Source: Nocardia nova SH22a (lineage in GTDB: Bacteria; Actinomycetota; Actinomycetes; Mycobacteriales; Mycobacteriaceae). Taken from it: a stretch of 64,000 nt of DNA. Location of the stretch: positions 4,154,001-4,218,000 of the forward strand of contig NZ_CP006850.1 of assembly GCF_000523235.1 (NCBI RefSeq), given 5' to 3'. The notes under the pieces were generated by a model. That model had not been told where the DNA came from, did no database searches, and saw only the letters and a list, made by a program, of their open reading frames with translations. This document shows, one piece after another, positions 1 to 64,000 of this stretch. The translations under genes and the position numbers were made by a program. Each line of letters opens with the position of its first letter. The stretch's first letter is position 1.

Positions 1-485
1 AGCATCTGGCCGAGCTGGCTGCGGGCCTCGCTCGGCTGCTCCCCCTTGATCGCCAGCGCGATCACCATCGACCCGCAGAACGCCATCGCCGCCAGGTTGT
101 AGGTCATGACGATGCCAGCCGAGAAGCGTCCCTGAACAGTGGTCTGCAACTGTGGCCACCACGCGTTCACGCCGAACGGCACCCTCGGCGCCGTATCTCC
201 GGCGCCGGCGAGCCACGACACGTATGCCATTGCGAGCAGCACCACACCGGCCATCCCGAGCACAGCGAGCTGACGGGCGCGGGCATCAGCACGCAACACG
301 CGCAGTTCTCGCCGTTCATCATCAGCGACCCGCTCGCCGGACACCTTCGGCGTGGCGGGCACGATCAGACCAGGGTCGGGTGGCACCGCCCAGCGCTGCC
401 GCCCGCCGGGTTCGCACCGGCGCTGGGCACGCGCTCGTGTGCCGATCAGCACCGCCACCACCAAGTACATGATACGTTCCACCAC
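1..485 (-). CDS. Membrane protein of unknown function (C-terminus beyond window)
   Basis: The reading frame is open from the left edge back to a TGA just upstream of the start. About 161 residues are visible. There are hydrophobic segments at the N-terminus (MYLVVAVLIG), in the middle (LAVLGMAGVVLLAMAYVSWL) and near the edge (AGIVMTYNLAAMAFCGSMV). These are separated by a charged Arg-rich stretch of about 60 residues, so it is a multi-pass membrane protein. I chose the GTG at 485 because GAGG lies 8 nt upstream; an ATG at 470 is the alternative. I do not recognise the family. The C-terminus lies outside the window. Confidence 0.6.
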   Translation of the reverse strand, partial: MVERIMYLVVAVLIGTRARAQRRCEPGGRQRWAVPPDPGLIVPATPKVSGERVADDERRELRVLRADARARQLAVLGMAGVVLLAMAYVSWLAGAGDTAPRVPFGVNAWWPQLQTTVQGRFSAGIVMTYNLAAMAFCGSMVIALAIKGEQPSEARSQLGQM

Positions 486-699
486 TTCGAGTCCCTCGTC
501 CGCTGCCGGTCGGCGTCACTATGGCGCAGACGACCGACAAGAAGGCTCCCACCGCAGATCGCCCTGTGGTCGCCGGCCAGATCACGGCTGGAGGGGCTGT
601 CGGTGAACCTCTTTCTGTGGCTGCGCAGTTGGCGCGGTGCGAGCGGGTCGGGCGATGGTGTCGTGAGTGGGCACTACCCTCGCGGTTATGGGAGCAGGA

Positions 700-2196
700 G
701 TGTGGGTGGATACTGCGGGAGCCCGCGAGATCGCTGAAGCGGCAATGGGATTCGACTGGACATGGACGCAGGCGAATGTGGAGGAGTTCGTCGCCGCTGT
801 TGGGTGGGGTGAACCGGAGGACTCGACCGAGGAGGCGGTGTGGTTCGAATCGGTGACCGGCATGGTGGTGAACCAGCCGCGGGCGCGTGTGTTCGGTGCG
901 GACGGTCGGGTGGATGCTGTCGTCGTCACGGTGGCCGATACGACGGATGAGGCGGACGAACTGGACCCGACGTTGGCGGTGGCATTTCACCAGGTGACGC
1001 TGGGGTTGTGGACTCGGTGGGATCCGCCGGCCGAGCAGAAGGTCCTGGCTGAGTTCGGCGCCAGTTGGATTTTCTCGAATGTCGTGGTTGGTGTGGGGAT
1101 AGGTGAGCGCTCGGTCGAGCTATGGCTCGTCGCTCCGGCGGAGCGACAGCGGGTGCGTGCTTCGGAGCAGCGGTCGATCAGCAACTTCACCTCCTCGACC
1201 GAATGGCGGGTCGGTGTCACGGCGATATCGATACTGGCGCAAGCAGATCCGGGCGATTGGTCGCGGTCGGCGGTGAACCCCATCGTGGACGCGATCGGAT
1301 GGAAGGCGGACACCGACGCGGAGGCCAAGTACGGCGGGTTGTGGTCGAAGTCCGGTGCCTGGTCGTTGCGGGTGGGCCGATCCGATCCCGGCGATCATCG
1401 CTACGGGTTCGGTGAGTTCTACGGTGCAGAGCTGTCGCTGCGCATTCCGAAAGACACTGCCCAGATCGCGTACCTCACAGCGCTCGACCTGTGCGTGCGC
1501 GAACTTGGCGCGCCTTCGTTCGTCGGTGGTCCACACGCCTTCGCCACATGGCGGCGAGGGCCGATCACGCTGACCTTGTCCCGGCTCGAGCCTCGGTTGG
1601 GCTCGGCCCAGATAGAGTTCGTTCTGCGACCGACCGAGGCCGTCGAGAACGAGGACTACACCCACTCGCAATGGGACGAACTGTGGGAGCCGTCGTGGTG
1701 GTGGCGGGTACGGCCCGACCGCGATGCCGACCGCTCCGACATTGTGGGCATGTACACGCCGGGTGCGCCGCTGGTGCGCGATTGGGAAGCGTTCGACGAG
1801 CGACTCGACAAGGTATTCGGTTCGCTTGGTGCCGACCTGCCGTGCATCTTCCGATTCGCCACGACGGTCGTATGGGCGATCACAACCGATACCCGACCGG
1901 GATTCGTTGCGCAGGGCTGGTTCTCCGGCGCTGAATGCCGGGTGGAGACTCATGACAACGACGAGATCGTGTTCCGTGACTTCCCCCCGGGCCGCGCGAG
2001 CGCGGAGCAGATCGCAACGATCGTAAAGGCTGTGGTGCACGAGGAGGTCGATTCGCCGCAACAGTTGCGATACTACGCATTCACGCCGAGCACGCCGCAA
2101 CAGCTGTGGGATTTCCGGCTGGGATTGGCTCACGATACCCGCGAAGGGACTGAAACCCGCCCCGCGTTCGGTGCAACGCGCATCGCCGAGCCATAG
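700..2196 (+). CDS. DUF6301-like protein, multi-module
   Basis: Soluble protein of about 500 residues. It starts with a Trp-rich module (FDWTWTQANVEEF) resembling the actinobacterial DUF6301 family, whose function is unknown. A second similar module follows (NPIVDAIGWK, then TWRRGPITLTLSR). A C-terminal third contains VRDWEAFDERL and a beta-rich region and is clearly related to the convergent gene at 2081-2980. No signal peptide, membrane segment or catalytic motif is visible. The start is uncertain: GGAGCAGGA directly precedes GTG codons at 700 and 706, while an ATG at 688 has no ribosome-binding site. The family name rests on recall of sequence character and needs a profile search. Confidence 0.6.
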   Translation: MWVDTAGAREIAEAAMGFDWTWTQANVEEFVAAVGWGEPEDSTEEAVWFESVTGMVVNQPRARVFGADGRVDAVVVTVADTTDEADELDPTLAVAFHQVTLGLWTRWDPPAEQKVLAEFGASWIFSNVVVGVGIGERSVELWLVAPAERQRVRASEQRSISNFTSSTEWRVGVTAISILAQADPGDWSRSAVNPIVDAIGWKADTDAEAKYGGLWSKSGAWSLRVGRSDPGDHRYGFGEFYGAELSLRIPKDTAQIAYLTALDLCVRELGAPSFVGGPHAFATWRRGPITLTLSRLEPRLGSAQIEFVLRPTEAVENEDYTHSQWDELWEPSWWWRVRPDRDADRSDIVGMYTPGAPLVRDWEAFDERLDKVFGSLGADLPCIFRFATTVVWAITTDTRPGFVAQGWFSGAECRVETHDNDEIVFRDFPPGRASAEQIATIVKAVVHEEVDSPQQLRYYAFTPSTPQQLWDFRLGLAHDTREGTETRPAFGATRIAEP

Positions 2197-2980
2197 TCGG
2201 CCGAACGCGCGACAATGCCGCTGACCGCGCGATTGGAGCGGATCGATGAGGATTGGCCGACACCCTGTGACTGCGCCAGCGGGGGCGCGCCGGGCACTGG
2301 ACGGCCTCGACCTCGCCGGGATAGCCCAATTCGAAACCTGGGGTTAGGAACACCCTGTAACCATGCCGGGTCAGGTCGGGTTGCGACGCGACCGCACTGA
2401 TCCTGCCGGGCGCGACGGTGACCTCAATACTGCGCGCGTCACCACGGACCGGGGTCAAGAAGAAAGACACATCGATCTCAAGGATCGCGAGATCGGACAC
2501 CAGCGCCCGCAGTGTGCCGACTATCCACTGCTGGAAGGTTTCCCAGTCCGGCGCCAGCTTCCCTCCGGGCGAGTTTCTCTCCCACATGCCGCCGTTACCG
2601 AACTCGGCAACCCACACCCCCACCTCGCCGACGGCATAATCACGATCACCCCATTCACAGGCGTGATACTCCGCGGTCTCGGTTGCATCCTTGGGCAGCA
2701 ACGACATCCCAACGCCCCCACGGCGATACTCGAGCTGCAACAACGCATCCGACACACACCAGCGATACCAAGGACCGGAACCTCCGAACAGATGCTGGAC
2801 CCCCAACACATCCCATGCGATTCCCTGCGCGGTCCGGAACAACTCGACCTGCTCGCCACCGTCCAACCCGTCGCCCAGGTCGACCGCGCGACTCGACACT
2901 TCAGGCCCGGACCGACGCGCCAGTTCACTGAATTCCACTACAAGACTTCGGATTTCGTCAACACCGAGACTCACGACCAC
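2081..2980 (-). CDS. DUF6301-related protein with abnormal C-terminus
   Basis: The first 220 or so residues look like a real protein and parallel the C-terminal third of the convergent neighbour (APDWETFQQW here, VRDWEAFDERL there; then TVAPGRISAVASQPDLTR against the matching strands). After GFELGYPGEVEAV the sequence turns into an Arg/Pro/Ser-rich tail of about 70 residues without family character. This tail runs 116 bp into the 3' end of the convergent gene. The likely explanation is a frameshift or small deletion that removed the native C-terminus. Function unknown; it may be non-functional. Confidence 0.5.
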   Translation of the reverse strand: MVVSLGVDEIRSLVVEFSELARRSGPEVSSRAVDLGDGLDGGEQVELFRTAQGIAWDVLGVQHLFGGSGPWYRWCVSDALLQLEYRRGGVGMSLLPKDATETAEYHACEWGDRDYAVGEVGVWVAEFGNGGMWERNSPGGKLAPDWETFQQWIVGTLRALVSDLAILEIDVSFFLTPVRGDARSIEVTVAPGRISAVASQPDLTRHGYRVFLTPGFELGYPGEVEAVQCPARPRWRSHRVSANPHRSAPIARSAALSRVRPTMARRCALHRTRGGFQSLRGYREPIPAGNPTAVAACSA

Positions 2981-3337
2981 ACTCTATCCACGTGGACTCG
3001 ACACCTCACTGACACGACATACACTGGCTCGAATTCCGGGCGGCCCCACCACCCTCCACACGACGAGCCAGCGCAACGTGCAACACCATCCGCGAACCCG
3101 CCGGAGCCACATCCAACGATCCTGTCTGGCGGACCTACGTCTCGTGCACCCCGCAAGCGAACTCGGTTGCGCCTGGCAGTACGCCGCGGTGTGTTGATCA
3201 CCTCGAAGCAGCGAGACGACGGACGATCGCTCACGCGTACCGCCGTACTCAGGGCTCCTCAACCCGCTGCGCGGTCAGCGAAAGACCGCTGCTGACGTCA
3301 CCGTCAGCCCGGTGGCCGGGCTGCTGGATGGATTGTG
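2981..3337. other. Intergenic stretch without a recognisable gene
   Basis: Open frames on both strands here are short and Arg/Pro/His-rich, as expected of out-of-frame high-GC DNA. I see no ribosome-binding site, repeat or terminator that I can support. Confidence 0.5.
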
Positions 3338-3880
3338 CTACCGCCGTGTGATCGCGAAAATGATGTCGGACGAACTCACCAACTGCTGGGCTCCGATCAG
3401 GCGAGCGAGCAGCAGCAGGGCCGACTCGTGGACGTCGCGTGGATTGTGGCGCGAGGTGTTGGATGCGACCGCGTCTGTCACCACCCAGGGAGTGAACCCG
3501 ACCTCGAACACATCCAAAGCCGTCTTGAACACACACCCGTCGGTCGCGATTCCACACAGGACCAGATCGGTGACACCGGCGTCGCGCCAACACTCGACCG
3601 CCTCCGCTGTCAGTGCGGTGTAGCCGGTCTTGTCCATCACCACAGTCCTCGGGTGATCGCAGAACCGGCCCAGCTCGCTGACGATGTCGATATCGGGGGA
3701 GCTCCGCAGTCCGTGCCAGTCCAGCAACCGCTCATACGGGCTCCCGGGAAAATTCAGGTACCGGCTCAGCACCACCGGTCGACCGACCGCAGTCTGCTGG
3801 CGCAGTTCGACCTGATGGTTGCCGGGCGCGCCGGGCTGTGCGATCGCGGCTGCGGGCGAGCACACGCTGAAGCGGCCCAT
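3338..3880 (-). pseudogene. Isochorismatase-family cysteine hydrolase, N-terminally truncated
   Basis: The C-terminal two thirds are typical of the isochorismatase-like cysteine hydrolase family: VVMDKTGYTALT, then LCGIATDGCVFKTALD with the nucleophilic Cys in the usual G-x-x-T-x-x-C-V context, then WVVTDAVAS. Family members open with a strand carrying the catalytic Asp (V-I-D-x-Q). Nothing like this exists upstream in any frame. The in-frame upstream sequence is Arg-rich and unlike the family. Starting at the ATG at 3880 gives 180 residues lacking the Asp and part of the fold, so I call it a truncated, probably inactive remnant. Confidence 0.65.
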
Positions 3881-4447
3881 CGACGAGTCGTTGCCCGCCA
3901 TGTGAGCGGCAACGCGCACATGACGGCACTCGCGACGGTAACCACCATAGAAGCTAAGAGGAAACCGGCCGGCACGGCCGCATACAACAGCGGTGGATTC
4001 CAATCGTCCAATTCTCCTCACCAGCAAGTCAGCTGTCGCCTTGCCGTGCACCACAGCGAGACTGACACCGAGCGAGCTCTCACGCCGCGGCTGACCTTCG
4101 GCCCGGCGGAGCCAAGATCGCGCGACGCTTGTCGGCATCGATCACCCGCGGGCGTACACCCTCGCGGGCGTCGAGACCACCGCCGTCATGCGAGCGAGCC
4201 GCGGCACCTCTGCGACGCCACTCCAAGGCTGGATGGCACCTCGTGGGCGTTACATAACCAACACTCGGACATCGCCTTTCGATATCCCGCAAGACTTGTT
4301 TCCAGAGTCCTGAACGACCGGAGTTCGACGTACAGCGCTCGACTACGGCGCGTTCGGCGCGACGCGCCGAAAGCTCGTAACGCCCGGGGTTGCCGGTGTG
4401 ATCTCACTGCACAACGTTGCCTCCTCCACCGAAAAGGAACCACGGTC
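3881..4447. other. Decayed region between isochorismatase remnant and membrane protein gene
   Basis: There is no complete gene. On the minus strand a GAGGAGAA sequence directly precedes a TTG at 4011. That start opens a short frame with a convincing hydrophobic segment (LLYAAVPAGFLLASMVVTV). After about 40 residues it becomes Arg/Ser-rich and runs into the isochorismatase remnant. It could be the 5' end of a lost membrane protein gene fused to the remnant by a deletion. Confidence 0.35.
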
Positions 4448-5104
4448 ATGGACAGTGCTCCTCCAGATGCCCAACGCATTGCCAACGCGGTAATGCGAGA
4501 GGAGGCGCGGATCGTCAACTGTCACAACGCTTCATTCGCAGGATGCGTGATCGACGGCCCCCTGTTCCGGGTGAGTCGGCGCTCATATCCGATCACTCAG
4601 GTCACCGCGGAGATGGAGATCGGCGCACCATCGTCGAAAGGACGCGCCACTGTCACTCGGATCGTCGCCGGCGGGGCGATCGCAGGCCTTCCCGGAATGG
4701 TCCTGGGCGGAGCGGCAAAGAAGCGCACCGACACCACACGGATCTACCTCACCGTCAGAACGCCGGACGGGCGCGTCGAGGTGAAAGATGCACCGGCGAA
4801 ACAGGAACGAGCCGCGCGTCAGTTCATGGCGAAGCTGGAGATGGCGGCGCAACGGCAGTGGCCTCTGACCTCAAGCATCGGAACCGTTCTGCCGCTAAAT
4901 GATTCGTCGGTCCGCCGCGATCCACAGTCCAACTTCCAAGTCGCGGCAGTCGTTGCCGGGGTGATCTTGCTCGGCGCGGGGCTTTTGGCCCACTGGATGC
5001 TGATCCTGTTCGCTGTGTACGTTGTCGCGGCCGCAGGCCTGTTCGTCTGGCTCAGCAAGCGGCATACCGAAGCACTCGAACATTACCGCCGCGGTGCACA
5101 GTGA
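4448..5104 (+). CDS. Small membrane protein of unknown function
   Basis: 218 residues from an ATG preceded by AAAAGGAA with 8-nt spacing. The first 70 residues are soluble. A Gly-rich hydrophobic stretch follows at about 72-90 (VAGGAIAGLPGMVLGG). Two clear membrane helices lie at about 163-181 and 182-203, and the tail is basic. A much longer frame continues upstream of this ATG, but its sequence there is Arg/His-rich and runs antisense to the isochorismatase remnant, so I reject that extension. No family recognised. Confidence 0.7.
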   Translation: MDSAPPDAQRIANAVMREEARIVNCHNASFAGCVIDGPLFRVSRRSYPITQVTAEMEIGAPSSKGRATVTRIVAGGAIAGLPGMVLGGAAKKRTDTTRIYLTVRTPDGRVEVKDAPAKQERAARQFMAKLEMAAQRQWPLTSSIGTVLPLNDSSVRRDPQSNFQVAAVVAGVILLGAGLLAHWMLILFAVYVVAAAGLFVWLSKRHTEALEHYRRGAQ

Positions 5105-5208
5105 AACGGCAACCGTTACTGCCCCGGTCCGGCACAGGCGGTGCATCAGGCCGACACAGCCGCTGGCTTACGAACCCGCCGAAAGGCCGCCCTGCATAGG
5201 AGTTCTCC

Positions 5209-5859
5209 GTGTCCGATAGCACCGACAAGAGCAAGTCGCGACTCAAAACCGTTCTCGAAGCAGCCACTGTGCTGACCGGAATCACGACGTTGGTGATCAA
5301 CTCGATCCTGACGGTCAAGGCCATCCACATCAGTGAGGACAACCGGTCGCTGTCGGAGACGCAGTACAACAATCAGCAAATCCTGCAGTACTCAGTGAAC
5401 GTGATCTCCTGGGACAACGTCCAATCCGCCCCACCGGGACGATCGGCCATCGCGCCGATCAAGGTAGCGTTGCAGAACACCGGCGCCCGTCCCTTGCAGG
5501 GCTGTCGAACGCTGCACGAGTTCGTGAAGCAGGACCTCAGTCCTGACATCTACTGGCCGTCCAATGCCGATCCCGAGGCGTTGGTGTGGACACTCAAGGG
5601 CGGTGACAATCACGAGTCAGCGATCCAAGCCCCACTCCCCGATGCCCAGACACGCACCCGAGTGTTGATGGAAGTGTGGTACGAGTGCGACAACCCCCGC
5701 CTCATCACTGTGTCGAACTTCTTCGACATCGACATCCTGACAGGAACCGTCCAATACGCACAAAGCCAGACCAGGCCGACGCCGATCGATGCCTGGCAGC
5801 GCTACCAGCAGTTCGAACGCGACAACGGTCGAACACCCGCGCCGCGGCCGACACCATAA
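5209..5859 (+). CDS. Membrane-anchored protein of unknown function
   Basis: 216 residues from a GTG with AGGAG 6 nt upstream. There is a basic N-terminus (KSKSRLK), one membrane segment at about 19-38 (ATVLTGITTLVINSILTV), then a soluble domain of about 170 residues. That domain has two well separated Cys (GCRTLHEF and WYECDNPR) that may pair outside the membrane. It lies about 100 bp downstream of the other small membrane protein on the same strand, so the two may be co-transcribed. No family recognised. Confidence 0.65.
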   Translation: MSDSTDKSKSRLKTVLEAATVLTGITTLVINSILTVKAIHISEDNRSLSETQYNNQQILQYSVNVISWDNVQSAPPGRSAIAPIKVALQNTGARPLQGCRTLHEFVKQDLSPDIYWPSNADPEALVWTLKGGDNHESAIQAPLPDAQTRTRVLMEVWYECDNPRLITVSNFFDIDILTGTVQYAQSQTRPTPIDAWQRYQQFERDNGRTPAPRPTP

Positions 5860-6474
5860 CCCGCACTTGACCTTCGCCGCTCGGAGATACTGAACCGCCA
5901 TTTCAGAGCACGTGCGCGGCACTGCCACCGACATGTTATCGGCACGACGATGCATCCGACCGCGCGATCGCCGACACGGTGCTCACCAGGCGTCGCTCAT
6001 GTATGCGCTGGGCGACAGCGCCTCTGCCGGGCACCACTGCCCGAGATCGAGTTGCCCGTGCCCGTTGTTGGTGACCAGGCTGAACTCCGCCAATCCCAGC
6101 CACATGCCACTGCTGGCGCGAGCCTATGCGTGCAGCCGGCCGGGAACGCTGGAGCGATGTTGAGTCCAGCGGCCCGGACTCTCATCGGCAGCTTGCTCTG
6201 GCCGAACGCGCACGGACCAGGCGCAGGTAGAGCGATCGTCAGGCTCACGGTGATCGGCTGTAGCGGATCCATCACTCGCCGTAGCGGCGCCGCGAGTCGG
6301 CGAGTTCATCCTGCCATTTGTCGAACACAGTTTCGAATACTAGTCGATCTAGCGAGTCGAACTTCTTCGCAGGGTTGCTCGGTTTACCTCCGCGTACATC
6401 GAGCCCCGACCGACGCGCGGGCCAGATCTACGAGAACGCCGAGGCGAACCTCTCGGTGGCGACGCGGCCGACGG
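5860..6474. other. Gene-poor stretch with one short coding remnant
   Basis: On the minus strand, 5983-6105 encodes 40 residues that look like a genuine protein C-terminus (MWLGLAEFSLVTNNGHG, then LDLGQWCPAEAL). An in-frame TAG lies just upstream of its ATG, and the preceding sequence in other frames is Ala/Pro-rich. This fits the tail of a frameshifted or deleted gene; the family is not recognised. Nothing else in the stretch can be supported. Confidence 0.4.
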
Positions 6475-7677
6475 TCATCCACGATGTGGCTGGTACATCA
6501 GGCGCACCACGCGATTCCCGCGCACGATGGCTATAGACGACAGCAGCGTGGCCTTGGCCTCCTGCAAGGTCCAGGTGGGCACGTTGCCACTGCGTATCCA
6601 ATCGTCGAGCACCGCCGGGAGTGTGAAGCTCAATCGGAATCCGAGGTCATCGACCGGCACTATATTCCAGTCGCGACTGATCGGCCGGTTGGTGCCGCGG
6701 TCACGCGCATACTCGAGATGGACCCGGATGTCCGTATCCTCGGAGTTGTCGATGTAGGCGGCGAACGCGGCAGGATTGTCGACCAGCATGACCAGTACGA
6801 ATGGTGCGGGTGGGAAACCCAAGATCAAGTTGTCCAGCACGACTTCACCGAGTTCGGAAACGATGCCGGCGAGCGGCCCGTCCGGTAGTTCGCGGACGGG
6901 CGCGGATTCCTCTGCCTCGTCGTACATTCCGCTGTCGATCATGCTCTCGGCAACAGATACCACAATGTCGGGTTCCGGATACCGGACCGCCGCGACGGTC
7001 GGCACTGCTCGCTCGTTCCGGCGAGCATGCATCCGGTCGAGATATGTCGCGAGGTCAGGAAAATCCGCATCCTCGATATTGCTCGGCCAGGTACCAAGGA
7101 TATGACGGAGCGCGCTACGAACCTGCTTCAACGGCAGCGATACGCCCCCGGCCTCATCGGCAAGTTCGGCAATCCGCCTGGCAATCTCGTCGGCGACGGC
7201 CAACAACATACCGAAGTCCGGGTTCGAGAGATCGATCAGCGAGATCTGCTGCGCGAGAGCGTATTCCTGAGCTGGTTTGGTGAAACCGCTGGCGGAGAAC
7301 AGCGCGTACTGGTACTGGTAACGCCGCATCGGGATCCGACGCACTCCCGGAGTCCGAGCACCGTAGTGCTCGTTGACGTCCCGAATCGTCCCATAAGCGT
7401 TCCGGACGGTCCCGACCCCCGTACGCCCCTTCCGATACTTGGCCTCGACGAACAGTCGCAACGGAAGTGAGAACGGCAGCGGCAGATCCAACTCCCCCAG
7501 CACATCCACCTGATGAGTCGTGCCCCGCCCACGTACCAAAAGCCCTCTGCCACTGTCTTTCAGGGCCTCCGGATCCTGCGTCTCGGCCACAAGCAGCCGA
7601 TACCCGTTGTCTTGCAGTAGCCGGGCTAGCAGCTCTTCGAGAACATAACCCCGCGCCGCCGCCACACTGATCGCCAA
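6475..7677 (-). CDS. Mrr-like restriction endonuclease
   Basis: Probable nuclease of the PD-(D/E)xK superfamily, related to the Mrr/restriction endonuclease catalytic domain. Residues 8-30 (ARGYVLEELLARLLQDNGY) match the family's first helix with its conserved Glu. D58 (HQVDVLGEL) and E78-x-K80 (LFVEAKYRKG) give the D...ExK catalytic set. The remaining 300 residues have no domain I recognise and may read the target. I chose the TTG at 7677 because GGAGGGGGAA lies 7 nt upstream; 37 further codons are open upstream but lack family character. It sits beside the wreck of a Wadjet locus, so a defence role is likely. It looks intact (400 residues). Confidence 0.7.
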   Translation of the reverse strand: MAISVAAARGYVLEELLARLLQDNGYRLLVAETQDPEALKDSGRGLLVRGRGTTHQVDVLGELDLPLPFSLPLRLFVEAKYRKGRTGVGTVRNAYGTIRDVNEHYGARTPGVRRIPMRRYQYQYALFSASGFTKPAQEYALAQQISLIDLSNPDFGMLLAVADEIARRIAELADEAGGVSLPLKQVRSALRHILGTWPSNIEDADFPDLATYLDRMHARRNERAVPTVAAVRYPEPDIVVSVAESMIDSGMYDEAEESAPVRELPDGPLAGIVSELGEVVLDNLILGFPPAPFVLVMLVDNPAAFAAYIDNSEDTDIRVHLEYARDRGTNRPISRDWNIVPVDDLGFRLSFTLPAVLDDWIRSGNVPTWTLQEAKATLLSSIAIVRGNRVVRLMYQPHRG

Positions 7678-7849
7678 GATTCCCCCTCCGTTTATTTTCG
7701 GCCACAAATCTCGATAAGCGACTTTTTCGCTTGACGAGAAATATTGATCCCGCCTGAGCGTACGGGGCACCCGCCACTGCCGTGCCACCGATGAGTACGT
7801 CCCGAGAGTCCGGGCCGCACTCAGGCCCGGCGTATTTCGCGTACGACAC

Positions 7850-8895
7850 CTACCTTCGAGCGCCGCTGCCTATCAGCTGGTCGAGTAGTGCTTCGTCGTG
7901 CACCACGACTCGTTGCCGCAGGTACAGTTCGCGTAGACGCTCCAGCTCGGAATCCGGATCATCTCGTGGTTCCGCGGCAATCTCGAATCCCATATACCGG
8001 CTGTAGGTGGGAGCGTTGTAGCGCCACAGCGTGGCTGCTGGGGCGGCGGATCGCAGGTTTTCCACGATGGTCAAGCCGGCTTCGTCGATATCCGCGCGAA
8101 CCGCGATTGAGCAACCGGCAGCGGCGAGGCCGGAGACCAGGTCGATCGCGGCGAGGGATGCCTGGCCGTCGGTGCAGACCATCGGTGGACAGCACGGGCC
8201 GTACCGGTCGGCAGCGGCTTCCACCACGGTCGCGTTCTCGCAGACGAAAACGCGCGCTCCGGGGGCGGTCGACCAGGGTTCGTTGAGGGATCGGACGTGA
8301 GCCACAAAGGTTCTCCGGTGGGGCCACTTCATCGGGCCTCCGTAATGTCGCCGCGCAGTGGAAGATTGAGGGTCAAGACGCGGGAAGACACTCCGTCGCG
8401 TCGGACGCCGGCCGCGGCCCAGGCTGCCCGCCAGTCTCTGCCCGGCCGGGACGCACGTGGCAGATCGTGTACGTGGGCGATCAGGCGACCGACCGCACGG
8501 CCGAGATCTTCCCGATAGTCCAGTGCGTGAGCGTTGTCGAACACTGTCGCCGCCAACTGCGCCAACCGCGTGTCCGTGCCCGGTTCGGGTAATGCGTGCC
8601 ACGTCCTGAGTACCCGTTCGGCGAACTTCGACAGTTCACCGGTTGCGCCCCGCGGCAGGCGTGTTTCGGCCAGTCATGCGGTTACCCGGTCCGCGTCGAT
8701 ACCGGCACGGACCAGTTTGCCTGCGACGGCGGCAATCTCGGCCTGGGTGGCGTCACGCCGGATAGCACGTTACCGACGTTCGTCGGTGAGTGTCCGGCCG
8801 TCGAGCGTCTCGATGAACCGGCGCACGGTGAACCCGTGGTCGGCCAGGGCTGCGGCGAGGTCTTGCAGCCGGACCGCCCGGCCGGACACATCCCA
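7850..8895 (-). pseudogene. jetD: JetD remnant (type II Wadjet, DUF3323/DUF2399, TIGR02679)
   Basis: JetD is the topoisomerase-VI-like nuclease of Wadjet plasmid defence. The remains read in 5'-3' order as pieces: GRAVRLQDLAAALADHG (N-terminal DUF3323 region), a TAA and a frame change, TQAEIAAVAGKLVRAG, an in-frame TGA, then HALDYRED and RDWRAAWAAAGV. Another frame change occurs near 8330. The C-terminal DUF2399 half follows, with ARVFVCENATVVEAAAD, VCTDGQASLAAIDL and AVRADIDEAG. Two stops and at least two shifts make it non-functional. Its 5' end joins jetC sequence without an intergenic gap. Confidence 0.7.
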
Positions 8896-10330
8896 TCGGG
8901 TGTAGTCGAGCCGCTCCTTCGGGTGTTCATCGAAACCCGCCCGCTGGTCCCGAACGCGGTCAGCGAGCGCATCGGCCGCCTGGTGCGGGGCCGGCATCCG
9001 CTCGACGGGTCGGCCAGGACTTCGACCCGCTGGATTCCCGCCGGATCGCCCTCGTCGTCGCGCACATGTGCGTCACGGTTGGGGAGCAGTACCTGCCGGA
9101 GCTCTTCGAGCCGCCGGTTGCACCGCAGCCATGCCTGGTTTTCGTCGTGGGGCTGCGCTCGGACTTGCAGTTCCCGGCGGACCGCCGTGGCGAATTCCCG
9201 GGCGAGCTGGATACTCCGGCGTTCCGGTATCGAGAATCCGAGGGGTTCAGGCAATCCCGCGTCCAAATGTCTCCCACAGGGCACCGAGTGCGGTATCACG
9301 CTTGGTCTCGGCGGCGGCGCGGCTCTCCTCGTGTCGGTCGAGAGTGTCCTCGGCATGCTGGACCGCGACTTTCGCATCGGTGAGCTGGTCGGACAGCTCC
9401 CGGATACGAGTCGCGAGCCGCTCCCCCTTCTCGACCAACTGCGTCTTGCGTTGCAGGAGAACCTGTTTGTCCGTACCGAGTGACTCCTCCGCAGTGCGCA
9501 GCCGCACGGTGGCCTCGTGCACCTTGCCGTGCCGCGAGGTCGCTTCGTCAGTCGCCGAACGCAGGGCTTCCTCCCGCCCGCGCGAGTTCACGTTCGGCAC
9601 CCTTCTGCGCCGTTTCTCGCAGGGAGAGCAGCCGCAGCGCGGACTCCACTTTGTCCAGATCCCTGCGAAACTCGCGCAGCGCGGTGGCCTGATCGTCCAG
9701 GTGGCGCAGTGCGAAGCGGTGCGTGCCGGCGTATTCTGCGAAATCCGCCCACGCTTGATCGCGGCGGGTCAGGTCCCCGTCATGGACTCGGCGTTGCTTG
9801 TCCCGGCCAACTCTGCACTCGGTTCGGCGGCGTTGTCGTTCGGCCAGCCGGACGACGTCGTTGCCGAGGTCGCGTTCCGCGGCGACCGGGATGGCCTGTC
9901 GTTCGGCATCGAGTGTGAGCAACGCCTGATCGACCCCTGACAGTTCGGCGTCCACCCCCGCCAGGGACCGTTCGAGATCGGCCAGTTCTGTTGCCAAACG
10001 GTCGATTTCACGGGCGCGATGCGCCGCACGGCATCCGCTGGGACGCCTCCAGCGGAGTCCGGTTCCAGGACGGCCAGCAGACCGCGGTGCATGTGCTGGT
10101 CGACGGATACCTGGATGTCGGCGATCAATATGCCCTCGTCCCACTCGCCGGTTCCCGACGGACCGATCCAGGCGTCGAGTAGCCCGGATGCGGCCAGCGC
10201 CGCCTCCAAACGATCGAGCTGCGCAGATTCGATGCCGTCGGCGGGGTTGACCAGTCGCCACAGATCTCGCCCGCGCACAGCGAGAACATCAACTTCGTCG
10301 GCGCGATCGAGGTCGACATCGACGCCGAAC
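8896..10330 (-). pseudogene. jetC: JetC remnant (type II Wadjet, TIGR02680 SMC-like ATPase)
   Basis: JetC is the SMC-like ATPase of the Wadjet complex. Visible pieces are RGRDLWRLVNPADG and LAASGLLDAWIG (N-terminal third), coiled-coil stretches such as IDRLATELADLERSLAGVD and DKQVLLQRKTQLVEKGERL, and a C-terminal part with HVRDDEGDP and KERLDYTRW. They lie in different minus-strand frames, so several frameshifts are present. The Walker A region should precede 10330 but is not found. The ABC signature and Walker B region should follow KERLDYTRW but is replaced by the start of jetD. Partners jetA and jetB are absent from the window. Confidence 0.65.
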
Positions 10331-10557
10331 TCGGGCCTACCGGCCCCTGCGGGTGCGAGACACCCTGTTCTGACCCACGGTGGTGGACCTCGAGCGGTGT
10401 GTACTCTCCAGATCGTCTCGATGACTTCGGATCTGTTGTTCCCGAGGCGGGCGTATGCCGGTGCTTGGCAGAACGAGCCGACCTGGGCGTGGCCGAGCTC
10501 GCGGCCGGGGCGGGAAGGCCGAAAGCGATACCGGCCACACGGACTTCGGTGCCGGAG

Positions 10558-11397
10558 TCAGCACAAGAACTTCTCGAGGGCGGTCAGCCATTGCTGGGGT
10601 TGATCGATGTGGGCCATGTGACCGGCTTCGTCGAGCACTATGGCCTCGGCGCTGGGAAGTGCTGCGGCAGTTTGCTCGGCCAACTCCGCTGGGAAGACCA
10701 TGTCTTGGCGTCCGTGCAGCAGAAGTATCGGCACAGCGGTTGCCGACAGAGCCTGGATCGGGTTGTCGATGCGTGGGGACTGCAATGTCCCCGCGCTACG
10801 CGCGCGGTCCCATTCCGCCGAGAACCGGACCGTATCCAGGCGCTGCAGGTAGTCCGGCAGCGCTTCGGGCCGCCACACATTGGCCCGGGCACCGGCCAAC
10901 GCTGCGGCACGAGTGCGTTCTGGACCGAGTGCGGACCGCGCCCAGATCTCGAGTTCCGGTGCGCGGCGGTCCTGCCTTTCCTGCCAGCCTGAGAAGGCAT
11001 CTGCAGGAACCGGAAGGACACTGCTGGATGCGATGATCAACCGGTGGACCCGCTCGGGCGCGGTCACAGCGAGTCGTTGTGCGAGCAGGCCACCATAGGA
11101 GAAACCCAGCACATCGGCGGCGACGATGCCGAAAGTGTCCAGGATCCCCAGCAGATCAGAGATCACTGCGTTCGGGTGGTATTCCGTGATGGGCAGGCCG
11201 CGGGACGAGCGCCCGCAACCCCGCAGATCGGGCAGCAGCAGACGACGCGTACCGGACAACCCCGCGAGAGGCTCGCGCAGGTAGCTGTGGTCCCAATCGG
11301 GCCCACCGTGAATGACCAGCAGCGGATGCCCAGCGCTGACTCCCGCGTACGCGACGAACAGTCCGACATCACCGGACACGATGCGTTCTTCCCACAC
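10558..11397 (-). CDS. Alpha/beta hydrolase (proline iminopeptidase-like)
   Basis: Serine hydrolase of the alpha/beta fold, about 279 residues. It has the oxyanion motif HGGPDWDHS after the second strand, nucleophile elbow GFSYGG, acid residue in HGRQDMVF and catalytic His in AGHMAHID. The HGGPD motif is typical of the proline iminopeptidase/epoxide hydrolase-like branch; the substrate is unknown. The frame is open for a further 118 codons upstream, but that part carries an unrelated DUF2071 fragment. I place the start at the GTG at 11397, just before the first family strand; a GTG at 11415 is also possible. Confidence 0.7.
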   Translation of the reverse strand: MWEERIVSGDVGLFVAYAGVSAGHPLLVIHGGPDWDHSYLREPLAGLSGTRRLLLPDLRGCGRSSRGLPITEYHPNAVISDLLGILDTFGIVAADVLGFSYGGLLAQRLAVTAPERVHRLIIASSSVLPVPADAFSGWQERQDRRAPELEIWARSALGPERTRAAALAGARANVWRPEALPDYLQRLDTVRFSAEWDRARSAGTLQSPRIDNPIQALSATAVPILLLHGRQDMVFPAELAEQTAAALPSAEAIVLDEAGHMAHIDQPQQWLTALEKFLC

Positions 11398-11514
11398 GCT
11401 GTCAACGCCTACCACATCGCACGCTGCGAGATATCTTGCGAGGGGCGCACTCTTCGAGCGCGTGGCTTGTCGACCAGTCCATTCCCCGCAACAAGGCACT
11501 CGACTTCGGCGCGG

Positions 11515-11703
11515 AAAGTCACGCTGACGAAACGGCTCCACGTGCCACGAGTCCGTCCGGAGTTCGAGCCCGTCGAAGCATCGACCGCCACGCGTGGGCG
11601 AGAATCCGGCCGAGCCACGCCGAATGAAGTCCGATGCCTGCGCCAGATCGTCGAACAGTTCGCTTCCCTGGAACCGCTCGACGGTCCGGACATCCGCACT
11701 CAC
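11515..11703 (-). pseudogene. DUF2071 (YqjF-like) fragment, in frame with the downstream hydrolase
   Basis: About 63 residues with DUF2071 character: VRTVERFQGSELFDDLAQ, then FIRRGSAGFSPTRGG and LDGL-type strand sequence. Full-length members are about 240 residues. Here the similarity stops abruptly and the following 40 residues are not family-like. The fragment stays in frame with the alpha/beta hydrolase, so a fused product cannot be excluded, but a gene remnant is more likely. Confidence 0.45.
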
Positions 11704-12313
11704 CGGGACCGTTGTGCAGTCTAGGGTGGGTGTCGTATTTGTCTGTATCAAAAGAAAACGTCAGGTCGCACCGATGGGGGTAAATGTGCCCCCTAAGGCT
11801 GAGAAACGTCTGGGATTCCGGCAGGTCGATCTGTTGACTACAAATGGTGCTGTCGCCCAGGCTTTTTCAGGCGTGCACGTGCCTTTCGACCTCTGACCTG
11901 CGATGAATGCCTCCCGTTGAGCTGGCCCGTCACGCCGGTAACCGGTGCCCGGATCATAGACCGTTCCGCCCCATGATCCGGCCGATGACGGACTGCGCTG
12001 GCACCGCGTCTGGACACGCTCGCAAACCATCTGCGACACAACACAAGCCACGGGAGGGTGCCGCGGGTCCGGCACTGGACCTGAAGGACCTGTCGGTCGC
12101 GCAGGGGCGCCGGACACGCCGGGGTGAGCGGAGGTGTCGGCCGGTGCAGGCGGTGCGCCTAGGGTGGTCGCGTCGGGTGCTCTGCCCGGCGCCGCGCGTG
12201 TGCGCGGTTGGCCTGTCGATCAGCTTGTCCAGCAAGTTTCTTGCGCTGTCGCGGGGAGAAGCGGGCCTCATGGCGGCACGACCGGATCGGTACCACACCC
12301 CAGGAGGTCGAAA
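11704..12313. other. Intergenic stretch without a recognisable gene
   Basis: It contains the AT-rich segment TGTCTGTATCAAAAGAAAACG near 11740, which may be promoter sequence. Both strands carry only short basic open frames. I find no RNA gene or clear transposon end. Confidence 0.4.
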
Positions 12314-12679
12314 ATGCGTGTTTCTCGTTCTGTCCGGCCCCTTGTGCCCGCAGCCTTCCTCGCCGCCGCGGCCACGGTGACAGTGTGGGCGCCGACGGCC
12401 TCGGCCGCGCAGCCCGGTCCCCTGCCGATCTACACCTGCGACATCGACGAGCATGGATTCGGTGTGACGGGACCCGACGGAACCAAGTCCATCACGGGAC
12501 AGAACTGCCAGGCCGACCCGGGCGCACCCACCAGCGGGAGGATCGAGGACGCGACGGTCATCCAGCCCAGGGACGACGATCTTGCCTACATCTGCAACGG
12601 CACGGTGTTGGTCCACCAGAACATCCTCAACGGTCAGCTGGAAGTGGTGACCGATCGTTGCCGCATCCCCGGGCAGTGA
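12314..12679 (+). CDS. Small secreted protein
   Basis: 121 residues from an ATG preceded by AGGAGG with 6-nt spacing. A Sec signal peptide is obvious: basic MRVSRSVR, hydrophobic core, and an ASA-A cleavage site near residue 31. The mature part of about 90 residues has four Cys (YTC, QNC, YIC, DRC) that could form two disulfides. It resembles small exported proteins common in Nocardia and related genera, whose function is unknown. It stands alone, with degraded DNA on both sides. Confidence 0.75.
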   Translation: MRVSRSVRPLVPAAFLAAAATVTVWAPTASAAQPGPLPIYTCDIDEHGFGVTGPDGTKSITGQNCQADPGAPTSGRIEDATVIQPRDDDLAYICNGTVLVHQNILNGQLEVVTDRCRIPGQ

Positions 12680-12737
12680 CGAATTCGGTTACGCGCCTGT
12701 AGGTCTGGGTCAGCGTTGCGGAGCACAGTCCGACCGA

Positions 12738-12831
12738 CGCGCCGCCGGCAACAGCCGTACCAGGCACCCGGTAGTCGAGCGCCTGGTACAGCCTGATCGT
12801 GTTGTAGCAGGCAATCGCCCAGCGTGAGGCG
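12738..12831 (-). mobile_element. IS3-type transposase C-terminal scrap
   Basis: The minus strand reads RWAIACYNTIRLYQALDYRVP. This resembles the C-terminal rve/integrase-core signature of IS3-family transposases (YN..R.HQALGYR.P). No start, DDE residues or terminal repeats remain, so it is an old, dead insertion. Confidence 0.5.
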
Positions 12832-13029
12832 TCAGTGGCCCTGCAGTTTGTCCTTCACCGAGTCGGCGGCGTTCTTGATCTTGTCGGCGGCCTCGTCGAC
12901 ATGCTGCTTCACCTTCGACGATCCCTGATCGGCCTGGCCTTCGGCCTTCAGATCGTCGTCACCGGTGAGACTGCCCGCGGCTTCCTTGGCCCGGCCCTTG
13001 AATTCCTCAGCCTTGTCGTCTGCGCTCAT
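12832..13029 (-). CDS. CsbD family protein
   Basis: 65-residue, highly charged protein. It has the CsbD signature of repeated KAEEFKGRAKEAAG and LKAEGQADQ units, then an amphipathic helix tail (VDEAADKIKNAADSVKDKL). CsbD proteins are small stress-response proteins, SigB-controlled in Bacillus, of unknown molecular function. ATG with AAAGGA upstream. Length is normal for the family. Confidence 0.9.
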   Translation of the reverse strand: MSADDKAEEFKGRAKEAAGSLTGDDDLKAEGQADQGSSKVKQHVDEAADKIKNAADSVKDKLQGH

Positions 13030-13378
13030 GGCGGTCCTTTCCGTTCGGGGTTTCAGCCTCCAGGATGTCTTGGGACATCCTTACCCCGCGTTACCCCGAT
13101 ATGCGGATTTCACCCACTGCGCGACGAACGCCACACCAACCCGGCGTCGGGTTGAGATTCCCGGCGGCGGGCAATAGCCCTCGACCGTGCCGTATCCCTC
13201 GGCCGGAGATCAGCGGTTGCGGCAGGGCCGGACCGCCTAGTCCCTCGCTTCGCAATCAGAATTTCACTGCGCGCAAGTTGGCACTACACGCCAGCCGCGA
13301 TCAGAGTGAGGGCCGACGCGTTCTTGCGCTCAGCTCGACCGCACCGAGAAATAGCTGGTACGTCGTTAGAGTCGAATC
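13030..13378. other. Intergenic stretch
   Basis: It contains the upstream region of the CsbD gene, including its AAAGGA ribosome-binding site, and the region before the TIGR01777 gene. No further gene or hairpin stands out. Confidence 0.4.
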
Positions 13379-14728
13379 ATGAGCATCGAGTGTTCGAAAG
13401 TGACAGCGGCATCTCGGGCTGAAATATTCGAATGGTTCGGCCGGCCCGGCGCCATTCGTCGGCTGACCCCGCCCTGGCAGCCGATATCGATCGAGTCCGA
13501 AGCCGAGTCGCTCGCCGACGGAACCGCGGTCATGCGGCTGCCGGGAGGACTGCGCTGGGTGGCCCGGCACCTGCCCGACGCCTACGACCCACCGCATCGC
13601 TTCGCGGACGAGATCGCTGTCGACGGACTGGCGTCGATGCCGTTGGGCAGGCTCCTGCCGTGGCGGCATACGCACGACTTCGATGAAGTCGACGGTGAGC
13701 ACACCCTCGTCTCGGATCGGGTCGACACGCCGGTTCCCGCCGGTCTGCTGCGGCCGATCTTCGACTACCGGTACCGCCAGCTCGCCGACGATCTCGCCGC
13801 TCACCGCCGTGCCGCGGCTCGGGGATTCGAGTCGGCGACGATCGCGATGACGGGCACCTCGGGTCTGGTCGGTTCCGCGTTGTCCGCCTTCCTGACAACC
13901 GGTGGGCACCGAGTGATCAGACTCGTTCGCCGCGCGCCCGCGGGTCCCGCGGAGCGGCAATGGGATCCACACGCTCCAGCGCACGACCTGTTCGACGACG
14001 TCGACGCGGTCGTGCATCTGGCCGGCGCGTCGATCGCGGGCCGCTTCACCGCTCAGCACAAACGGGACATCGCGGACAGCCGCATCGAGCCGACCCGCAA
14101 ACTCGCCGAACGAGCGGCGAGCGCGGGGGTGCGGACCTTCGTCAGTGCCTCGGCGATCGGCTATTACGGCTACGACCGAGGCGACGAGATCCTCGACGAA
14201 AACAGCTCCCCCGGTGCGGGGTTCCTCGCCGACGTCGTGACCCGGTGGGAGGCCGCTGCTGCTGCCGCGGCGAGCGGCAGCACCCGGGTGGTGTCGGTCC
14301 GCACCGGGATCGTGCAGTCACCACGCGGCGGCACGCTGCGGCTGCTGCGCCCACTGTTCGAGGCCGGATTGGGCGGTCGCGTCGATGACGGGCGACAATG
14401 GTTGTCCTGGATCGGTGTGGACGATCTGGTGGACGTCTATCACCGCGCGCTGTGGGACAGCGACCTGTCCGGACCCGTCAATGCTGTTGCACCGCAGCCG
14501 GTTCGCAATCTCGAATACACCCGGGCGCTGGCACACGTACTCCATCGACCGGCGGTTCTGCCGGTTCCGCGGATAGGTCCCGAGCTTCTACTGGGGCGTC
14601 AAGGATCCGACGAGCTCGCGGCGGCCAGTCAGCGTGTCACACCCGAGCGACTCACCACCGCGGGGCACCACTTCCGCGATGAGGACCTCGAGTCGGCGCT
14701 GCGGCACCTGCTCGGTCGTCACACCTGA
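13379..14728 (+). CDS. TIGR01777 family epimerase fused to SRPBCC domain
   Basis: 449 residues. The N-terminal 145 form an SRPBCC (START-like) ligand-binding domain, with strands such as HRFADEIAVDGLASMP and the closing helix YRYRQLADDLAAH. From about residue 155 comes an SDR39U1-type nucleotide-binding domain: MTGTSGLVGSAL (G-x-x-G-x-x-G type), VVHLAGASIAGRF and SASAIGYYG, then a C-terminal epimerase extension with LLGRQGSDE and ASQRVTPERL. This fused arrangement is standard in actinobacteria. It is related to SulA and TIGR01777 epimerases; the substrate is unknown. The start ATG has only a weak ribosome-binding site. Confidence 0.85.
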   Translation: MSIECSKVTAASRAEIFEWFGRPGAIRRLTPPWQPISIESEAESLADGTAVMRLPGGLRWVARHLPDAYDPPHRFADEIAVDGLASMPLGRLLPWRHTHDFDEVDGEHTLVSDRVDTPVPAGLLRPIFDYRYRQLADDLAAHRRAAARGFESATIAMTGTSGLVGSALSAFLTTGGHRVIRLVRRAPAGPAERQWDPHAPAHDLFDDVDAVVHLAGASIAGRFTAQHKRDIADSRIEPTRKLAERAASAGVRTFVSASAIGYYGYDRGDEILDENSSPGAGFLADVVTRWEAAAAAAASGSTRVVSVRTGIVQSPRGGTLRLLRPLFEAGLGGRVDDGRQWLSWIGVDDLVDVYHRALWDSDLSGPVNAVAPQPVRNLEYTRALAHVLHRPAVLPVPRIGPELLLGRQGSDELAAASQRVTPERLTTAGHHFRDEDLESALRHLLGRHT

Positions 14729-14771
14729 TCGCGGGTCATCGGGCAGGCGCTCCGGCGTGCGGCGCTGTCGG

Positions 14772-15200
14772 CTAGTCATCGGAGGAGGCGCGGCGGTTGC
14801 GCTTGGTCGCACCGCGTCGCTTCTTCGCGGCGATGCGACGTTCTGTCGCGCCACGCGAGGGCTTGGTGGCGCGGCGAACGGGTGGCGGGGCGGCAGCCGC
14901 GTCACGCAGTAACGATGCGAGGCGTTCGCGGGCTGTCGCGCGATTCTGCAGTTGTGCGCGTTGCTCCGACACCGCGACCGTGAGCACCCCGTTGACCAGG
15001 CGGGTCGCCAGGCGGTCGAGCATCCGGGCGCGCAGCCGCTCCGGCACGGAGGGTGAGTTCGCGAGGTCGAACGACAGCTCCACCCGGCTGTCGGTGGTAT
15101 TGACATGCTGCCCTCCCGGTCCGCCGGACCGGGAGAAACGCTCCCGCAACTCGGACGCGGGTATCACCAGCCCCCGAGTCACGGTCAGGTCTTCTGCCAT
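14772..15200 (-). CDS. arfB: Alternative ribosome-rescue factor ArfB
   Basis: Release-factor-like peptidyl-tRNA hydrolase that frees ribosomes stalled at mRNA 3' ends. Residues 25-32 carry SGGPGGQHVN with the catalytic GGQ. The basic C-terminal tail (AAKKRRGATKRNRR) is the part that enters the empty mRNA channel in ArfB/YaeJ. At 142 residues it has the usual ArfB length and lacks the codon-recognition domains of RF1/RF2. I chose the ATG at 15200 because the family begins close to this position; in-frame sequence further upstream is not family-like. Confidence 0.9.
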   Translation of the reverse strand: MAEDLTVTRGLVIPASELRERFSRSGGPGGQHVNTTDSRVELSFDLANSPSVPERLRARMLDRLATRLVNGVLTVAVSEQRAQLQNRATARERLASLLRDAAAAPPPVRRATKPSRGATERRIAAKKRRGATKRNRRASSDD

Positions 15201-15381
15201 GATCCGATGCAGCTCTTTCCTGTCCGCGAGTCGAGTGAGACCATGTCGGCCCAGCTGCGACTGCACAGTGACCTTGTCGTTCACGATAACGACAACCGGG
15301 CTGCCACACGACCGAGCAACCACCGTCCGCTGCGTCGAGTGCCGTAGGCTCGAGCAGACGAAACACCATGAGGAGCTGACC

Positions 15382-15993
15382 GTGGCGGTATCCGATCCCG
15401 ACACGCATCCCCGACTCACCGCCGGAGAGTTCCGGTCCACCGAGGCCGACGCCTTCAGCGCCACCTTCGGCGACCTCGAGATCGTCGGCGGAGCCGTGAT
15501 CCGACTGATGCCCCCGAGCGAGGCACACAGCCGCGTCGTGCGCCGACTGGGGGCCGCGTTGGAAGATGCTCGCGATCCCGCAGGCCCGTGTCTGCGGGTC
15601 GGATCCGATGTCGCCGTTCGATTCCCCGACACAGACGATCACCGAGCCGACCACCGGCTCAACGTCCGCTACCCCGACCTCTTCGTCCGCGATTGCGAAC
15701 CGTATGACGTCAACACCGTCCGCAACCACATAGCCCTCATCGTCGAAGTCGTCTCCAAGAGCACTGTCGACACGGACACCAGCGAGAAACACACGCTCTA
15801 CGCGCGCACCGGAATACCCGCTTATTTGATCGTTCACTTCGACAAGAGCTGGGAAACGATCGACCGTATCGAGGAATACCGCCTCGACTGGTCCGGATTG
15901 CGATACATGCCCCACAGAGTCCACCGCACCGCACTCGTCCTCGACACGCCAGTCACCCTCGCCATCACGTTCGACGCCCTCCACCGCCCCTGA
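15382..15993 (+). CDS. Uma2 family (DUF820) endonuclease-like protein
   Basis: 203 residues of the Uma2/DUF820 family, which has a PD-(D/E)xK nuclease fold and unknown biological role. Visible features are GGAVIRLMPPSEAHSRVV, VRYPDLFV with the conserved Asp, IALIVEVVSKST with the E-V-x-S core, and the typical KHTLYARTGIPAYLIV motif. GTG with AGGAG 6 nt upstream. It is a singleton here; in many genomes the family is multi-copy. Confidence 0.85.
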   Translation: MAVSDPDTHPRLTAGEFRSTEADAFSATFGDLEIVGGAVIRLMPPSEAHSRVVRRLGAALEDARDPAGPCLRVGSDVAVRFPDTDDHRADHRLNVRYPDLFVRDCEPYDVNTVRNHIALIVEVVSKSTVDTDTSEKHTLYARTGIPAYLIVHFDKSWETIDRIEEYRLDWSGLRYMPHRVHRTALVLDTPVTLAITFDALHRP

Positions 15994-16077
15994 CAGTCGG
16001 CTACGAGCGGAACCCCTTCGCGGACACGAGGAATCCGGGAGGGGTGACAGGCGGGCAACGTGGCGGCACGAGAGCGG

Positions 16078-17064
16078 CTACCGGATTCGGTGCTCGATGA
16101 CTCCGATGCCGTCGATTTCCAGTCGGAGTTCGTCGCCCGGGGCCAGCCAGCGGCCCAGCTCCATCCCGCTGCCGCCGGGCAGGGTGCCGGTGGCCAGCAG
16201 TTCGCCCGGATACAGTTGCTCGCTGCGGGAGACGTGCGCCAAGGCCTCGGGGATCGAGTACCGCATGCCGTGAGTTCCGGTGTACGCGAGGGTTTCTCCG
16301 TTGACGGACACGGTGGCGGTCAATGTGTCGAGCCGGTCGCCGACCGCCGAACCGGCGACGGCGGTGGTCGACATCGAGGACAGGAAATGTTTGGCGCGCT
16401 GGGGGCCGAATCCCGAACGCATCTCCGCGAGCTGCACATCGCGGGCCGAGAAATCGTTGACGACGACCACCGCGCCGATCGCCGCGGCGGCCTGTTCGAC
16501 GGTGGCGTCGCGCAGCGGCGCGTTCAGTACGACGCCGAGTTCGAGTTCGAAATCCAGCGCGCGGCTGTAGGAGGGGAACTCGACGGGCACACCGGAGGGC
16601 ACGATGGTCAAGGCGTTGGACATGTAGTAGATCGGCTCCCGGTACCACAGCGCGCTGGGGCGGAACGCGGGAAAGGTGCGGCGGGTCAGCGTCTCGTAGA
16701 TCCGGCTCAGCCGATGACCACCGGGAGCGAATCGCCGAGCCATGCCGCGCGCGGCCGCGACGGCGTGTTCCTCGAACAGCATGAAGTCCCGGAACGAGGC
16801 CGGACATACCGGCAGCACCGCGGTCCCGTCGGCCAGACCGAGCATCTCGTAGCGGGCCAGTTCGAATTCCGCGGTGAAGACCGGTGGGATGACGAAATCC
16901 GCTGGCACAGGGGAATTCTCGGTGACGGGTCGCCAACCGTCGCCGGTGTCGACGTGCAGGTCGACCCGTCCCTGGGAACGCTCGAGAATCCGCCGAATCC
17001 GGGGCAGCGGGATCCCGAGCAGGCCGTTTTTCGTCTGTCCCGAGTCGCCGAGTCCAGTGCTCAC
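16078..17064 (-). CDS. Fumarylacetoacetate hydrolase family protein (328 aa)
   Basis: Probable C-C bond hydrolase or related metal-dependent enzyme of the FAH superfamily. It has the metal-binding signature LDFELELGVVL and the VVVNDFSARDVQ loop, with a C-terminal ATGTLPGGSGMELGRWL in place of the usual FTGTPxG. It is longer than the two other FAH proteins in the window (283 residues each) and belongs to the branch nearer true fumarylacetoacetase. Last gene of the minus-strand cluster A operon, 34 bp downstream of the ACMSD-like gene. GTG start with GGAG 5 nt upstream. It probably cleaves a beta-diketone or acylpyruvate-type intermediate. Confidence 0.8.
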   Translation of the reverse strand: MSTGLGDSGQTKNGLLGIPLPRIRRILERSQGRVDLHVDTGDGWRPVTENSPVPADFVIPPVFTAEFELARYEMLGLADGTAVLPVCPASFRDFMLFEEHAVAAARGMARRFAPGGHRLSRIYETLTRRTFPAFRPSALWYREPIYYMSNALTIVPSGVPVEFPSYSRALDFELELGVVLNAPLRDATVEQAAAAIGAVVVVNDFSARDVQLAEMRSGFGPQRAKHFLSSMSTTAVAGSAVGDRLDTLTATVSVNGETLAYTGTHGMRYSIPEALAHVSRSEQLYPGELLATGTLPGGSGMELGRWLAPGDELRLEIDGIGVIEHRIR

Positions 17065-17098
17065 ATCATCTCCGTTCTTCGACCCGCACGATGCGCGG

Positions 17099-18070
17099 TC
17101 AAACGATGTCGTCCCGGTTCAGTGCGGGAAACAGTTCGCGGGCATGGTCGGTCGTCAGTTGCCGCCAGGTGCGCGCGCCCGGTGCCGGCGCGGCATCGAT
17201 CGAGGCGATCTGGGCGGCCACCGCGCCGGGCGGTGTCCAGCAGTAGTCGCTGCCGTAGAGCAACCGCTCGATGCCGAATGCGGCGTCCAATGCCGGAATC
17301 TGGTGCGGGAACGGCGTTCCCGCCATATCGAACCACAATCCGCGCAACTGCTCCGAGGTCGGCCGCCCCTGCCGCTCACCCGCGAACGCGGACCGGAACA
17401 GCTGGATGCGCTCGGCGACCAGCGGCAGCACGCCGCCGCCGTGGGTGAAGATCCACCGGATTCCGGAATAGCGCTCGAATACCCCGGCGTAGAGCAGATC
17501 GGTCACCGATCGCGCGGTGTCGAACAGGAATTCCAGCATCGGACGCGGCAGACCGACCGAAATCGACTCCGCGTGCGGCGGCGAGGTGGGGTGGACGAAC
17601 ACCACCGCTTCGCGGCGCTCGAGTTCGGCCCACACCGGATCGAAGTGGGCATCGCCGAGATAGCGGCCGTGCGCGTTGGTTTCGACCGCCACCCCGTCGC
17701 AGCCCAGCACATCGAGCGCATGGGCGATTTCGGTGAGCGATCCGTCGATATCGGGCAGCGGCAGCGCCGCGAGATGCCCGAACCGGCCGGGATGGTCCCG
17801 CACCACCGCGGCGCCGAATTCGTTGACCTCACGCGCGAGTTCGCGCGCGGCGGCATCGTCACCGAAGTGCACGCCGGGCGAGGACACCGACAGCATCGAG
17901 GTGGCGATGCCGGATTCGTCCATGAGTGCCAGATGCGCCCGCGGACTCCACTCCGGCCAGCCCGGCATTCCGTCGGGATGATCGTGTCCGGCCGCACGGG
18001 CGGCCGCGATGTAGCGGTCGGTGACGAAATGGGCGTGCACATCGATCAGCGGATCGAGCGACCTGGTCAT
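17099..18070 (-). CDS. Amidohydrolase of ACMSD/resorcylate decarboxylase type
   Basis: 323 residues of the amidohydrolase-2 family. It has the metal-binding IDVHAHFVT at the N-terminus, VFVHPTSPP in the middle, WIFTHGGGVLP (the conserved His with Gly run of the ACMSD group) and a final YGSDYCW carrying the catalytic Asp. Members are non-oxidative decarboxylases (aminocarboxymuconate semialdehyde, gamma-resorcylate) or hydrolases of ring-cleavage products. The ATG overlaps the stop of the upstream amidohydrolase by 4 nt (ATGA), showing translational coupling. It most likely acts on an aromatic acid or its ring-cleavage product in cluster A. Confidence 0.8.
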   Translation of the reverse strand: MTRSLDPLIDVHAHFVTDRYIAAARAAGHDHPDGMPGWPEWSPRAHLALMDESGIATSMLSVSSPGVHFGDDAAARELAREVNEFGAAVVRDHPGRFGHLAALPLPDIDGSLTEIAHALDVLGCDGVAVETNAHGRYLGDAHFDPVWAELERREAVVFVHPTSPPHAESISVGLPRPMLEFLFDTARSVTDLLYAGVFERYSGIRWIFTHGGGVLPLVAERIQLFRSAFAGERQGRPTSEQLRGLWFDMAGTPFPHQIPALDAAFGIERLLYGSDYCWTPPGAVAAQIASIDAAPAPGARTWRQLTTDHARELFPALNRDDIV

Positions 18071-19185
18071 GGTCGGCCTTTCTCGGCGGCGCGGGACGCG
18101 ACCGCGGGAGTGTATTCGGTTCCGGCGCACCAGATTCGGCGGATATTGCGGGTGGCGGTGATATCGGCGAGCGGATCGCCGTCGACCAGCACCAGATCCG
18201 CGCGCTTACCGGGTTCGACGACACCGCGATCGGGCATCCCGAAGTGCCGGGCCGGGAGCACCGTGGCCGCGCGCAGGGCGTCCACCGTGGACAGTCCCGC
18301 CTCGACCAGCAGTTCGAGTTCGCTGTGCAGACTCTCCCCGTGCGCCACCAGGCGCGGCAGTCCGGGTTGTTCGGCGGCGTCGGTGCCCGCCAGAATCGGG
18401 ACGCCCGCCGCGTGCAGCGCCGCGACGCCCGCACTCGCCCCGGCGAAGGCGTCGGCGGTACCGCGCATCGTCGCCAGTGCCCGCATCACCGTGAGGGTCG
18501 GAACTGCGACCCGATGGTCGGCGACCATCCGGGCGACCAGATTCTCCGCGACCGGCTCACCCGCCGGAATGTGGGTGATGACATCGGCGCCGAGTTCGAC
18601 CGCGGATTCGTAGGCCCCGTGCGAGGAGGCGTGCGCGACGACCTGCCGTCCCTGATCGTGGGCGGCGGCGATCACCGCGGCGGCCACGGCGGGATCGGGA
18701 CCGCCCTGTCCGGGCGCCTCGAGCACGATCTTGATGTAGTCGGCGCCCTCGGCGATCCGGTTCGCGACGAAGCGTGCGGCCTGCTCCGGATCGGCGAGGA
18801 CGGCCTCCTCGGGCATGCCGAAGTGGGAGTGCGGTCCGGCCGGGCCGATGACCGGCAGTCCGGCGCTGCGAATATCGGTGAGCCCGTGGGCGTTTCGCAG
18901 GGATCGCACCAGATCGGCGGGCCAGGTGGCCATGTCCAGGGCGGTGGTGACGCCCCAGGCCGCCAGCTGTTCGAGGGTGTCACGGCCGTGCAGGTGGATG
19001 TGGGCGTCGATCAGGCCGGGCAGCAGCACCGCGCCGTCCGCGTCGACGGTGTCGGCGGCATCGCCGGTCTCCGTGCCGATCACCGCACCGTCGATGATCA
19101 CCGTGCGCGGCGGCGACAAGCGCGTGCCGTCGAATACGCGGACGCCGGTCAGTGCCGTCCGATGGGTGGATGAGCTGGTGGTCAC
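18067..19185 (-). CDS. Imidazolonepropionase-like amidohydrolase (cluster A)
   Basis: Metal-dependent hydrolase of the amidohydrolase-1 superfamily, 372 residues. There is a beta-sandwich N-terminus (LTGVRVFDG), metal motif GLIDAHIHLH, EGADYIKIV with the bridging Lys, AHASSHGAYESAVELG, HIPAG, and the catalytic Asp in ILAGTDAAE. It ends with the family's RADLVLVDGDPL. Close relatives act on cyclic amides, lactones or prolidase-type substrates; this substrate is unknown. GTG at 19185 with AGGAG upstream. Paralogues lie at 33590-34756 and 44736-45992, each beside SnoaL-, FAH- or SDR-type genes. Confidence 0.8.
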   Translation of the reverse strand: MTTSSSTHRTALTGVRVFDGTRLSPPRTVIIDGAVIGTETGDAADTVDADGAVLLPGLIDAHIHLHGRDTLEQLAAWGVTTALDMATWPADLVRSLRNAHGLTDIRSAGLPVIGPAGPHSHFGMPEEAVLADPEQAARFVANRIAEGADYIKIVLEAPGQGGPDPAVAAAVIAAAHDQGRQVVAHASSHGAYESAVELGADVITHIPAGEPVAENLVARMVADHRVAVPTLTVMRALATMRGTADAFAGASAGVAALHAAGVPILAGTDAAEQPGLPRLVAHGESLHSELELLVEAGLSTVDALRAATVLPARHFGMPDRGVVEPGKRADLVLVDGDPLADITATRNIRRIWCAGTEYTPAVASRAAEKGRP

Positions 19186-19195
19186 CGGGTCGCTC

Positions 19196-19816
19196 CTATC
19201 GGGTCGCTGACGAGCGGTCAGTGTGCAGCCAGGTCTTACCTTCTCGTTCCAGTGCCCGGACCTCGTCGGGCCGGTCGTCGCCGAACAGATCGCCGCCGAC
19301 GGTGTAGCCGCGGCGATCGAGCACATACGACAGCATGCGGTAGGAGGGCCGGAAAGAGGCGAGAACCTCCGGTTCGATTCGCAACGGCGTCCCCGGGACG
19401 GCCGGGGTGAGGGTGTCGCGTTCGTAGACCGGATCGAGTGCGGTGATCAGCCAGCGCCCGTCGTATCGGCGCGCCCGGTAGATCAGCCGGGCGTAGGAGA
19501 CCAGATCGAGTTCGACATCGTCGAGGACGGTCCGGGTTTCGATACCCGCGCCGAGTTCGACCAGCGCCCGATCCCCGTCGATCTCCACGATCGGCGGATG
19601 CATGCGGTGCACGCCCTTGTCGCCGCGGGCGGCCATGTCCTCGGACGCGGTGACGAAGTCGGGTCCGTTGCCCCGGAACCAGCTCAGCCGCACCGCGCTG
19701 TCGCCGGCGTAGCAGGAGCGCATATCGTCCCACCAGTTTCGATCCCGGCACTGCCGCTCCCGCAGCACCAGCTGCCCGACGGCGACGGTATCGGCGGTGT
19801 GGTCACTCGTGGTCAT
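19196..19816 (-). CDS. SnoaL-like (NTF2 fold) protein, long type, cluster A
   Basis: 206 residues. The N-terminal half has an NTF2/SnoaL-like fold pattern (RDRNWWDDMRSCYAGDSAV and LSWFRGNG), followed by a C-terminal extension (PSYRMLSYVLDRRGY). It is a clear paralogue of 32904-33527, which has RDRNWWDRMERCF and LSWFSGTG at the same places. NTF2-fold proteins are often small hydratases, isomerases or hydrolases in aromatic and polyketide pathways. The ATG overlaps the upstream ligase stop by 4 nt. Confidence 0.75.
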   Translation of the reverse strand: MTTSDHTADTVAVGQLVLRERQCRDRNWWDDMRSCYAGDSAVRLSWFRGNGPDFVTASEDMAARGDKGVHRMHPPIVEIDGDRALVELGAGIETRTVLDDVELDLVSYARLIYRARRYDGRWLITALDPVYERDTLTPAVPGTPLRIEPEVLASFRPSYRMLSYVLDRRGYTVGGDLFGDDRPDEVRALEREGKTWLHTDRSSATR

Positions 19817-21858
19817 CGCGCATCACCGGCCTCGGCGAGAATACGGGCGGCATGATCGCGGTAGAAGGCGACGCTGTCCGGATCGGACAGGGCGTCGAGG
19901 TTGACCGCTCGTTCCACCGGCTGTCCCAGATACAACTTCTTGATCGGCACCTCGATCTTCTTTCCGGTATGTGTGGTGGGGATGGCGGGGGCGACGACGA
20001 TCTCGTCGGGCACGTACCGGGCGCCCGCGCGGGCGCGAATGGTCGCGACGATTCGCTCGCGCAGCTCGTCGGTCGCTTCCACGCCCGGTTCGAGAACGAC
20101 GAACAACGGCATGTAGTACCCGCCGCCGGGGCGTTCGACGCCGATGACCATGCTGTCGGCGATATCGGGCACCGCCCCGAGCGCCGCGTAGACATCCGCC
20201 GAGCCCAGCCGCACTCCCTGCCGGTTGAGCGTGGCATCGGAGCGTCCGTGCACGACGAACGCGCCGTCTTCGGTTTCGGTGATCCAATCGCCGTGCCACC
20301 ACACGCCGGGATAGCGATCGAAATACGCGGCGCGGTACTTCTCGTCGTTGTCGTCGTTCCAGAAGCGCAGCGGCATGGACGGCATCGGCGCGGTGATCAC
20401 CATCTCCCCCACCTCGTCGGCGACCCGCTCACCGCGGTCGTTCCACGCCTGCACGTCGACACCGAGCATGGGTCCCTGCGAGACCCCGATCCGCGCGGGT
20501 TCGAGCGGATTGGAACCGACGAAACACGAGCAGATATCGGTGCCGCCCGAATCCGACCCCAGATGCACTGCCGGGCCGAAGGTTTCGCGGACCCAGCGCC
20601 AGGTGGAGTCCGGCAGCGGCGAGCCGGTGGAGAAGATGAAACGCAGGGCCGTCAGGTCCAGGCCCGAGATGTCGGTAGCGGCCCGTTCGTTCAGTTGCAG
20701 ATAGGCCGCACCGGTCCCGAACAGAGTCGCCCCGGTCAGCGCCATATTGCGCAGATGCCGGTCCGGGCCGTCGTAGGTGGGTGAGCCGGAATAGGTGACG
20801 ACCGCGGCACCGGTGGACAGCGCGTTGACCATCGCGTTCCACACCATCCACGAGGTGTTGGCGGCGACATAGCAGATATCGTCGCTGCCGCAGTCGTACT
20901 GGAGGGCAAAGGATTTCAGCGATTCCAGCAGCATTCCGCCGTGGCCGTGCACGATTCCCTTCGGCGCGCCGGTGGTGCCCGAGGAGAACAGCACCCACAG
21001 CGGATGGTCGAATGCGGTGGTCTCGTACACCGGCGTCGCCGTGCGGCCGCTGAGTTCACCGAAATCGTGGACGGTCACATCGCGGGTGAGCCGCGGCGGC
21101 CGGTCCGCCGCGTCGATGATCAGGTGCCGGACGGACGGCAGCGCATCGGCCAGGGTAGTCAGCCGATCGGTGCACTCGATCGTCTTGCCGTTGAATCGGT
21201 ATGCGCCACAACCGATCAGAACCGTCGGAGCCAGCTGCGACAGCCGGGCCACGGTCGCCCGGACGGCCAGCTCCGGGGAGTTGACCGTCCAGATCGCGCC
21301 GACCGCGGCCGCGGCGAGCAGGCCGATGATCGCCTCCGGTGTATTCGGCAGCACGGCGGCCACCCGGTCCCCGGGCCGCACGCCCAGTTCGCGCAGTGCA
21401 GTCGCCAGCCCCGCGACCCGGTCGCGCAGTTCACGCCAGGTCAGCACCGTGACCGTCGCGGTCTCGCCGACCGTCACCACGGCCGCCCGCCCGGCCGAGC
21501 CGGGGTCCTCGGCGTGGCGGAGCAGATTCTCGGCGTAGTTGACCGTCGCGTCCGGGAACCAGCGCGCACCCGGCATGTCGGCAGCGGCCAGTGCGGTGCC
21601 CTGCAGGCCGGCTCCCAGGACGTCGAAATAGGTTGCGACGGTTGACCAGAACTCTCCCGGATCCGCTACCGACCACTCGTGGATCGCACGGTAGTCGGGT
21701 AGTTCACGCCCGATCCGAGCGCTCGCGGCACGCGCGAAGTCGGTCAGGCGCGCTGTCGCACGCGCCTGCTCGGTGGGCGCCCAGTCGATATCGGGCAGCC
21801 GTGTCCGGGACTGCTCGGTGTCGGCTCGAACCTGTGGAGTGCCAGTCGTTCCGGTCAT
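19813..21858 (-). CDS. Acetoacetate--CoA ligase
   Basis: 681 residues, the size of acetoacetyl-CoA synthetases (ACS-like, about 650-680). It activates acetoacetate or a similar beta-keto acid with ATP and CoA. It carries the acetyl-CoA-synthetase-type N-terminal domain (PGEFWSTVATYFD and MPGARWFPDATVNYAENLL), the adenylation motif VLFSSGTTGAPKGIVHGHGG, LGSDSGGTDI, and YPGVWWHGDW near the hinge. In the middle of the cluster A minus operon, between FAH and SnoaL genes. It probably activates the keto acid released by the FAH enzymes. ATG start with GAGAGAG upstream. Confidence 0.88.
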   Translation of the reverse strand: MTGTTGTPQVRADTEQSRTRLPDIDWAPTEQARATARLTDFARAASARIGRELPDYRAIHEWSVADPGEFWSTVATYFDVLGAGLQGTALAAADMPGARWFPDATVNYAENLLRHAEDPGSAGRAAVVTVGETATVTVLTWRELRDRVAGLATALRELGVRPGDRVAAVLPNTPEAIIGLLAAAAVGAIWTVNSPELAVRATVARLSQLAPTVLIGCGAYRFNGKTIECTDRLTTLADALPSVRHLIIDAADRPPRLTRDVTVHDFGELSGRTATPVYETTAFDHPLWVLFSSGTTGAPKGIVHGHGGMLLESLKSFALQYDCGSDDICYVAANTSWMVWNAMVNALSTGAAVVTYSGSPTYDGPDRHLRNMALTGATLFGTGAAYLQLNERAATDISGLDLTALRFIFSTGSPLPDSTWRWVRETFGPAVHLGSDSGGTDICSCFVGSNPLEPARIGVSQGPMLGVDVQAWNDRGERVADEVGEMVITAPMPSMPLRFWNDDNDEKYRAAYFDRYPGVWWHGDWITETEDGAFVVHGRSDATLNRQGVRLGSADVYAALGAVPDIADSMVIGVERPGGGYYMPLFVVLEPGVEATDELRERIVATIRARAGARYVPDEIVVAPAIPTTHTGKKIEVPIKKLYLGQPVERAVNLDALSDPDSVAFYRDHAARILAEAGDAR

Positions 21859-21872
21859 GCCGACTCTCTCGT

Positions 21873-22724
21873 TCAGGAGGCCACGAACTGCTGGCGCAGT
21901 TCGCCGATGCCGGAGATGTAGCTGACCAGTTCGTCACCGGGCTGCAGGAATCGCTGCGGGGTGCGTCCCGCGCCGACTCCGGCGGGAGTGCCGGTGAACA
22001 GCAGATCGCCGGGCAGCAGCGGAATCTTCTGCGAGAGTGCGGCTATCAACGCCGGGACCGAGAAGATCAGATCACGGGTACGGCCCTTCTGCATCTGCTC
22101 ACCGTTGACCGAGCAGCCGATCTCGAGATCGTCGCGGTTGTCGAATTCGTCGGCGGTGACCACCCACGGACCGGTCGGGCCGAAGCCGGGCAGCGATTTG
22201 CCGAGGCTGAATTGCGGTGAGGGACCGGCGGTTTGAGTGACCCGCTCGGAAATATCCTGGCCGACGGTGAGCCCGGCGACGTGATCCCACGCCTGCTCGG
22301 GAGAGATCTGATACGCCCGGGTGCCGATCACGGCGACGAGTTCGACCTCCCAGTCGGTCTTCCCGTCCGGCGGCAGCTGCACCTGGGTCACCGGTCCACT
22401 CAGGCACGACACCCACTTGGTGAACATCACCGTCGGCTGCTCGGGCACCGAGAATCCGGACTCCGAGGCGTGCTCGCTGTAGTTCAGCCCGATCGCCAGC
22501 ACCTGCCGCGGCGCCGGGACCGGCGCGCCGAGATCGGTGACGGCGAAAGCCTTTCCGGTGCCGGCGTCGGCATCGGCGGCCCAGGCCGCGAACTCCTCCC
22601 ACACCTCGTAGATCGACTGCGGATCCGGCCCGAAGCGACCGGAGCTGGCCTGTTCGACATCCAGCGCGGCGGAGCCGTCTGCGGAAATCAGGACGAGGCG
22701 GCCGGACAGATTGGCGATACGCAT
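21873..22724 (-). CDS. Fumarylacetoacetate hydrolase family protein (cluster A)
   Basis: 283 residues of the two-domain bacterial FAH type. The short N-terminal domain is MRIANLSGRLVLIS. The catalytic domain has GLNYSEHASE, DWEVELVAVIG (metal Glu), GQDISER (metal Asp) and the closing LLFTGTPAGVG. Family members hydrolyse acylpyruvates or decarboxylate/tautomerise oxaloacetate-like acids. Second gene of the operon, 26 bp after the flavin hydroxylase. ATG with AAGGAG upstream. Its near-twin in cluster B is 41486-42337. Confidence 0.85.
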   Translation of the reverse strand: MRIANLSGRLVLISADGSAALDVEQASSGRFGPDPQSIYEVWEEFAAWAADADAGTGKAFAVTDLGAPVPAPRQVLAIGLNYSEHASESGFSVPEQPTVMFTKWVSCLSGPVTQVQLPPDGKTDWEVELVAVIGTRAYQISPEQAWDHVAGLTVGQDISERVTQTAGPSPQFSLGKSLPGFGPTGPWVVTADEFDNRDDLEIGCSVNGEQMQKGRTRDLIFSVPALIAALSQKIPLLPGDLLFTGTPAGVGAGRTPQRFLQPGDELVSYISGIGELRQQFVAS

Positions 22725-22750
22725 GAAAATTCTCCTTGTCGGGACGATGG

Positions 22751-23953
22751 TCAGATCAGTGGGGTGATGGTCTCGTCGACGCCCAGCAGCGCCTTGCCGT
22801 AGATCTCGTAGTTCACCTGCGGTGAGACGATGGCGTGCCGGGCCGCCGTCGCCGAATCGCGCCAGATCCGTTGCAGCGGATTGACTTCGGCGAACGAGCC
22901 CGCACCGTGCGCGGACAACAGGATCTCGATCGCGCGGGTGACGCACTCGGCGACGTACCCGGTGTCGGACCGCATCCGCGCCCGGGTGAGGAAGTCCGGG
23001 TACTCACCGCGCGCGGCCGCCGCGTCGATCTCGTCGGCGGCGCGGTATGCGACCAGACGCGCGGTGTCGATGAGCCGGGCGGCCTCGGCGATCTGCAACT
23101 GGAAGCCGACCGACTCCTGCTGGGAGGTGAAGAAGGTGTAGGAGATCGGCTTGTTCGCGGCCTTGCCGATCACGTAATCCAGTGCCGCCTGGCCCATTCC
23201 GAGCTGCGGCCCGACCAGGACCAGCGCCAGGATCGGCACCAGCGCCGAGCGGTAGAGCGCCTCGTCGGTGTGTTCGGTGCCGTAGGTGCCGGTGATGGCG
23301 GGCGGGACGCGCAGCACCCGGTGTTCGGGTACGAAGACATCCTCGGCGATGAGGCAGTTGCTGCCCGAGGACCGCATACCCGCCACGAACCAGGTGTCCT
23401 GCAGGTCCAGATCGCCGCGCGGAATCAGCGCGGTCCCCTGGTCGACCACTGCGCCGGATTCGTCGGTGAGCGGAATGCCGAGTCCGGCCCAGGTCGCATG
23501 CCAGGAGCCGGAGTTGTAGAACCACTTTCCGGTCACCCGCCAGCCGCCGGGAACCTTGCGGGTCTCGGCCGTCGGCGCGAGCACGCCGGACACCTTGGCG
23601 TCGGGATCGGCGCCGAAGATGTCGTCCTGGGCTTGCTGCGGAAACAGTCCCGCCATCCAGTTGCACACATTGGTCAGGGTGAGCACCCACGCGGTGCCGC
23701 CGTCGGCCTCGGCGACCGCCGCCGACACCTCGAGCATGGTGCGCATCGAGGTCTCGTAGCCGCCGTAGCGCTTGGGGATCGCGAGTTTGAACAGTCCGGC
23801 CTCGGTCAGCGCCTGAATACTCTCCTCGGATACGCGCCGATTCTGTTCGCCCTCGGCCGCATTGCGGGCGAGCAGCGGTCGCAGTTCGCGGGCGCGGGCA
23901 ACCAGTTCCGCGGTGCCGGGTACCGGTGCGGCGTGGGTTTCGGTGGTGGTCAT
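22751..23953 (-). CDS. HsaA-like flavin-dependent hydroxylase (acyl-CoA dehydrogenase fold), copy 1
   Basis: 400 residues with the acyl-CoA-dehydrogenase fold. It matches the two-component group D flavin monooxygenases (HsaA, C2-HpaH type) rather than dehydrogenases: PKRYGGYETSMRTML, EADGGTAWVLTLTN, GGWRVTGKWFYNSGSWHA, SSGSNCLIAEDVFVPEHR and a C-terminal IEILLSAHGAGSF. Such enzymes use reduced flavin from a partner reductase to hydroxylate phenols. I chose the ATG at 23953 over one five codons upstream because of GGAG 6 nt before it. First gene of the minus operon, behind operator-like sites. Over 80% identical by eye to 26781-27977. Confidence 0.82.
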   Translation of the reverse strand: MTTTETHAAPVPGTAELVARARELRPLLARNAAEGEQNRRVSEESIQALTEAGLFKLAIPKRYGGYETSMRTMLEVSAAVAEADGGTAWVLTLTNVCNWMAGLFPQQAQDDIFGADPDAKVSGVLAPTAETRKVPGGWRVTGKWFYNSGSWHATWAGLGIPLTDESGAVVDQGTALIPRGDLDLQDTWFVAGMRSSGSNCLIAEDVFVPEHRVLRVPPAITGTYGTEHTDEALYRSALVPILALVLVGPQLGMGQAALDYVIGKAANKPISYTFFTSQQESVGFQLQIAEAARLIDTARLVAYRAADEIDAAAARGEYPDFLTRARMRSDTGYVAECVTRAIEILLSAHGAGSFAEVNPLQRIWRDSATAARHAIVSPQVNYEIYGKALLGVDETITPLI

Positions 23954-24013
23954 CTTCGTCTCCTGCATCCGAGGCTCCGCGGTGAGGGAAGTACCGATCC
24001 GTCCGGGTCGGCT

Positions 24014-24031
24014 AATTCATCATGTTTAATT
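24014..24031. promoter_or_regulatory. Operator-like inverted repeat A1
   Basis: AATTCATCATGTTTAATT, an imperfect palindrome centred on CATG. It lies about 60 bp upstream of the flavin hydroxylase copy 1 start. It belongs to a set of five related sites (see A2-A5) in the three regulatory gaps around the cluster A GntR gene. Probable binding site of that regulator. Confidence 0.65.
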
Positions 24032-24084
24032 CCCTTGCCCACAGTGTTGAAGTGATCCGGGTCACCTGTCAAGAGGGTTCGCGA

Positions 24085-24102
24085 AATTAATCATGATGAA
24101 TT
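24085..24102. promoter_or_regulatory. Operator-like inverted repeat A2
   Basis: AATTAATCATGATGAATT, a near-perfect palindrome 71 bp from A1 (start to start). The two lie between the divergent hydroxylase copy 1 (minus) and aldo/keto reductase (plus) genes, so one pair of sites could control both promoters. Confidence 0.7.
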
Positions 24103-24203
24103 ATCGTCGAGCCCGGTCGGAGCGCCGCTCGGCCGGACCGCCGCGGCCCGCCCGTATGTTGGATCCCGTCGCAGCGAACCGCCTCAGGAACGGAGTGCCG
24201 ATC

Positions 24204-25124
24204 GTGACCGAGCAGCCGCAGGCCCCCACTCCGGGGGGCGTCTTCCCGCTGGCAGGACGACCGACACCGCGCGTGGGGTACGGGATGGGCCGCCTCACCC
24301 GCGCGGTGTCGAGTACGCACACCCGGGCGGCGGCGGTGACGCTGCTGCACCAGGCGTTCGAGTTCGGCATCCGCCATTTCGACACCGCGCAGTTCTACGG
24401 CAACGGCACCGCGAACGAACTTCTGCGCGAGGCGTTCCGGAGCCGCCGCGACGAGGTCCTGCTGGCCACCAAGGCCGGTGCCCGACCCGTCCCGGACGCG
24501 CCGGTTCCGCTCACCGCCGCGCAACGCCCCGAGGAATTGCGGGCCGCGGTGGAGGCGAACCTGGCGACGCTGGACACCGACCGCGTGGACGTGGTGTATC
24601 TGCGGCGGATGGACTTCGCGCCCGGCCTGCTCGCCGAGGGCGATCAGATCGTGCCGCTCGCCGATCAGCTCGCCGAACTGGTAGCGCTGCGCGATGCGGG
24701 CAAGATCGTCGCCATCGGCCTGAGTCACATCACGCTCGACCAGTTCCGGGCCGCGGCTCCGGCCGGAATCGGCTGCGTGCAGAACATCTACCATCTGCTC
24801 GATCGCGATGCCGAACCGCTGCTGAACACATGCCGCGACCACGATGTCGCGTGGATTCCCTATTTTCCGCTCGGCGGCGGTGGCGCCTATGCGGGGCTGG
24901 CCGACGTCACCGCGGATCCGGCGGTGGAGGAGATCGCGCGAGAACTCGGCGCGACACCGACGCAGGTCGGTCTCGCCTGGCAGCTGACTCACGCGCCCAA
25001 TACGATGCTGATCCCCGGCACCGCCGGTCTCGATCATCTCGGCGAGAACGTGGCCGCCGGTTCGATCGAACTCGACGCTGCCGCCATGCGCCGCCTGGAC
25101 GCGCTGGGCGACCCGGGTCGATAA
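24204..25124 (+). CDS. Aldo/keto reductase
   Basis: 306 residues of the AKR superfamily (TIM barrel, NADPH-dependent carbonyl reductase). It shows RVGYGMGRLT, FDTAQFYGNGTANELL (Asp and Tyr of the catalytic tetrad), LLATKAG (Lys) and a normal IGLSHI strand. The usual catalytic His position reads VYLRRMD, so the tetrad may be incomplete. The C-terminal cofactor region is TMLIPGTAGLDHLGEN. GTG start with GGAG 8 nt upstream. An ATG-containing extension upstream runs through operator A2 and is not family-like. Divergent from the hydroxylase operon. Confidence 0.8.
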   Translation: MTEQPQAPTPGGVFPLAGRPTPRVGYGMGRLTRAVSSTHTRAAAVTLLHQAFEFGIRHFDTAQFYGNGTANELLREAFRSRRDEVLLATKAGARPVPDAPVPLTAAQRPEELRAAVEANLATLDTDRVDVVYLRRMDFAPGLLAEGDQIVPLADQLAELVALRDAGKIVAIGLSHITLDQFRAAAPAGIGCVQNIYHLLDRDAEPLLNTCRDHDVAWIPYFPLGGGGAYAGLADVTADPAVEEIARELGATPTQVGLAWQLTHAPNTMLIPGTAGLDHLGENVAAGSIELDAAAMRRLDALGDPGR

Positions 25125-25163
25125 CGCCGATCCGACTGCCGGACAACGGGATTCGCGTTCCGG

Positions 25164-26006
25164 CTAACCGGATCGATCCGCCTCCCCGGTCGTCGGCTCG
25201 AACGAACGCAGCACCACGGTCGGGACGGTGCGACGCAGCGCATCGATGGCGGCATCGCGGTCGCGGCGCGCCAATCCGTCGACGAGGTCTTCCATGACCC
25301 GGGCCATCGGCGTCGGATCGATGTCCTCGGGCGCGGCCGTTTCGAGCTTCGCCCGCAGATACGTGGTGCCCACGTCCATGATGCTCAGGTAGAGGGTGTT
25401 GAGCAGGCCGCCCTTGCCGAGATCGGCGATGTAGGCGTGCAATTCCCAACCGGCCCAGACGAAGTCGGAGATCGTGCCGGACTCCTGGGCGCGATGCACC
25501 TGGGCCAGTCGTTCGGCCAGGGCGTCCTGATCGGCGAGGGTGTAGCAGCGCAGCACCTCGTCGATCAGCAGCGGAGCGATGGCGTCGCGGATCTGCACGG
25601 ACTCCGCGAAGGCCGAGGAGTCGTCCGCGGCGGCGCGGAACCAGCCGTTCATGCGCGACAGCGGTGACGGATCGCAGGCGAACAACCCGCCGCCCGGTCC
25701 GGGCCGGGAGGTGATGATCCCGCGGGTCTGGGCGAGTTTGATCGCCTCGTTGATGGTGCCGACCGAGACGCCGCACAACTTACGAAGTTCATCCTTGCTG
25801 CCGATGCGCTCACCGGCCGGGACCGCGGCGGCCAGCCGGGCGATCTGACCCGCGGCCTGCTCCGCGCGGGACCCGCCGAGCGCCACCGTGCTGCCCACAT
25901 CGGTTGTGCGAGACCAGATTTCCCGTGAATACGCAGGCCCCTCGAGCGCGGCGTCGTCGTCCCTGCCCGCGTAGCTCTTGGCTGCGTCGTCTCTGCTGGC
26001 GCTCAT
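25164..26006 (-). CDS. GntR/FCD family transcriptional regulator (cluster A)
   Basis: 280 residues. An N-terminal region of about 55 residues without a known domain precedes a winged-helix DNA-binding domain (SKDELRKLCGVSVGTINEA, then RGIITSRPGPGGGLF). The C-terminal FCD-type all-helical ligand-binding domain follows (RDAIAPLLIDEVLRC and WELHAYIADLG). FCD regulators usually repress catabolic genes and release DNA on binding a small acid. ATG with GGAGGG upstream. Operator-like sites A3 and A4 lie directly upstream of its own start, which suggests autoregulation. Confidence 0.85.
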   Translation of the reverse strand: MSASRDDAAKSYAGRDDDAALEGPAYSREIWSRTTDVGSTVALGGSRAEQAAGQIARLAAAVPAGERIGSKDELRKLCGVSVGTINEAIKLAQTRGIITSRPGPGGGLFACDPSPLSRMNGWFRAAADDSSAFAESVQIRDAIAPLLIDEVLRCYTLADQDALAERLAQVHRAQESGTISDFVWAGWELHAYIADLGKGGLLNTLYLSIMDVGTTYLRAKLETAAPEDIDPTPMARVMEDLVDGLARRDRDAAIDALRRTVPTVVLRSFEPTTGEADRSG

Positions 26007-26077
26007 CGTTCCCTCCTTGCCCCGAAGAGATCCGCGACTCGAGCCGCAGGTCACCGGGCGCTGAGCCCAACTCTAGC

Positions 26078-26095
26078 AATTAATCATGACGATTG
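26078..26095. promoter_or_regulatory. Operator-like inverted repeat A3
   Basis: AATTAATCATGACGATTG. The left arm is identical to A2 and the right arm has two changes. About 70 bp upstream of the GntR start, in the divergent GntR/flavin reductase gap. Confidence 0.65.
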
Positions 26096-26111
26096 ACCCC
26101 ACCGAATCCCG

Positions 26112-26129
26112 AAAAAATCATGATTAATT
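26112..26129. promoter_or_regulatory. Operator-like inverted repeat A4
   Basis: AAAAAATCATGATTAATT, sharing the ATCATGAT core and the right arm of the consensus. 34 bp from A3, about three helical turns, so regulator dimers could bind the same face. Confidence 0.65.
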
Positions 26130-26181
26130 TCCTTCAACCTCTTGACGGGTGACGGGGGTCACTGGAGACTGAGGTCACAGC

Positions 26182-26199
26182 AATTAATCATGATTTATT
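26182..26199. promoter_or_regulatory. Operator-like inverted repeat A5
   Basis: AATTAATCATGATTTATT, 33-50 bp upstream of the flavin reductase ATG and therefore placed where binding would block that promoter. Spacing from A4 is 70 bp, similar to the A1-A2 distance of 71 bp. Confidence 0.65.
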
Positions 26200-26231
26200 A
26201 CGCCGATCACTCGGAGAAGGGCAGAGCCGCC

Positions 26232-26750
26232 ATGCTGGACCAGCAGTTCCGCGATCTGATGGCCGGGGTGTGCGCGCCGGTCACGGTGGTCGCCACCGCG
26301 AATGAGAACGGCCCACACGGCGCCACCGTCAGTTCCCTGGCGTCGCTGTCGCTGCGACCGGCCTTGCTGTCGATCGCGCTGGACCGGCGATCGACGCTGT
26401 TGAGCCGGATCGAGGAATCCGGCCGATTCGCCGTCAACATCCTGTCCTCCGCACAGGACGAACTGGCGATGATGTTCGCCAGCCGCGGCGCCGACCGATT
26501 CTCCGCGACCGGCTGGTCCCTCGCCGAGGGCCTGCCCCGCCTGGACGGGGTGGCCGGTTGGGCGGCCTGCGAGTTGTGGCAGACCGTCGAGGCCGGTGAT
26601 CACCTGCTGCTGATCGGCCTCGTCACCCGCGCGGCGTCCACCCAGCGCGCGCCGCTGGTCTACGGCTACCGCACCTTCGGCACCCATTCCCGTTTCGCGG
26701 CCCGCCCGCGCACCCCCATCGTCGACGGCATCACCGCCTGCTCGCACTGA
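26232..26750 (+). CDS. HsaB-like flavin reductase, cluster A
   Basis: 172 residues of the short-chain flavin reductase family (HpaC/HsaB). It supplies FMNH2 or FADH2 to a two-component monooxygenase. Motifs: MAGVCAPVTVVATAN, GATVSSLASLSLRPALLS, FAVNILSSAQ, GDHLLLIGLV and YRTFGTH at the C-terminus. The ATG at 26232 is preceded by GGAGAAGG. It is directly followed by the hydroxylase copy 2, the classical reductase/oxygenase pairing. Confidence 0.85.
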   Translation: MLDQQFRDLMAGVCAPVTVVATANENGPHGATVSSLASLSLRPALLSIALDRRSTLLSRIEESGRFAVNILSSAQDELAMMFASRGADRFSATGWSLAEGLPRLDGVAGWAACELWQTVEAGDHLLLIGLVTRAASTQRAPLVYGYRTFGTHSRFAARPRTPIVDGITACSH

Positions 26751-26780
26751 CCCGTTCCGAACTCACAGGAGACATCACCG

Positions 26781-27977
26781 ATGACCGCCACCGAACCGCA
26801 GATCGTGCACAGCACCGCCGAACTCGTCGCCCGGGCAAGGGAACTCGCACCGCTGCTGAAGAAGAACGCCGCCGCGGGGGAACAGGACCGCCGTGTCGCC
26901 GAAGAGAGCATCCAGGCGCTGACCGACGCCGGACTGTTCCGGATCGCCACGCCGAAACGGTACGGCGGGTACGAGACGTCGATGCGGACCATGCTCGAGG
27001 TGTCGGCGGCGGTCGCCGAGGCCGACGGCGGCACCGCGTGGGTGGTGACGCTCACCAACGTGATGTCGTGGGTGGTCGGCCTGTTCCCCGAACGCGCCCA
27101 GGACGAGGTGTTCGGCGCCGACCCCGACGCCAAGGTGTCCGGGGTGCTGTCCCCCACCGCCGAGACCCGCAAGGTCGACGGCGGCTGGCGCGTCACCGGC
27201 AAGTGGTACTACAACTCCGGATCGCTGCATGCCGACTGGGCCGGACTGGGCATTCCGCTCACCGACGACACCGGCGCGGTGGTCGATCAGGGCATGGCGC
27301 TGATCCCCCGCACCGATCTGGGGCTCGAGGACACCTGGTTCGTGGCCGGGATGCGCTCGTCGGGCAGCAACTGCCTGGTCGCCGAGGACGTCTTCGTGCC
27401 CGAACACCGAGTGATGCGGGTGCCCCCGGCGATCACCGGCGACTACCCCACCGAACACACCGAGGAGACGCTCTACCGCTCGGCGCTGGTGCCGGTGCTC
27501 GCGCTGGTGCTGGTCGGGCCGCAGCTCGGAATGGGCCGCGCCGCTTTGGATCTGGTGGTCGGCAAGGCCGCGAACAAGCCGATCTCCTACACCTTCTTCA
27601 CCTCCCAGCAGGAGTCCGCCGGCTTCCAGTTGCAGATCGCCGAGGCCGCCCGCCTGATCGACACGGCCCAGTTGATCGCCCACCGCGCCGCCGCCGATAT
27701 CGACGAGGCCGCCGTGCGCGGCGAATACCCCGACTACCTGACCCGCGCCCGGGTGCGGTCGGACACCGGCTACGTCGCCGAGTGCATCACCCGTGCCATC
27801 GAGATCCTCCTGTCCGCACACGGTGCGGGCTCGTTCGCCGAAGTCAATCCGCTGCAACGGATCTGGCGCGACTCGGCCACCGCGGCCCGGCACGCCATCG
27901 TGTCGCCCCAGATCGGCTACGAGATCTACGGCAAGGCCCTGCTGGGTGTCGCCGAACCGATCACCCCACTGGTCTGA
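26781..27977 (+). CDS. HsaA-like flavin-dependent hydroxylase, copy 2
   Basis: 398 residues, same family and motifs as 22751-23953 and nearly collinear with it: PKRYGGYETSMRTML, EADGGTAWVVTLTN, GKWYYNSGSLHADW and SSGSNCLVAEDVFVP. It starts 30 bp after the flavin reductase with an AGGAG ribosome-binding site, so this copy is the obvious oxygenase partner. Why two close copies exist under the same operator set is not clear: different substrates, sequential hydroxylations, or a mixed oligomer. Confidence 0.82.
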   Translation: MTATEPQIVHSTAELVARARELAPLLKKNAAAGEQDRRVAEESIQALTDAGLFRIATPKRYGGYETSMRTMLEVSAAVAEADGGTAWVVTLTNVMSWVVGLFPERAQDEVFGADPDAKVSGVLSPTAETRKVDGGWRVTGKWYYNSGSLHADWAGLGIPLTDDTGAVVDQGMALIPRTDLGLEDTWFVAGMRSSGSNCLVAEDVFVPEHRVMRVPPAITGDYPTEHTEETLYRSALVPVLALVLVGPQLGMGRAALDLVVGKAANKPISYTFFTSQQESAGFQLQIAEAARLIDTAQLIAHRAAADIDEAAVRGEYPDYLTRARVRSDTGYVAECITRAIEILLSAHGAGSFAEVNPLQRIWRDSATAARHAIVSPQIGYEIYGKALLGVAEPITPLV

Positions 27978-28002
27978 GCGCGACCACGCGGAAGGAACGG
28001 AC

Positions 28003-28965
28003 ATGAACGTCCCGCACATTCGACGCCCCAGGCACCGCCTGCGGCACGCGGTACTCGGCGCGGCGGCGGTACTCGGCACTGTGATCGCCGCCGCCGCACA
28101 GCAGATCGCCCCCGCGAACGCCGCACCGGCACCGGCACCGGCCGCCGCCACCGCGACCCAGCAGTTCAGCGTCCTCGGCGGACAGCTCACCGGGCGCTAC
28201 CGCCTCGCCGAGCATCCGCGTCCGGGGGCGCCGATCCTGGTGTTGATCCACGGTGGCGGTGAGGGCTCCGAATATTACGACGCCCCCGGCCATTCCGTAC
28301 TGGACCTCGCCGCGCGCAGCGGCTACTCGGCCTTCGCGCTGGATCGGCCCGGCTACCACGGCAGCGCCTCGCTCGGCTTCCCATCCGACAGCGACCACGG
28401 CCTGTTCGACGCGACCGCGGCCCGGCTCGACGACGCGATCACCGAGATCTGGCGCACCCACGGAGGTTCCGCATCCGGCGTCGTCGTGCACGGTTCCTCC
28501 ATCGGCGGCGCCATCGCGCTGACCCTGGCGTCGCGGTGGAGCGCCGAACACGCACGGGGAGAGCAACACTGGCCGCTGCTGGGCCTGGCCGTCACCGACG
28601 TCGCCCAGCAACCCCAGCCCTGGGCGGTGACCGCGTGGCGGGCCACTCCCCCGGTTCAGACGTTCACCATCGGCGGACTGTCCGCGCCGCGGCCGGAACT
28701 GCTCGAAATCGTGGGCGGATGGACCGAGAACTGGTCCCGGATCGCCTCGAGCATCACGGTTCCCGTGCACTACCGGCTCGCGCAGTTCGACGAACTGTGG
28801 ATCTCGCGACCCGATCTGATCGACCAGTTCGCCGCCGCCCTGCGCACCTCGTCGCCGTCGGTGGACGCCGCCACCACCGCGGACGCCTTCCACCCCATCG
28901 GCAACAGTCCCGCCGCCGACAGCTACAACGCCCAGTTCGTGCAGTTCGTCGGCCGGTTCGGCTGA
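28003..28965 (+). CDS. Exported alpha/beta hydrolase
   Basis: 320 residues. A signal peptide with a long basic start (RRPRHRLRH), a hydrophobic Ala-rich core and an ANA-A cleavage site near residue 41 is followed by a Pro/Ala linker. The hydrolase domain has LVLIHGGGEGSEYYD (oxyanion), GSSIGGAIAL (nucleophile Ser) and a C-terminal DAFHPIG that may hold the catalytic His. It probably acts outside the membrane on an ester or similar substrate that enters the pathway. ATG with GAAGGAA upstream. Third gene of the plus-strand cluster A operon. Confidence 0.75.
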   Translation: MNVPHIRRPRHRLRHAVLGAAAVLGTVIAAAAQQIAPANAAPAPAPAAATATQQFSVLGGQLTGRYRLAEHPRPGAPILVLIHGGGEGSEYYDAPGHSVLDLAARSGYSAFALDRPGYHGSASLGFPSDSDHGLFDATAARLDDAITEIWRTHGGSASGVVVHGSSIGGAIALTLASRWSAEHARGEQHWPLLGLAVTDVAQQPQPWAVTAWRATPPVQTFTIGGLSAPRPELLEIVGGWTENWSRIASSITVPVHYRLAQFDELWISRPDLIDQFAAALRTSSPSVDAATTADAFHPIGNSPAADSYNAQFVQFVGRFG

Positions 28966-29021
28966 GATGACGAACAACGCTGCGACGCAACCGGTTCCAA
29001 CGTATTGATCAGGAGAGAACA

Positions 29022-29945
29022 ATGGGACTGCACCGACTGACCGCCATCACCATCGGCGTGCCCGATCCGGACGCCACCGCCGACTACTACCGCGATTTCG
29101 GTCTCGCCGACCTCGGCGGCCACCGCTTCGGCACCGTCGACGGCGGTGAGCAACTGCGCCTGGCCCGCACCCCGCAGCGGCGGTTGCTCGAGCTCGGCAT
29201 CGGCGTCCACGACCGTGACGATCTGGCCCGCATCGCATCGCGGCTGGACAAGCTCACCATCACCCACAAGCTCGACCAGGACCGCCTCACCGTCGAGGAC
29301 CCGAATTCCTCGCTCACCGTGGTGGTGGAGGTCGCCGCCGAGATCAGCGAAGAACCGGCGGCCGCGGCGGCCACCAACGGTCCGGGCCGCCTCGACCGGA
29401 TCGATGCCCGCGCCGACGGAATCGGTCGCACCGCACCGGTCCGGCCGCGCAAACTCGGCCATGTCGTCATCGGGTCCCTGGATCAGGAGGCCAGCCAGCG
29501 TTTCTTCGCCGAGGGCCTCGGTTTCAAGATCAGCGATCGGGTGCCCGGTCTGGCCGCGTTCATGCGCTGCTCCACCGATCACCACAATGTTCTGGTCCAG
29601 CAGGCGCCGCTGAACTTCCTGCACCACACCGCGTGGGAGGTCGACGATGTGGACGAGGTCGGCCGCGGCGCGACCGCGATGCTGGAGGCCGATCCCGAGC
29701 GGCACGTCTGGGGCCTGGGCCGCCACCACATCGGATCCAATTTCTTCTGGTACCTCAAGGATCCGGCGGGCAACTTCTCCGAGTACTACAGCGATCTGGA
29801 CTGCATCGTCGACGACGCGCTGTGGAAGCCGGAGGTCGTGGAAGGGGCCAAGGGGCTGTACAACTGGGGTCCGCCGCCCCCGCCGTCGTTCCTCGCGCCG
29901 GAGGATCTCGCCGCCCTCATGACCGGCTCGCACTCGCCCGAGTAG
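29022..29945 (+). CDS. Extradiol (type I) ring-cleavage dioxygenase, VOC family
   Basis: 307 residues with two VOC domains, as in BphC/HsaC catechol dioxygenases. The C-terminal active domain shows candidate Fe(II) ligands H147 (KLGHVVIGS), H201/H202 (FLHHTAWEV) and E254 (NFSEYYSD), plus the GLGRHHIGSNFFWYLKDPAG stretch that corresponds to the second-sphere His/Tyr region. It probably opens a catechol ring produced by the hydroxylases. Downstream of the exported hydrolase in the same operon. ATG with AGGAG upstream. Confidence 0.85.
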   Translation: MGLHRLTAITIGVPDPDATADYYRDFGLADLGGHRFGTVDGGEQLRLARTPQRRLLELGIGVHDRDDLARIASRLDKLTITHKLDQDRLTVEDPNSSLTVVVEVAAEISEEPAAAAATNGPGRLDRIDARADGIGRTAPVRPRKLGHVVIGSLDQEASQRFFAEGLGFKISDRVPGLAAFMRCSTDHHNVLVQQAPLNFLHHTAWEVDDVDEVGRGATAMLEADPERHVWGLGRHHIGSNFFWYLKDPAGNFSEYYSDLDCIVDDALWKPEVVEGAKGLYNWGPPPPPSFLAPEDLAALMTGSHSPE

Positions 29946-29971
29946 CTCGAATCACGCACGGTAGGACTTCC

Positions 29972-31564
29972 ATGACCGACAACTCCGGTGCCGATCGCAC
30001 CGAGATCATCACGACCACGCACGGACCGGTGCGCGGCAGTATCGGCGACGGTATGCGCCGATTCCTCGGAATACCCTATGCCGCACCGCCGATCGGCGAT
30101 CTGCGGTGGCGGCCGCCGGTCTCCCCGACCGCCTGGACCGAGCCACGCGACGCGCTGGCGTTCGGCAGCGTCTGCGCGCAGGACACCTCGCGCTTTCCCG
30201 GGTTCGGTCACCACAGCGATACCGAGGACTGCCTGTATCTCAACGTCTTCACCCCCGCGGACAGTGGACCGGACGCGAAACTGCCTGTGATGGTGTGGAT
30301 TCCGGGTGGCGGGCTGTTCATCGGCGGCAGCGGGGACTACGACCCGAGCGCCCTGGTCACCGCCGGGAACGTCGTCTTCGTGTCGATGAACTACCGCCTC
30401 AACGTCTTCGGCTTCTTCTCCCATCCGGCCATCAACGCCGAAGGCCATGCGGCCGGTAACTACGGCATCATGGATCAGCAGTTCGCGCTGCTGTGGGTGC
30501 GCGACAACATCGCCCGCTTCGGCGGCGATCCGGACAACGTCACCGTCTTCGGCGAATCGGCGGGCGGAGCGAGTACGGTGTGCCACTTGGCATCTCCGGG
30601 ATCGGCGGGTCTGTTCCACCAGGCGATCCTGCAGAGTTGCAGCGTGGTCGCGACCGCGGCGACCCCGACGCTGTCCAGTGTCGAACACGTCGGAGCCGCC
30701 CTGGCAACCGCCGCCGGATGCGAGAACCAGACGCCCGACGCACTGCGGGCCATCCCCACCGCCGATCTGATGGCCGCCAATGCGGTGCCGGAGGGCACCT
30801 TCGGTGTCGGGCAGTTCCACATCGGCCTCACCGCCGACGGCACGGTCATCCCCGCGCCGATGAACGAACTGTTCGCCGCCGGTCGCTTCCACCGGGTACC
30901 GGTGATCAACGGCGTCAATCGCGACGAGTTCAGCTGGTTCCAGGCGATGGTCGAACTCGCCACCGGGCAGATCGTCACCGAGGAGGCCTACCCGCACGTC
31001 GTCGGCCCGGTGTTCGAGGTGGCGGCCGCCAGCGGACTGCTCGCCACCGCGATTCCCGCCGAGGCGGTACCGGAGATCCTGCGGCGCTACCCGGTCGACG
31101 CCTATCCCGCGCCCGCACGGGCACTGGCCGCCGCCGTGGGCGACGCGGGTGTCATCTGTGACGGCGGGTGGCGCACGACCCACATCCTGGAGGCCACCGG
31201 ATATCCCGTCTACGCCTACGAATTCGATGTCCCCGACTCTCCTGTGCCGTGGCCGGAGGTCTCTTTCCCCTACGGTTCGGCACACGTCCAGGAGGTGCAG
31301 TACATCTTCCCGCGCTTTCACGGCGCGAGCGGCGCCGCGCAGGACCTCAATCCGCGACAACAGCGGCTGGCCGATCTGATGGTCCGGTACTGGACCAACT
31401 TCGCCCACCACGGCGATCCCAACGGTGGCATGCCCGCTCCCGAATGGCCCCGCTACGATCCGGGGCAGGACAATTTCCTGCTGTTGCGCGCACCGGACCC
31501 GGTCGTGGTGCCTCAGTTCGGCAAGACCCACCACATCGACTTCTGGAACGGTTTCCATTCCTGA
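29972..31564 (+). CDS. Type B carboxylesterase
   Basis: 530 residues, typical size for carboxylesterase/para-nitrobenzyl esterase family enzymes. Motifs: FLGIPYAAPPIG, EDCLYLNVFTP, VWIPGGGLFIGG (oxyanion hole), VTVFGESAGGAS (nucleophile Ser), and a C-terminal NFAHHGDPN with a catalytic-His-type context. No signal peptide, so cytoplasmic. Last gene of the plus operon, 26 bp after the dioxygenase. It may hydrolyse an aryl ester intermediate. Convergent with the P450 gene, 20 bp apart. Confidence 0.85.
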   Translation: MTDNSGADRTEIITTTHGPVRGSIGDGMRRFLGIPYAAPPIGDLRWRPPVSPTAWTEPRDALAFGSVCAQDTSRFPGFGHHSDTEDCLYLNVFTPADSGPDAKLPVMVWIPGGGLFIGGSGDYDPSALVTAGNVVFVSMNYRLNVFGFFSHPAINAEGHAAGNYGIMDQQFALLWVRDNIARFGGDPDNVTVFGESAGGASTVCHLASPGSAGLFHQAILQSCSVVATAATPTLSSVEHVGAALATAAGCENQTPDALRAIPTADLMAANAVPEGTFGVGQFHIGLTADGTVIPAPMNELFAAGRFHRVPVINGVNRDEFSWFQAMVELATGQIVTEEAYPHVVGPVFEVAAASGLLATAIPAEAVPEILRRYPVDAYPAPARALAAAVGDAGVICDGGWRTTHILEATGYPVYAYEFDVPDSPVPWPEVSFPYGSAHVQEVQYIFPRFHGASGAAQDLNPRQQRLADLMVRYWTNFAHHGDPNGGMPAPEWPRYDPGQDNFLLLRAPDPVVVPQFGKTHHIDFWNGFHS

Positions 31565-31584
31565 AGCGCGAACACCGGGGCCGC

Positions 31585-32844
31585 CTATCCGGCGGCGCGC
31601 GATGCAGCCGTCGTATCCCAGGCCATCCGCAGCCTCGAGATACCTTGCACCTGAACACCTTCGACGTAATCATCCGGATAGGCCGGTTCCTCGGCCATGC
31701 GCAGTCCGGGCAGGCGACGCAGGAGTTGCTGGAGGGCGACCGTCGCCTCCAAGCGGGCCAAGGGTGCGCCCAGGCAGGCGTGCGGGCCTTTGCTGAAGGC
31801 GATGTGTTTGACGTGTTCCCGGCGGAAGATGTCGAACTCGTCGGCGCGGTCGAATGCGGTCTCGTCGCGGCCGGTGCTGGCCCAGCAGATCTGTACCAGC
31901 GCTCCGGCGGGAATCGTCACCTCGCCGATGGTGACATCGGTGGTGGCGATGCGGAAATTGCCTTTCACCGAGGAGAAGTACCGCAGGCTCTCCTCCACCG
32001 CGGCGCCGGCGAGTCCGGGATCGGCGCGGACGGCGGCGAGCTGCTCGGGGTGGCGAAAGAGCATCAGCATCATATTGCTGATCTGATAGCGCGTGGTTTC
32101 GTTCCCCGCGCCGATCAATGTGCTGACGAGACTGACGAGTTCGGCCTCCGAGAGCGACGGTTCGCCCTCGGCGTCGGCGCAGGCGATCAGGTTCGAGAGC
32201 AGATCGTCGCCGGGATCGGCGCGGCCGCGCTGGATGGCGTGTTCGAGGAAGTCGTAGTAAGTGCCGTAGTGCTCGAACAGTTCGGCTTGTTCCCGCTGGG
32301 TCAGATTCGGATTCAAACTGGCCGGGCGTTCGTCGGAATAGCGTCGCATCTCGTGGCTGTCCGACGGGGGCATGCCCAGAATTCTCGCGATGGTCAGCAG
32401 GGACAGCGGCACGGTGAATTGTTCGACCAGATCACAGGATCCGTCCCCGAGAAAGGTGTCGATCAGTTCGTCGGCGATCTTCCGGATCTCCGGTTCCAGC
32501 AGCGCCACTCGCCGGGGCTGGAACGGCCCGTTGGCCAGTTTGCGGATGCGGGTGTGCACGGGCGCGTCGGCATTCGCGAGGCTGGGCGCCTGATATTCGA
32601 ATCCGCGCGGCAACAGGTGCTCATTACCCGGGTGCACCTTCACCAGGGAGAAGAACCCCTCGGAGCTGAGCTGTCTCGTATTCGTCACCGCGGCGACCAC
32701 ATCGTTGTATCGGGTGATCTGCCAATAACCGAGCCGCTCGTCCCAGAACACGGGAGCCTCGCGGCGGGCTTCCTCCCAGGCCGGATATGGATCGCGCATC
32801 TCGGTCGGGTCGGCGGAGGTGAGGTGTGGACACTGATTGACCAT
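31585..32844 (-). CDS. Cytochrome P450
   Basis: 419 residues, soluble bacterial class I P450. I-helix AGNETT at 246-251 (the usual acidic-Thr pair reads E-T), ExxR at 285-288 (ESLR), and heme loop FSKGPHACLG with ligand Cys357. It needs ferredoxin and reductase, neither of which is in the window. ATG chosen over the GTG one codon earlier because AGGAA lies 6 nt upstream. Last gene of the minus-strand cluster B operon. Likely hydroxylates or demethylates the cluster B substrate. Confidence 0.9.
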   Translation of the reverse strand: MVNQCPHLTSADPTEMRDPYPAWEEARREAPVFWDERLGYWQITRYNDVVAAVTNTRQLSSEGFFSLVKVHPGNEHLLPRGFEYQAPSLANADAPVHTRIRKLANGPFQPRRVALLEPEIRKIADELIDTFLGDGSCDLVEQFTVPLSLLTIARILGMPPSDSHEMRRYSDERPASLNPNLTQREQAELFEHYGTYYDFLEHAIQRGRADPGDDLLSNLIACADAEGEPSLSEAELVSLVSTLIGAGNETTRYQISNMMLMLFRHPEQLAAVRADPGLAGAAVEESLRYFSSVKGNFRIATTDVTIGEVTIPAGALVQICWASTGRDETAFDRADEFDIFRREHVKHIAFSKGPHACLGAPLARLEATVALQQLLRRLPGLRMAEEPAYPDDYVEGVQVQGISRLRMAWDTTAASRAAG

Positions 32845-32903
32845 CACGGTTTCCTAGCTGGGTGAGGTGATCAACGGTATTGCGCCGGTGCGGTTCTCGC
32901 GGT

Positions 32904-33527
32904 TCAGGGCTTCTCGACACCTGCCCAGTCGAAGGCATCCGCATACAGGGTCGCCACCTGCTCGGGACGGTCGTCGGCGGGCAGGTCCTGGCCGATGCGG
33001 TAGCCGGATCGGGCGAGGCTCCAGGCGAGCAGCCGGTACGGCGGACGCAGATCGGCCAGTTCGGTGGGGTCGACCGCCACGTGCTGCCCGGGAACGGCGG
33101 GGTTCAGTTCGTCGCGTTCGTAGACGACTTCCATACGCGAAATACCCACTGCGCCATAGTCGTCGCGCACCCGGTACAGCAGTCGGCAATGGGCGGTGAG
33201 CACGCACTCGACATCGTCGACCACCGGATAGGTTTCCACGGCGGCGGGTAGCGCGACCACGGCGCGGTCGGCAGCCACCCGCACCGTCGGTGGTCCGAGC
33301 CGGTGCCGGGACGCCACTCCCCGCGCACTCATCTCGATGGAACGCCGCGTGAATTCGGCCCCGGTCCCGGAGAACCAGCTCAGTTCGACATGGGAATCGG
33401 CGTGGAAGCAGCGCTCCATCCGATCCCACCAATTGCGGTCTCGCGCTTCCCGTTCCGCGAGGACCACCTGAATCGCCCGCGCCGCGTCGAGACCGGAGGA
33501 ATCGCCGTCGGGGACATGATTGTGCAT
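32904..33527 (-). CDS. SnoaL-like (NTF2 fold) protein, long type, cluster B
   Basis: 207 residues, paralogue of 19196-19816 along its whole length (RDRNWWDRMERCF, ELSWFSGTG, PPYRLLAWSLARSGY). ATG with AGGAG 5 nt upstream. It lies between the P450 and the cluster B amidohydrolase, just as its twin lies next to the cluster A amidohydrolase. Function unknown; an isomerase, hydratase or hydrolase role in the pathway is inferred from the fold. Confidence 0.75.
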   Translation of the reverse strand: MHNHVPDGDSSGLDAARAIQVVLAEREARDRNWWDRMERCFHADSHVELSWFSGTGAEFTRRSIEMSARGVASRHRLGPPTVRVAADRAVVALPAAVETYPVVDDVECVLTAHCRLLYRVRDDYGAVGISRMEVVYERDELNPAVPGQHVAVDPTELADLRPPYRLLAWSLARSGYRIGQDLPADDRPEQVATLYADAFDWAGVEKP

Positions 33528-33589
33528 ACAGAACTCCTGACAATGCGGCGGTGGACGGAGACGGGCGGTGTCCGGCGTCCACCGTTGTT

Positions 33590-34756
33590 CTAGGACCCGC
33601 TGGTACGCGCCGACGACTCGGCGGGATGGTGTTCGATACCGCCGCACCAGATGCGCGAGATATTTCTCGTATCGCGGATATCGTTCACCGGGTCGCCGTC
33701 GACGAGGACGAGATCCGCGCGCCGACCCGGCTCGATCACGCCGCGATCCCCGAGTCCGAAGTATTCGGCCGGAAGGGATGTCGCGGCGCGCAGTGCGTCG
33801 ACGGTGGTCACACCGGCCTCGACCAGAAGTTCCAGTTCGTGGTGCAGGCTGTCGCCGTGCGACGGTGTCGCCGGGGTGCCCTCGCCGACATTCGCATCGG
33901 TACCGGCGAGGATCGGAACTCCCGCGCGATACATCGCGGTGACGCTGTCGCGGGCCGCGTCGTAGTTCGACCACGCCGCACCGTGGCTGCTACCGCCCGC
34001 CGCCTGCGCGAACCGCTCGACGATGCCCGCCATCATGGTCAGCGTGGGTACGACCACGCGCCCGTCGGCGACCATCCGGGCCACCACCGATTCCGCCACC
34101 ACGGCATCCAGCGGCGCATGCGTGACCACATCGGCTCCGGCGGCCACCGCCATGGCGTAGGCTGCGGCCGAAACAGCGTGGGCGACAGTCAGTTTGCCGT
34201 GTCCCCGGGCGGCGACGACCAGCGCGTCCAGGGTGGCTTGATCGGGGCCGGGGATATCGGCGACCAGTTTGATGTAGTCGGCGCCCTCCGCGATCCGATC
34301 CTCGACGAACTGTTCGGCTCCCTCCGGGCCGCTCAGCACCCCCGCCGCCGGGAACCCGGGCAGTGCGCTGTGCGCGCTGCCGGGGGCGGTGGCCGGAATT
34401 CCGGCGGTGCGAATATCGGTGCGTCCGGGCCGGTGGCGCAGCGCATCGATACGTTCACGCGGCCACGCCGCCATATCCAGTGCGGTGGTCACGCCGAAAT
34501 CGGTCAGGCGCGTCAGATTGCCGAGATCTTCGACGTGGACGTGGGCGTCGATGAGTCCGGGCAGCAATATCATTGCCGCACAGTCGATCACACGCGCACC
34601 GCCGGGATCGGCGCCGATCGTGTCGCCGTCGATCACGACCGTGCTCGGCGACCGCAGCACGGTGCCGTCGAATATCCGCACATTCGTCAGCGCGACCTTC
34701 TCGCGGCCCGTGGCCGCGGTGTCCTCGGTTCGTGGCATGTGCGTCGACTCACTCAC
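33590..34756 (-). CDS. Imidazolonepropionase-like amidohydrolase (cluster B)
   Basis: 388 residues, paralogue of 18067-19185: VRIFDGTVL, LPGLIDAHVHVED, EGADYIKLVAD, AHAVSAAAYAMAVAAG, ILAGTDAN and RADLVLVDGDPV. Note that the second half of the HxH motif reads HVHVED rather than HIHLHG. The GTG start at 34756 overlaps the upstream VOC gene stop by 8 nt; an ATG six codons later is possible. The substrate is unknown but probably a ring or side-chain amide or lactone. Confidence 0.8.
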   Translation of the reverse strand: MSESTHMPRTEDTAATGREKVALTNVRIFDGTVLRSPSTVVIDGDTIGADPGGARVIDCAAMILLPGLIDAHVHVEDLGNLTRLTDFGVTTALDMAAWPRERIDALRHRPGRTDIRTAGIPATAPGSAHSALPGFPAAGVLSGPEGAEQFVEDRIAEGADYIKLVADIPGPDQATLDALVVAARGHGKLTVAHAVSAAAYAMAVAAGADVVTHAPLDAVVAESVVARMVADGRVVVPTLTMMAGIVERFAQAAGGSSHGAAWSNYDAARDSVTAMYRAGVPILAGTDANVGEGTPATPSHGDSLHHELELLVEAGVTTVDALRAATSLPAEYFGLGDRGVIEPGRRADLVLVDGDPVNDIRDTRNISRIWCGGIEHHPAESSARTSGS

Positions 34757-35348
34757 CGGGCCGGAAGGCGTTCATCCGCTGGGAGATCCGCGCGCGCCAT
34801 GCCGAATACGGCTCGAATCCCTCCTGCTCGTGGCAGATCCGTTCGGTCGCCGCGTAGATCTCCTCGTCGGACAGGCTCATGTCGAGCGGCTCCAGGAACG
34901 GCTGCGGGAAATACCATTCGGTGTCGACGAAGAATTCGAGATTGTTCCCCTCGGGATCGTGCGCGTAGATGCTCCACGCGATGCCGTGATTCGCCGGGAA
35001 GACGCTCTGCACGTTCTCCGCCTGGAAGATCTCGTACAGCTCCCGCAGACCGGCCAGCGATCCCACCCGGAACGAGATCTGGTTGATGACGCTTCCGAAC
35101 TGCGGTGAGAAGGGATTCTCCGGCAGATCGTCGGGCTTTCCGGAGGCGAGTACCACCTGGTGGTGATCCAGCGGATCCCGCGACAGGAATACCAGGTCCA
35201 TGCCGACGGCATTGCCCCGATCGGTCACGGTGAATCCGAGGACCCGGGTGTAGAAGTCCTCCATCAGCGCCAGGTCGCGCACGGCGAATCCGAAATGGCT
35301 GAATTGAATGTTCGGTGCGTAGGTCTTCTTCGGTTCGACTGCGGTCAT
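34749..35348 (-). CDS. VOC family extradiol dioxygenase-like protein (cluster B)
   Basis: 199 residues: one glyoxalase/bleomycin-resistance domain (two beta-alpha-beta modules) plus a C-terminal extension of about 55 residues. Metal-ligand candidates are H18 (FSHFGFAV), H62/H63 (PLDHHQVV) and E138 (GNNLEFFVDTEW). The pattern fits single-domain type I extradiol dioxygenases; other VOC activities are possible. The EFFVDTEWYFPQP stretch is characteristic of dioxygenase-annotated members. ATG with AGGAGAAGG upstream. Counterpart of the two-domain enzyme in cluster A. Confidence 0.75.
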   Translation of the reverse strand: MTAVEPKKTYAPNIQFSHFGFAVRDLALMEDFYTRVLGFTVTDRGNAVGMDLVFLSRDPLDHHQVVLASGKPDDLPENPFSPQFGSVINQISFRVGSLAGLRELYEIFQAENVQSVFPANHGIAWSIYAHDPEGNNLEFFVDTEWYFPQPFLEPLDMSLSDEEIYAATERICHEQEGFEPYSAWRARISQRMNAFRPGE

Positions 35349-35418
35349 GATGCGACCTTCTCCTTGTATGGCTCCACGCTGAGCCATCGGTGGACTTGTG
35401 GTTTCGGCGGCACGGGAT

Positions 35419-35877
35419 TCATACCGCGATGTCGGCGCCCGCGATCCGCCGATATGCTTCGCGCACCGCGGGGACGAGCTGCGCCGCGGCGGCCGGATCG
35501 GCATGTGCGGTACGGAGTTTCAGAATGTCACCGGTTCTGCGATCCGCCGGAACATCGTCGCCGCGCGCGGCGATCAACGCGTGGAAGTGCGGATAGTTCT
35601 CGCCGAAGACGAGGAAATAGGTCGCGGGCGCACCGGTGACCTCGGTGACCGCGGCGACCATGTCGCGGGCCCGGCGGCCGACGGAATCGAGTTCCGCGGT
35701 GTCGAGTCCGGTCAGGCGTTCGGCATGCCTGCGGGCGCGCAGTACGAACCAGCCGGGGACGTCGTAACCGGGGACGATCTCACCGGCCCACAGTTCGTCG
35801 CGGAAGACGGTGACCGTTTCGTCGGCCTGCTCCATCTCGCAGATGAGGCAACCGTCGGATGGGGTGTTGTCGGTCAT
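35419..35877 (-). CDS. HIT-like protein with incomplete histidine triad
   Basis: 152 residues of the HIT superfamily (nucleotide hydrolases/transferases). It has the CLICEM start with a CxxC, a central strand VPGWFVLRARRHAERL, and the triad region YPHFHALIAARG. Canonical HxHxH reads H-F-H-A-L here: the middle, nucleophilic His is kept but the third is lost. It sits between the VOC dioxygenase and the flavin hydroxylase of cluster B, an unusual place for a HIT protein. It may have been recruited for another phosphoryl or nucleotidyl reaction. Confidence 0.7.
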   Translation of the reverse strand: MTDNTPSDGCLICEMEQADETVTVFRDELWAGEIVPGYDVPGWFVLRARRHAERLTGLDTAELDSVGRRARDMVAAVTEVTGAPATYFLVFGENYPHFHALIAARGDDVPADRRTGDILKLRTAHADPAAAAQLVPAVREAYRRIAGADIAV

Positions 35878-35916
35878 GAGAAGACTCCAGGGGATCGAAC
35901 GAACAGAACGCGGAAA

Positions 35917-37131
35917 TCAGATGAGCGGACTGATCTGATCGTCGCGGCCGAGCAGCGCCTTGCCGTAGATCTCGTAGCCGACGGCGGGCAGCGTCACCGC
36001 ATGCCGGGCGGCCACCGCCGAATCACGCCAAATCCGTTGCAGGGGATTGACTTCGGCGAAACTTCCGGCCCCGTGCGCGAACAGCAGGATGTCGATGGCC
36101 TTGGTGACGCATTCGAGTACCCGCGCGACGTCGGCGCGCACCCGCGCCCGCCCGAGCACATCCGGATAGGCGCCGTTGCGGGCGGCGGTGTCGATATCGT
36201 CGGCGGCGCGGTAGGCGTGCAGGGTGGCGGTGTCGATCAGCATGGCGGCCTCGGCGACCTGCATCTGGAAGGCCACCGAATCGGCCTGCGCGGTGTAGAA
36301 GGTGTACGAGATCGGCTTCTTGGCCGCCTTCTCGGTGACGAGTCGCAGGGCCTTGCGGCCGAGGCCGAGCTGCGGACCGGCGAGGATCAGCGCGAGCAAC
36401 GGCACCAGCGCGGCGCGGTAGTACTCCTCCTCGGTCCGTTCGGTCGCATAGGTTCCCTCGATCGCGGGCGGCACCGACATGATGCGGTGATCGGGCACGA
36501 AGACATCGGTGGCGACCAGGCAGTTCGAGCCCGACGATTTCATGCCCGCGACGAACCAGGTCTCCTCGAGATCCATGTCCGAGCGCGGAATCAAGGCGAG
36601 CGCCTGGTCGACGACCTCACCCTTGTCGTCGGTGATCGGGATGCCGAGCACCGCCCAGGTGGCGTGCCAGGAACCGGAGTTGTAGTACCACTTTCCGGTC
36701 ACGCGGAATCCGCCGTCCACCTTGACCACCTCGGCGGTCGGCGCCAACACGCCGGATACCTTGGCCTCGGGGTCGGCGCCCCAGACCTCGTCCTGCGCGC
36801 GCTCGGAGAACAGGGCGGCCAGCCAGGCGCAGCCGTTGCACAGCGTCACCACCCAGGCCGTACCGCCGTCGGCCTCCCCCACCGCCGCGGACACGTCGAG
36901 CATGGTGCGCATCGAAGTCTCGTATCCCCCATACCTTTTCGGCACCGACGTCCTGAAGATCCCCGCCTCGGTCAGCGCGGTGACGGTCTCCTCGACCACG
37001 CGCCGATCCTGCTCCCCCTGGGCCGAGTTCTTCGCGATGAGCGGTTGCAGAGCCCGGACCCGCTCCACCAGCTCCTCCGCGGAGGGTACGGGCGTGGACG
37101 CCGAGGCGAGTGGTTCGGTGACGCTGGTCAT
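35917..37131 (-). CDS. HsaA-like flavin-dependent hydroxylase, copy 3 (cluster B)
   Basis: 404 residues, third member of the family: PKRYGGYETSMRTML, EADGGTAWVVTLCN, GKWYYNSGSWHATW, SSGSNCLVATDVFVPDHR and IDILLFAHGAGSF. It is more diverged than the other two copies are from each other. It lies 28 bp downstream of its own flavin reductase (37160-37696), giving cluster B a complete two-component hydroxylase. The ATG at 37131 lies behind a GAAGGGA sequence; codons upstream of it overlap the reductase gene and are not family-like. Confidence 0.82.
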   Translation of the reverse strand: MTSVTEPLASASTPVPSAEELVERVRALQPLIAKNSAQGEQDRRVVEETVTALTEAGIFRTSVPKRYGGYETSMRTMLDVSAAVGEADGGTAWVVTLCNGCAWLAALFSERAQDEVWGADPEAKVSGVLAPTAEVVKVDGGFRVTGKWYYNSGSWHATWAVLGIPITDDKGEVVDQALALIPRSDMDLEETWFVAGMKSSGSNCLVATDVFVPDHRIMSVPPAIEGTYATERTEEEYYRAALVPLLALILAGPQLGLGRKALRLVTEKAAKKPISYTFYTAQADSVAFQMQVAEAAMLIDTATLHAYRAADDIDTAARNGAYPDVLGRARVRADVARVLECVTKAIDILLFAHGAGSFAEVNPLQRIWRDSAVAARHAVTLPAVGYEIYGKALLGRDDQISPLI

Positions 37132-37159
37132 CTCGATTGTTCCCTTCGAAGGTTGAAAC

Positions 37160-37696
37160 TCAGTACGAGCACGCGGAAATGAGGTCGACGATGGGCAGGC
37201 GCGGCCGCTCGCTGAAGCGGGAATGCGTGCCGAACGTGCGGCGCGAGTAGACCAGTGGCGGCAGCTCGGAGGTGCCGGCCGCGGTGACGAGGCCGAACAG
37301 CAGCAGGTGGTCACCCCCGTCCACCTCGCGGTAGAGGTCGCACACCACCCATCCGGCCGCGCGGTCCAACCGCGGCAGTCCGTCCTCGTAGCGCCAGGCG
37401 GTTCCGGTGAATCTGTCGGCTCCGCGGCGGGCGAACAGCACGGCCAGATCCTCTTGATCGTGGCCCAGCAGATTCACCCCGAACCGGCGCGAACGCTGGA
37501 TGCGGGTGAGCATCGACGCGGTCCGCTCGAAGGCCACCGTGATCAGGGGCGGATCCAGCGACAGCGACGCGAACGAGCTGACCGTGGCGCCGTACGGCGC
37601 GCCGTCACAGGCCGTCGTGACGATGGTGACCGGTGCGCAGACACCGGCCATCAGTTCGCGGCAGCGCTGGGAATCGATGGGAACGCTTGTAGTCAC
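37160..37696 (-). CDS. HsaB-like flavin reductase, cluster B
   Basis: 178 residues, paralogue of 26232-26750: MAGVCAPVTIVTTA, GATVSSFASLSLDPPL, FGVNLLGHDQEDLAVLF, GDHLLLFGLVT and RRTFGTHSRF. It supplies reduced flavin to the hydroxylase copy 3. GTG start with GGAG upstream. First gene of the minus operon running to the P450; cluster B operator-like elements lie upstream. Confidence 0.85.
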   Translation of the reverse strand: MTTSVPIDSQRCRELMAGVCAPVTIVTTACDGAPYGATVSSFASLSLDPPLITVAFERTASMLTRIQRSRRFGVNLLGHDQEDLAVLFARRGADRFTGTAWRYEDGLPRLDRAAGWVVCDLYREVDGGDHLLLFGLVTAAGTSELPPLVYSRRTFGTHSRFSERPRLPIVDLISACSY

Positions 37697-37807
37697 CGTG
37701 ATCTCCGAAATGAGTGGACGACAGGACGCGGCTTCCGGCTATCGGGCCGTTCGCGAGACAGGTACCGGATGCCTCCGCGGATGCGTGGCGTACACCACAC
37801 TATAGTC

Positions 37808-37820
37808 AAATATACGATCG
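37808..37820. promoter_or_regulatory. Operator-like element B1
   Basis: AAATATACGATCG, 112 bp upstream of the flavin reductase start, with ACTATAGT just beside it. It shares the AATATACGAT core with elements B3 and B4, near the divergent ligase/GntR pair and the NmrA operon. Probable site of the cluster B GntR regulator. Confidence 0.55.
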
Positions 37821-37943
37821 AGCCACAAGAGTTTGACTGGTTTTACCGGGCGCCAGCGGTTCCACATCCAGGCGGAGGCTGCACGAAGAAGTACAGAAAT
37901 ACCAGTTCAAGAAGAATTTTTACGACAGCGGCCACCCACCTGA

Positions 37944-37986
37944 AGCGAATCGGCCGCACCCCGGGATGAGGTGCGGCCGATTCGCT
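37944..37986. terminator. Hairpin with perfect 17-bp stem
   Basis: AGCGAATCGGCCGCACC pairs exactly with GGTGCGGCCGATTCGCT across a 9-nt loop. It lies 67 bp past the stop of the ligase gene (38054, minus strand). There is no T-run, so it is an atypical intrinsic terminator, but its stem is far too long for chance. Confidence 0.65.
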
Positions 37987-37987
37987 G

Positions 37988-38002
37988 AACTATATACGAT
38001 CT
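37988..38002. promoter_or_regulatory. Operator-like element B2
   Basis: AACTATATACGATCT, variant of the cluster B element with TATACGAT intact. It directly follows the 17-bp hairpin and lies about 290 bp from the flavin reductase start, so its role is less certain than that of B1 and B3. Confidence 0.4.
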
Positions 38003-38053
38003 TCTTCGGGTGGTTCGGGTCTCGGAGATTCGCGCCGACAGCGGGGACGATCG

Positions 38054-39601
38054 TCAGTGCGACGAGACCGGGGTGCCGTCCGGATCGTCCACGATCTTGC
38101 GGAGTTCGCGCTTGAGCACTTTGCCGGTCGAGTTCTTCGGCAGCGTCTCGGCTATCACGAAACGGCGGGGCTTCTTGAACGATGCCAGATGCGCTCGGCA
38201 GAACTCCACGAGTTCCTGTTCACTCACCGCCGCCTCCGGCGCCGGCACCACCACCGCGCACACCGACTCCCCCCACTCCCGGTCGGGAATTCCGATCACC
38301 GACGCCTCGGCGATCGAATCATGCTGCAGCAGCACCTCTTCCACCTCACGCGGATACACATTGGATCCTCCGGTGATGATGACGTCCTTCACGCGATCGG
38401 TGAGGAACAGATAGCCCTCGTCATCGAGATAGCCGACGTCGCCGGTGTGCAACCAGCCGTCGGTGAGCGCCGCCGCGGTCGCGTCGGGGTTGTCCCAGTA
38501 CCCGGCCATCACCACGTCGCCGCGCACGCACACCTCACCGGGCACACCCGGCCCGGCCCACTGCCCGTTGCCGTCGCCGACCCGCACGACGACTCCGGTG
38601 AATGCCCGGCCACTCGATCCGGGATGCGATGTCGCGTCCGGATCGTGTGCCCGCATGGTCGTAATGGTCATCGGCGCTTCGCCCTGACCGTAGATCTCGG
38701 TGATGATCGGGCCGAACAGGGCGCGCGCGGCCGCGAGGTCGTGGGCATAGAGCGGTGCCCCGCCGACCACGATGCTGCGCAGACTCGCGATATCGCGTCC
38801 GTCCCGATTCCCGTCCGCCACCAGCCGATGCAGCATCGTGGGCGCCAGGAAGGCGGCGTGGGTCACCCGATGGCGCTCGACGGCGGCGAAATACGCCGCC
38901 GCACCGAACTTTCCGGTGTCGAGGATGATGTTGCTCGCACTCCTGGCCAGCGCGGGCAGCAGATACAGCCCGCTGCCGTGGGTGAGCGGCGCGGCATGGA
39001 GGAATACCGCGTCATCGGCGATGGGATCGATATCGCCCAGGTAGTTCAGGGTCATCGCCAGCAGGTTGCGGTGACCCAGGATCGCGCCCTTGGGGCGGCC
39101 GGTGGTGCCGGAGGTGTAGAACAGCCAGGCCGGGTCGGTGCCGGCGCACTCACGCGGCGGTAACGGGGAGTCATCGCCGATCAGCTCGGTATAGCCCAGC
39201 CCGCCGGTCTCGTCGGCACCGTCTCCATCGGCATCGATCAACAGCGGGGAGCCGATGTCGGATCGCAGTTCGCCGGGTGCCGCTCCGGAGATGAAAACCG
39301 CTCGCGCACCGCAATTCCGGACGATGAAGGCGACCTCGCCGGGATGCAGGTGCCAGTTCACCGGCACCGCGACGAATCCGCCCCAGAAGCAGCCGAACAG
39401 CACCTCGATCAGCGTCGGACTGTTGGGCAGATCGATCACGACGCGATCCCCGGGCCGAATCCCCCGCTCGCTCAGACCCCGCGCCACCGCCTGCGCTCGC
39501 GCGGCCAGGTCGCGGTAGGACGCCGTCCGGTCACCGAATGTCCACGCCGGATGATCGGGCCTGCGCCGGGCGCTGGAGACGAGAAGCTCGACAACATTCA
39601 C
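38054..39601 (-). CDS. AMP-forming acyl-CoA ligase (cluster B)
   Basis: 515 residues of the ANL superfamily, size of fatty-acyl/aryl-acid CoA ligases. It has LFYTSGTTGRPKGAIL (P-loop), YGQGEAPMT (A5), WLHTGDVGYLDDEGY with the hinge region, and a C-terminal NSTGKVLKRELR with the catalytic Lys. It probably activates the acid substrate or a pathway acid; specificity is unknown. The GTG at 39601 has GGAGG 6 nt upstream; longer in-frame extension overlaps the divergent GntR gene and is rejected. Confidence 0.88.
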   Translation of the reverse strand: MNVVELLVSSARRRPDHPAWTFGDRTASYRDLAARAQAVARGLSERGIRPGDRVVIDLPNSPTLIEVLFGCFWGGFVAVPVNWHLHPGEVAFIVRNCGARAVFISGAAPGELRSDIGSPLLIDADGDGADETGGLGYTELIGDDSPLPPRECAGTDPAWLFYTSGTTGRPKGAILGHRNLLAMTLNYLGDIDPIADDAVFLHAAPLTHGSGLYLLPALARSASNIILDTGKFGAAAYFAAVERHRVTHAAFLAPTMLHRLVADGNRDGRDIASLRSIVVGGAPLYAHDLAAARALFGPIITEIYGQGEAPMTITTMRAHDPDATSHPGSSGRAFTGVVVRVGDGNGQWAGPGVPGEVCVRGDVVMAGYWDNPDATAAALTDGWLHTGDVGYLDDEGYLFLTDRVKDVIITGGSNVYPREVEEVLLQHDSIAEASVIGIPDREWGESVCAVVVPAPEAAVSEQELVEFCRAHLASFKKPRRFVIAETLPKNSTGKVLKRELRKIVDDPDGTPVSSH

Positions 39602-39616
39602 GATCAACCTCCGGAA

Positions 39617-39656
39617 AAATATACGATAGCAAGAGACGAAGAACGCTACTATAAAT
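39617..39656. promoter_or_regulatory. Operator-like element B3 in the ligase/GntR divergent promoter
   Basis: AAATATACGATAGC at 39617-39630 is followed, 14 nt later, by GCTACTATAAAT at 39645-39656. The second is an inverted, slightly altered copy of the first. The pair spans the whole 58-bp gap between the divergent ligase and GntR starts and overlaps the GntR -10 box, as expected for an autorepressor site. Confidence 0.6.
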
Positions 39657-39660
39657 TTCG
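39647..39660 (+). promoter_or_regulatory. -10 box of a leaderless GntR transcript
   Basis: TACTAT at 39647-39652 fits TANNNT. Seven nt later comes the GTG start codon at 39660, the normal distance to +1. There is no ribosome-binding site before that GTG, so the mRNA probably begins at the start codon. Confidence 0.5.
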
Positions 39661-40400
39661 TGACTACCGAGCCGACTGCACCGACCCCCTCCACCGCACC
39701 CCGCACGCGGCTGCGCCCGGTGGTGAGCGCCGATTCTGCCGTCGACCGGGTGACCGCCGAGATCAGGCGCGGTGTGCTCAACGGTTCCCTCGCGCCCGGC
39801 TCGAAGTTCTCGATCGCCGAACTGAGTACGGAACTGGGAGTCAGTCATATTCCGGTGCGAGAAGCGTTGCGGCGCCTGGAGGCCCAGGGTCTGGTCACAC
39901 TCCGCCGCGGCCGCAGCGCGCAGGTCAGCCCGCTCGATCGCGAAGAGTTCCGCAGCATCTATCGGCTGCGCAAACTCATCGAACCGGATCTCGCGGCGCG
40001 CGCGTGCCCGCAGCTCACCGGCGATGATCTGGACACGGCCGCGCACCTGCTGAAGGAATATATCGACAGCAGCAGGGATTCCGACGAGCTGTGGGAACTG
40101 CACCAGCAATTCCACCTCACCCTGCTGCGACCGGCGCTGACCGGGTGGGATATGCGAATCCTCGATCAGCTGTGGCATGCCAGCGACCGCTACACGCGCG
40201 TCGTGTACGAGACCTACAACGTCGACGCCGACGAGCGGCATCGTCGCGAAATCGCCCATCGAATCCTCATCGACGCTGCTCGCACGGGATCTCCCAGCGA
40301 ACTCAGGAACGCTGTCGCCGAACATCTCGCCGAGCACGAACTCACCTGCCTGGAGTGGATGGCGGCGCTGAACTCCAGCCGGGCCGCCGACGGCCGGTAA
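39660..40400 (+). CDS. GntR/FCD family transcriptional regulator (cluster B)
   Basis: 246 residues. A winged helix lies at about 27-92 (VTAEIRRGVLNGSLAPGSK, ELGVSHIPVREALRRLEAQG, LVTLRRG), then the FCD ligand-binding domain (LRKLIEPDLAARAC, WELHQQFHLTLL, and RREIAHRILIDAA with metal/ligand His). It differs in sequence from the cluster A regulator and is flanked by a different operator motif. It probably controls the ligase, hydroxylase and NmrA-FAH-SnoaL transcripts. Leaderless GTG start. Confidence 0.88.
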   Translation: MTTEPTAPTPSTAPRTRLRPVVSADSAVDRVTAEIRRGVLNGSLAPGSKFSIAELSTELGVSHIPVREALRRLEAQGLVTLRRGRSAQVSPLDREEFRSIYRLRKLIEPDLAARACPQLTGDDLDTAAHLLKEYIDSSRDSDELWELHQQFHLTLLRPALTGWDMRILDQLWHASDRYTRVVYETYNVDADERHRREIAHRILIDAARTGSPSELRNAVAEHLAEHELTCLEWMAALNSSRAADGR

Positions 40401-40487
40401 CCGGATGCAGGCCACCTCCGCCGCAGGGTGCGTTGGCCGGCACATTCCTGCTCACCATTCCTCGAAGTCGACTCTCGGCGGGTTGCA

Positions 40488-40503
40488 GAATATATCGTAG
40501 CGA
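40488..40503. promoter_or_regulatory. Operator-like element B4
   Basis: GAATATATCGTAGCGA; its complement reads GCTACGATATATTC, matching the inverted form of B3. It lies about 100 bp upstream of the NmrA-like gene and so would bring the 40.6-42.7 kb operon under the same regulator. Confidence 0.55.
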
Positions 40504-40595
40504 GTATGCTCCAGATCACGATCTGTTGCAGGCCTCGCTACCGCCGCCATGGTCGACATCGTCAGCCGCACCCACTTCGAGAATGGGAGTACGTC

Positions 40596-41489
40596 ATGGC
40601 CGTTCTGGTCCTCGGCGCGACAGGAAATATCGGACCGCACGTCGTTCGGGGGTTGGTCGAGCGCGGCGCCGCGGTACGGGTGCTCACCCGGGACGCCGGT
40701 CGCGCGCGGGCGATGCTGCCCGACGGTGTCGAGATCGTCGCAGGCGATATCGGAGATCCCGCGCACATCGTCTCCGCCGCAACGGATGTGGAGTCGGTAT
40801 TTCTGCTGACCCCGCATGCGGCGGATATGGCCGACATCCAGTTGCGCATCATCCGGTCGCTGCGGCGCGTGTCGGCCCGGATCGTCAAACTGTCGGGCAC
40901 CGCCTCGGCCATCACCCCGAACGGCCCGCTGACCTGTCGCGAACACTGGGAGATCGAACAGATCCTCACCGCCAGCGGGCAGCCCTATACGATTCTGCGC
41001 CCCAATGCGTTCATGCAGGTTCTGATCGATCAGATCATGATTCCGGCGCTGCGCGTCCAGGGCGCGATCCCGAACGCCATCGCCGACTCGGGTATCAGCC
41101 TGATCGACGTCCGCGACATCGCTGATGCGGCGGTGGCCGCCCTCACCGACAATGGTTGGGAGGGAAGGACATTGACGCTGACCGGACCGCGTTCGGTGAC
41201 CTACCCCGATATCGCGCGGCTGATCGGTTCGCAGGTCGGGGTCACGATCGACACCAACGACATCACCCCCGCCGTAGTTCGCGCCGGACTTCTCGAACGC
41301 GGTATGCAGCCGTGGGAGGCGGAGCATTTCGAGGAGATGTATCAGCTGTTCCGCGACGGCCGATCCGAATTCGTCTCCGACGACGTCCGGCAGGTGACCG
41401 GCCGCGAGCCACGCACGATCGAAGACTATCTCGCAGAACGGAAAACGATGCTGACCGAAGCCCTGCACCCCGAGGTGGCGAGCCGATGA
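40596..41489 (+). CDS. NmrA-like NAD(P)-binding protein
   Basis: 297 residues, atypical SDR of the NmrA/HSCARG group. The nucleotide-binding VLVLGATGNIGPHVV lies at the N-terminus, followed by AVRVLTRD, VFLLTPH, LSGTAS and YTILRPNAFMQ. The catalytic YxxxK of classical SDRs is absent, as usual in this group. Members reduce quinones or unsaturated carbonyls or act as redox sensors. ATG with GGGAG upstream. First gene of a tightly coupled three-gene operon. Confidence 0.8.
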   Translation: MAVLVLGATGNIGPHVVRGLVERGAAVRVLTRDAGRARAMLPDGVEIVAGDIGDPAHIVSAATDVESVFLLTPHAADMADIQLRIIRSLRRVSARIVKLSGTASAITPNGPLTCREHWEIEQILTASGQPYTILRPNAFMQVLIDQIMIPALRVQGAIPNAIADSGISLIDVRDIADAAVAALTDNGWEGRTLTLTGPRSVTYPDIARLIGSQVGVTIDTNDITPAVVRAGLLERGMQPWEAEHFEEMYQLFRDGRSEFVSDDVRQVTGREPRTIEDYLAERKTMLTEALHPEVASR

Positions 41490-42337
41490 GAATCGCCAAT
41501 ATCGACAACCGGCTGTGCCTGGTCGAGAACGAGAAGTATGTCGACGTGGCGCAGGCCAGCGACAATCGCTTCGGCCCCGATGTCCAGTCGGTCTACGACC
41601 GGTGGGACGAGTTCGCCGACTGGTTCGCATCCGGCCACCGCGAGGCGGACCCGTCGCCGGTGAGCGGGCAGGTCGGCGCCCCGGCCCCGCGCCCGTCGCA
41701 GGCGTTCGGGGTCGGACTCAATTACGCCGACCACGTCGCCGAGGCGGATCTCGCGATACCGGACCGGCCGCTGATCTTCCCGAAATACTCCTCGTGCATC
41801 GCCGGACCCGACGAACCGCTGCTGGTGGACAACGAAACCGTCGACTGGGAGGCCGAACTCGTCGTCGTCATCGGCCGCCGCGCCCGCCACGTCGACGCTT
41901 CGGATGCCTGGAACCACGTCGCCGGACTGACCGTCGGACAGGACATCAGTGATCGCGGCCTGCAATGGGCCGATCCGGCCGCTCCGGAACACGGTCTGGC
42001 GAAATCGAAACCCGGTTACGGCGTGCTCGGCCCGGTGCTGGTCACGCCGGACGAATTCACCGACCGGAGCGATCTGGCGATCAGCTGTCACCTCGACGGC
42101 GAACAGGTGCAGGCGTCGCGGACCGGTCAGCTGATCTTCGACATCCCCACACTCATCTCGTACCTGTCGGGCATTCTCACGCTGAACCCGGGCGATGTCA
42201 TCTTCACCGGCACACCGTCCGGCGTCGGCATGACCCGCACGCCGCCACGCTATCTCGGCGACGGGAACATCCTGCGCACCGAGATCGAGGGTATCGGGGT
42301 GCTCACCACCCGCACCACGACAGGACGGGCACGATGA
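41486..42337 (+). CDS. Fumarylacetoacetate hydrolase family protein (cluster B)
   Basis: 283 residues, exactly the length of its cluster A twin (21873-22724), and starting alike (MRIANIDNRLCLVE). It has GVGLNYADHVAEADL, DWEAELVVVIG, GQDISDR and VIFTGTPSGVGM, so the metal-binding Glu/Asp set is complete. The ATG overlaps the NmrA stop by 4 nt. Probably hydrolyses the ring-cleavage product of cluster B or a derived acylpyruvate. Confidence 0.85.
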   Translation: MRIANIDNRLCLVENEKYVDVAQASDNRFGPDVQSVYDRWDEFADWFASGHREADPSPVSGQVGAPAPRPSQAFGVGLNYADHVAEADLAIPDRPLIFPKYSSCIAGPDEPLLVDNETVDWEAELVVVIGRRARHVDASDAWNHVAGLTVGQDISDRGLQWADPAAPEHGLAKSKPGYGVLGPVLVTPDEFTDRSDLAISCHLDGEQVQASRTGQLIFDIPTLISYLSGILTLNPGDVIFTGTPSGVGMTRTPPRYLGDGNILRTEIEGIGVLTTRTTTGRAR

Positions 42338-42711
42338 CGACCACCCGGTCCGTCCCCGACCTGGAACGCACCCGCATCGCGGCCATGGTCGCAGGCGATA
42401 TCGACACCCTCGCGACGCTGCTGAACGACTCCTGCGTCTACATCCACTCCACCGGCGCGGTGGATACCGGACAGTCCTATCTGGACAAACTGCGACGGGG
42501 CGAATTCGGTTACGACGCAATCGATGTCGACGAGATGTCGACGATCACCGAAGGCGATGTCACAGTCATCGCCTTCCGGATGTCCGCGGATATCCGGGTC
42601 GGCGATCAGCACCGCCACTCGGTGAGCCGCTGCACCGCAGTGTGGAGCGCACCGGGCTCCCTCATCTGCTTCCAGGCCACACCGCTGGGATCCGCCGCCG
42701 ACGAGCAGTAG
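42334..42711 (+). CDS. SnoaL/NTF2-like small protein
   Basis: 125 residues with a single NTF2 fold (RIAAMVAGDIDTLATLLND, CVYIHSTGAVDTGQSYLDKLRRGE). This is the DUF4440-like pattern with His/Asp/Tyr in the pocket. The ATG overlaps the FAH stop by 4 nt. Last gene of the operon, before a strong terminator. Function inferred only as a pathway isomerase or hydratase. Confidence 0.75.
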   Translation: MTTTRSVPDLERTRIAAMVAGDIDTLATLLNDSCVYIHSTGAVDTGQSYLDKLRRGEFGYDAIDVDEMSTITEGDVTVIAFRMSADIRVGDQHRHSVSRCTAVWSAPGSLICFQATPLGSAADEQ

Positions 42712-42763
42712 TCGCCCGATCCGGTGACGCATCCGTCGGCGAAGACGCCGACGCGGTCCGTCG

Positions 42764-42800
42764 AGGTCGCCACGCCCCACACCGGGCGTGGCGACCTTTT
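42764..42800 (+). terminator. Rho-independent terminator of the NmrA-FAH-SnoaL operon
   Basis: AGGTCGCCACGCCC pairs perfectly with GGGCGTGGCGACCT (14 bp) around a 6-nt loop and is followed by TTT. It stands 52 bp after the SnoaL stop. Confidence 0.88.
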
Positions 42801-42846
42801 GCATGTCGTGACCGCACCGGACTTCTCGATGCCACAGCCAGCGTAT

Positions 42847-42860
42847 TGACCGATCGGTAC
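42847..42860. promoter_or_regulatory. TetR operator-like palindrome C1
   Basis: TGACCGATCGGTAC contains the perfect 10-bp palindrome ACCGATCGGT. It lies about 100 bp upstream of the alpha/beta hydrolase start. Related elements occur before the TetR gene (C2) and before the 58-47 kb operon (C3, C4). Confidence 0.6.
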
Positions 42861-42950
42861 ATATCCGATAAATTCGGTGACCCAGAGCACATCGCGACCA
42901 CGACCGGGGCACGGCGTGAATGACCGCGACCGCCGTGGACAGGAGAATTG

Positions 42951-43958
42951 ATGACCGCGCATAAATCCCATCCACCGATCGACACGGAGTTGCGCACGAC
43001 CGTGTGGCCGGAACTCCGCGAACACCAGGCCGCGCAGGCGGAACTGACCGATGAGGAATTCCAGCAACTGGTCGCCTCCACCCCCGACATCTGGGCGCCC
43101 GACTTTCGGAGCGACACCGGACTGCATGTGCGGGAACTGACGATCCCGGCTGCTGATGGCGAAGAATCGCTCCCCGTCCTGATAATCGCACCGGCCGACC
43201 GCGAGAGTTCCGCGCTGCCGTGCGTCTATTACACGGCCAACGGCGGCAAAATGCTGCAATCGACCCGCATGGCCCTCACTCCGGTGGAAAGTCGATGGGT
43301 TACCGATCTCGGGATCGTTTTCGTCAGCATTTCGCCGCGAGTCGGCCCCGCACACCGCCATCCCGCCCAGGTCGAGGATGCCTACCGCGGGTTGGTATGG
43401 ATATCCGAGAACTCGTCGGAATTGGGTATCGATCCCGAGCGGATCATGATCATGGGTAAAAGTGGCGGCGGTGGAATCGCGGCGGCGACCGCCCTCTACG
43501 CCCGCGATCAGCACGGCCCGCGACTCGCACACCAGATCCTCATCTGCCCCATGCTGGACGACCGGCAGGCCACTGTCTCCAGTGGTTACGACGTCGCACC
43601 GTGGACGAGTGACAACAATCGAGTCGGCTGGAATGCCATACTCGGAAACGCCAGCGGCGGAACGGATGTCAGCGAATACGCCGCACCGGCGCGAGCCACC
43701 GACCTGACAGATCTCCCACCGGCTTATCTAGAGGTCGGTTCGTCCGAGGTTTTCCGGGACGAAACTCTCGATTACGGCTCACGTCTCGCACAGGCCGGGG
43801 TACCGGTGGAATTGCACTCGTGGAGCGGTGGATTCCACAACTTCGAGATCTTCGCACCGAACGCCGAGATCTCACACGCATGTATAGCCGCCCGCACCAG
43901 CTACATCGAGCGCGCTCTGAGCGCATCGCTTCCGAGGAAGGAAATTGTCAATGACTGA
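42951..43958 (+). CDS. Alpha/beta hydrolase, Aes/hormone-sensitive-lipase type with altered motifs
   Basis: 335 residues. The fold and C-terminus fit the Aes/HSL group (LPPAYLEVGSSEVFRDETL with the acid, WSGGFHNFE with the His). The two hallmarks are changed: the oxyanion HGGG reads YTANGGKM, and the nucleophile GDSAGG reads MGKSGGGG with Ser retained. It may still be a hydrolase but with altered oxyanion geometry. ATG with AGGAGAA upstream. Its stop overlaps the next start by 8 nt. First gene of the plus-strand part of cluster C. Confidence 0.75.
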   Translation: MTAHKSHPPIDTELRTTVWPELREHQAAQAELTDEEFQQLVASTPDIWAPDFRSDTGLHVRELTIPAADGEESLPVLIIAPADRESSALPCVYYTANGGKMLQSTRMALTPVESRWVTDLGIVFVSISPRVGPAHRHPAQVEDAYRGLVWISENSSELGIDPERIMIMGKSGGGGIAAATALYARDQHGPRLAHQILICPMLDDRQATVSSGYDVAPWTSDNNRVGWNAILGNASGGTDVSEYAAPARATDLTDLPPAYLEVGSSEVFRDETLDYGSRLAQAGVPVELHSWSGGFHNFEIFAPNAEISHACIAARTSYIERALSASLPRKEIVND

Positions 43959-44733
43959 TATGCCGCTCGAAGGTCGCGCCGGTCTGGTCACCGGAGCCGC
44001 ATACGGTATCGGCCGCGCCGCCGCGCAGGCACTCGCCGGAGCCGGGGCCCAGGTGGCCGTCGTCGACCTCGACCTGGATCGGGCAACGGAGACCGTCGAG
44101 CTGATCAAGGACGCCGGTGGCAGGGCCGTCGCGCTGCGGGCCGATGTGTCCGACGAGTCGCAGGTCCGACATATGGTGTCCGAAGTCGTGAATGCGTTCG
44201 GCCGACTGGACTTCGCCCACAACAATGCGGGAGTCGGTCTCATCACCGGCCCGACCGTCGACTGCTCACGCGCCGACTACGAAAAGGTCCTGTCGGTCAA
44301 TCTGGTCGGCACCTTCTTGTGCATGAAGTACGAGATCCAGCACATGTCGAACAATGGCGGCGGGTCGGTCGTCAACACCTCGTCGGCGGTCGGCCTGCTG
44401 GGGTTTCCGAATCAACCCGCTTATGTGGCAAGCAAATTCGGCGTGATCGGGGCGACGAAGGCGGCGGCCCTCGAGTACGCCGCACAAGGGGTTCGCGTGA
44501 ATGCCGTCTGCCCGGGGACGGTGCTGACCGGAATGACCGAATCGGGAATCCAGGACGGAGTCTTCGATCTGCAGGGACTCGCCTCCCTGAGCCCCAACAA
44601 GCAAGTCGCGTATCCCGACCATATCGCTCAGGCGGTTCTGTGGCTCACCACGGATGCGGCATCGTTCGTGAACGGCGCGGCGGTCCCGGTCGACGGTGGC
44701 GCCACCGCCGGGTTGGCATCGTTCTGGGGCTGA
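43951..44733 (+). CDS. Short-chain dehydrogenase/reductase
   Basis: 260 residues, classical SDR: TGAAYGIGRAAAQAL (Rossmann Gly motif), HNNAGVG, active-site Ser in VNTSSAVGL, YVASKFG (YxxxK), and the C-terminal FVNGAAVPVDGG. The Asp after strand 2 (VVDLDLD) suggests NAD(H). GAGGAAGG ribosome-binding site. Translationally coupled to the upstream hydrolase and followed after 2 bp by the amidohydrolase. Oxidises or reduces an alcohol/ketone in the pathway. Confidence 0.88.
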   Translation: MTDMPLEGRAGLVTGAAYGIGRAAAQALAGAGAQVAVVDLDLDRATETVELIKDAGGRAVALRADVSDESQVRHMVSEVVNAFGRLDFAHNNAGVGLITGPTVDCSRADYEKVLSVNLVGTFLCMKYEIQHMSNNGGGSVVNTSSAVGLLGFPNQPAYVASKFGVIGATKAAALEYAAQGVRVNAVCPGTVLTGMTESGIQDGVFDLQGLASLSPNKQVAYPDHIAQAVLWLTTDAASFVNGAAVPVDGGATAGLASFWG

Positions 44734-44735
44734 GC

Positions 44736-45992
44736 ATGAACGAGAGGAAAACCGGCGACCCCGTCGTCATTCGCGTTGCTCGAATATTCGACGGCGCGCG
44801 AATTCTCGACGCCGACACCGTCGTCGTGCGAGACGGACTCATCGCCGAGATCGGCCGGAACTTGGCGCCGCCGCATGGATCGGAGGTGGTCGAGGCATCC
44901 GATGCGACATTGCTGCCCGGACTGGTCGATGCGCACACCCACACGCTCGCGGTCGCCGATCTCGAACAAGCCTTGGCATTCGGCGTCACCACCGAACTGG
45001 ATATGTTCTGCGGGCCCGACCAACTCCGGGCACTGCGCAAGGCGGCCGAAAGCCGCGCCGACGTCGCCGATATTCGCAGCGCCGGTATCGGTGCGACCAT
45101 GCCGGACGGACACATCACCCAGCTTGTCGAAATGGGTGTGTACGCACCGTTTCCCACGCTCTCGACTCCCGGCGAGGCACCCGGATTCGTGGCAGCGCGT
45201 GTCGCGGAAGGCAGCGACTATCTGAAGATTCTCGTCGAGGGCGGTCGCCCGCTGGGCTGGAGCCAACTGCCGTCCCTGGACGACGAGACGTTGAAAGCCC
45301 TGGTGGACAGCGCCCACTCCCACGACCTGCCGGCCGTGGCCCACATCAGCACCCAGGCCGACGCCCAGCGTTGCCTCACGGCCGGGGTGGATGGGCTCGT
45401 GCACGCTTTCGTCGATACCGCACCGGACCGGCGGTTCGTCGACAAGGCCGCAGCCGCAGGGATTTTCGTGGTGCCGACACTCACCGTATTCGAAATGCTC
45501 TACGGGCCGGGGCGCCGCGAGGGCGACTGTGTCGACCACCCTCGGGTCCGGCCGTATCTCAGCCCCGGCCTGCGCGCCACGGTGCAAGCGGGCGGGCGGG
45601 CGAATCTGCCGTCGGATCTCCCGGCGTGGGCCAGTGCGGAACATGCGCATCGGGCCACTCGCGCATTACACGAGGCCGGGGTGCCGATCCTGGCCGGAAC
45701 GGATGTCCTGTATCCCCCGTCGGTCCACGGACTGAGCCTGCACGCGGAACTCGCCGCTCTGGTCGATGCGGGCCTGACACCGGCCGAAGCGCTCACGGCG
45801 GCGACTCTCGCACCCGCGCAAGCGTTTCGGCTGACCGACCGCGGCCGGATCACGACGGGTATGCGTGCCGACCTGCTCCTCGTCGAAGGCGATCCGACCC
45901 GCCGGATCGCGGCGACCACGGAGATCATCGGAGTGTGGCGGGCAGGCCACCGCTTCGATCGCGACCGCTACCGAACCACGCTCGACACATGA
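44736..45992 (+). CDS. Imidazolonepropionase-like amidohydrolase (cluster C)
   Basis: 418 residues, third paralogue of this family in the window: VARIFDGARI, LLPGLVDAHTHTL, EGSDYLKILVEGG, VAHISTQADAQRCLTAG, ILAGTDVLYP and RADLLLVEGDP. The HTHTL motif keeps the first two metal-binding His. It starts 2 bp after the SDR stop, so it is in the same operon. The substrate is unknown. Confidence 0.8.
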   Translation: MNERKTGDPVVIRVARIFDGARILDADTVVVRDGLIAEIGRNLAPPHGSEVVEASDATLLPGLVDAHTHTLAVADLEQALAFGVTTELDMFCGPDQLRALRKAAESRADVADIRSAGIGATMPDGHITQLVEMGVYAPFPTLSTPGEAPGFVAARVAEGSDYLKILVEGGRPLGWSQLPSLDDETLKALVDSAHSHDLPAVAHISTQADAQRCLTAGVDGLVHAFVDTAPDRRFVDKAAAAGIFVVPTLTVFEMLYGPGRREGDCVDHPRVRPYLSPGLRATVQAGGRANLPSDLPAWASAEHAHRATRALHEAGVPILAGTDVLYPPSVHGLSLHAELAALVDAGLTPAEALTAATLAPAQAFRLTDRGRITTGMRADLLLVEGDPTRRIAATTEIIGVWRAGHRFDRDRYRTTLDT

Positions 45993-46028
45993 CCGGGCAA
46001 CCGCCGACATCGGCCCGGCATCTCGCGA

Positions 46029-46048
46029 GTACCGATCGCTCAGTACTC
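46029..46048. promoter_or_regulatory. TetR operator-like element C2
   Basis: GTACCGATCGCTCAGTACTC holds ACCGATCG plus an inverted GTAC half-site. It lies about 55 bp upstream of the TetR start codon, consistent with autoregulation. Confidence 0.55.
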
Positions 46049-46100
46049 GTTGATATGCTGTTCCGAACCGTAGGTAGTCGCAGAGGGGAGCAGACGTATC

Positions 46101-46751
46101 GTGACGAACAAAGCGGCAAAGAACAATGATTCGGCCGGCACGAAGGGCCGGATCGTGGCGGCCGCGACCCGACTGTTCGCCGAGAAGGGGTACCTCGGCA
46201 CGGGCATCCGCGATATCGAGGACGCGGTGGGCATCCGCCGAGGCGCCCTTTACTACCACATCGGCAACAAGGAGAACCTGCTCTACGAGATTTCGCACGG
46301 GCAGATCACTCCCATGAACGAGCGTGCCGGTGAAATAGTCGACAGCGACCTACCCGCCGAACGCAAACTCCGCGCCATGGCCCATCTGCTGATGCAGGCG
46401 ATCGTGGACAATCAACTCGCGACCACCGTGTTCTTTCGCGACTGGATCTGGCTCGAGGGGGAACGCAGGGCCGAAATCCTCGCGATCAGGGATGAATTCG
46501 AAAAACACGTCGAGCGGATCATCGAAGAAGGCGTCGCTGCCGGAACCTGGGCGGACCGGGGACCACTCGTCACGAAGGGCGTACTGGGCATGCTCAACCA
46601 CACGTATGTGTGGTTCCGGCCGGATGGTTCCGTGACAGCCGACGAATTGGCAGACACTTTCACCGACATCCTCCTGTACGGCCTGGGCCCCAATCGTGCA
46701 GGAACAGATCCGGCAAACTCGATGAAAACCTCCCTGAGTTCCACACCCTGA
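46101..46751 (+). CDS. TetR family transcriptional regulator (cluster C)
   Basis: 216 residues. An N-terminal TetR helix-turn-helix (RIVAAATRLFAEKGYLGTGIRDIEDAVGI, GALYYHIGNKENLLYEI) is followed by an all-helical ligand-binding domain (LLMQAIVDNQLATTVFFRD, GMLNHTYVWFRPDGSV). The second part resembles KstR2/FadR-type regulators with a C-terminal TetR_C_33-like domain that sense acyl-CoA esters. GTG with GGGAG upstream. It sits between the plus and minus halves of cluster C and probably represses both. Confidence 0.85.
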   Translation: MTNKAAKNNDSAGTKGRIVAAATRLFAEKGYLGTGIRDIEDAVGIRRGALYYHIGNKENLLYEISHGQITPMNERAGEIVDSDLPAERKLRAMAHLLMQAIVDNQLATTVFFRDWIWLEGERRAEILAIRDEFEKHVERIIEEGVAAGTWADRGPLVTKGVLGMLNHTYVWFRPDGSVTADELADTFTDILLYGLGPNRAGTDPANSMKTSLSSTP

Positions 46752-46780
46752 TCCCCTCCGGACCGGGCACGGAGATTTCC

Positions 46781-47866
46781 TCATTCCTGCCACTGCTCGA
46801 CTATTTCACCCACACCCCGTCCGGGTGTGGGTGAATGGGTGCTGCCCGCCGGAGTGCGAGAGAAGCGGGGGGCGGGCGCGGCGCGACGTACTCCGGACCG
46901 GCGGGTGATCAGTTCACGCGATGTGATGTGTGGGTCCTCGGGCATTTCGGCCAGGGACAGCACCGGGGTCACGCAGGCATCGTGGTCGGCGAACAGCGCT
47001 GTCCAATAGTCTCTTTCGCGGCATGCGAAGGTCGCGGCCAGCCGGTCGCGAAGGTAGGGCCAGGTGGTGCGGTCGAGGTGGTCGAAATCTTCGGGAAGGT
47101 CGAGTTTCAGGACCGCGGCGAGACGAGTGAAGAATTGTCGTTCGAGCGCGCCGACGGCCACATGGCGGCTGTCGGCGCATTCGTATGTGCGGTAGAAGGG
47201 CGCGCCGCCGTCCAGCAGATTGTTCTCCCGCTCGTCGGTCCACTCCCCCGCGCTGTGCTGTGCGATGAACAGGTCGCCGAGCACCAGTGCGCCGTCGAGC
47301 ATCGACGCGTCGACGACCTGTCCGCGCCCTGATCGATACCGTTCGGCGAGCGCGGCGAGGACACCGGCGAGCAGCAGCATCGACCCTCCGCCGAAATCTC
47401 CGACGAGGCTCAGCGGCGGTACCGGCGGACCCGCCGCGGTTCCGATCGTGTGGAGCAATCCGGCGATCGCGAGATAGTTGATGTCGTGTCCGGCCTTGGC
47501 GGAGTAGGGGCCCGTCTGTCCCCACCCGGTGATGCGCCCGTAGATCAGCGCCGGATTGCGCCGCAGGCAGATATCGGGCCCGATACCGAGCCGTTCGGCG
47601 ACGCCCGGCCGAAATCCCTCGATGAGCACGTCGGTGACCGCGAGGAGATCGAGTGCTTCTCGCCGGCCCTGATCGTTCTTCAGATCCAGCGAGACACTGT
47701 CACAACCCCGCGGCTGCCACGCCGAGTCGAGGGCGTTGCGCTGCTGCGGGGGACGCAACAGGCGCACGACGTCGGCGCCGAGGTCGGCGAGCATCATCGC
47801 GGCGTGCGGGCCGGGCCCGACACCGCCCAACTCGACCACCCGGACTCCGTGCAGCGGGCCCGGCAT
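46781..47866 (-). CDS. Class III CoA-transferase / alpha-methylacyl-CoA racemase family protein
   Basis: 361 residues of the CaiB/BaiF (family III) CoA-transferases: VRVVELGGVGPGPHAAMMLADLGADVVRL, LDLKNDQGRREAL, EGFRPGVAERLGIG, TGWGQTGPY, GHDINYLAIAGLL, and GDFGGGSMLL. The catalytic Asp typical of transferases and racemases is in GHDINY. The GHDINY/GDFGGG set and the length favour an alpha-methylacyl-CoA racemase. ATG with GGAGG 6 nt upstream. Last gene of the 58-47 kb operon; a terminator hairpin overlaps its final codons. Confidence 0.85.
   Translation of the reverse strand: MPGPLHGVRVVELGGVGPGPHAAMMLADLGADVVRLLRPPQQRNALDSAWQPRGCDSVSLDLKNDQGRREALDLLAVTDVLIEGFRPGVAERLGIGPDICLRRNPALIYGRITGWGQTGPYSAKAGHDINYLAIAGLLHTIGTAAGPPVPPLSLVGDFGGGSMLLLAGVLAALAERYRSGRGQVVDASMLDGALVLGDLFIAQHSAGEWTDERENNLLDGGAPFYRTYECADSRHVAVGALERQFFTRLAAVLKLDLPEDFDHLDRTTWPYLRDRLAATFACRERDYWTALFADHDACVTPVLSLAEMPEDPHITSRELITRRSGVRRAAPAPRFSRTPAGSTHSPTPGRGVGEIVEQWQE
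46805..46835. terminator. Bidirectional hairpin inside the 3' end of the racemase gene
   Basis: A 13-bp perfect stem (TTCACCCACACCC / GGGTGTGGGTGAA) with a 5-nt loop. It lies within the last 18 codons of the racemase gene and 54 bp after the TetR stop. It could end the TetR transcript and, from the other side, lie at the end of the long minus operon. Confidence 0.6.
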
Positions 47867-47924
47867 ACATCACCTCCGGTAGGAACGGTGCGACCGGCGC
47901 ACCATGTCGGGTCGGCAGTCGTCG

Positions 47925-48875
47925 CTATGCGGGGGCGCCGAATCTGCGGGTCAGTTCGTCCGACCACGCGTATCCCTCCGACGCGAGCAGATCGGGAACG
48001 GCGTTGTCCGACACCAGCTTCGGCAGCTCGGCCGCGAGATCCTGCGGGGTCCACCGCCAGTCGTGGACCAGCCTGCCGACGACTCGCCAGCCCTGGAACA
48101 ATCCGATCTCGCCGCCCCAGACCTGTAGTACGCAACCGGTCAGGGGGCAATCGCTCTGCGCCAGATAGGCCACCGCGGGCGATACGTTGGCCGGGTCCAG
48201 TGGATCGAACTCGTCGGCCGATGCGCCACCTCCGGCCTCCACACCGGCCAGGCCCGCCAGACGAGTCCAGCCGCCCGGCGCGATCGCATTGACCCGGACG
48301 CCGTAACGACCGAGTTCTTTGGCGGCGATCTCGGCGAAGGCGGCGATGCCCGCCTTCGCGGTCCCGTAGTTGGCCTGACCGACATTGTTGCCGAGTCCCG
48401 CGTCCGAGGTCGTGCAGACCACCGACGCGTCGACCCGATGCCCCGCCTTCGCACGCTCACGCCAGAAGGTCGCGGCATGCCGAGTCGGGCCGAAGGTTCC
48501 CTTGAGGTGCACGGCCATGACCGAATCCCAGTCGGCCTCGGTCATATTGACCAGCATCCGATCCCGCAGGATGCCGGCGTTGTTGACCAGCACGTGCAGA
48601 TCTCCGAATGTGTCGACGGCCGAGGCGATCAGGCGTTGTGCCCCGTCCCAAGTGGCGATGTCGTCGGTGTTGGCGAGTGCGGTCCCGCCCAGGGCCGTGA
48701 TCTCGGCGACCACCGCCTCGGCCGCCGAGGTGTCCGCCCCCGTGCCGTCCGGCGCACTGCCGAGGTCGTTGACCACGACCCGGGCCCCTTCACGTGCCAG
48801 TAGCAATGCGTGCTCGCGACCGAGCCCGCGGCCCGCTCCGGTGATGACCGCGACGCGTCCTGACAGTCGTCCCAT
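47925..48875 (-). CDS. SDR, peroxisomal multifunctional enzyme type (3-hydroxyacyl-CoA dehydrogenase)
   Basis: 316 residues, longer than a plain SDR and matching the HSD17B4/FOX2-type 3-hydroxyacyl-CoA dehydrogenase domain: VAVITGAGRGLGREHALLLAREG, VVVNDLGS, VNNAGILRDRML, YGTAKAG (YxxxK), RVNAIAPGGWTRL. It probably carries out the dehydrogenation step after the hydratase in beta-oxidation. ATG with CAGGAG upstream. Confidence 0.85.
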   Translation of the reverse strand: MGRLSGRVAVITGAGRGLGREHALLLAREGARVVVNDLGSAPDGTGADTSAAEAVVAEITALGGTALANTDDIATWDGAQRLIASAVDTFGDLHVLVNNAGILRDRMLVNMTEADWDSVMAVHLKGTFGPTRHAATFWRERAKAGHRVDASVVCTTSDAGLGNNVGQANYGTAKAGIAAFAEIAAKELGRYGVRVNAIAPGGWTRLAGLAGVEAGGGASADEFDPLDPANVSPAVAYLAQSDCPLTGCVLQVWGGEIGLFQGWRVVGRLVHDWRWTPQDLAAELPKLVSDNAVPDLLASEGYAWSDELTRRFGAPA

Positions 48876-48912
48876 ATCCGTATCTCCTGAAAACTCGGTT
48901 TCGTAGGTGCGC

Positions 48913-49716
48913 TCAGCTGGACAGCGCCAGCGAGGAGCCGCCGTCGACGGGCAGGATCACCCCGGTGATGAACGCCGATTCGTCGCCGGCCAGGAACAGG
49001 GCGGCATTCGCGATATCGTCGCTGGTTCCCTGATGGCCCATCGGGATCATCGCGGTGTGCGCGGCCGCGATCTCCTCGCGGCTCACTCCGGCCGCGCGAG
49101 CCTCCACATCGACTCCGATCGGGGTGTCGATCATGCCGGGGGCGATCACATTGACCCGTACCTGATGAGCGGCATTCTCGACGGCGAGACAACGGCCCAG
49201 CGAATTCACACCGGCCTTCGACGTCGCGTAGGCGATCGGATCCCCCAGCGCCAAACCGCCTGCGAGCGAGGAGATCAGGATGACCGAACCGCCGTGTTCC
49301 CGCATCACCGGGATCACGTATTTACACACCAGCCACATGCCGGTGAGATTGACGTCGAAGCCGCGCTGCCACTGCGCCAAGGGCAGGGTGTCGGTGCCCC
49401 CGTGCGACACGATGCCGACATTGTGGTGCAGGATGTCCACCCGGCCCAATGCGGCGAGGGCCGCGTCCGGCAGTGCGGCACAGTCGTTTTCGCGGCTGAT
49501 GTCCGCACGGTGCGCGACCGCCGTCCCGCCTTCGGCGACGATCTGTGCCACCGTGTCCTTCGCCGCGGCCTCGTCGCGATCGACGACCAGTACCCGCGCG
49601 CCTTCCCGGGCGAATGTCAGTGCGGTGGCTCGCCCGTTGCCGACGGTCTGTCCGGGCGTCTGCCCGCCGCCGACCACGATCGCCCCGCGACCGGCCAGCC
49701 GATTGCCGGGCGCCAT
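48913..49716 (-). CDS. Short-chain dehydrogenase/reductase
   Basis: 267 residues. The Rossmann motif is an unusual VVGGGQTPGQTVGNGRATAL, with an insertion in the Gly-rich loop. The rest is classical: HHNVGI in place of NNAG, ISSLAGG with the active Ser, YATSKAG (YxxxK), ITGVILPVDGG. ATG with AGGAGG 7 nt upstream; its first base is shared with the stop of the upstream hydratase (TGATG). It oxidises a hydroxy intermediate; the specificity is unknown. Confidence 0.85.
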   Translation of the reverse strand: MAPGNRLAGRGAIVVGGGQTPGQTVGNGRATALTFAREGARVLVVDRDEAAAKDTVAQIVAEGGTAVAHRADISRENDCAALPDAALAALGRVDILHHNVGIVSHGGTDTLPLAQWQRGFDVNLTGMWLVCKYVIPVMREHGGSVILISSLAGGLALGDPIAYATSKAGVNSLGRCLAVENAAHQVRVNVIAPGMIDTPIGVDVEARAAGVSREEIAAAHTAMIPMGHQGTSDDIANAALFLAGDESAFITGVILPVDGGSSLALSS

Positions 49717-50588
49717 CACCGCGCCTCCTGCCGGTTCGCGGACTGGGCTCGGATCTCGGCGCGTACCAGCGCGGGCCCGTCGGGATCCATGACATAGCCG
49801 AACCGGTGGAATGCGTTGGCGTGCCCGAGCTGGTGATAGGCGAAGGCGGCTTTCACCGCATCGGTTTGGCCCTGTGCGTCCAAGGCCGCGTTCACGCTCA
49901 TTTTCGCGAGTTTGAGCCCGAACATCGGCCGGGTCGCGACCTGGCGTGCGAGATCGAGGGTGAAGTCCTCGAGTTCGTCGCGCTCGACGATGTGGTTCAC
50001 CATGCCGATCTGCCGAGCCTCCTCGGCGTCCATCGCATTGCCTGTGAACAGCAGCTCCTTGGCCTTGCGGTGTCCCCACTCCCACGGGTGGACGAAGTAT
50101 TCGTGACCGTTGACGCCGAAGGCGACGACGGGATCACGGAAGGAGGCGTCGCGGCTGGCCACGATCAGATCGCAGGGCCAGACGAGCATGAGCCCGGCGG
50201 CGATGACACGGCCCTGGACCTGGGCGATGAGCGGCTTGGGGAAATCGCGCCAACGCTGGCACAACCCGACGTAGGCATCGCATTCGACCGGCATCCATCC
50301 CTCGATACCCGGCAGGCCGGTGCCGACGGTCTGGTGCACGACGGTGTCGGTGAACGAATCCTTCACCGTCTCCATATCGAAATCGAGGTCGTGTCCGGCC
50401 GAGAAGTCGACGCCGTCCGCGGCCAGAATGACGACCTTGACGTCGTGGTCCTTGCCCGCCTCGGTGAGCGCGGCGTCGATCTCGTACAGCATCGTGAAAT
50501 CTTGCGCATTGCGAACCTCGGGGCGCGCCAAGGTGATTCGGGCGATGTTGTCGGCCGGACGGTCATAGCGGATTCGTGTGTAGGACAT
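49716..50588 (-). CDS. Enoyl-CoA hydratase/isomerase family protein
   Basis: 290 residues, crotonase fold: ITLARPEVRNAQDFTM, FSAGHDLDFDM (oxyanion hole), KPLIAQVQGRVIAAGLMLVWPCDLIVAS, and FTGNAMDAEEARQIGMVNHIV. The usual Glu residues of hydratases are not both evident, so a different crotonase reaction is possible. An insert of about 30 residues (TVKDSFTDTVVHQTVGTG) follows the oxyanion loop. Coupled to the downstream SDR. Confidence 0.83.
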   Translation of the reverse strand: MSYTRIRYDRPADNIARITLARPEVRNAQDFTMLYEIDAALTEAGKDHDVKVVILAADGVDFSAGHDLDFDMETVKDSFTDTVVHQTVGTGLPGIEGWMPVECDAYVGLCQRWRDFPKPLIAQVQGRVIAAGLMLVWPCDLIVASRDASFRDPVVAFGVNGHEYFVHPWEWGHRKAKELLFTGNAMDAEEARQIGMVNHIVERDELEDFTLDLARQVATRPMFGLKLAKMSVNAALDAQGQTDAVKAAFAYHQLGHANAFHRFGYVMDPDGPALVRAEIRAQSANRQEAR

Positions 50589-50597
50589 CGTGATCTC

Positions 50598-51635
50598 TCA
50601 TCGGAAGTGGGGAATGACGGCGGTGCCGAATCGTCGGATCTGATCGAGCACCACCTCGTGGGCGGGGCCGCCGCCGCTGCGGATCTGCAAAACGATCCGG
50701 TTCAGCCGCAACGTTTTTCGCAGGAGTTCGAGGCGTTCGACGCAGTCGTCCGGGGTGCCGCAGACGAACAGTTCTTCGAAGTCGTCGAAGGTGAGATCGG
50801 CCGGGTTCCGAGCCGCGGCCCATGCCGAACGCAGCGCGGCGGGCATCATCGCCGACAGGGTGGCGCCGTGGCGGAAGTAGTACCGCATCGCCTTCATCGC
50901 ATGGGGTTCCAGCACCGCCTGGGCCGCCGTGCGACTGTCCCCGACCGCAGCCCAGCGATTGAGTGTGACGCTGGAGGCTCTGCCGTTCTGCTCGGCGTGG
51001 GTGATGTACTCCTCGACGATTGTGCTGAGTCCGTCCAGGCCGTCCAAGCCGCCGAGTAGCAGGCCATCGCCCAGTCGTGCGGCCCGGCGCGCACCCGGGC
51101 GGGTGGAGGTGCCCATCAGGATCGGCGGTCCGCCCGGCTGGGTGGGCCGGGGTATCACCTTGACGTCGGTGAACGAACAGTGTCGACCCTGATACGAGAT
51201 GACCTCCTGTTCTCGTGCCAGGTTCAGCACCGTCAGGGCGTCCTCGTAGAGCGAAACCCGGTCGCGCACATCGCGATCGAACATGCTGAAGTCCTGCGCC
51301 TGGTATCCCAGCCCCACACCGGCCACCGCCCGTCCGCCGGAGATGGCGTCCAGACTGTAAAACTCCTCGACGACCTGCATCGGATGTTTGAGGCCGATCA
51401 GCGAGATGTTCGTGCCGATGCGGATCGTGGCGGTGCGGGCGGCGACGGCGGCGGCCACGAGCAGTGATTGCGGTATGAAGCCCTTGTCCTGGTGGTGTTC
51501 GGGAACCCAGCACGAGTCGAATCCGGCTTCCTCGGCAGCCACCGCCTGCTCGATGGACTCCTGTACGCGGCTGTGGAAACTCTCCCCTCGCGGCGAGGAG
51601 GGCATCAGCAGGATCCCGAATTCGAGCTTCGGCAT
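50598..51635 (-). CDS. Luciferase-like (LLM class) flavin-dependent oxidoreductase
   Basis: 345 residues, bacterial luciferase-like TIM barrel using FMNH2 or F420: EFGILLMPSSPRG, AAEEAGFDSCWVPEHHQD, ATIRIGTNISLIGLKHPMQVVEEF, GRAVAGVGLGYQAQDF, and GTPDDCVERLE near the C-terminus. Such enzymes are monooxygenases or dehydrogenases. In a CoA-ester operon it may hydroxylate or perform a Baeyer-Villiger-like step. Start ATG 9 bp upstream of the hydratase junction, preceded by GAAGGGA. Confidence 0.85.
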   Translation of the reverse strand: MPKLEFGILLMPSSPRGESFHSRVQESIEQAVAAEEAGFDSCWVPEHHQDKGFIPQSLLVAAAVAARTATIRIGTNISLIGLKHPMQVVEEFYSLDAISGGRAVAGVGLGYQAQDFSMFDRDVRDRVSLYEDALTVLNLAREQEVISYQGRHCSFTDVKVIPRPTQPGGPPILMGTSTRPGARRAARLGDGLLLGGLDGLDGLSTIVEEYITHAEQNGRASSVTLNRWAAVGDSRTAAQAVLEPHAMKAMRYYFRHGATLSAMMPAALRSAWAAARNPADLTFDDFEELFVCGTPDDCVERLELLRKTLRLNRIVLQIRSGGGPAHEVVLDQIRRFGTAVIPHFR

Positions 51636-51664
51636 GGTCGTCCCTTCGGTCGAGCGCACGGTGT

Positions 51665-52174
51665 CTACTGCCCGTTCGCATCCGCGGCGGCGATATCGCC
51701 CCAGGGATGGTTGGCGGGCGCTCGGCCGAGGTCCAGGGTGGCGTGGATTTCGGCGTTCCGGCCTTCGATCACCCACGCGCCGTCGACGCGGACATAGGTG
51801 TCGTGATAGGTCGCCGCGCTCTGATGCCACTCGCCCTCACGCGTCCGCACCAGGGCGATGACGTTGACCAAACCTGTTCCCCTGCCCGCGTCGACGTCGA
51901 CATCGAACACCTCGTTGCAGTTCCAGTGGTGCGTGGTGGCCATCTGGTCCCAGCTGGCCAGCGCCACCGCCCGGATACCCTCGTGCCCCACCCCTTCGTG
52001 GCCCGGCGCGACCAGCCACACCGCCTCCGGATGCCACACGGCCAGCAGACGGTCGAGTTCGCGCCTGTCGAAGCCGTGTGAAAACTCGTGCACCACACGG
52101 CGAATGGCCTCGGTCGCTTCGATCCGCTCCAGTCGTATCGCGAGATCGGCGACGTCCGTTCGAGAGCTCTCCAT
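51665..52174 (-). CDS. SnoaL-like (NTF2 fold) protein
   Basis: 169 residues, SnoaL_4-type: LERIEATEAIRRVVHEFSHGFDRRELDRLLAVWHPEAVW and WVIEGRNAEIHA. This fold holds hydratases and ketosteroid-isomerase-like enzymes. It differs in sequence from the three SnoaL-like proteins of clusters A and B. The ATG at 52174 has AAAGGA upstream; nine in-frame codons before it lack support. Confidence 0.78.
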   Translation of the reverse strand: MESSRTDVADLAIRLERIEATEAIRRVVHEFSHGFDRRELDRLLAVWHPEAVWLVAPGHEGVGHEGIRAVALASWDQMATTHHWNCNEVFDVDVDAGRGTGLVNVIALVRTREGEWHQSAATYHDTYVRVDGAWVIEGRNAEIHATLDLGRAPANHPWGDIAAADANGQ

Positions 52175-52211
52175 TGCGCTCGTCCTTTCCTGACTTCTCA
52201 TCGATGGGCCC

Positions 52212-53840
52212 TCAGTTGGCGTCGCCGGAGGGGTCCAGGGTCGTCTCGCTCAGCCAACGGCGTTCCGCCGCATCGCGATCGGCGTCTTCGTGGGCCACCC
52301 GACGCAGTTCGACCTTGTTCACCTTGCGCACGGTCGATCGCGGGAGTTCGCGCACGACATAGACCGCGCGCGGAACCTTGAAGTCCGCCAGCATCTCCGC
52401 ACACCTCGCCCGCACCCGGTCGGGGAGGTCCGGACGCGGATCGGACGCCACCACGAATGCGACGGGGACTTCGTCCAGCCGCTCATCCGGGCGGGAGACG
52501 ACGGCGACCTCGGCGACACCGGGCACCAGACGGACCACCCGTTCCACCTCCGATGCCGCGACATTCTCGGCCCCGACGCGGAGCATGTCCTTGACGCGGT
52601 CGACGAAGCTCAGATGACCGTCCGCGTGCGGGACGACCAGATCGCCGGTGCGGAACCAGCCTCGCTCGTCGAAGCTGTCGGCGGTGGCCGCCGGATCGTC
52701 GAGGTATTCCTGGAACAGCGACAGGCCGCGACGCCCCCGGACGATCAGATTGCCAGTTTCTTCGGGCTCGACCGGTGTCACCCCGTCGTCGCGGACCACC
52801 GCGACGCGATATTCGGGTGCCGGACGGCCCATCGACATCGGCAGATTCGGGGTGAACGGGTCCCCGACGATCGGATGGCTGATGGTCTCGGTCATCCCCC
52901 ACCAGCCGAGCGTCTTGATGCCGTAGAGCTTGTCGTGCGGCATATCGCACAGGCCGGTGCCGAACATCCGATACGGCGAGCCCCCGGCGGGCGGACCACC
53001 CGCCAGGGTGGCGATCGCGGGCGGGCTCAACGACAGCCACGTGCAGCCGTGTCGCAGCGAGACGTCCCAGAATCGCGAGGTCGACCATTTGGGCACCAGC
53101 ACGAATCGCGCACCCACCCACAGGCTCGCCAGCACCGAATAGGCGAGGGCGTTGGTGTGGAACAGCGGCATGTGCACCAGATGGCAGTCGTCGGGATGCA
53201 GATCCTCGTGCACCGCGTTGACCCGCGCCCCCCACAGGGCGTTGGCGTGGGTCCACAGCACGCCTTTCGGGCGCGAGGTGGTGCCCGAGGTGTACTGCAC
53301 ACTCATCGGCTGCGCCGAATCCAGCGGCACCGGTTCCAGGTCGTCGGGATTGCCCCGCAACGAGGCGAACGACGATGCGGCGTCGGGCCGCTGTCCCGGT
53401 CCGGCCGGTACGCCCGCGTCGTTGCCGGTCGACACGATCCAGCCCAGTCCCGGTGCTCCGGCGGCCAGCGTCGCGGCCAACCGGGGCTGGGTGATCGCGC
53501 CGACCGCGCCGCAGTGCTCGGCGAAATAGCCGATCTCGTCGGGCGCCGACCGGGAGTTGGTGGTGACGGCCACCGCGCCGATGGCCGCGCACGCCAGCCA
53601 GGAGATGACGAATTCGGGGCAGTTCTCGAGGTGGATGATCACCCGATCGCCCACCCGCACACCGCGGGCGCGCAGGCCCACCGCGACGGCGGCGGCATCG
53701 CGCAACAGGTCGCTGTAGCTCCAGGTGGCACCGACTCCTTGGTAGGGATGCCACACCATGGCGGGACGGTCGTTTCGCACCGCGGCGCGGGAGACCAGCA
53801 GGTCCCACACGGTCATCCCCGTGAATGGATGCAATCGCAT
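52212..53840 (-). CDS. AMP-forming acyl-CoA ligase (cluster C)
   Basis: 542 residues of the ANL superfamily: VQYTSGTTSRPKGVLWTHAN (P-loop), GWWGMTETI, WFRTGDLVVPHADGH, VDRVKDMLRVGAENVAASEVE, and a C-terminal STVRKVNKVELR with the catalytic Lys. Closest in style to the CaiC/crotonobetaine- and medium-chain acyl-CoA ligases. It probably activates the cluster C acid for beta-oxidation. ATG at 53840 with GGAGGAA upstream. Confidence 0.87.
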   Translation of the reverse strand: MRLHPFTGMTVWDLLVSRAAVRNDRPAMVWHPYQGVGATWSYSDLLRDAAAVAVGLRARGVRVGDRVIIHLENCPEFVISWLACAAIGAVAVTTNSRSAPDEIGYFAEHCGAVGAITQPRLAATLAAGAPGLGWIVSTGNDAGVPAGPGQRPDAASSFASLRGNPDDLEPVPLDSAQPMSVQYTSGTTSRPKGVLWTHANALWGARVNAVHEDLHPDDCHLVHMPLFHTNALAYSVLASLWVGARFVLVPKWSTSRFWDVSLRHGCTWLSLSPPAIATLAGGPPAGGSPYRMFGTGLCDMPHDKLYGIKTLGWWGMTETISHPIVGDPFTPNLPMSMGRPAPEYRVAVVRDDGVTPVEPEETGNLIVRGRRGLSLFQEYLDDPAATADSFDERGWFRTGDLVVPHADGHLSFVDRVKDMLRVGAENVAASEVERVVRLVPGVAEVAVVSRPDERLDEVPVAFVVASDPRPDLPDRVRARCAEMLADFKVPRAVYVVRELPRSTVRKVNKVELRRVAHEDADRDAAERRWLSETTLDPSGDAN

Positions 53841-53900
53841 CGCAATTCCTCCGTACACGCTGTGCCGGTGCCATCGTCGGCGACCGCACCGGCGCGGTTG

Positions 53901-55100
53901 TCAATCGAGTTCGGTGCCGACGATGCTGATGAAGCTGACGCACGCACCCGGTTGGCCGCCGAGGTTGTGGGTGAGGCCGCGGCGGCGGCCGTCGGTCACC
54001 GTGGCCAGCGCCCGCTCCGGCGGCGCTTCACCGCGCAGCTGCAGCCAGCATTCGAACAGCATGCGCAGACCCGACGCGCCGATCGGATGTCCGAAGCTCT
54101 TCAGACCGCCGTCCGGATTGACCGGGAAGTCGCCGTCGCGGTCGAACGCGCCGGCCAGCACGTCCTTCCACGCCTGTCCCCGGGCGGAGAAGCCGAGGTC
54201 CTCCATCAGCACCAGCTCGGTCGGGGTGAAGCAGTCGTGCACCTCCGCCAGCGCCAATTCCCTTCGCGGATCACTGATTCCGGCCTGCCGGTAGGCGTCG
54301 GCGGCGCACCGCACGACCTCCTCGAGGTGGGTGTAGTCGAATCCGTCGTCGGTGGGTCCGGTGGCCGGACCTGCGACGAACGACAGCGCCTTCACATACA
54401 GCGGGTTGTCGGTGTAGCGGTGGGCGTCCTCGGCGCGCACGATGATCGCCGCCGCCGATCCGTCGCTGACCCCCGAACAATCGAATACGCCCAGCTGCCC
54501 CGAGATCGGGCGGCTGTTCTTGATCGTTTCGATCGGAACTTCCTTGCGGAACTGCGCGCGCGGGTTCACCGCACCGTTGGCGTGGTTCTTCCAGGCGATC
54601 CGCGCGAGCACATCCTTCATCTGCTCGGCGGACAATCCGTAGGCGCCCGCGTAGGCGGGGGCGAGCAGGCTGAACATCGACGGACCTGTCAGCGCCGGAT
54701 CGGTGCCGTCGTGGGCGGGCGGGATATTGACCAGGCCGGAATATCCGGAGTCCTTGAGTTTCTCCACGCCGACCGCCATGGCGGTGTCGTAGGCGCCCGA
54801 CGCGACCGCGTAGCACGCGTTGCGGAAGGCGTCACTGCCTGTGGCGCAATAGTTCTCGTTGCGCGAGACCGGCTTGTAGTCCAGTCGCAGCGGCCGCGAC
54901 ACCGCCAGCCCGCTCTCCCCGGAACCCATACTGCCCAGCCAGAACGCATCGACGTCCGCGATACCGATACCCGCCGATGTGCTCGCGTCGGTGGCCGCTT
55001 CGATCAGCAGATCGTCGGTGCTCTTGTCCCAGTGTTCGGCGAAGCGGGTGCAACCCATTCCCACGATCGCCACGCGATCGCGAATACCGTGTGATGTCAT
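53901..55100 (-). CDS. SCP-x/Ltp-type thiolase
   Basis: 399 residues of the thiolase superfamily, lipid-transfer/SCP2 branch: VAIVGMGCTRFAEHW, NYCATGSDAFRNACYAV with the nucleophilic Cys, EVHDCFTPTEL with a catalytic His, LKSFGHPIGASGLRMLFE, and LGGQPGACVSFIS with the second Cys. All four active positions are present. The GHPIGA motif marks it as thiolase-like rather than a synthase. It lies 7 bp after the fused HMG-synthase-like/DUF35 gene, echoing the archaeal thiolase/HMG-CoA synthase/DUF35 complex and the Ltp2-ChsH2 aldolase. Confidence 0.87.
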   Translation of the reverse strand: MTSHGIRDRVAIVGMGCTRFAEHWDKSTDDLLIEAATDASTSAGIGIADVDAFWLGSMGSGESGLAVSRPLRLDYKPVSRNENYCATGSDAFRNACYAVASGAYDTAMAVGVEKLKDSGYSGLVNIPPAHDGTDPALTGPSMFSLLAPAYAGAYGLSAEQMKDVLARIAWKNHANGAVNPRAQFRKEVPIETIKNSRPISGQLGVFDCSGVSDGSAAAIIVRAEDAHRYTDNPLYVKALSFVAGPATGPTDDGFDYTHLEEVVRCAADAYRQAGISDPRRELALAEVHDCFTPTELVLMEDLGFSARGQAWKDVLAGAFDRDGDFPVNPDGGLKSFGHPIGASGLRMLFECWLQLRGEAPPERALATVTDGRRRGLTHNLGGQPGACVSFISIVGTELD

Positions 55101-55107
55101 CGTCGTA

Positions 55108-56529
55108 TCACTCCTCCTCGGCGCGGTCTTCGCGGACCGGCCGGGCTTTCCAGAAATAGTTGTGCACGCCGTCGGCGGTCGTATACAGCCGCCGGAAGGT
55201 CAGCTCCACCCGGTCGCCGACCGCGACCACGGCCGGATCGCAGTCGGTCAGCTGGCATTGCAGCCGTCCGCCGCCGTCCAGGTCGATCACGGCCGCCACT
55301 ACCGGCGGCGCGATGGAGAAGGCCAAATGGTCCACGGCGAAGGTTCGGATCGTGCCACCCACATCGGCCAGCGGTTCCCGTGTCATCCGATCGACCGCAT
55401 GGCACTGCCGGCACACCCGGGCCGGAGGCAGATGACGCGTCCTGCATTCCACGCACCGGCTCGCGGTGAAGGCGAACTTCCACTGCGCGTTGCGCTGGGA
55501 CGGCGGGGCCGCCGGGCGGTCCGGGTCCGGGCGGCGCGGCGGTTCCCGTCGCAGCATCCCGCGCCACACCAGGAAGTCCTCGTATCCCATTGGCGTACCG
55601 TCGATTTGCGAACGCACCGAGGGAGCCGGGCGGGCCGCCTCGCCGACTCGTAGCAGCAGGCAGTCGGCTCCGTCGGCCAGGGCGAGAACCGCGATCAGCT
55701 CACCGGGGCGGGCGTCGTCGAGCGCATCGACGAGGAGCAGTGCGGGATGGGCGGCGCCGGTCACGCCCAGGGCCGCGCTTCGGTCGTCTGCCACTCGGGC
55801 CTTCTCGACCCCGCAGGAGCGGGCCACGGTCGCCACAGCGCGCGGGTGCGTTCCGGTGACGATCAGCCGATCGATGGCATCGACCGCGACTCCGGCGTGT
55901 TTGATCGCGTCCGCGAACGCCTCCTGTGCCAGTTCGGCGTAGACGGTCTCACCGAAACGCTCCTCCCACACATGCGAATACGATTCGCCCGGAATGCGCC
56001 AGCGATCCAGGAATTCGGCGGTCGCGGTACCGATCCCGGCCAGTTCCGCGAGGAACGGTCCCTCGTCGGAGAACACCAGCGCGGCCGCACCGTCGCCGCC
56101 GCTGCGCTCGTCCCCCGACCCCGGCAGTCCGGTGCGGATATCCGCCGCCACCGCCAGCGCGGCCGCACCGCGGCTCGCCGCACCGGCGGCCGCACGCAGT
56201 GCGCCCACGCCGCCGCGTACCGATCCGGCCATGTCGAAAGCGGCGCAGCCAGAGGGCAGTCCCAGCGCCGCGTGGACGGTCGTCGCATTCGTCTTGTCCG
56301 CGTAGGCGGGCACGCTGGTCGCGAACACGACCTCGTCGATCGGCGCTCCGGTGTGGCCGCGCAGTGCGCGCCGCGCCGCCTCCACCCCGAGCGAGGTGGT
56401 GTCCTCGTCGTATCCGGCGACCGACCGGGTGCCCGTCGCACCGGGACCGGCGAATGCTTGCCGCGCCAGCCGGTGAACGGGCACATAGGCGCCGGCCGCG
56501 ACAATTCCTACAGGTGCGCGAGTGGTCAT
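55108..56529 (-). CDS. HMG-CoA-synthase-like domain fused to DUF35 (zinc ribbon/OB fold)
   Basis: 473 residues. Residues 5-300 have a KAS III/HMG-CoA synthase-type fold (GIVAAGAYVPVHRL, TTSLGVEAARRAL, VVFATSVPAY, DGAAALVFSDEGP). Residues 355-465 are DUF35: a CxxC-x10-CxxC zinc ribbon (C359, C362, C373, C376), then an OB fold ending in VELTFRRLY. The loop that carries the catalytic Cys in HMG-CoA synthases (A-C-K-A-G-T-A) reads G-S-V-R-G-G-V, putting S103 at that place. The domain may therefore be a scaffold or catalyse another reaction. The DUF35 part probably bridges CoA between this protein and the adjacent thiolase. ATG with GGAG upstream. Confidence 0.75.
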   Translation of the reverse strand: MTTRAPVGIVAAGAYVPVHRLARQAFAGPGATGTRSVAGYDEDTTSLGVEAARRALRGHTGAPIDEVVFATSVPAYADKTNATTVHAALGLPSGCAAFDMAGSVRGGVGALRAAAGAASRGAAALAVAADIRTGLPGSGDERSGGDGAAALVFSDEGPFLAELAGIGTATAEFLDRWRIPGESYSHVWEERFGETVYAELAQEAFADAIKHAGVAVDAIDRLIVTGTHPRAVATVARSCGVEKARVADDRSAALGVTGAAHPALLLVDALDDARPGELIAVLALADGADCLLLRVGEAARPAPSVRSQIDGTPMGYEDFLVWRGMLRREPPRRPDPDRPAAPPSQRNAQWKFAFTASRCVECRTRHLPPARVCRQCHAVDRMTREPLADVGGTIRTFAVDHLAFSIAPPVVAAVIDLDGGGRLQCQLTDCDPAVVAVGDRVELTFRRLYTTADGVHNYFWKARPVREDRAEEE

Positions 56530-56564
56530 CTTCTCCTCGTATTCCTCAGGGGGCTCCGGGCGGT

Positions 56565-57338
56565 TCACGCGAGCACGCTTCCGCCGTCGACGTGCAGACA
56601 TGCCCCGGTCGTGTAGTCGGCTTCGCGGGACGCCAGATACGAGACCGCGGCGGCGACCTCCACCGGCCGGCCGAACCGCGGTATCGGCAACCTGTCCAGT
56701 CCGTAGTCCGCACCATCGGTCATGGCCGAGGCAATCGGCCCGGGCGCCACCGCATTACAGGTGATGCCCCAATATCCGACCTGGCGTGCGATCCATCGAG
56801 TCAGGTTGATGGCACCGGCCTTCGCCGAGGCATACGCCGCACCCGAGCGGCCGCCCTCGCCGGACCGGTCGATCGGACCGATTCCGCCGACCAGTCCGGA
56901 CACCGACGCGATGTTCACCAGACGCCCCCAGCCCTGCTCACGCATGTACGGAAAGACCGCGGCCTGACAAGCGAACGCGATGGCGGTGAGATTGGTGTCG
57001 ACATCGCGTCGCCAGGTCTGCGGTGTCAGATCCGCGAATGACTCGCGGCCGCAGGTGCCCGCACAGTTGACGAGAATCTCGAGACTTCCGTATTCGCGGG
57101 CCACGCCGTGAATCACGGTGCGCAGGGCAGCCAGGTCACCTACGTCGACCCGCCGGGCGTCGGCCGCCCCGATATCGGTCGCGGTCTGGTCCACGTGATC
57201 GGCGAGATCGAGCAGGATCACCTGGTCACCGTCGGCGATGAGTCGTTCGGCGATGGCTCGGCCGATCCCCTGCGCCGAACCGGTGACCACGGCCGTGCGT
57301 GACTCACCTTGCGTCCGTGCGAAATCGGATGCGGTCAC
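56565..57338 (-). CDS. Short-chain dehydrogenase/reductase
   Basis: 257 residues, classical SDR: TAVVTGSAQGIGRAIAERL, VNCAGTCGRES, NIASVSGLVGG, YASAKAG (YxxxK), TTGACLHVDGGS. The acidic residue in ILLDLAD suggests NAD(H). The GTG start at 57338 overlaps the SMP-30 stop by 4 nt (GTGA). Third SDR of the operon. Confidence 0.86.
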   Translation of the reverse strand: MTASDFARTQGESRTAVVTGSAQGIGRAIAERLIADGDQVILLDLADHVDQTATDIGAADARRVDVGDLAALRTVIHGVAREYGSLEILVNCAGTCGRESFADLTPQTWRRDVDTNLTAIAFACQAAVFPYMREQGWGRLVNIASVSGLVGGIGPIDRSGEGGRSGAAYASAKAGAINLTRWIARQVGYWGITCNAVAPGPIASAMTDGADYGLDRLPIPRFGRPVEVAAAVSYLASREADYTTGACLHVDGGSVLA

Positions 57339-58225
57339 TGCGACATCCCGGTCGCCAGCGATGCCGCGTCGATGCGACCACCGAGTCCCGCCCGGGCCGC
57401 CTCCGGTTCGGTCGTCGGTGCGGTGCACAGGAACAGCGTCCGATCGTCCTCCCCGCCGACGGCGCAGGCGATGCAGGTCTGATCGGTGGAGACACGACCG
57501 GTCTCCTCGCCTCCGAAGGTGACCCGGCGGGCCTGCGATTTCACCGGGTCCGAAACCCACACGGCGCCTGCGCCATCCAGGCCGATCCCGTCCGGATAGA
57601 AACCCAGCGGCCACGTCTCGCGGCGAGACAGCGAACCGTCCGGCGCGATGTCGAATACCGCGAGCCGCGCGGCGAATGTTTCCGCGACGATCAGGGTCCG
57701 GCTCGACTCGTCGACGACGATGCCGTTCGGGAACACCAGGTCGTGTGCGGCCACTCGCGACGATCCATCCGGATCCACCACCAGCAGACGACTCGTGACC
57801 GGCACGTCGAGCGCGGGCGCTTCGCCGGAGAACCAGTTCGCCGCCACCTGCGGATCGGAATCGAACCATTCGTGCGCGTCGAATCCCATCTCACCGACAT
57901 AGGCCCGACCCGCGGCGTCGACCCACATGTCGTTCAGCAGACTCGGAACCTCGTCCGACAGGTCCGCATGCACCACGAGCCCCGAATCGTCCTGGCGCAG
58001 GATTCGCCGCTGGTCCTGCACCACGACCAGCAGTCGCCCGTCCGGGAGCCAGCCGATCCCTCCGGCCTGCCCCGGAAGATCGGCCATGACCTCGGCCTTT
58101 CCGTCGGGCCCCACGGCAATCACCTGGTATTGGTGCATATCGACGAACCACAACCGGCCCGCATGCCACCGCGGGCTCTCGGTCATCGCGTAGCCGGAAC
58201 TCAGAGGCGACGCCACTGTCAACAT
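57335..58225 (-). CDS. SMP-30/gluconolactonase family protein
   Basis: 296 residues, six-bladed beta-propeller lactonase: ESPRWHAGRLWFVD (metal Glu), LLNDMWVDAAGRAYVG (Asn/Asp), FPNGIVVDESSRTLIVAET, YPDGIGLDGAGAVWVS (catalytic Asp). It hydrolyses lactones, so it could open a lactone produced by the luciferase-like monooxygenase in the same operon. First gene of the long minus operon; TetR-type operators C3 and C4 lie upstream. Confidence 0.85.
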   Translation of the reverse strand: MLTVASPLSSGYAMTESPRWHAGRLWFVDMHQYQVIAVGPDGKAEVMADLPGQAGGIGWLPDGRLLVVVQDQRRILRQDDSGLVVHADLSDEVPSLLNDMWVDAAGRAYVGEMGFDAHEWFDSDPQVAANWFSGEAPALDVPVTSRLLVVDPDGSSRVAAHDLVFPNGIVVDESSRTLIVAETFAARLAVFDIAPDGSLSRRETWPLGFYPDGIGLDGAGAVWVSDPVKSQARRVTFGGEETGRVSTDQTCIACAVGGEDDRTLFLCTAPTTEPEAARAGLGGRIDAASLATGMSQ

Positions 58226-58275
58226 CCAGTACTCACTTTCTCGACGCTGAATCCGCAGACGCCCTTCCGGCCGTC

Positions 58276-58299
58276 TGTGTACCGATCAGTCAATACACA
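58276..58299. promoter_or_regulatory. TetR operator-like element C3
   Basis: TGTGTACCGATCAGTCAATACACA: outer arms TGTGTA and ATACACA are inverted around ACCGATCAGT, which differs by one base from the C1 core. About 50 bp upstream of the SMP-30 start. Confidence 0.6.
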
Positions 58300-58333
58300 A
58301 TAAGATCGTGATCGGCTTCACGTCAACCACCGG

Positions 58334-58352
58334 GTATAGATCGATCGGTACT
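58334..58352. promoter_or_regulatory. TetR operator-like element C4
   Basis: GTATAGATCGATCGGTACT carries the GATCGGTAC half shared with C1. It lies 58 bp from C3, probably a second site of the same promoter region. Confidence 0.45.
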
Positions 58353-58925
58353 CGGCCGGGTCGCAAACGCCCCGGCGGGCTCGCATCGGGCGGGCTGCCG
58401 CTGCCGCCGCACAACTCTTCGCGCCGGATCCGCCGAGCAGCCGATGCGGAAACTCGCGCACACCCGGCTCGGTGTCAGGCTCGATTGGTCGATTCGCAGC
58501 GTCTCGCGGGCACGCGGGTATGAAGACGAGCACGACGGCCAGAACCCGAATCTGTTGAGCACCAGGAGGATTCTGGATTCACACCTTCATGGAACCCTGA
58601 ATCTCGCGGTCGCATACAGCTTCGTGTCACGAGCACGGCTCGGTCATGAAGATCTTCTCCATGGACGGCATCGCGCGCCGGAGTTCGCCGATGACTTGCG
58701 CGGCATGACGCAGGTTTCCGGGCGGGCAATAGGACGGCAATCCATTCGGATCGTCACCTGCGCCGGTAGCAGCCGAACCGGATAGTCATAGCCTATTGCC
58801 ATGAAATGGGGGCTCGGCGCGCGCTCCGGCGACTGTTCGGGCTGCCTCGATATCAGCGGAACTCGACGGGGCCGGAGGCGGGCGAGCCGACGGCGCTTCG
58901 ATGCCGACACCCGGACCGCGACAGA

Positions 58926-59258
58926 TTACCGCCTGCGCCCCCGGCCGTCGCGAGACAGACGGCCGGGCGATACACAGACTGTCTGGGAGTGGGTGCCGCG
59001 CCGCTGGCCGGGATCGCGATCGGTCTCGGCTGTGCGGGTAGGTCCTGATGCGCCGACAACCCGCACGACGGTGTCGGCCGGACAGTAGAACGTGCGTCGT
59101 GTCAGCTGGGTCGCCGACCGCTGGGCGAGGACGGCATTGCTGGGATCGCGCTGGAGCACCGACCCGCCGGGCAATCTGATGACGCCGTAGCCTGTTCGGT
59201 CAGGCCTACTGATCGGCACTGCGGAGAGTTCACCGCGATATCTATGCAGTCGGGTCAC
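58926..59258 (-). CDS. Uncertain small protein
   Basis: 110 codons from a GTG that overlaps the end of the next small gene. The middle (TGYGVIRLPGGSVLQRDPS and RRTFYCPADTVVRVVG) looks like ordered protein, but the C-terminal 35 residues are Arg/Gly-rich. The frame has no recognised family and may be truncated or spurious. Confidence 0.3.
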   Translation of the reverse strand: MTRLHRYRGELSAVPISRPDRTGYGVIRLPGGSVLQRDPSNAVLAQRSATQLTRRTFYCPADTVVRVVGASGPTRTAETDRDPGQRRGTHSQTVCVSPGRLSRDGRGRRR

Positions 59259-59469
59259 CGAACAGCTGTTCGCACGGTAGCCGCGGGAGAAGTCTCACGT
59301 CGCACAGCGGTCTGGTCGGCATTTCGACTGCCTCCCAACGCTTCAACTGCCATTCCGAGCAGAATGCGCGCGCCGCCGCCTGGGTGGCGCAGAAGTCGAA
59401 GGGCATTCCGCCCAGCCAGATTCGAACCTGTACATCGGTGTCGAATGGTCGGCGGGCGTGTGAGAACAT
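59242..59469 (-). CDS. Small hypothetical protein
   Basis: 75 residues from the ATG at 59469, with AGGGA upstream. The sequence is protein-like (VQVRIWLGGMPFDFCATQAAARAF, then WEAVEMPTRPLCDVRLLPRL) with two Cys and several Trp. It looks like the small orphan proteins common in Nocardia. No family recognised. It starts 38 bp beyond the thiolase stop on the same strand. Confidence 0.45.
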   Translation of the reverse strand: MFSHARRPFDTDVQVRIWLGGMPFDFCATQAAARAFCSEWQLKRWEAVEMPTRPLCDVRLLPRLPCEQLFGDPTA

Positions 59470-59506
59470 CGGTGTCGATCCCTGACGCAGTGTCCTGGAG
59501 GCGTTC

Positions 59507-60694
59507 TCACACTCGTACGATGAGTGCGTCGCCCTGACCGCCACCACCACACAGTGCCGCCGCGCCCACACCACCACCACGACGCTGCAACTCCAGTGCC
59601 AGATGCAGCACGATCCGCGCGCCCGACATCCCCAACGGATGACCGATCGCGATCGCACCACCGTTGACGTTCACCTTGCCCGGATCGATCCCCAACTTAC
59701 GGGTCGAAGCGATCCCGACCGCCGCGAACGCCTCGTTGATCTCCACCACATCCAAATCCGACGGTGAGATCCCCTCCCGCGCACACGCTTTCGCGATCGC
59801 GTTCGCGGGCTGCTCCTGCAACGTCGAATCCGGACCCGCCACCACACCCGCGGCACCGATCTCCGCAATCCAGGACAAACCCAGCGCCTGAGCCTTCTCC
59901 TTGCTCATCACCACCACCGCCGCCGCACCATCGGAAATCTGCGACGCCGTACCCGCAGTGATCGTGCCGTCCGCGGCGAACGAAGGACGCAACTTCGACA
60001 ACGACTCCACAGTCGTGTCCGCACGGATCCCCTCATCCTCGCTCACCACGACCGGATCACCCTTACGCTGCGGCACCGACACCGGCGTCACCTCGTCGGT
60101 GAACACCCCGTTCTTCCACGCCGCCGCGGCCTTCTGATGCGAACCCGCCGCGAACTCGTCCTGCTCCTGCCGGCCGATCCCGTCACCCGCGTTACGCGAC
60201 TCGGTCAACGCACCCATCGCCTGATCGGTGAAAATATCGTGCAACCCGTCAAAGGCCATATGGTCACGCAAGGTGACGTCACCGTATTTGAACCCGGTCC
60301 GGGACTTCTCCAGCATGTGCGGGGCCCGGCTCATCGACTCCTGCCCACCGGCCACCACGACCTCGTACTCACCGGCACGAATCAACTGATCCGCCAACGC
60401 GATCGCGTTGATACCCGACAAACACACCTTGTTCACCGTCAACGCCGGAACATCCATCGAAATACCACCAGCCACAGCCGCCTGCCGCGCCGGAATCTGA
60501 CCCGCCCCCGCCGTCAACACCTGCCCCATGATCACGTAATCGACCAACTCCGGCGAGACCCCACCGCGCTCCAACGCGGCCTCGATCGCGAAACCACCCA
60601 GATCCGAACCCGAGAACCCGGACAAACCACCGAGAAGACGCCCCACCGGAGTACGGGCGCCGGAAACAATCACAGAAGTACGTGCCTCAGACAT
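59507..60694 (-). CDS. Acetyl-CoA acetyltransferase (biosynthetic-type thiolase)
   Basis: 395 residues, standard thiolase: [34 protein letters not shown] with the nucleophilic Cys, [40 protein letters not shown] with the His, and [15 protein letters not shown] with the second Cys. Cleaves or forms acetoacetyl-CoA. The start overlaps the SCOT subunit B stop by 8 nt, so it is translated with it. This completes a ketone-body degradation module. Confidence 0.92.
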
Positions 60695-61340
60695 GCGCTG
60701 CCACCTCGAGATCGACGATCAGTTCCGGTCCGGTCGCCGCCGCGATCTCCGCCACGGTGACCTCGGGCGCGAGCTCGCGCAGCACCAGGGTTCCGTCGCG
60801 GACGTCGATCACACCGAGGTCGGTGATGATCCGTTGCACGACAGCCTTTCCCGTCAACGGAAGCGTGCACTGTTCGACGATCTTGGCGCCGCCATCGCGG
60901 TCGGTGTGTTCCATGACCACGATGACGCGCCGGGCACCGTGCACCAGATCCATGGCGCCGCCCATGCCCTTGACCATCTTGCCCGGCACCATCCAGTTGG
61001 CCAGATCCCCGGATCGCGAGACCTGCATACCACCCAGCACCGCGGTATCGATGTGTCCGCCGCGGATCATGCCGAACGACAATGCCGAATCGAAGAACGC
61101 CGCACCGGGATTCACCGTCACGGTTTCCTTACCCGCGTTGATCAGATCGGGATCGACCTCATCCTCCTTCGGGTAAGGCCCGGTGCCCAGGATGCCGTTC
61201 TCCGAGTGGAGCACCACCTTCACACCGTCGGGAAGGTGGTTGGGGATCAACGTCGGCAACCCGATCCCCAAGTTCACATACTCGCCGTCGACCATCTCCG
61301 CCGCCGCACGGGCGGCCATCTGCTCCCGCGTCCAACTCAT
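60687..61340 (-). CDS. scoB: 3-oxoacid CoA-transferase subunit B
   Basis: 217 residues: [16 protein letters not shown], then [14 protein letters not shown] with the catalytic Glu (SENG), [15 protein letters not shown] and TDLGVIDV. Transfers CoA from succinyl-CoA to acetoacetate or related 3-oxo acids. SCOT-like rather than a PcaJ 3-oxoadipate enzyme by overall sequence; this assignment is moderate. ATG with AAAGGA upstream. Confidence 0.88.
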
Positions 61341-61410
61341 GCTGCGTCCTTTCCGGCCTGAGCGGGGCGCTGCGTGGTGACGCTCCGCTGCCTCCTTCGC
61401 GCCTGACCGC

Positions 61411-62160
61411 TCATGCCGACACCGTCCTCTTCTCGATTCGCTTGTCCTGCACCCCGGTATGCACCACCCGCTGAACGAAAACACCCGGCAGATGGACCTG
61501 GGCCGGATCGAGTTCTCCGGGCTCGACCAGCCTTTCGACCTGCGCGATGGTGATCCGTCCGGCCATCGCCGCCAGCGGGTTGAAATTCATCGCGGTCTTG
61601 TTGAAGACGAGATTGCCTTCGGTGTCGCCGATCTCGGCGTGCACGAGCGCGAAATCGGCGACGATCGCTTTCTCGAGCACATAGGTCGTGTCGCCGAATT
61701 CGCGGGTTTCCTTCACCGGCGAGGCGATCGCGACCGAGCCGTCACCGTGGTAACGCCACGGCATGCCACCGTCGGAAACCGGGGTGCCGACACCTGCCGG
61801 TGTGTAGAACGCGGGAATTCCCGCGCCCCCGGCGCGCATCCGCTCGGCGAGCGTGCCCTGCGGCGTCAACTCCACCTCGAGCTCTCCCGCGAGGTACTGC
61901 CGCGCGAACTCCTTGTTCTCCCCCACATAGGACGCGGTGACACGTCGAATCCGCCCGGCCGACAACAGGATTCCCAGACCCCAGTCGTCGACACCGCAAT
62001 TGTTGGAGAACACCTCGAGTTCCGCTGCGCCGCGGTCGGCCAGCGCACCGATCAACTCGCTCGGGACACCGCACAAGCCGAATCCGCCCACCGCGAGCGA
62101 GGCCCCGTGAGGGATATCCGCGACTGCTTCGGCCGCGGACTCGCGCACCTTCGTCACCAC
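61411..62160 (-). CDS. scoA: 3-oxoacid CoA-transferase subunit A
   Basis: 249 residues: [26 protein letters not shown] (glycine-rich CoA site GGFGLCG), [39 protein letters not shown] and [15 protein letters not shown]. Forms a heterodimer with subunit B. I chose the GTG at 62160, 10 nt after GAGGAG. Eight upstream codons from a GTG at 62184 overlap that ribosome-binding site. Divergent from the IclR regulator. Confidence 0.87.
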
Positions 62161-62255
62161 TGGAGTATTGCTCCTCTCGTCCACACAGCGAACGAGTTCG
62201 CTGACCTTCGCCAGTAGACCTCATACAGGCCAAACAGGTGAAGTGAGCAGTGGAA

Positions 62256-62269
62256 ATTGCTCGAACAAT
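62256..62269. promoter_or_regulatory. Probable IclR operator
   Basis: ATTGCTCGAACAAT is a palindrome apart from one internal pair. It lies in the 157-bp gap between the divergent scoA and iclR genes and resembles the short inverted repeats bound by IclR proteins. Confidence 0.5.
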
Positions 62270-62305
62270 GGCCGTGGTCGCCGGTATACGTTTATTCTGT
62301 GGACG

Positions 62306-62318
62306 TACGATGGCCCCA
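62306..62318 (+). promoter_or_regulatory. -10 box of a probable leaderless iclR transcript
   Basis: TACGAT (TANNNT) at 62306-62311 is followed 6 nt later by the ATG at 62318. No ribosome-binding site precedes that ATG. Confidence 0.4.
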
Positions 62319-63085
62319 TGCCTCAGGAATCCGGGAGTCACGTGGTGGCGAGAGCCGCGCGCCTTCTCCGCGCGCTCGGCGCCTGCGCTTCCGTCGGCGC
62401 CTCGACCACGGAACTGGCGAATACGACCGGGCTGGCACGCCCTACGGTGCACAGATTGCTGGTCGCGCTGGCCGAGGAAGGACTCGTCGATCGCGACGGG
62501 AAGACGGCGCTCTGGTCGCTCGGACCGGAGCTGTATCTGCTGGGCGCGGCCGCGGCCAACCGCTACGACATCACCGACCACGCCCGCGACATCGTCGACC
62601 AGCTCTCCAGGTTGACCGGCGAGAGCGCGTTCCTCTCCGCGCATCGAGGTGACGAGACCGTCTGCCTGATGAGCCGGGAAGGGAGTTTCCCCTTACGCTC
62701 CCACGTTCTGCACGAAGGCATCCGCTTCCCGCTGGGGGTGGCCTCCGCAGGTCTGGCGATTCTGAGTCACCTGCCCGGTCGTGAGATCGACGACTACCTC
62801 GGCCGCACCGACTTGACCTCCGCCTGGGGGCAGGCGCATTCGGAAAGCCGGATCCGCGAACGGATCGACACCACCCTGGCCGATGGTTACGCCGTCAATC
62901 CGGCATTGATCGTCGAGGGGAGCTGGGGTATCGGGGCGGCCGTCTTCGACCGTTCCGGCCGCCCCGCGTGGGCCCTGAGCCTCACCGGCGTCGAGACCCG
63001 CTTCCGAGAGCCCCGGCGAACCGAACTGGGCACACTGCTGCTCGAACACGCTCACCTACTCACCGGTCGGCTCAAATCGCACTAG
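62318..63085 (+). CDS. IclR family transcriptional regulator
   Basis: 255 residues. An N-terminal winged helix (RAARLLRALGAC, TTELANTTGLARPTVHRLLVALAEEGLV) is followed by the GAF-like effector domain (ESAFLSAHRGDETVCLM, HEGIRFPLGVASAGLAILS, GYAVNPALIVEGSWGIGAAVFD). Closest in type to regulators of beta-ketoadipate and acetoacetate catabolism. Probably controls the divergent scoAB-thiolase operon through the palindrome at 62256. Confidence 0.87.
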   Translation: MPQESGSHVVARAARLLRALGACASVGASTTELANTTGLARPTVHRLLVALAEEGLVDRDGKTALWSLGPELYLLGAAAANRYDITDHARDIVDQLSRLTGESAFLSAHRGDETVCLMSREGSFPLRSHVLHEGIRFPLGVASAGLAILSHLPGREIDDYLGRTDLTSAWGQAHSESRIRERIDTTLADGYAVNPALIVEGSWGIGAAVFDRSGRPAWALSLTGVETRFREPRRTELGTLLLEHAHLLTGRLKSH

Positions 63086-63190
63086 GCCATCGGTCACAGG
63101 CCGTCGATTCAGCCGGTCGAACCGCCGTCTCGGTCGGCCGAATAACCGGAAAGGCGTACCGATCCGGTAGCGACCGAGTTTGATGGTCGT

Positions 63191-63712
63191 GTGGATGACA
63201 CCACGATGTCGAATCCGGTGAACCTGGTGGTGGGAGCCGCTGCGAGGGTCGGCGGTGCGGCCGGTCGGGTGCTGGGGTTCGGGCGCGATGTCGCCCGGCG
63301 GATTCCCGGTGTCGAGACGGTGCTCGCGGACTTCGGACAGCGCGGCGCCGAGACGCTGGGCGCGGTCGACGACCTTGCCGAGCAGGTGCTGCGCGTCGTG
63401 ATTCTGCGGGTCGTGCGGACCGCGCTCGATGCCGTCGACCTCACGGCGATCGTCGTCGAGAACGTGGATCTCGACGCGGTGGCCGAACGTATCGACGTCG
63501 ACAAGATCATCGGCCGGGTCGACCTGATCGTGCTGGCCGACACGGTGATCGAGGGCGTGGACCTGCCTCGAATCATCCGGGAGTCCACCGACTCCATGTC
63601 CGCGGAGGCAGTCCTCGGCATCCGGAGCCAAGGGATGCATGCGGACGACGCCGTCGCGGGTTTCGTCGGGAGGTTGATCAGACGCTCACCGCCCGAATCG
63701 GGCACGAAGTGA
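63191..63712 (+). CDS. Conserved actinobacterial protein of unknown function
   Basis: 173 residues from a GTG at 63191 (an ATG five codons later is an alternative; neither has a good ribosome-binding site). The sequence consists of repeated amphipathic segments with V-D-L/I motifs (AVDLTAIVVENVDLDAV, DVDKIIGRVDLIVLAD, IEGVDLPRIIRESTDSM). Its stop overlaps the start of an RDD membrane protein, a pairing I believe recurs in related genomes, which suggests they work together at the membrane. Confidence 0.65.
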   Translation: MDDTTMSNPVNLVVGAAARVGGAAGRVLGFGRDVARRIPGVETVLADFGQRGAETLGAVDDLAEQVLRVVILRVVRTALDAVDLTAIVVENVDLDAVAERIDVDKIIGRVDLIVLADTVIEGVDLPRIIRESTDSMSAEAVLGIRSQGMHADDAVAGFVGRLIRRSPPESGTK

Positions 63713-64000
63713 GTGCCCCCGCGCACCGTCCGGCCGGGATCGTGACCCGCTCGATCGCATCGGGGGTCGATGTCGCCGTCGTTCTGGCGATCATGGCCGC
63801 GATGTACGTGAGTCTCGCGTTCGCTCGACTGTTGTTCTCGCCGCAGGATTTCACGTGGCCCGACGCCGGCGCGGTCATGTCGACGGGCATATTTCTGCTG
63901 GTGTCGGTGCTGTACCTCACCGCGTGCTGGGCCGTGAGCGGTCGCACCGTCGGCGCGGTGATGATGGGGCTGCGGCTGGTGACCCGCGGCGGCGAACTCG
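63709..64000 (+). CDS. RDD family membrane protein (cut by window end)
   Basis: The first 97 residues are visible. The RDD fold begins with AGIVTRSIASGVDVAVVLAIM (Arg and Asp of the RDD motif), then a second membrane helix (TGIFLLVSVLYLTACW) and the typical SGRTVGAVMMGLRLVTR. The GTG start overlaps the previous stop by 4 nt. RDD proteins are small transporters or membrane partners of unknown substrate. The C-terminus lies beyond the window. Confidence 0.8.
   Translation, partial: MSAPAHRPAGIVTRSIASGVDVAVVLAIMAAMYVSLAFARLLFSPQDFTWPDAGAVMSTGIFLLVSVLYLTACWAVSGRTVGAVMMGLRLVTRGGEL

Follow-up and report, generated by a model that had tools for sequence, protein, structure and literature searches.

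Known gene clusters for phenolic ring cleavage

The nearest known relatives of cluster A, the first of the two gene sets described here, are the ipp and hcd clusters and the Rhodococcus 'pathway VIII'. The ipp cluster of Rhodococcus sp. D-6 serves the degradation of 2-isopropylphenol, and brings together a group D oxygenase, a flavin reductase, a VOC dioxygenase, and FAH-like and acetoacetyl-CoA synthetase-like genes, as does cluster A (PMC12442392). Its authors suggest that the cleavage product is dehydrogenated and reduced rather than hydrolysed by FAH, and unlike clusters A and B its gene table lists no amidohydrolase, SnoaL or GntR/FCD gene (PMC12442392). 'Pathway VIII' of R. jostii RHA1 and R. 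ruber Chol-4, which is left without an assigned substrate in the source, shares with A an acyl-CoA-dehydrogenase-like oxygenase, an FMN oxidoreductase, a 2,3-dihydroxybiphenyl dioxygenase II, a possible FAH and an acetoacetyl-CoA synthetase, but differs in its AsnC regulator, its RibBA-type, TfdB-type and 'DUF1486' genes, and in that no amidohydrolase is listed (PMC6498646). FAH and acetoacetyl-CoA synthetase also occur together in a homogentisate cluster (PMC6498646).

The hcdABC operon of Pseudomonas mandelii 7HK4 degrades 7-hydroxycoumarin using, like A, a hydroxylase, a type I extradiol dioxygenase that acts on a trihydroxyphenyl ring and then an FAH-family protein. Its hydroxylase is a class A flavoprotein, whereas those of A are group D two-component enzymes, and the operon as described contains no ligase or amidohydrolase (PMC6222606). 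Trihydroxytoluene and trioxoheptanoate are among the pathway steps listed for a symbiont (PMC8571283).

Gene content of the two clusters

The window (the whole stretch of 64,000 nucleotides that was analysed, in whose coordinates positions are given) comes from Nocardia nova SH22a, a soil-type actinomycete. An earlier note on this DNA described two parallel catabolic clusters here, and the families it named are present where it placed them. Cluster A covers 16078-31564 and cluster B begins at 31585; the note's gene lists were real as far as they went, but overlooked the alpha/beta hydrolase of A and stopped at 42711, while gene spacing takes B to about 45992. This 0.3% of the genome holds three of its 14 PF01557 matches and three of its eight HsaA-model matches (E<=1e-40). 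Cluster A also holds a decarboxylase-type Amidohydro_2, an aldo-keto reductase, a carboxylesterase, a second FAH and two HsaA-like genes:

16078..17064, minus strand, second FAH-family protein (FAH2); PF01557 147 bits, 31% to FAH1
17099..18070, minus strand, Amidohydro_2 (Amd2), decarboxylase-type candidate; PF04909
18067..19185, minus strand, Amidohydro_1 (Amd1), binuclear-metal type; PF01979
19196..19816, minus strand, long SnoaL_4/NTF2-like protein; PF13577, 47% to B copy
19813..21858, minus strand, acetoacetate--CoA ligase; TIGR01217 701.8 bits (cut-off 520.9), NF002937 791.9 (cut-off 639)
21873..22724, minus strand, FAH1, 2,4-diketo-acid hydrolase-type; PF01557 214 bits
22751..23968, minus strand, group D flavin monooxygenase oxygenase HsaA1; HsaA model 285 bits (cut-off 450)
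24093..25124, plus strand, aldo-keto reductase (AKR); PF00248, 50% homologue in Pseudonocardia plasmid cluster
25164..26006, minus strand, GntR/FCD regulator; PF07729 42 bits, PF00392 below its cut-off
26190..26750, plus strand, HsaB-like flavin reductase; PF01613 123 bits, HsaB model 93 bits (cut-off 230)
26781..27977, plus strand, group D oxygenase HsaA2; 84% to HsaA1, 85% to Amycolatopsis rubida (L032)
28003..28965, plus strand, alpha/beta hydrolase, not HsaD; PF00561 30 bits (longer frame), HsaD model 17.6 bits (cut-off 400)
29022..29945, plus strand, two-domain VOC extradiol dioxygenase (A_VOC); PF00903
29972..31564, plus strand, type-B carboxylesterase; PF00135 392 bits (longer frame)

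Cluster B also holds a P450, an NmrA protein, a second Amidohydro_1, an SDR, a lipase-like hydrolase and a small DUF4440/NTF2 protein:

31585..32847, minus strand, cytochrome P450; PF00067 109 bits
32904..33527, minus strand, long SnoaL_4/NTF2-like protein; 47% to A copy, Pfam 23.2, just below cut-off 24
33590..34738, minus strand, Amidohydro_1; PF01979, 54% to A copy
34749..35348, minus strand, one-domain VOC protein (B_VOC), His18-Gln90-Glu138; PF00903, AlphaFold2 pLDDT 93
35917..37131, minus strand, HsaA-like group D oxygenase; HsaA model 270 bits (cut-off 450)
37160..37696, minus strand, HsaB-like flavin reductase; HsaB model 104 bits (cut-off 230)
38054..39601, minus strand, FadD-type acyl-CoA ligase; PF00501 270 bits, NF004837 433 bits (cut-off 476)
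39660..40400, plus strand, GntR/FCD regulator; PF00392, PF07729
40428..41489, plus strand, NmrA-type NAD(P)-binding protein; PF05368
41486..42337, plus strand, FAH; PF01557 198 bits, 47% to FAH1 of A
42334..42711, plus strand, small DUF4440/NTF2-like protein; PF14534
42951..43958, plus strand, HSL-type alpha/beta hydrolase; PF07859 149 bits, LipP1 model 152 bits (cut-off 350)
43951..44733, plus strand, SDR dehydrogenase; PF13561 212 bits
44736..45992, plus strand, second Amidohydro_1; PF01979 81 bits, 37-38% to the other two Amidohydro_1

The hydroxylases are of the group D two-component kind, with PF08028/PF02771 in all three oxygenases, PF01613 in the A reductase and an NCBIfam match for that of B. 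A_VOC has the 2-His-1-carboxylate triad and second-sphere His/Tyr of type I extradiol enzymes (H147, H202, E254, H188, H235 and Y244, unchanged in 12 of 12 sequences); the triad was read, in an alignment with BphC, against what we take to be the iron-binding residues of that enzyme. The PDB sequence matches of FAH1 are led by 6v77, a putative HpcE (324 bits), followed by 8gsr, an L-2,4-diketo-3-deoxyrhamnonate hydrolase (171 bits).

In Amd1 (372-382 aa) H62, H64, K152, H185, H205 and D269 are unchanged across 22 sequences, and amide and urea hydrolases are weak matches. A six-sequence profile of Amd2 best matches 2f6k (204 bits), whose function is unknown, and next the decarboxylases of 5-carboxyvanillate (99 bits), gamma-resorcylate (89 bits) and isoorotate/uracil-5-carboxylate (88 bits), with ACMSD (72 bits) and LigJ/LigY (43-27 bits) lower. 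At E<=1e-3 the alpha/beta hydrolase of A matches nothing in the PDB; its N-terminus resembles a signal peptide by eye, and it is perhaps exported.

Relationship between A and B

The earlier note listed eight functions as common to A and B. Five are indeed paralogous: by blastp within the window the hydroxylases share 71-72% identity, the flavin reductases 59%, Amidohydro_1 54%, the long SnoaL proteins 47% and the FAH proteins 47% (48% without masking). The other three match by family only and are not close paralogues, namely VOC (22% over 140 aa, E 0.004), GntR/FCD (33% over 46 aa, E 0.004) and ligase (25% over 528 aa), the last differing also in type (acetoacetate--CoA ligase by NCBIfam in A, FadD-type acyl-CoA in B). 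The shared genes have relatives in other genomes that are about equally close or closer than they are to each other, and a tree of the A and B members agrees with equally close foreign relatives, at modest support. A and B are therefore not a recent duplication, and the earlier idea of a duplicated and diverged pathway, if taken to mean a local duplication, is not supported, also because three of the eight functions lack close paralogy.

Conservation of the A core

Ten core loci in eight other genomes were selected on hydroxylase similarity alone. All ten contain an FAH of at least 55% identity and nine an A-type VOC of at least 57%, so that the recurring core of A is reductase-hydroxylase-FAH-VOC; a homologue of the A ligase adjoins it in L116, L119, L124, L032 and L130. 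A hydroxylase of this kind is not enough to mark the pathway, because no homologue of FAH1 or A_VOC was found (E<=1e-10) in the stretches L129 and L132 (plasmids, hydroxylases of 53-58%) or L115, where the Nocardia genome itself has a fourth HsaA paralogue at 5.47 Mb, outside the window, and because L128 and L131 (hydroxylases of 56-59%) carry only a 37% FAH.

Near-complete versions of A are found in Amycolatopsis rubida (L032) and on the Pseudonocardia plasmid pBCI1-2 (L130), which is typed as mobilizable. Both have HsaB, HsaA, FAH, VOC, acetoacetate-type ligase, Amd1, Amd2 and SnoaL, with GntR/FCD in L032 and AKR in L130. Unlike A, each has a single HsaA and no carboxylesterase homologue was found in either stretch, and L130 has RibB and other regulators. 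The hydroxylase-FAH-VOC core spans three families of the order, and a looser form occurs on proteobacterial plasmids. The searches made here turned up no characterised cluster with exactly matching synteny, the result that the earlier note had named as evidence against itself.

Regulation of cluster A

A palindromic candidate operator, AATTNATCATGATNAATT, occurs five times in the window at up to three mismatches, compared with none in 100 shuffles:

24014..24031, operator at the HsaA1 promoter; one mismatch to AATTNATCATGATNAATT
24085..24102, operator at the HsaA1 promoter; perfect match, within which lie the first ATG codons of the AKR frame
26078..26095, weak copy; three mismatches
26112..26129, operator upstream of the HsaB promoter; two mismatches
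26182..26199, operator downstream of the HsaB promoter; one mismatch

The true start of AKR is probably further downstream, at 24156 or 24195, and that of the HsaB-like reductase is probably 26232. At up to two mismatches the only four copies in the genome flank the two promoters of A, which is probably therefore one regulon, judging from the sequence. Operator pairs 69-71 bp apart precede orthologous genes in L116, L117, L118 and L121; in L119, L120 and L130, which carry most A genes, the operator is absent from the stretches that were scanned. Homologues of the A GntR/FCD regulator (71% and 66%) adjoin core genes in L032 and L124. Most likely this regulator would be a repressor, relieved by the substrate, that acts on the paired candidate operators flanking the two promoters.

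Proposed pathways and alternatives

On balance we favour reading A and B as two separate examples of an aerobic phenol pathway class that is already known, in which a ring with a para-related or third hydroxyl is opened to a beta-diketo acid and not to a dienoate of the HsaC/BphC type. Both gene sets most likely degrade phenols by a route nearer to that of orcinol or homogentisate than to steroid breakdown. By the logic of the orcinol and hydroquinone pathways, FAH together with acetoacetate-CoA ligase suggests a beta-diketo cleavage product in A, and favours resorcinol/orcinol- or hydroquinone-type rings over plain catechols; the resorcinols and acylphloroglucinols suggested earlier fit this ring type. 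The best single guess for the substrate of A is an orcinol/orsellinate-type or alkylresorcinol-type compound.

The esterase, Amd1 and Amd2 might trim a larger phenolic, first at an ester, lactone or amide and then at a ring carboxylate, perhaps leaving a simple phenol of the resorcinol or alkylphenol type. From their family, HsaA1/HsaA2 with HsaB would convert this to a tri- or para-dihydroxybenzene, and A_VOC, which has the known extradiol residues, would cleave the ring. FAH1 would then split a C-C bond of the diketo product, as suggested by its conserved pairing and by its family, membership of which does not separate hydrolases from isomerases/decarboxylases. The ligase, going by family assignment, may activate the acetoacetate, or another 3-oxo acid, that results. 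Amd1 is found in three of the ten core loci, Amd2 (at least 60%) in two and SnoaL in two, and so it is a guess where in the pathway these proteins act.

The ipp-type gene set is complete in A; in B it is not, as the ligase is of another type. The 'DUF1486' of 'pathway VIII' is presumably an earlier designation for a SnoaL family. B would use the same hydroxylase, FAH, Amd1 and SnoaL steps with an unrelated one-domain His-Gln-Glu VOC, a P450 and a FadD-type ligase, and for this reason probably handles a different side chain.

Ordinary catechol meta-cleavage is an unlikely alternative, in which HsaAB would produce a catechol, the VOC would open it, a hydrolase or dehydrogenase not seen here would follow, and FAH would then work in the manner of a 2-hydroxypentadienoate hydratase/oxalocrotonate decarboxylase. 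A_VOC keeps all catalytic residues when aligned to BphC and catechol 2,3-dioxygenases, and MhpD-type enzymes also belong to PF01557 (PMC7356986). However, no gene for an MCP hydrolase, a semialdehyde dehydrogenase, an aldolase or an acylating aldehyde dehydrogenase was called in either cluster, the ligase of A is acetoacetate-type, and in NCBIfam and the PDB FAH1 matches 2,4-diketo acid hydrolases, HpcE/HpaG and fumaryl-/maleylpyruvate hydrolases, MhpD not being among these matches.

An N-heterocycle (of hydroxypyridine, indole or quinolone type), hydroxylated by the flavin oxygenase, opened by VOC or Amidohydro_1 and leaving an acylpyruvate for FAH, is more doubtful still. The top PDB match of HsaA1 is XiaF, the subject of a paper whose title refers to cryptic indole hydroxylation, and the kpi cluster, which also has an alpha/beta hydrolase, an FAH and a FadR-type regulator, includes an Amidohydro_1 protein, KpiC, reported as an extradiol dioxygenase on 3,4-dihydroxypyridine (PMC7356986). 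Yet KpiC, compared here by description, has 475 aa and closest homologues that include an enamidase (PMC7356986), against the shorter Amd1, and KpiA is a PF01494 enzyme and not group D, unlike the PF08028 hydroxylases of A and B. None of the genes called in either cluster encodes a transporter.

Copies of the steroid HsaABCD pathway are very improbable, for although the hydroxylase and reductase families are the same, and the earlier label 'HsaA-like' is right as to family, none of the oxygenases is HsaA (285, 285 and 270 bits, far under the equivalog cut-off of 450), two HsaA genes above it (678 and 638 bits) lie elsewhere in the genome, one about 0.9 kb from the HsaC (560 bits), and of three alpha/beta-fold hydrolases checked in A and B none is of HsaD type (one at 17.6 bits against 400, two matching esterase/lipase models). 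This bears out the earlier description of two ring-degradation clusters with FAH in which no HsaD-type hydrolase was found; the earlier observation as a whole is largely right and confirmed in part, and its interpretation is partly supported.

The His-Gln-Glu site of B_VOC

In alignment with XylE and 9u42, B_VOC lacks the type I extradiol 2-His-1-carboxylate triad, as Gln90 replaces the second iron His, and the same is seen in 120 of 120 listed homologues. Both VOC proteins differ from IppB of the ipp cluster, a protein of 211 aa with His-His-Glu (PMC12442392), A_VOC being two-domain and B_VOC having Gln for the second His. More distant relatives with the same Gln lie next to FAH genes on plasmids from Paraburkholderia, Variovorax and Rhodococcus opacus; in Paraburkholderia and Variovorax an annotated aromatic hydroxylase gene is also adjacent. 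We tentatively raise the possibility, as yet the less probable one, that this subfamily still cleaves aromatic rings and feeds FAH, as a His-Gln-Glu dioxygenase; in that case, given the plasmid neighbourhoods, such a site would serve across phyla.

The kind of pathway is already known, and what is new here is the variant, with its gene set and candidate switch. What had been 'two paralogous clusters' is now a testable pathway class, and with a defined operator an inducer screen is easy. If the His-Gln-Glu VOC subfamily is active, the recognition of ring-opening enzymes in genomes would change.

Extent and content of the two gene sets

Genes in the window, which spans 4,154,001-4,218,000 of the Nocardia nova SH22a genome (8.35 Mb, single contig), were called from reading-frame GC content and assigned to families with Pfam and NCBIfam. 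The earlier note's two paralogous clusters were recovered in outline, with their gene content, extent and paralogy in need of correction. The features are as follows.

14797-15993 (+): Uma2-domain protein directly left of cluster A
16078-31564: cluster A, putative phenol-degradation gene set
31585 to about 45992: cluster B, a second such set
35419-35877 (-): unlabelled 152-aa frame between the dioxygenase candidate (B_VOC) and hydroxylase (B_HsaA) of cluster B
46781-56601 (-): CoA-type catabolic block adjoining cluster B, with a CaiB transferase, SDR, enoyl-CoA hydratase, luciferase-like monooxygenase, SnoaL_4, FadD-type ligase, thiolase and ChsH2-OB-domain protein

The 152-aa frame has a good codon GC pattern and no Pfam match at E<=0.1; judged by eye from a CxxC and an HxH stretch, it looks like a HIT-type protein.

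Relationship between clusters A and B

Five of the gene families held to be shared are indeed paralogous: the hydroxylase (71-72% identity between A and B; 84% between the two copies of A), the flavin reductase (59%), Amidohydro_1 (54%), the long SnoaL (47%) and FAH (47%). The VOC proteins, ligases and GntR regulators are not close paralogues. A recent local duplication of the pathway was rejected on homologue scores among 121 loci drawn from other genomes and records. For all pairs but the hydroxylase (four of five), the A and B members both score higher with a homologue elsewhere than with each other, with foreign scores from tblastn set against within-window scores from blastp; the margin is small for the B SnoaL (184 bits foreign vs 174 bits to the A copy). 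The hydroxylases of A score 648 and 668 elsewhere vs 589/578 to B, and the best foreign score of B_HsaA (587) equals its scores to A (589/578). In a 15-row hydroxylase tree the A copies group beside the Amycolatopsis rubida sequence; B groups with other members of the order and with the paralogue that the host carries at 5.47 Mb. Strong support falls on 2 of 12 inner branches, neither of them being these groupings. On this evidence the two clusters seem to have been assembled separately or to have diverged long ago, rather than to stem from a fresh duplication.

The 5.47-Mb locus (L115; L-numbers denote compared loci), at 5.459-5.479 Mb, holds this fourth HsaA paralogue (76-77% to B) beside a one-domain VOC, a GntR regulator 44% identical to that of B, P450-like genes, a class A hydroxylase and a transketolase-like gene.

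Conservation of the core gene set

The HsaA2-type hydroxylase (the second copy of A) is rare: of 397 genomes in the order, 9 have it at E<=1e-120, and of 396 sampled across the phylum, 2 have it at E<=1e-110, the host included in both counts. All ten HsaA2-matched loci of 8 other genomes, and the host's fourth copy, were compared. A homologue of FAH1, the main FAH of A, is present at all ten foreign loci (at least 55%), and one of A_VOC, the two-domain dioxygenase candidate, at nine (at least 57%); L122, the exception, carries a VOC with a single domain. The remaining genes are patchier, with an A-like ligase and Amd1 (Amidohydro_1) each at 3/10, and Amd2 (Amidohydro_2, at least 60%) and SnoaL each at 2/10. 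The hydroxylase of L121 (10768-11990) is split over two frames, possibly through a frameshift, a pseudogene or an assembly error.

Two loci each carry HsaB, HsaA, FAH, VOC, ligase, Amd1, Amd2 and SnoaL: L032 of Amycolatopsis rubida, reached via Amd1, and L130, reached via HsaA. The latter cluster A-like set, which also has an aldo-keto reductase (50% to that of A), lies on plasmid pBCI1-2 of Pseudonocardia EC080619-01, typed as mobilizable, with Apterostigma dentigerum, a fungus-growing ant, as its source. Surroundings of plasmid hydroxylases were examined for 5 of the best 15 of 526 matching plasmid records. Evidence against a fixed gene set comes from L129 and L132, plasmid loci with 53-58% hydroxylases and neither an FAH1 nor an A_VOC homologue in the stretch; from L128 (a Paraburkholderia D15 plasmid from a lichen isolate, with a looser gene set and a 59% hydroxylase) and L131, where a 37% FAH1 homologue is the only one of the two; and from the host's L115, with neither homologue in its stretch.

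Amd1 was rejected as a pathway marker. Among the matches listed, 56 of 80 Amd1 loci show none of the remaining cluster genes at E<=1e-12, so this is a common, stand-alone family. The amidohydrolase's three closest relatives among the matches listed are from Nocardia (78-82%).

Predicted chemistry of cluster A

Copies of the steroid HsaABCD genes were ruled out on model scores; the alpha/beta hydrolase of A (28003-28965) reaches 17.6 bits as HsaD against a cut-off of 400. HsaD-type hydrolases act on the cleavage products of plain catechols. When the ring bears an extra or para hydroxyl, its cleavage yields a beta-diketo compound; FAH enzymes hydrolyse this compound, leaving a 3-oxo acid. A_VOC aligns with BphC through H147, H202, E254, H188, H235 and Y244, all invariant in 12/12 sequences, and H147/H202/E254 are predicted by this alignment to be the iron triad, their BphC counterparts being iron ligands. 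The nearest PDB entry to FAH1 is 6v77 (putative HpcE), followed by L-2,4-diketo-3-deoxyrhamnonate hydrolase, and the ligase of A scores above the acetoacetate--CoA ligase equivalog cut-off.

Upstream, Amd1 has the residues of a binuclear metal site and matches amide hydrolases in the PDB weakly. The Amd2 profile is nearest to 2f6k (function unknown), then to 5-carboxyvanillate, gamma-resorcylate and isoorotate decarboxylases; ACMSD was set aside as ring-acid decarboxylases score somewhat higher, a weak ground. As a guess from these two proteins, ester or amide trimming and ring decarboxylation might precede hydroxylation.

DntG, an FAH-family protein, has been described as a bifunctional isomerase/hydrolase and adjoins a trihydroxytoluene oxygenase. 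Parts of the diketo, FAH and 3-oxo acid logic are supported by papers on hcdABC (PMC6222606), the ipp cluster (PMC12442392) and 'pathway VIII' of R. ruber/RHA1 (PMC6498646); the last also places an acetoacetyl-CoA synthetase gene in a homogentisate cluster. Trihydroxytoluene and trioxoheptanoate appear as steps in a symbiont in a further paper (PMC8571283). However, the ipp authors envisage dehydrogenation and reduction of the cleavage product, which counts against FAH hydrolysis (PMC12442392).

The one-domain dioxygenase candidate of cluster B

B_VOC carries His18-Gln90-Glu138. Position 90 aligns with the second iron-binding His of XylE and also with a His in 9u42. Among the best 120 of 4316 homologues, Gln90 is kept in 120/120, His18 in 119 (one gap) and Glu138 in 119 (one Lys). 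The Gln is also kept in more distant plasmid relatives (L126, L127, L133); the one-domain VOCs of L128, L122, L115 and L034 carry His at this position. Genes annotated as FAH are found close to the Gln-type VOC at L126, L127 and L133, and one annotated as an aromatic hydroxylase at L126 and L127; at L140 an FAH homologue adjoins the B_VOC homologue. AlphaFold2 models the protein with high confidence (pLDDT 93), and a fold search with B_VOC returned generic VOC matches. The title of 9u42, homogentisate 1,2-dioxygenase, hints that para-diols can be substrates of one-domain VOCs.

Within the order, B_VOC at E<=1e-40 is confined to the host and one further genome out of 397. All four organism-named relatives among the best 120 of 4316 are Pseudomonadota, which suggests a horizontal origin.

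Regulation of cluster A

The palindrome AATTNATCATGATNAATT has 5 copies in the window at <=3 mismatches, vs none in 100 shuffles, and 4 genome-wide at <=2 mismatches, all in A (reversed control, 0). The candidate operators are paired (24014/24085 and 26112/26182), each pair lying around a TTGACA-type promoter whose spacer measures 17 bp; the hexamers were picked by eye. Similar pairs, spaced 69-71 bp, precede orthologous genes in L116, L117, L118 and L121. In L032 there is one clear copy plus a degenerate second, and in L124 one copy. No good copy was found in the scanned stretches of L119, L120, L130, L123, L125, L122, L115 and L129, in a scan that demanded a CATG core. Most simply, the GntR/FCD regulator of A is predicted to repress both A operons. 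Regulation shared by A and B was rejected, the operator having no copy at B at <=3 mismatches. The spacers of both A promoters (26100-26245, 23940-24110) contain GTGA-N6-TCAC, which resembles a CRP/GlxR site.

Relation to known pathways

No characterised cluster with an exact syntenic match was found in searches of an open-access library, and among the first 8 of 14 papers matched for orcinol gene clusters none bore such a title. The pathway class of A and B is already known; the novelty seems to lie in how the genes are combined, in the operator and in the His-Gln-Glu VOC.
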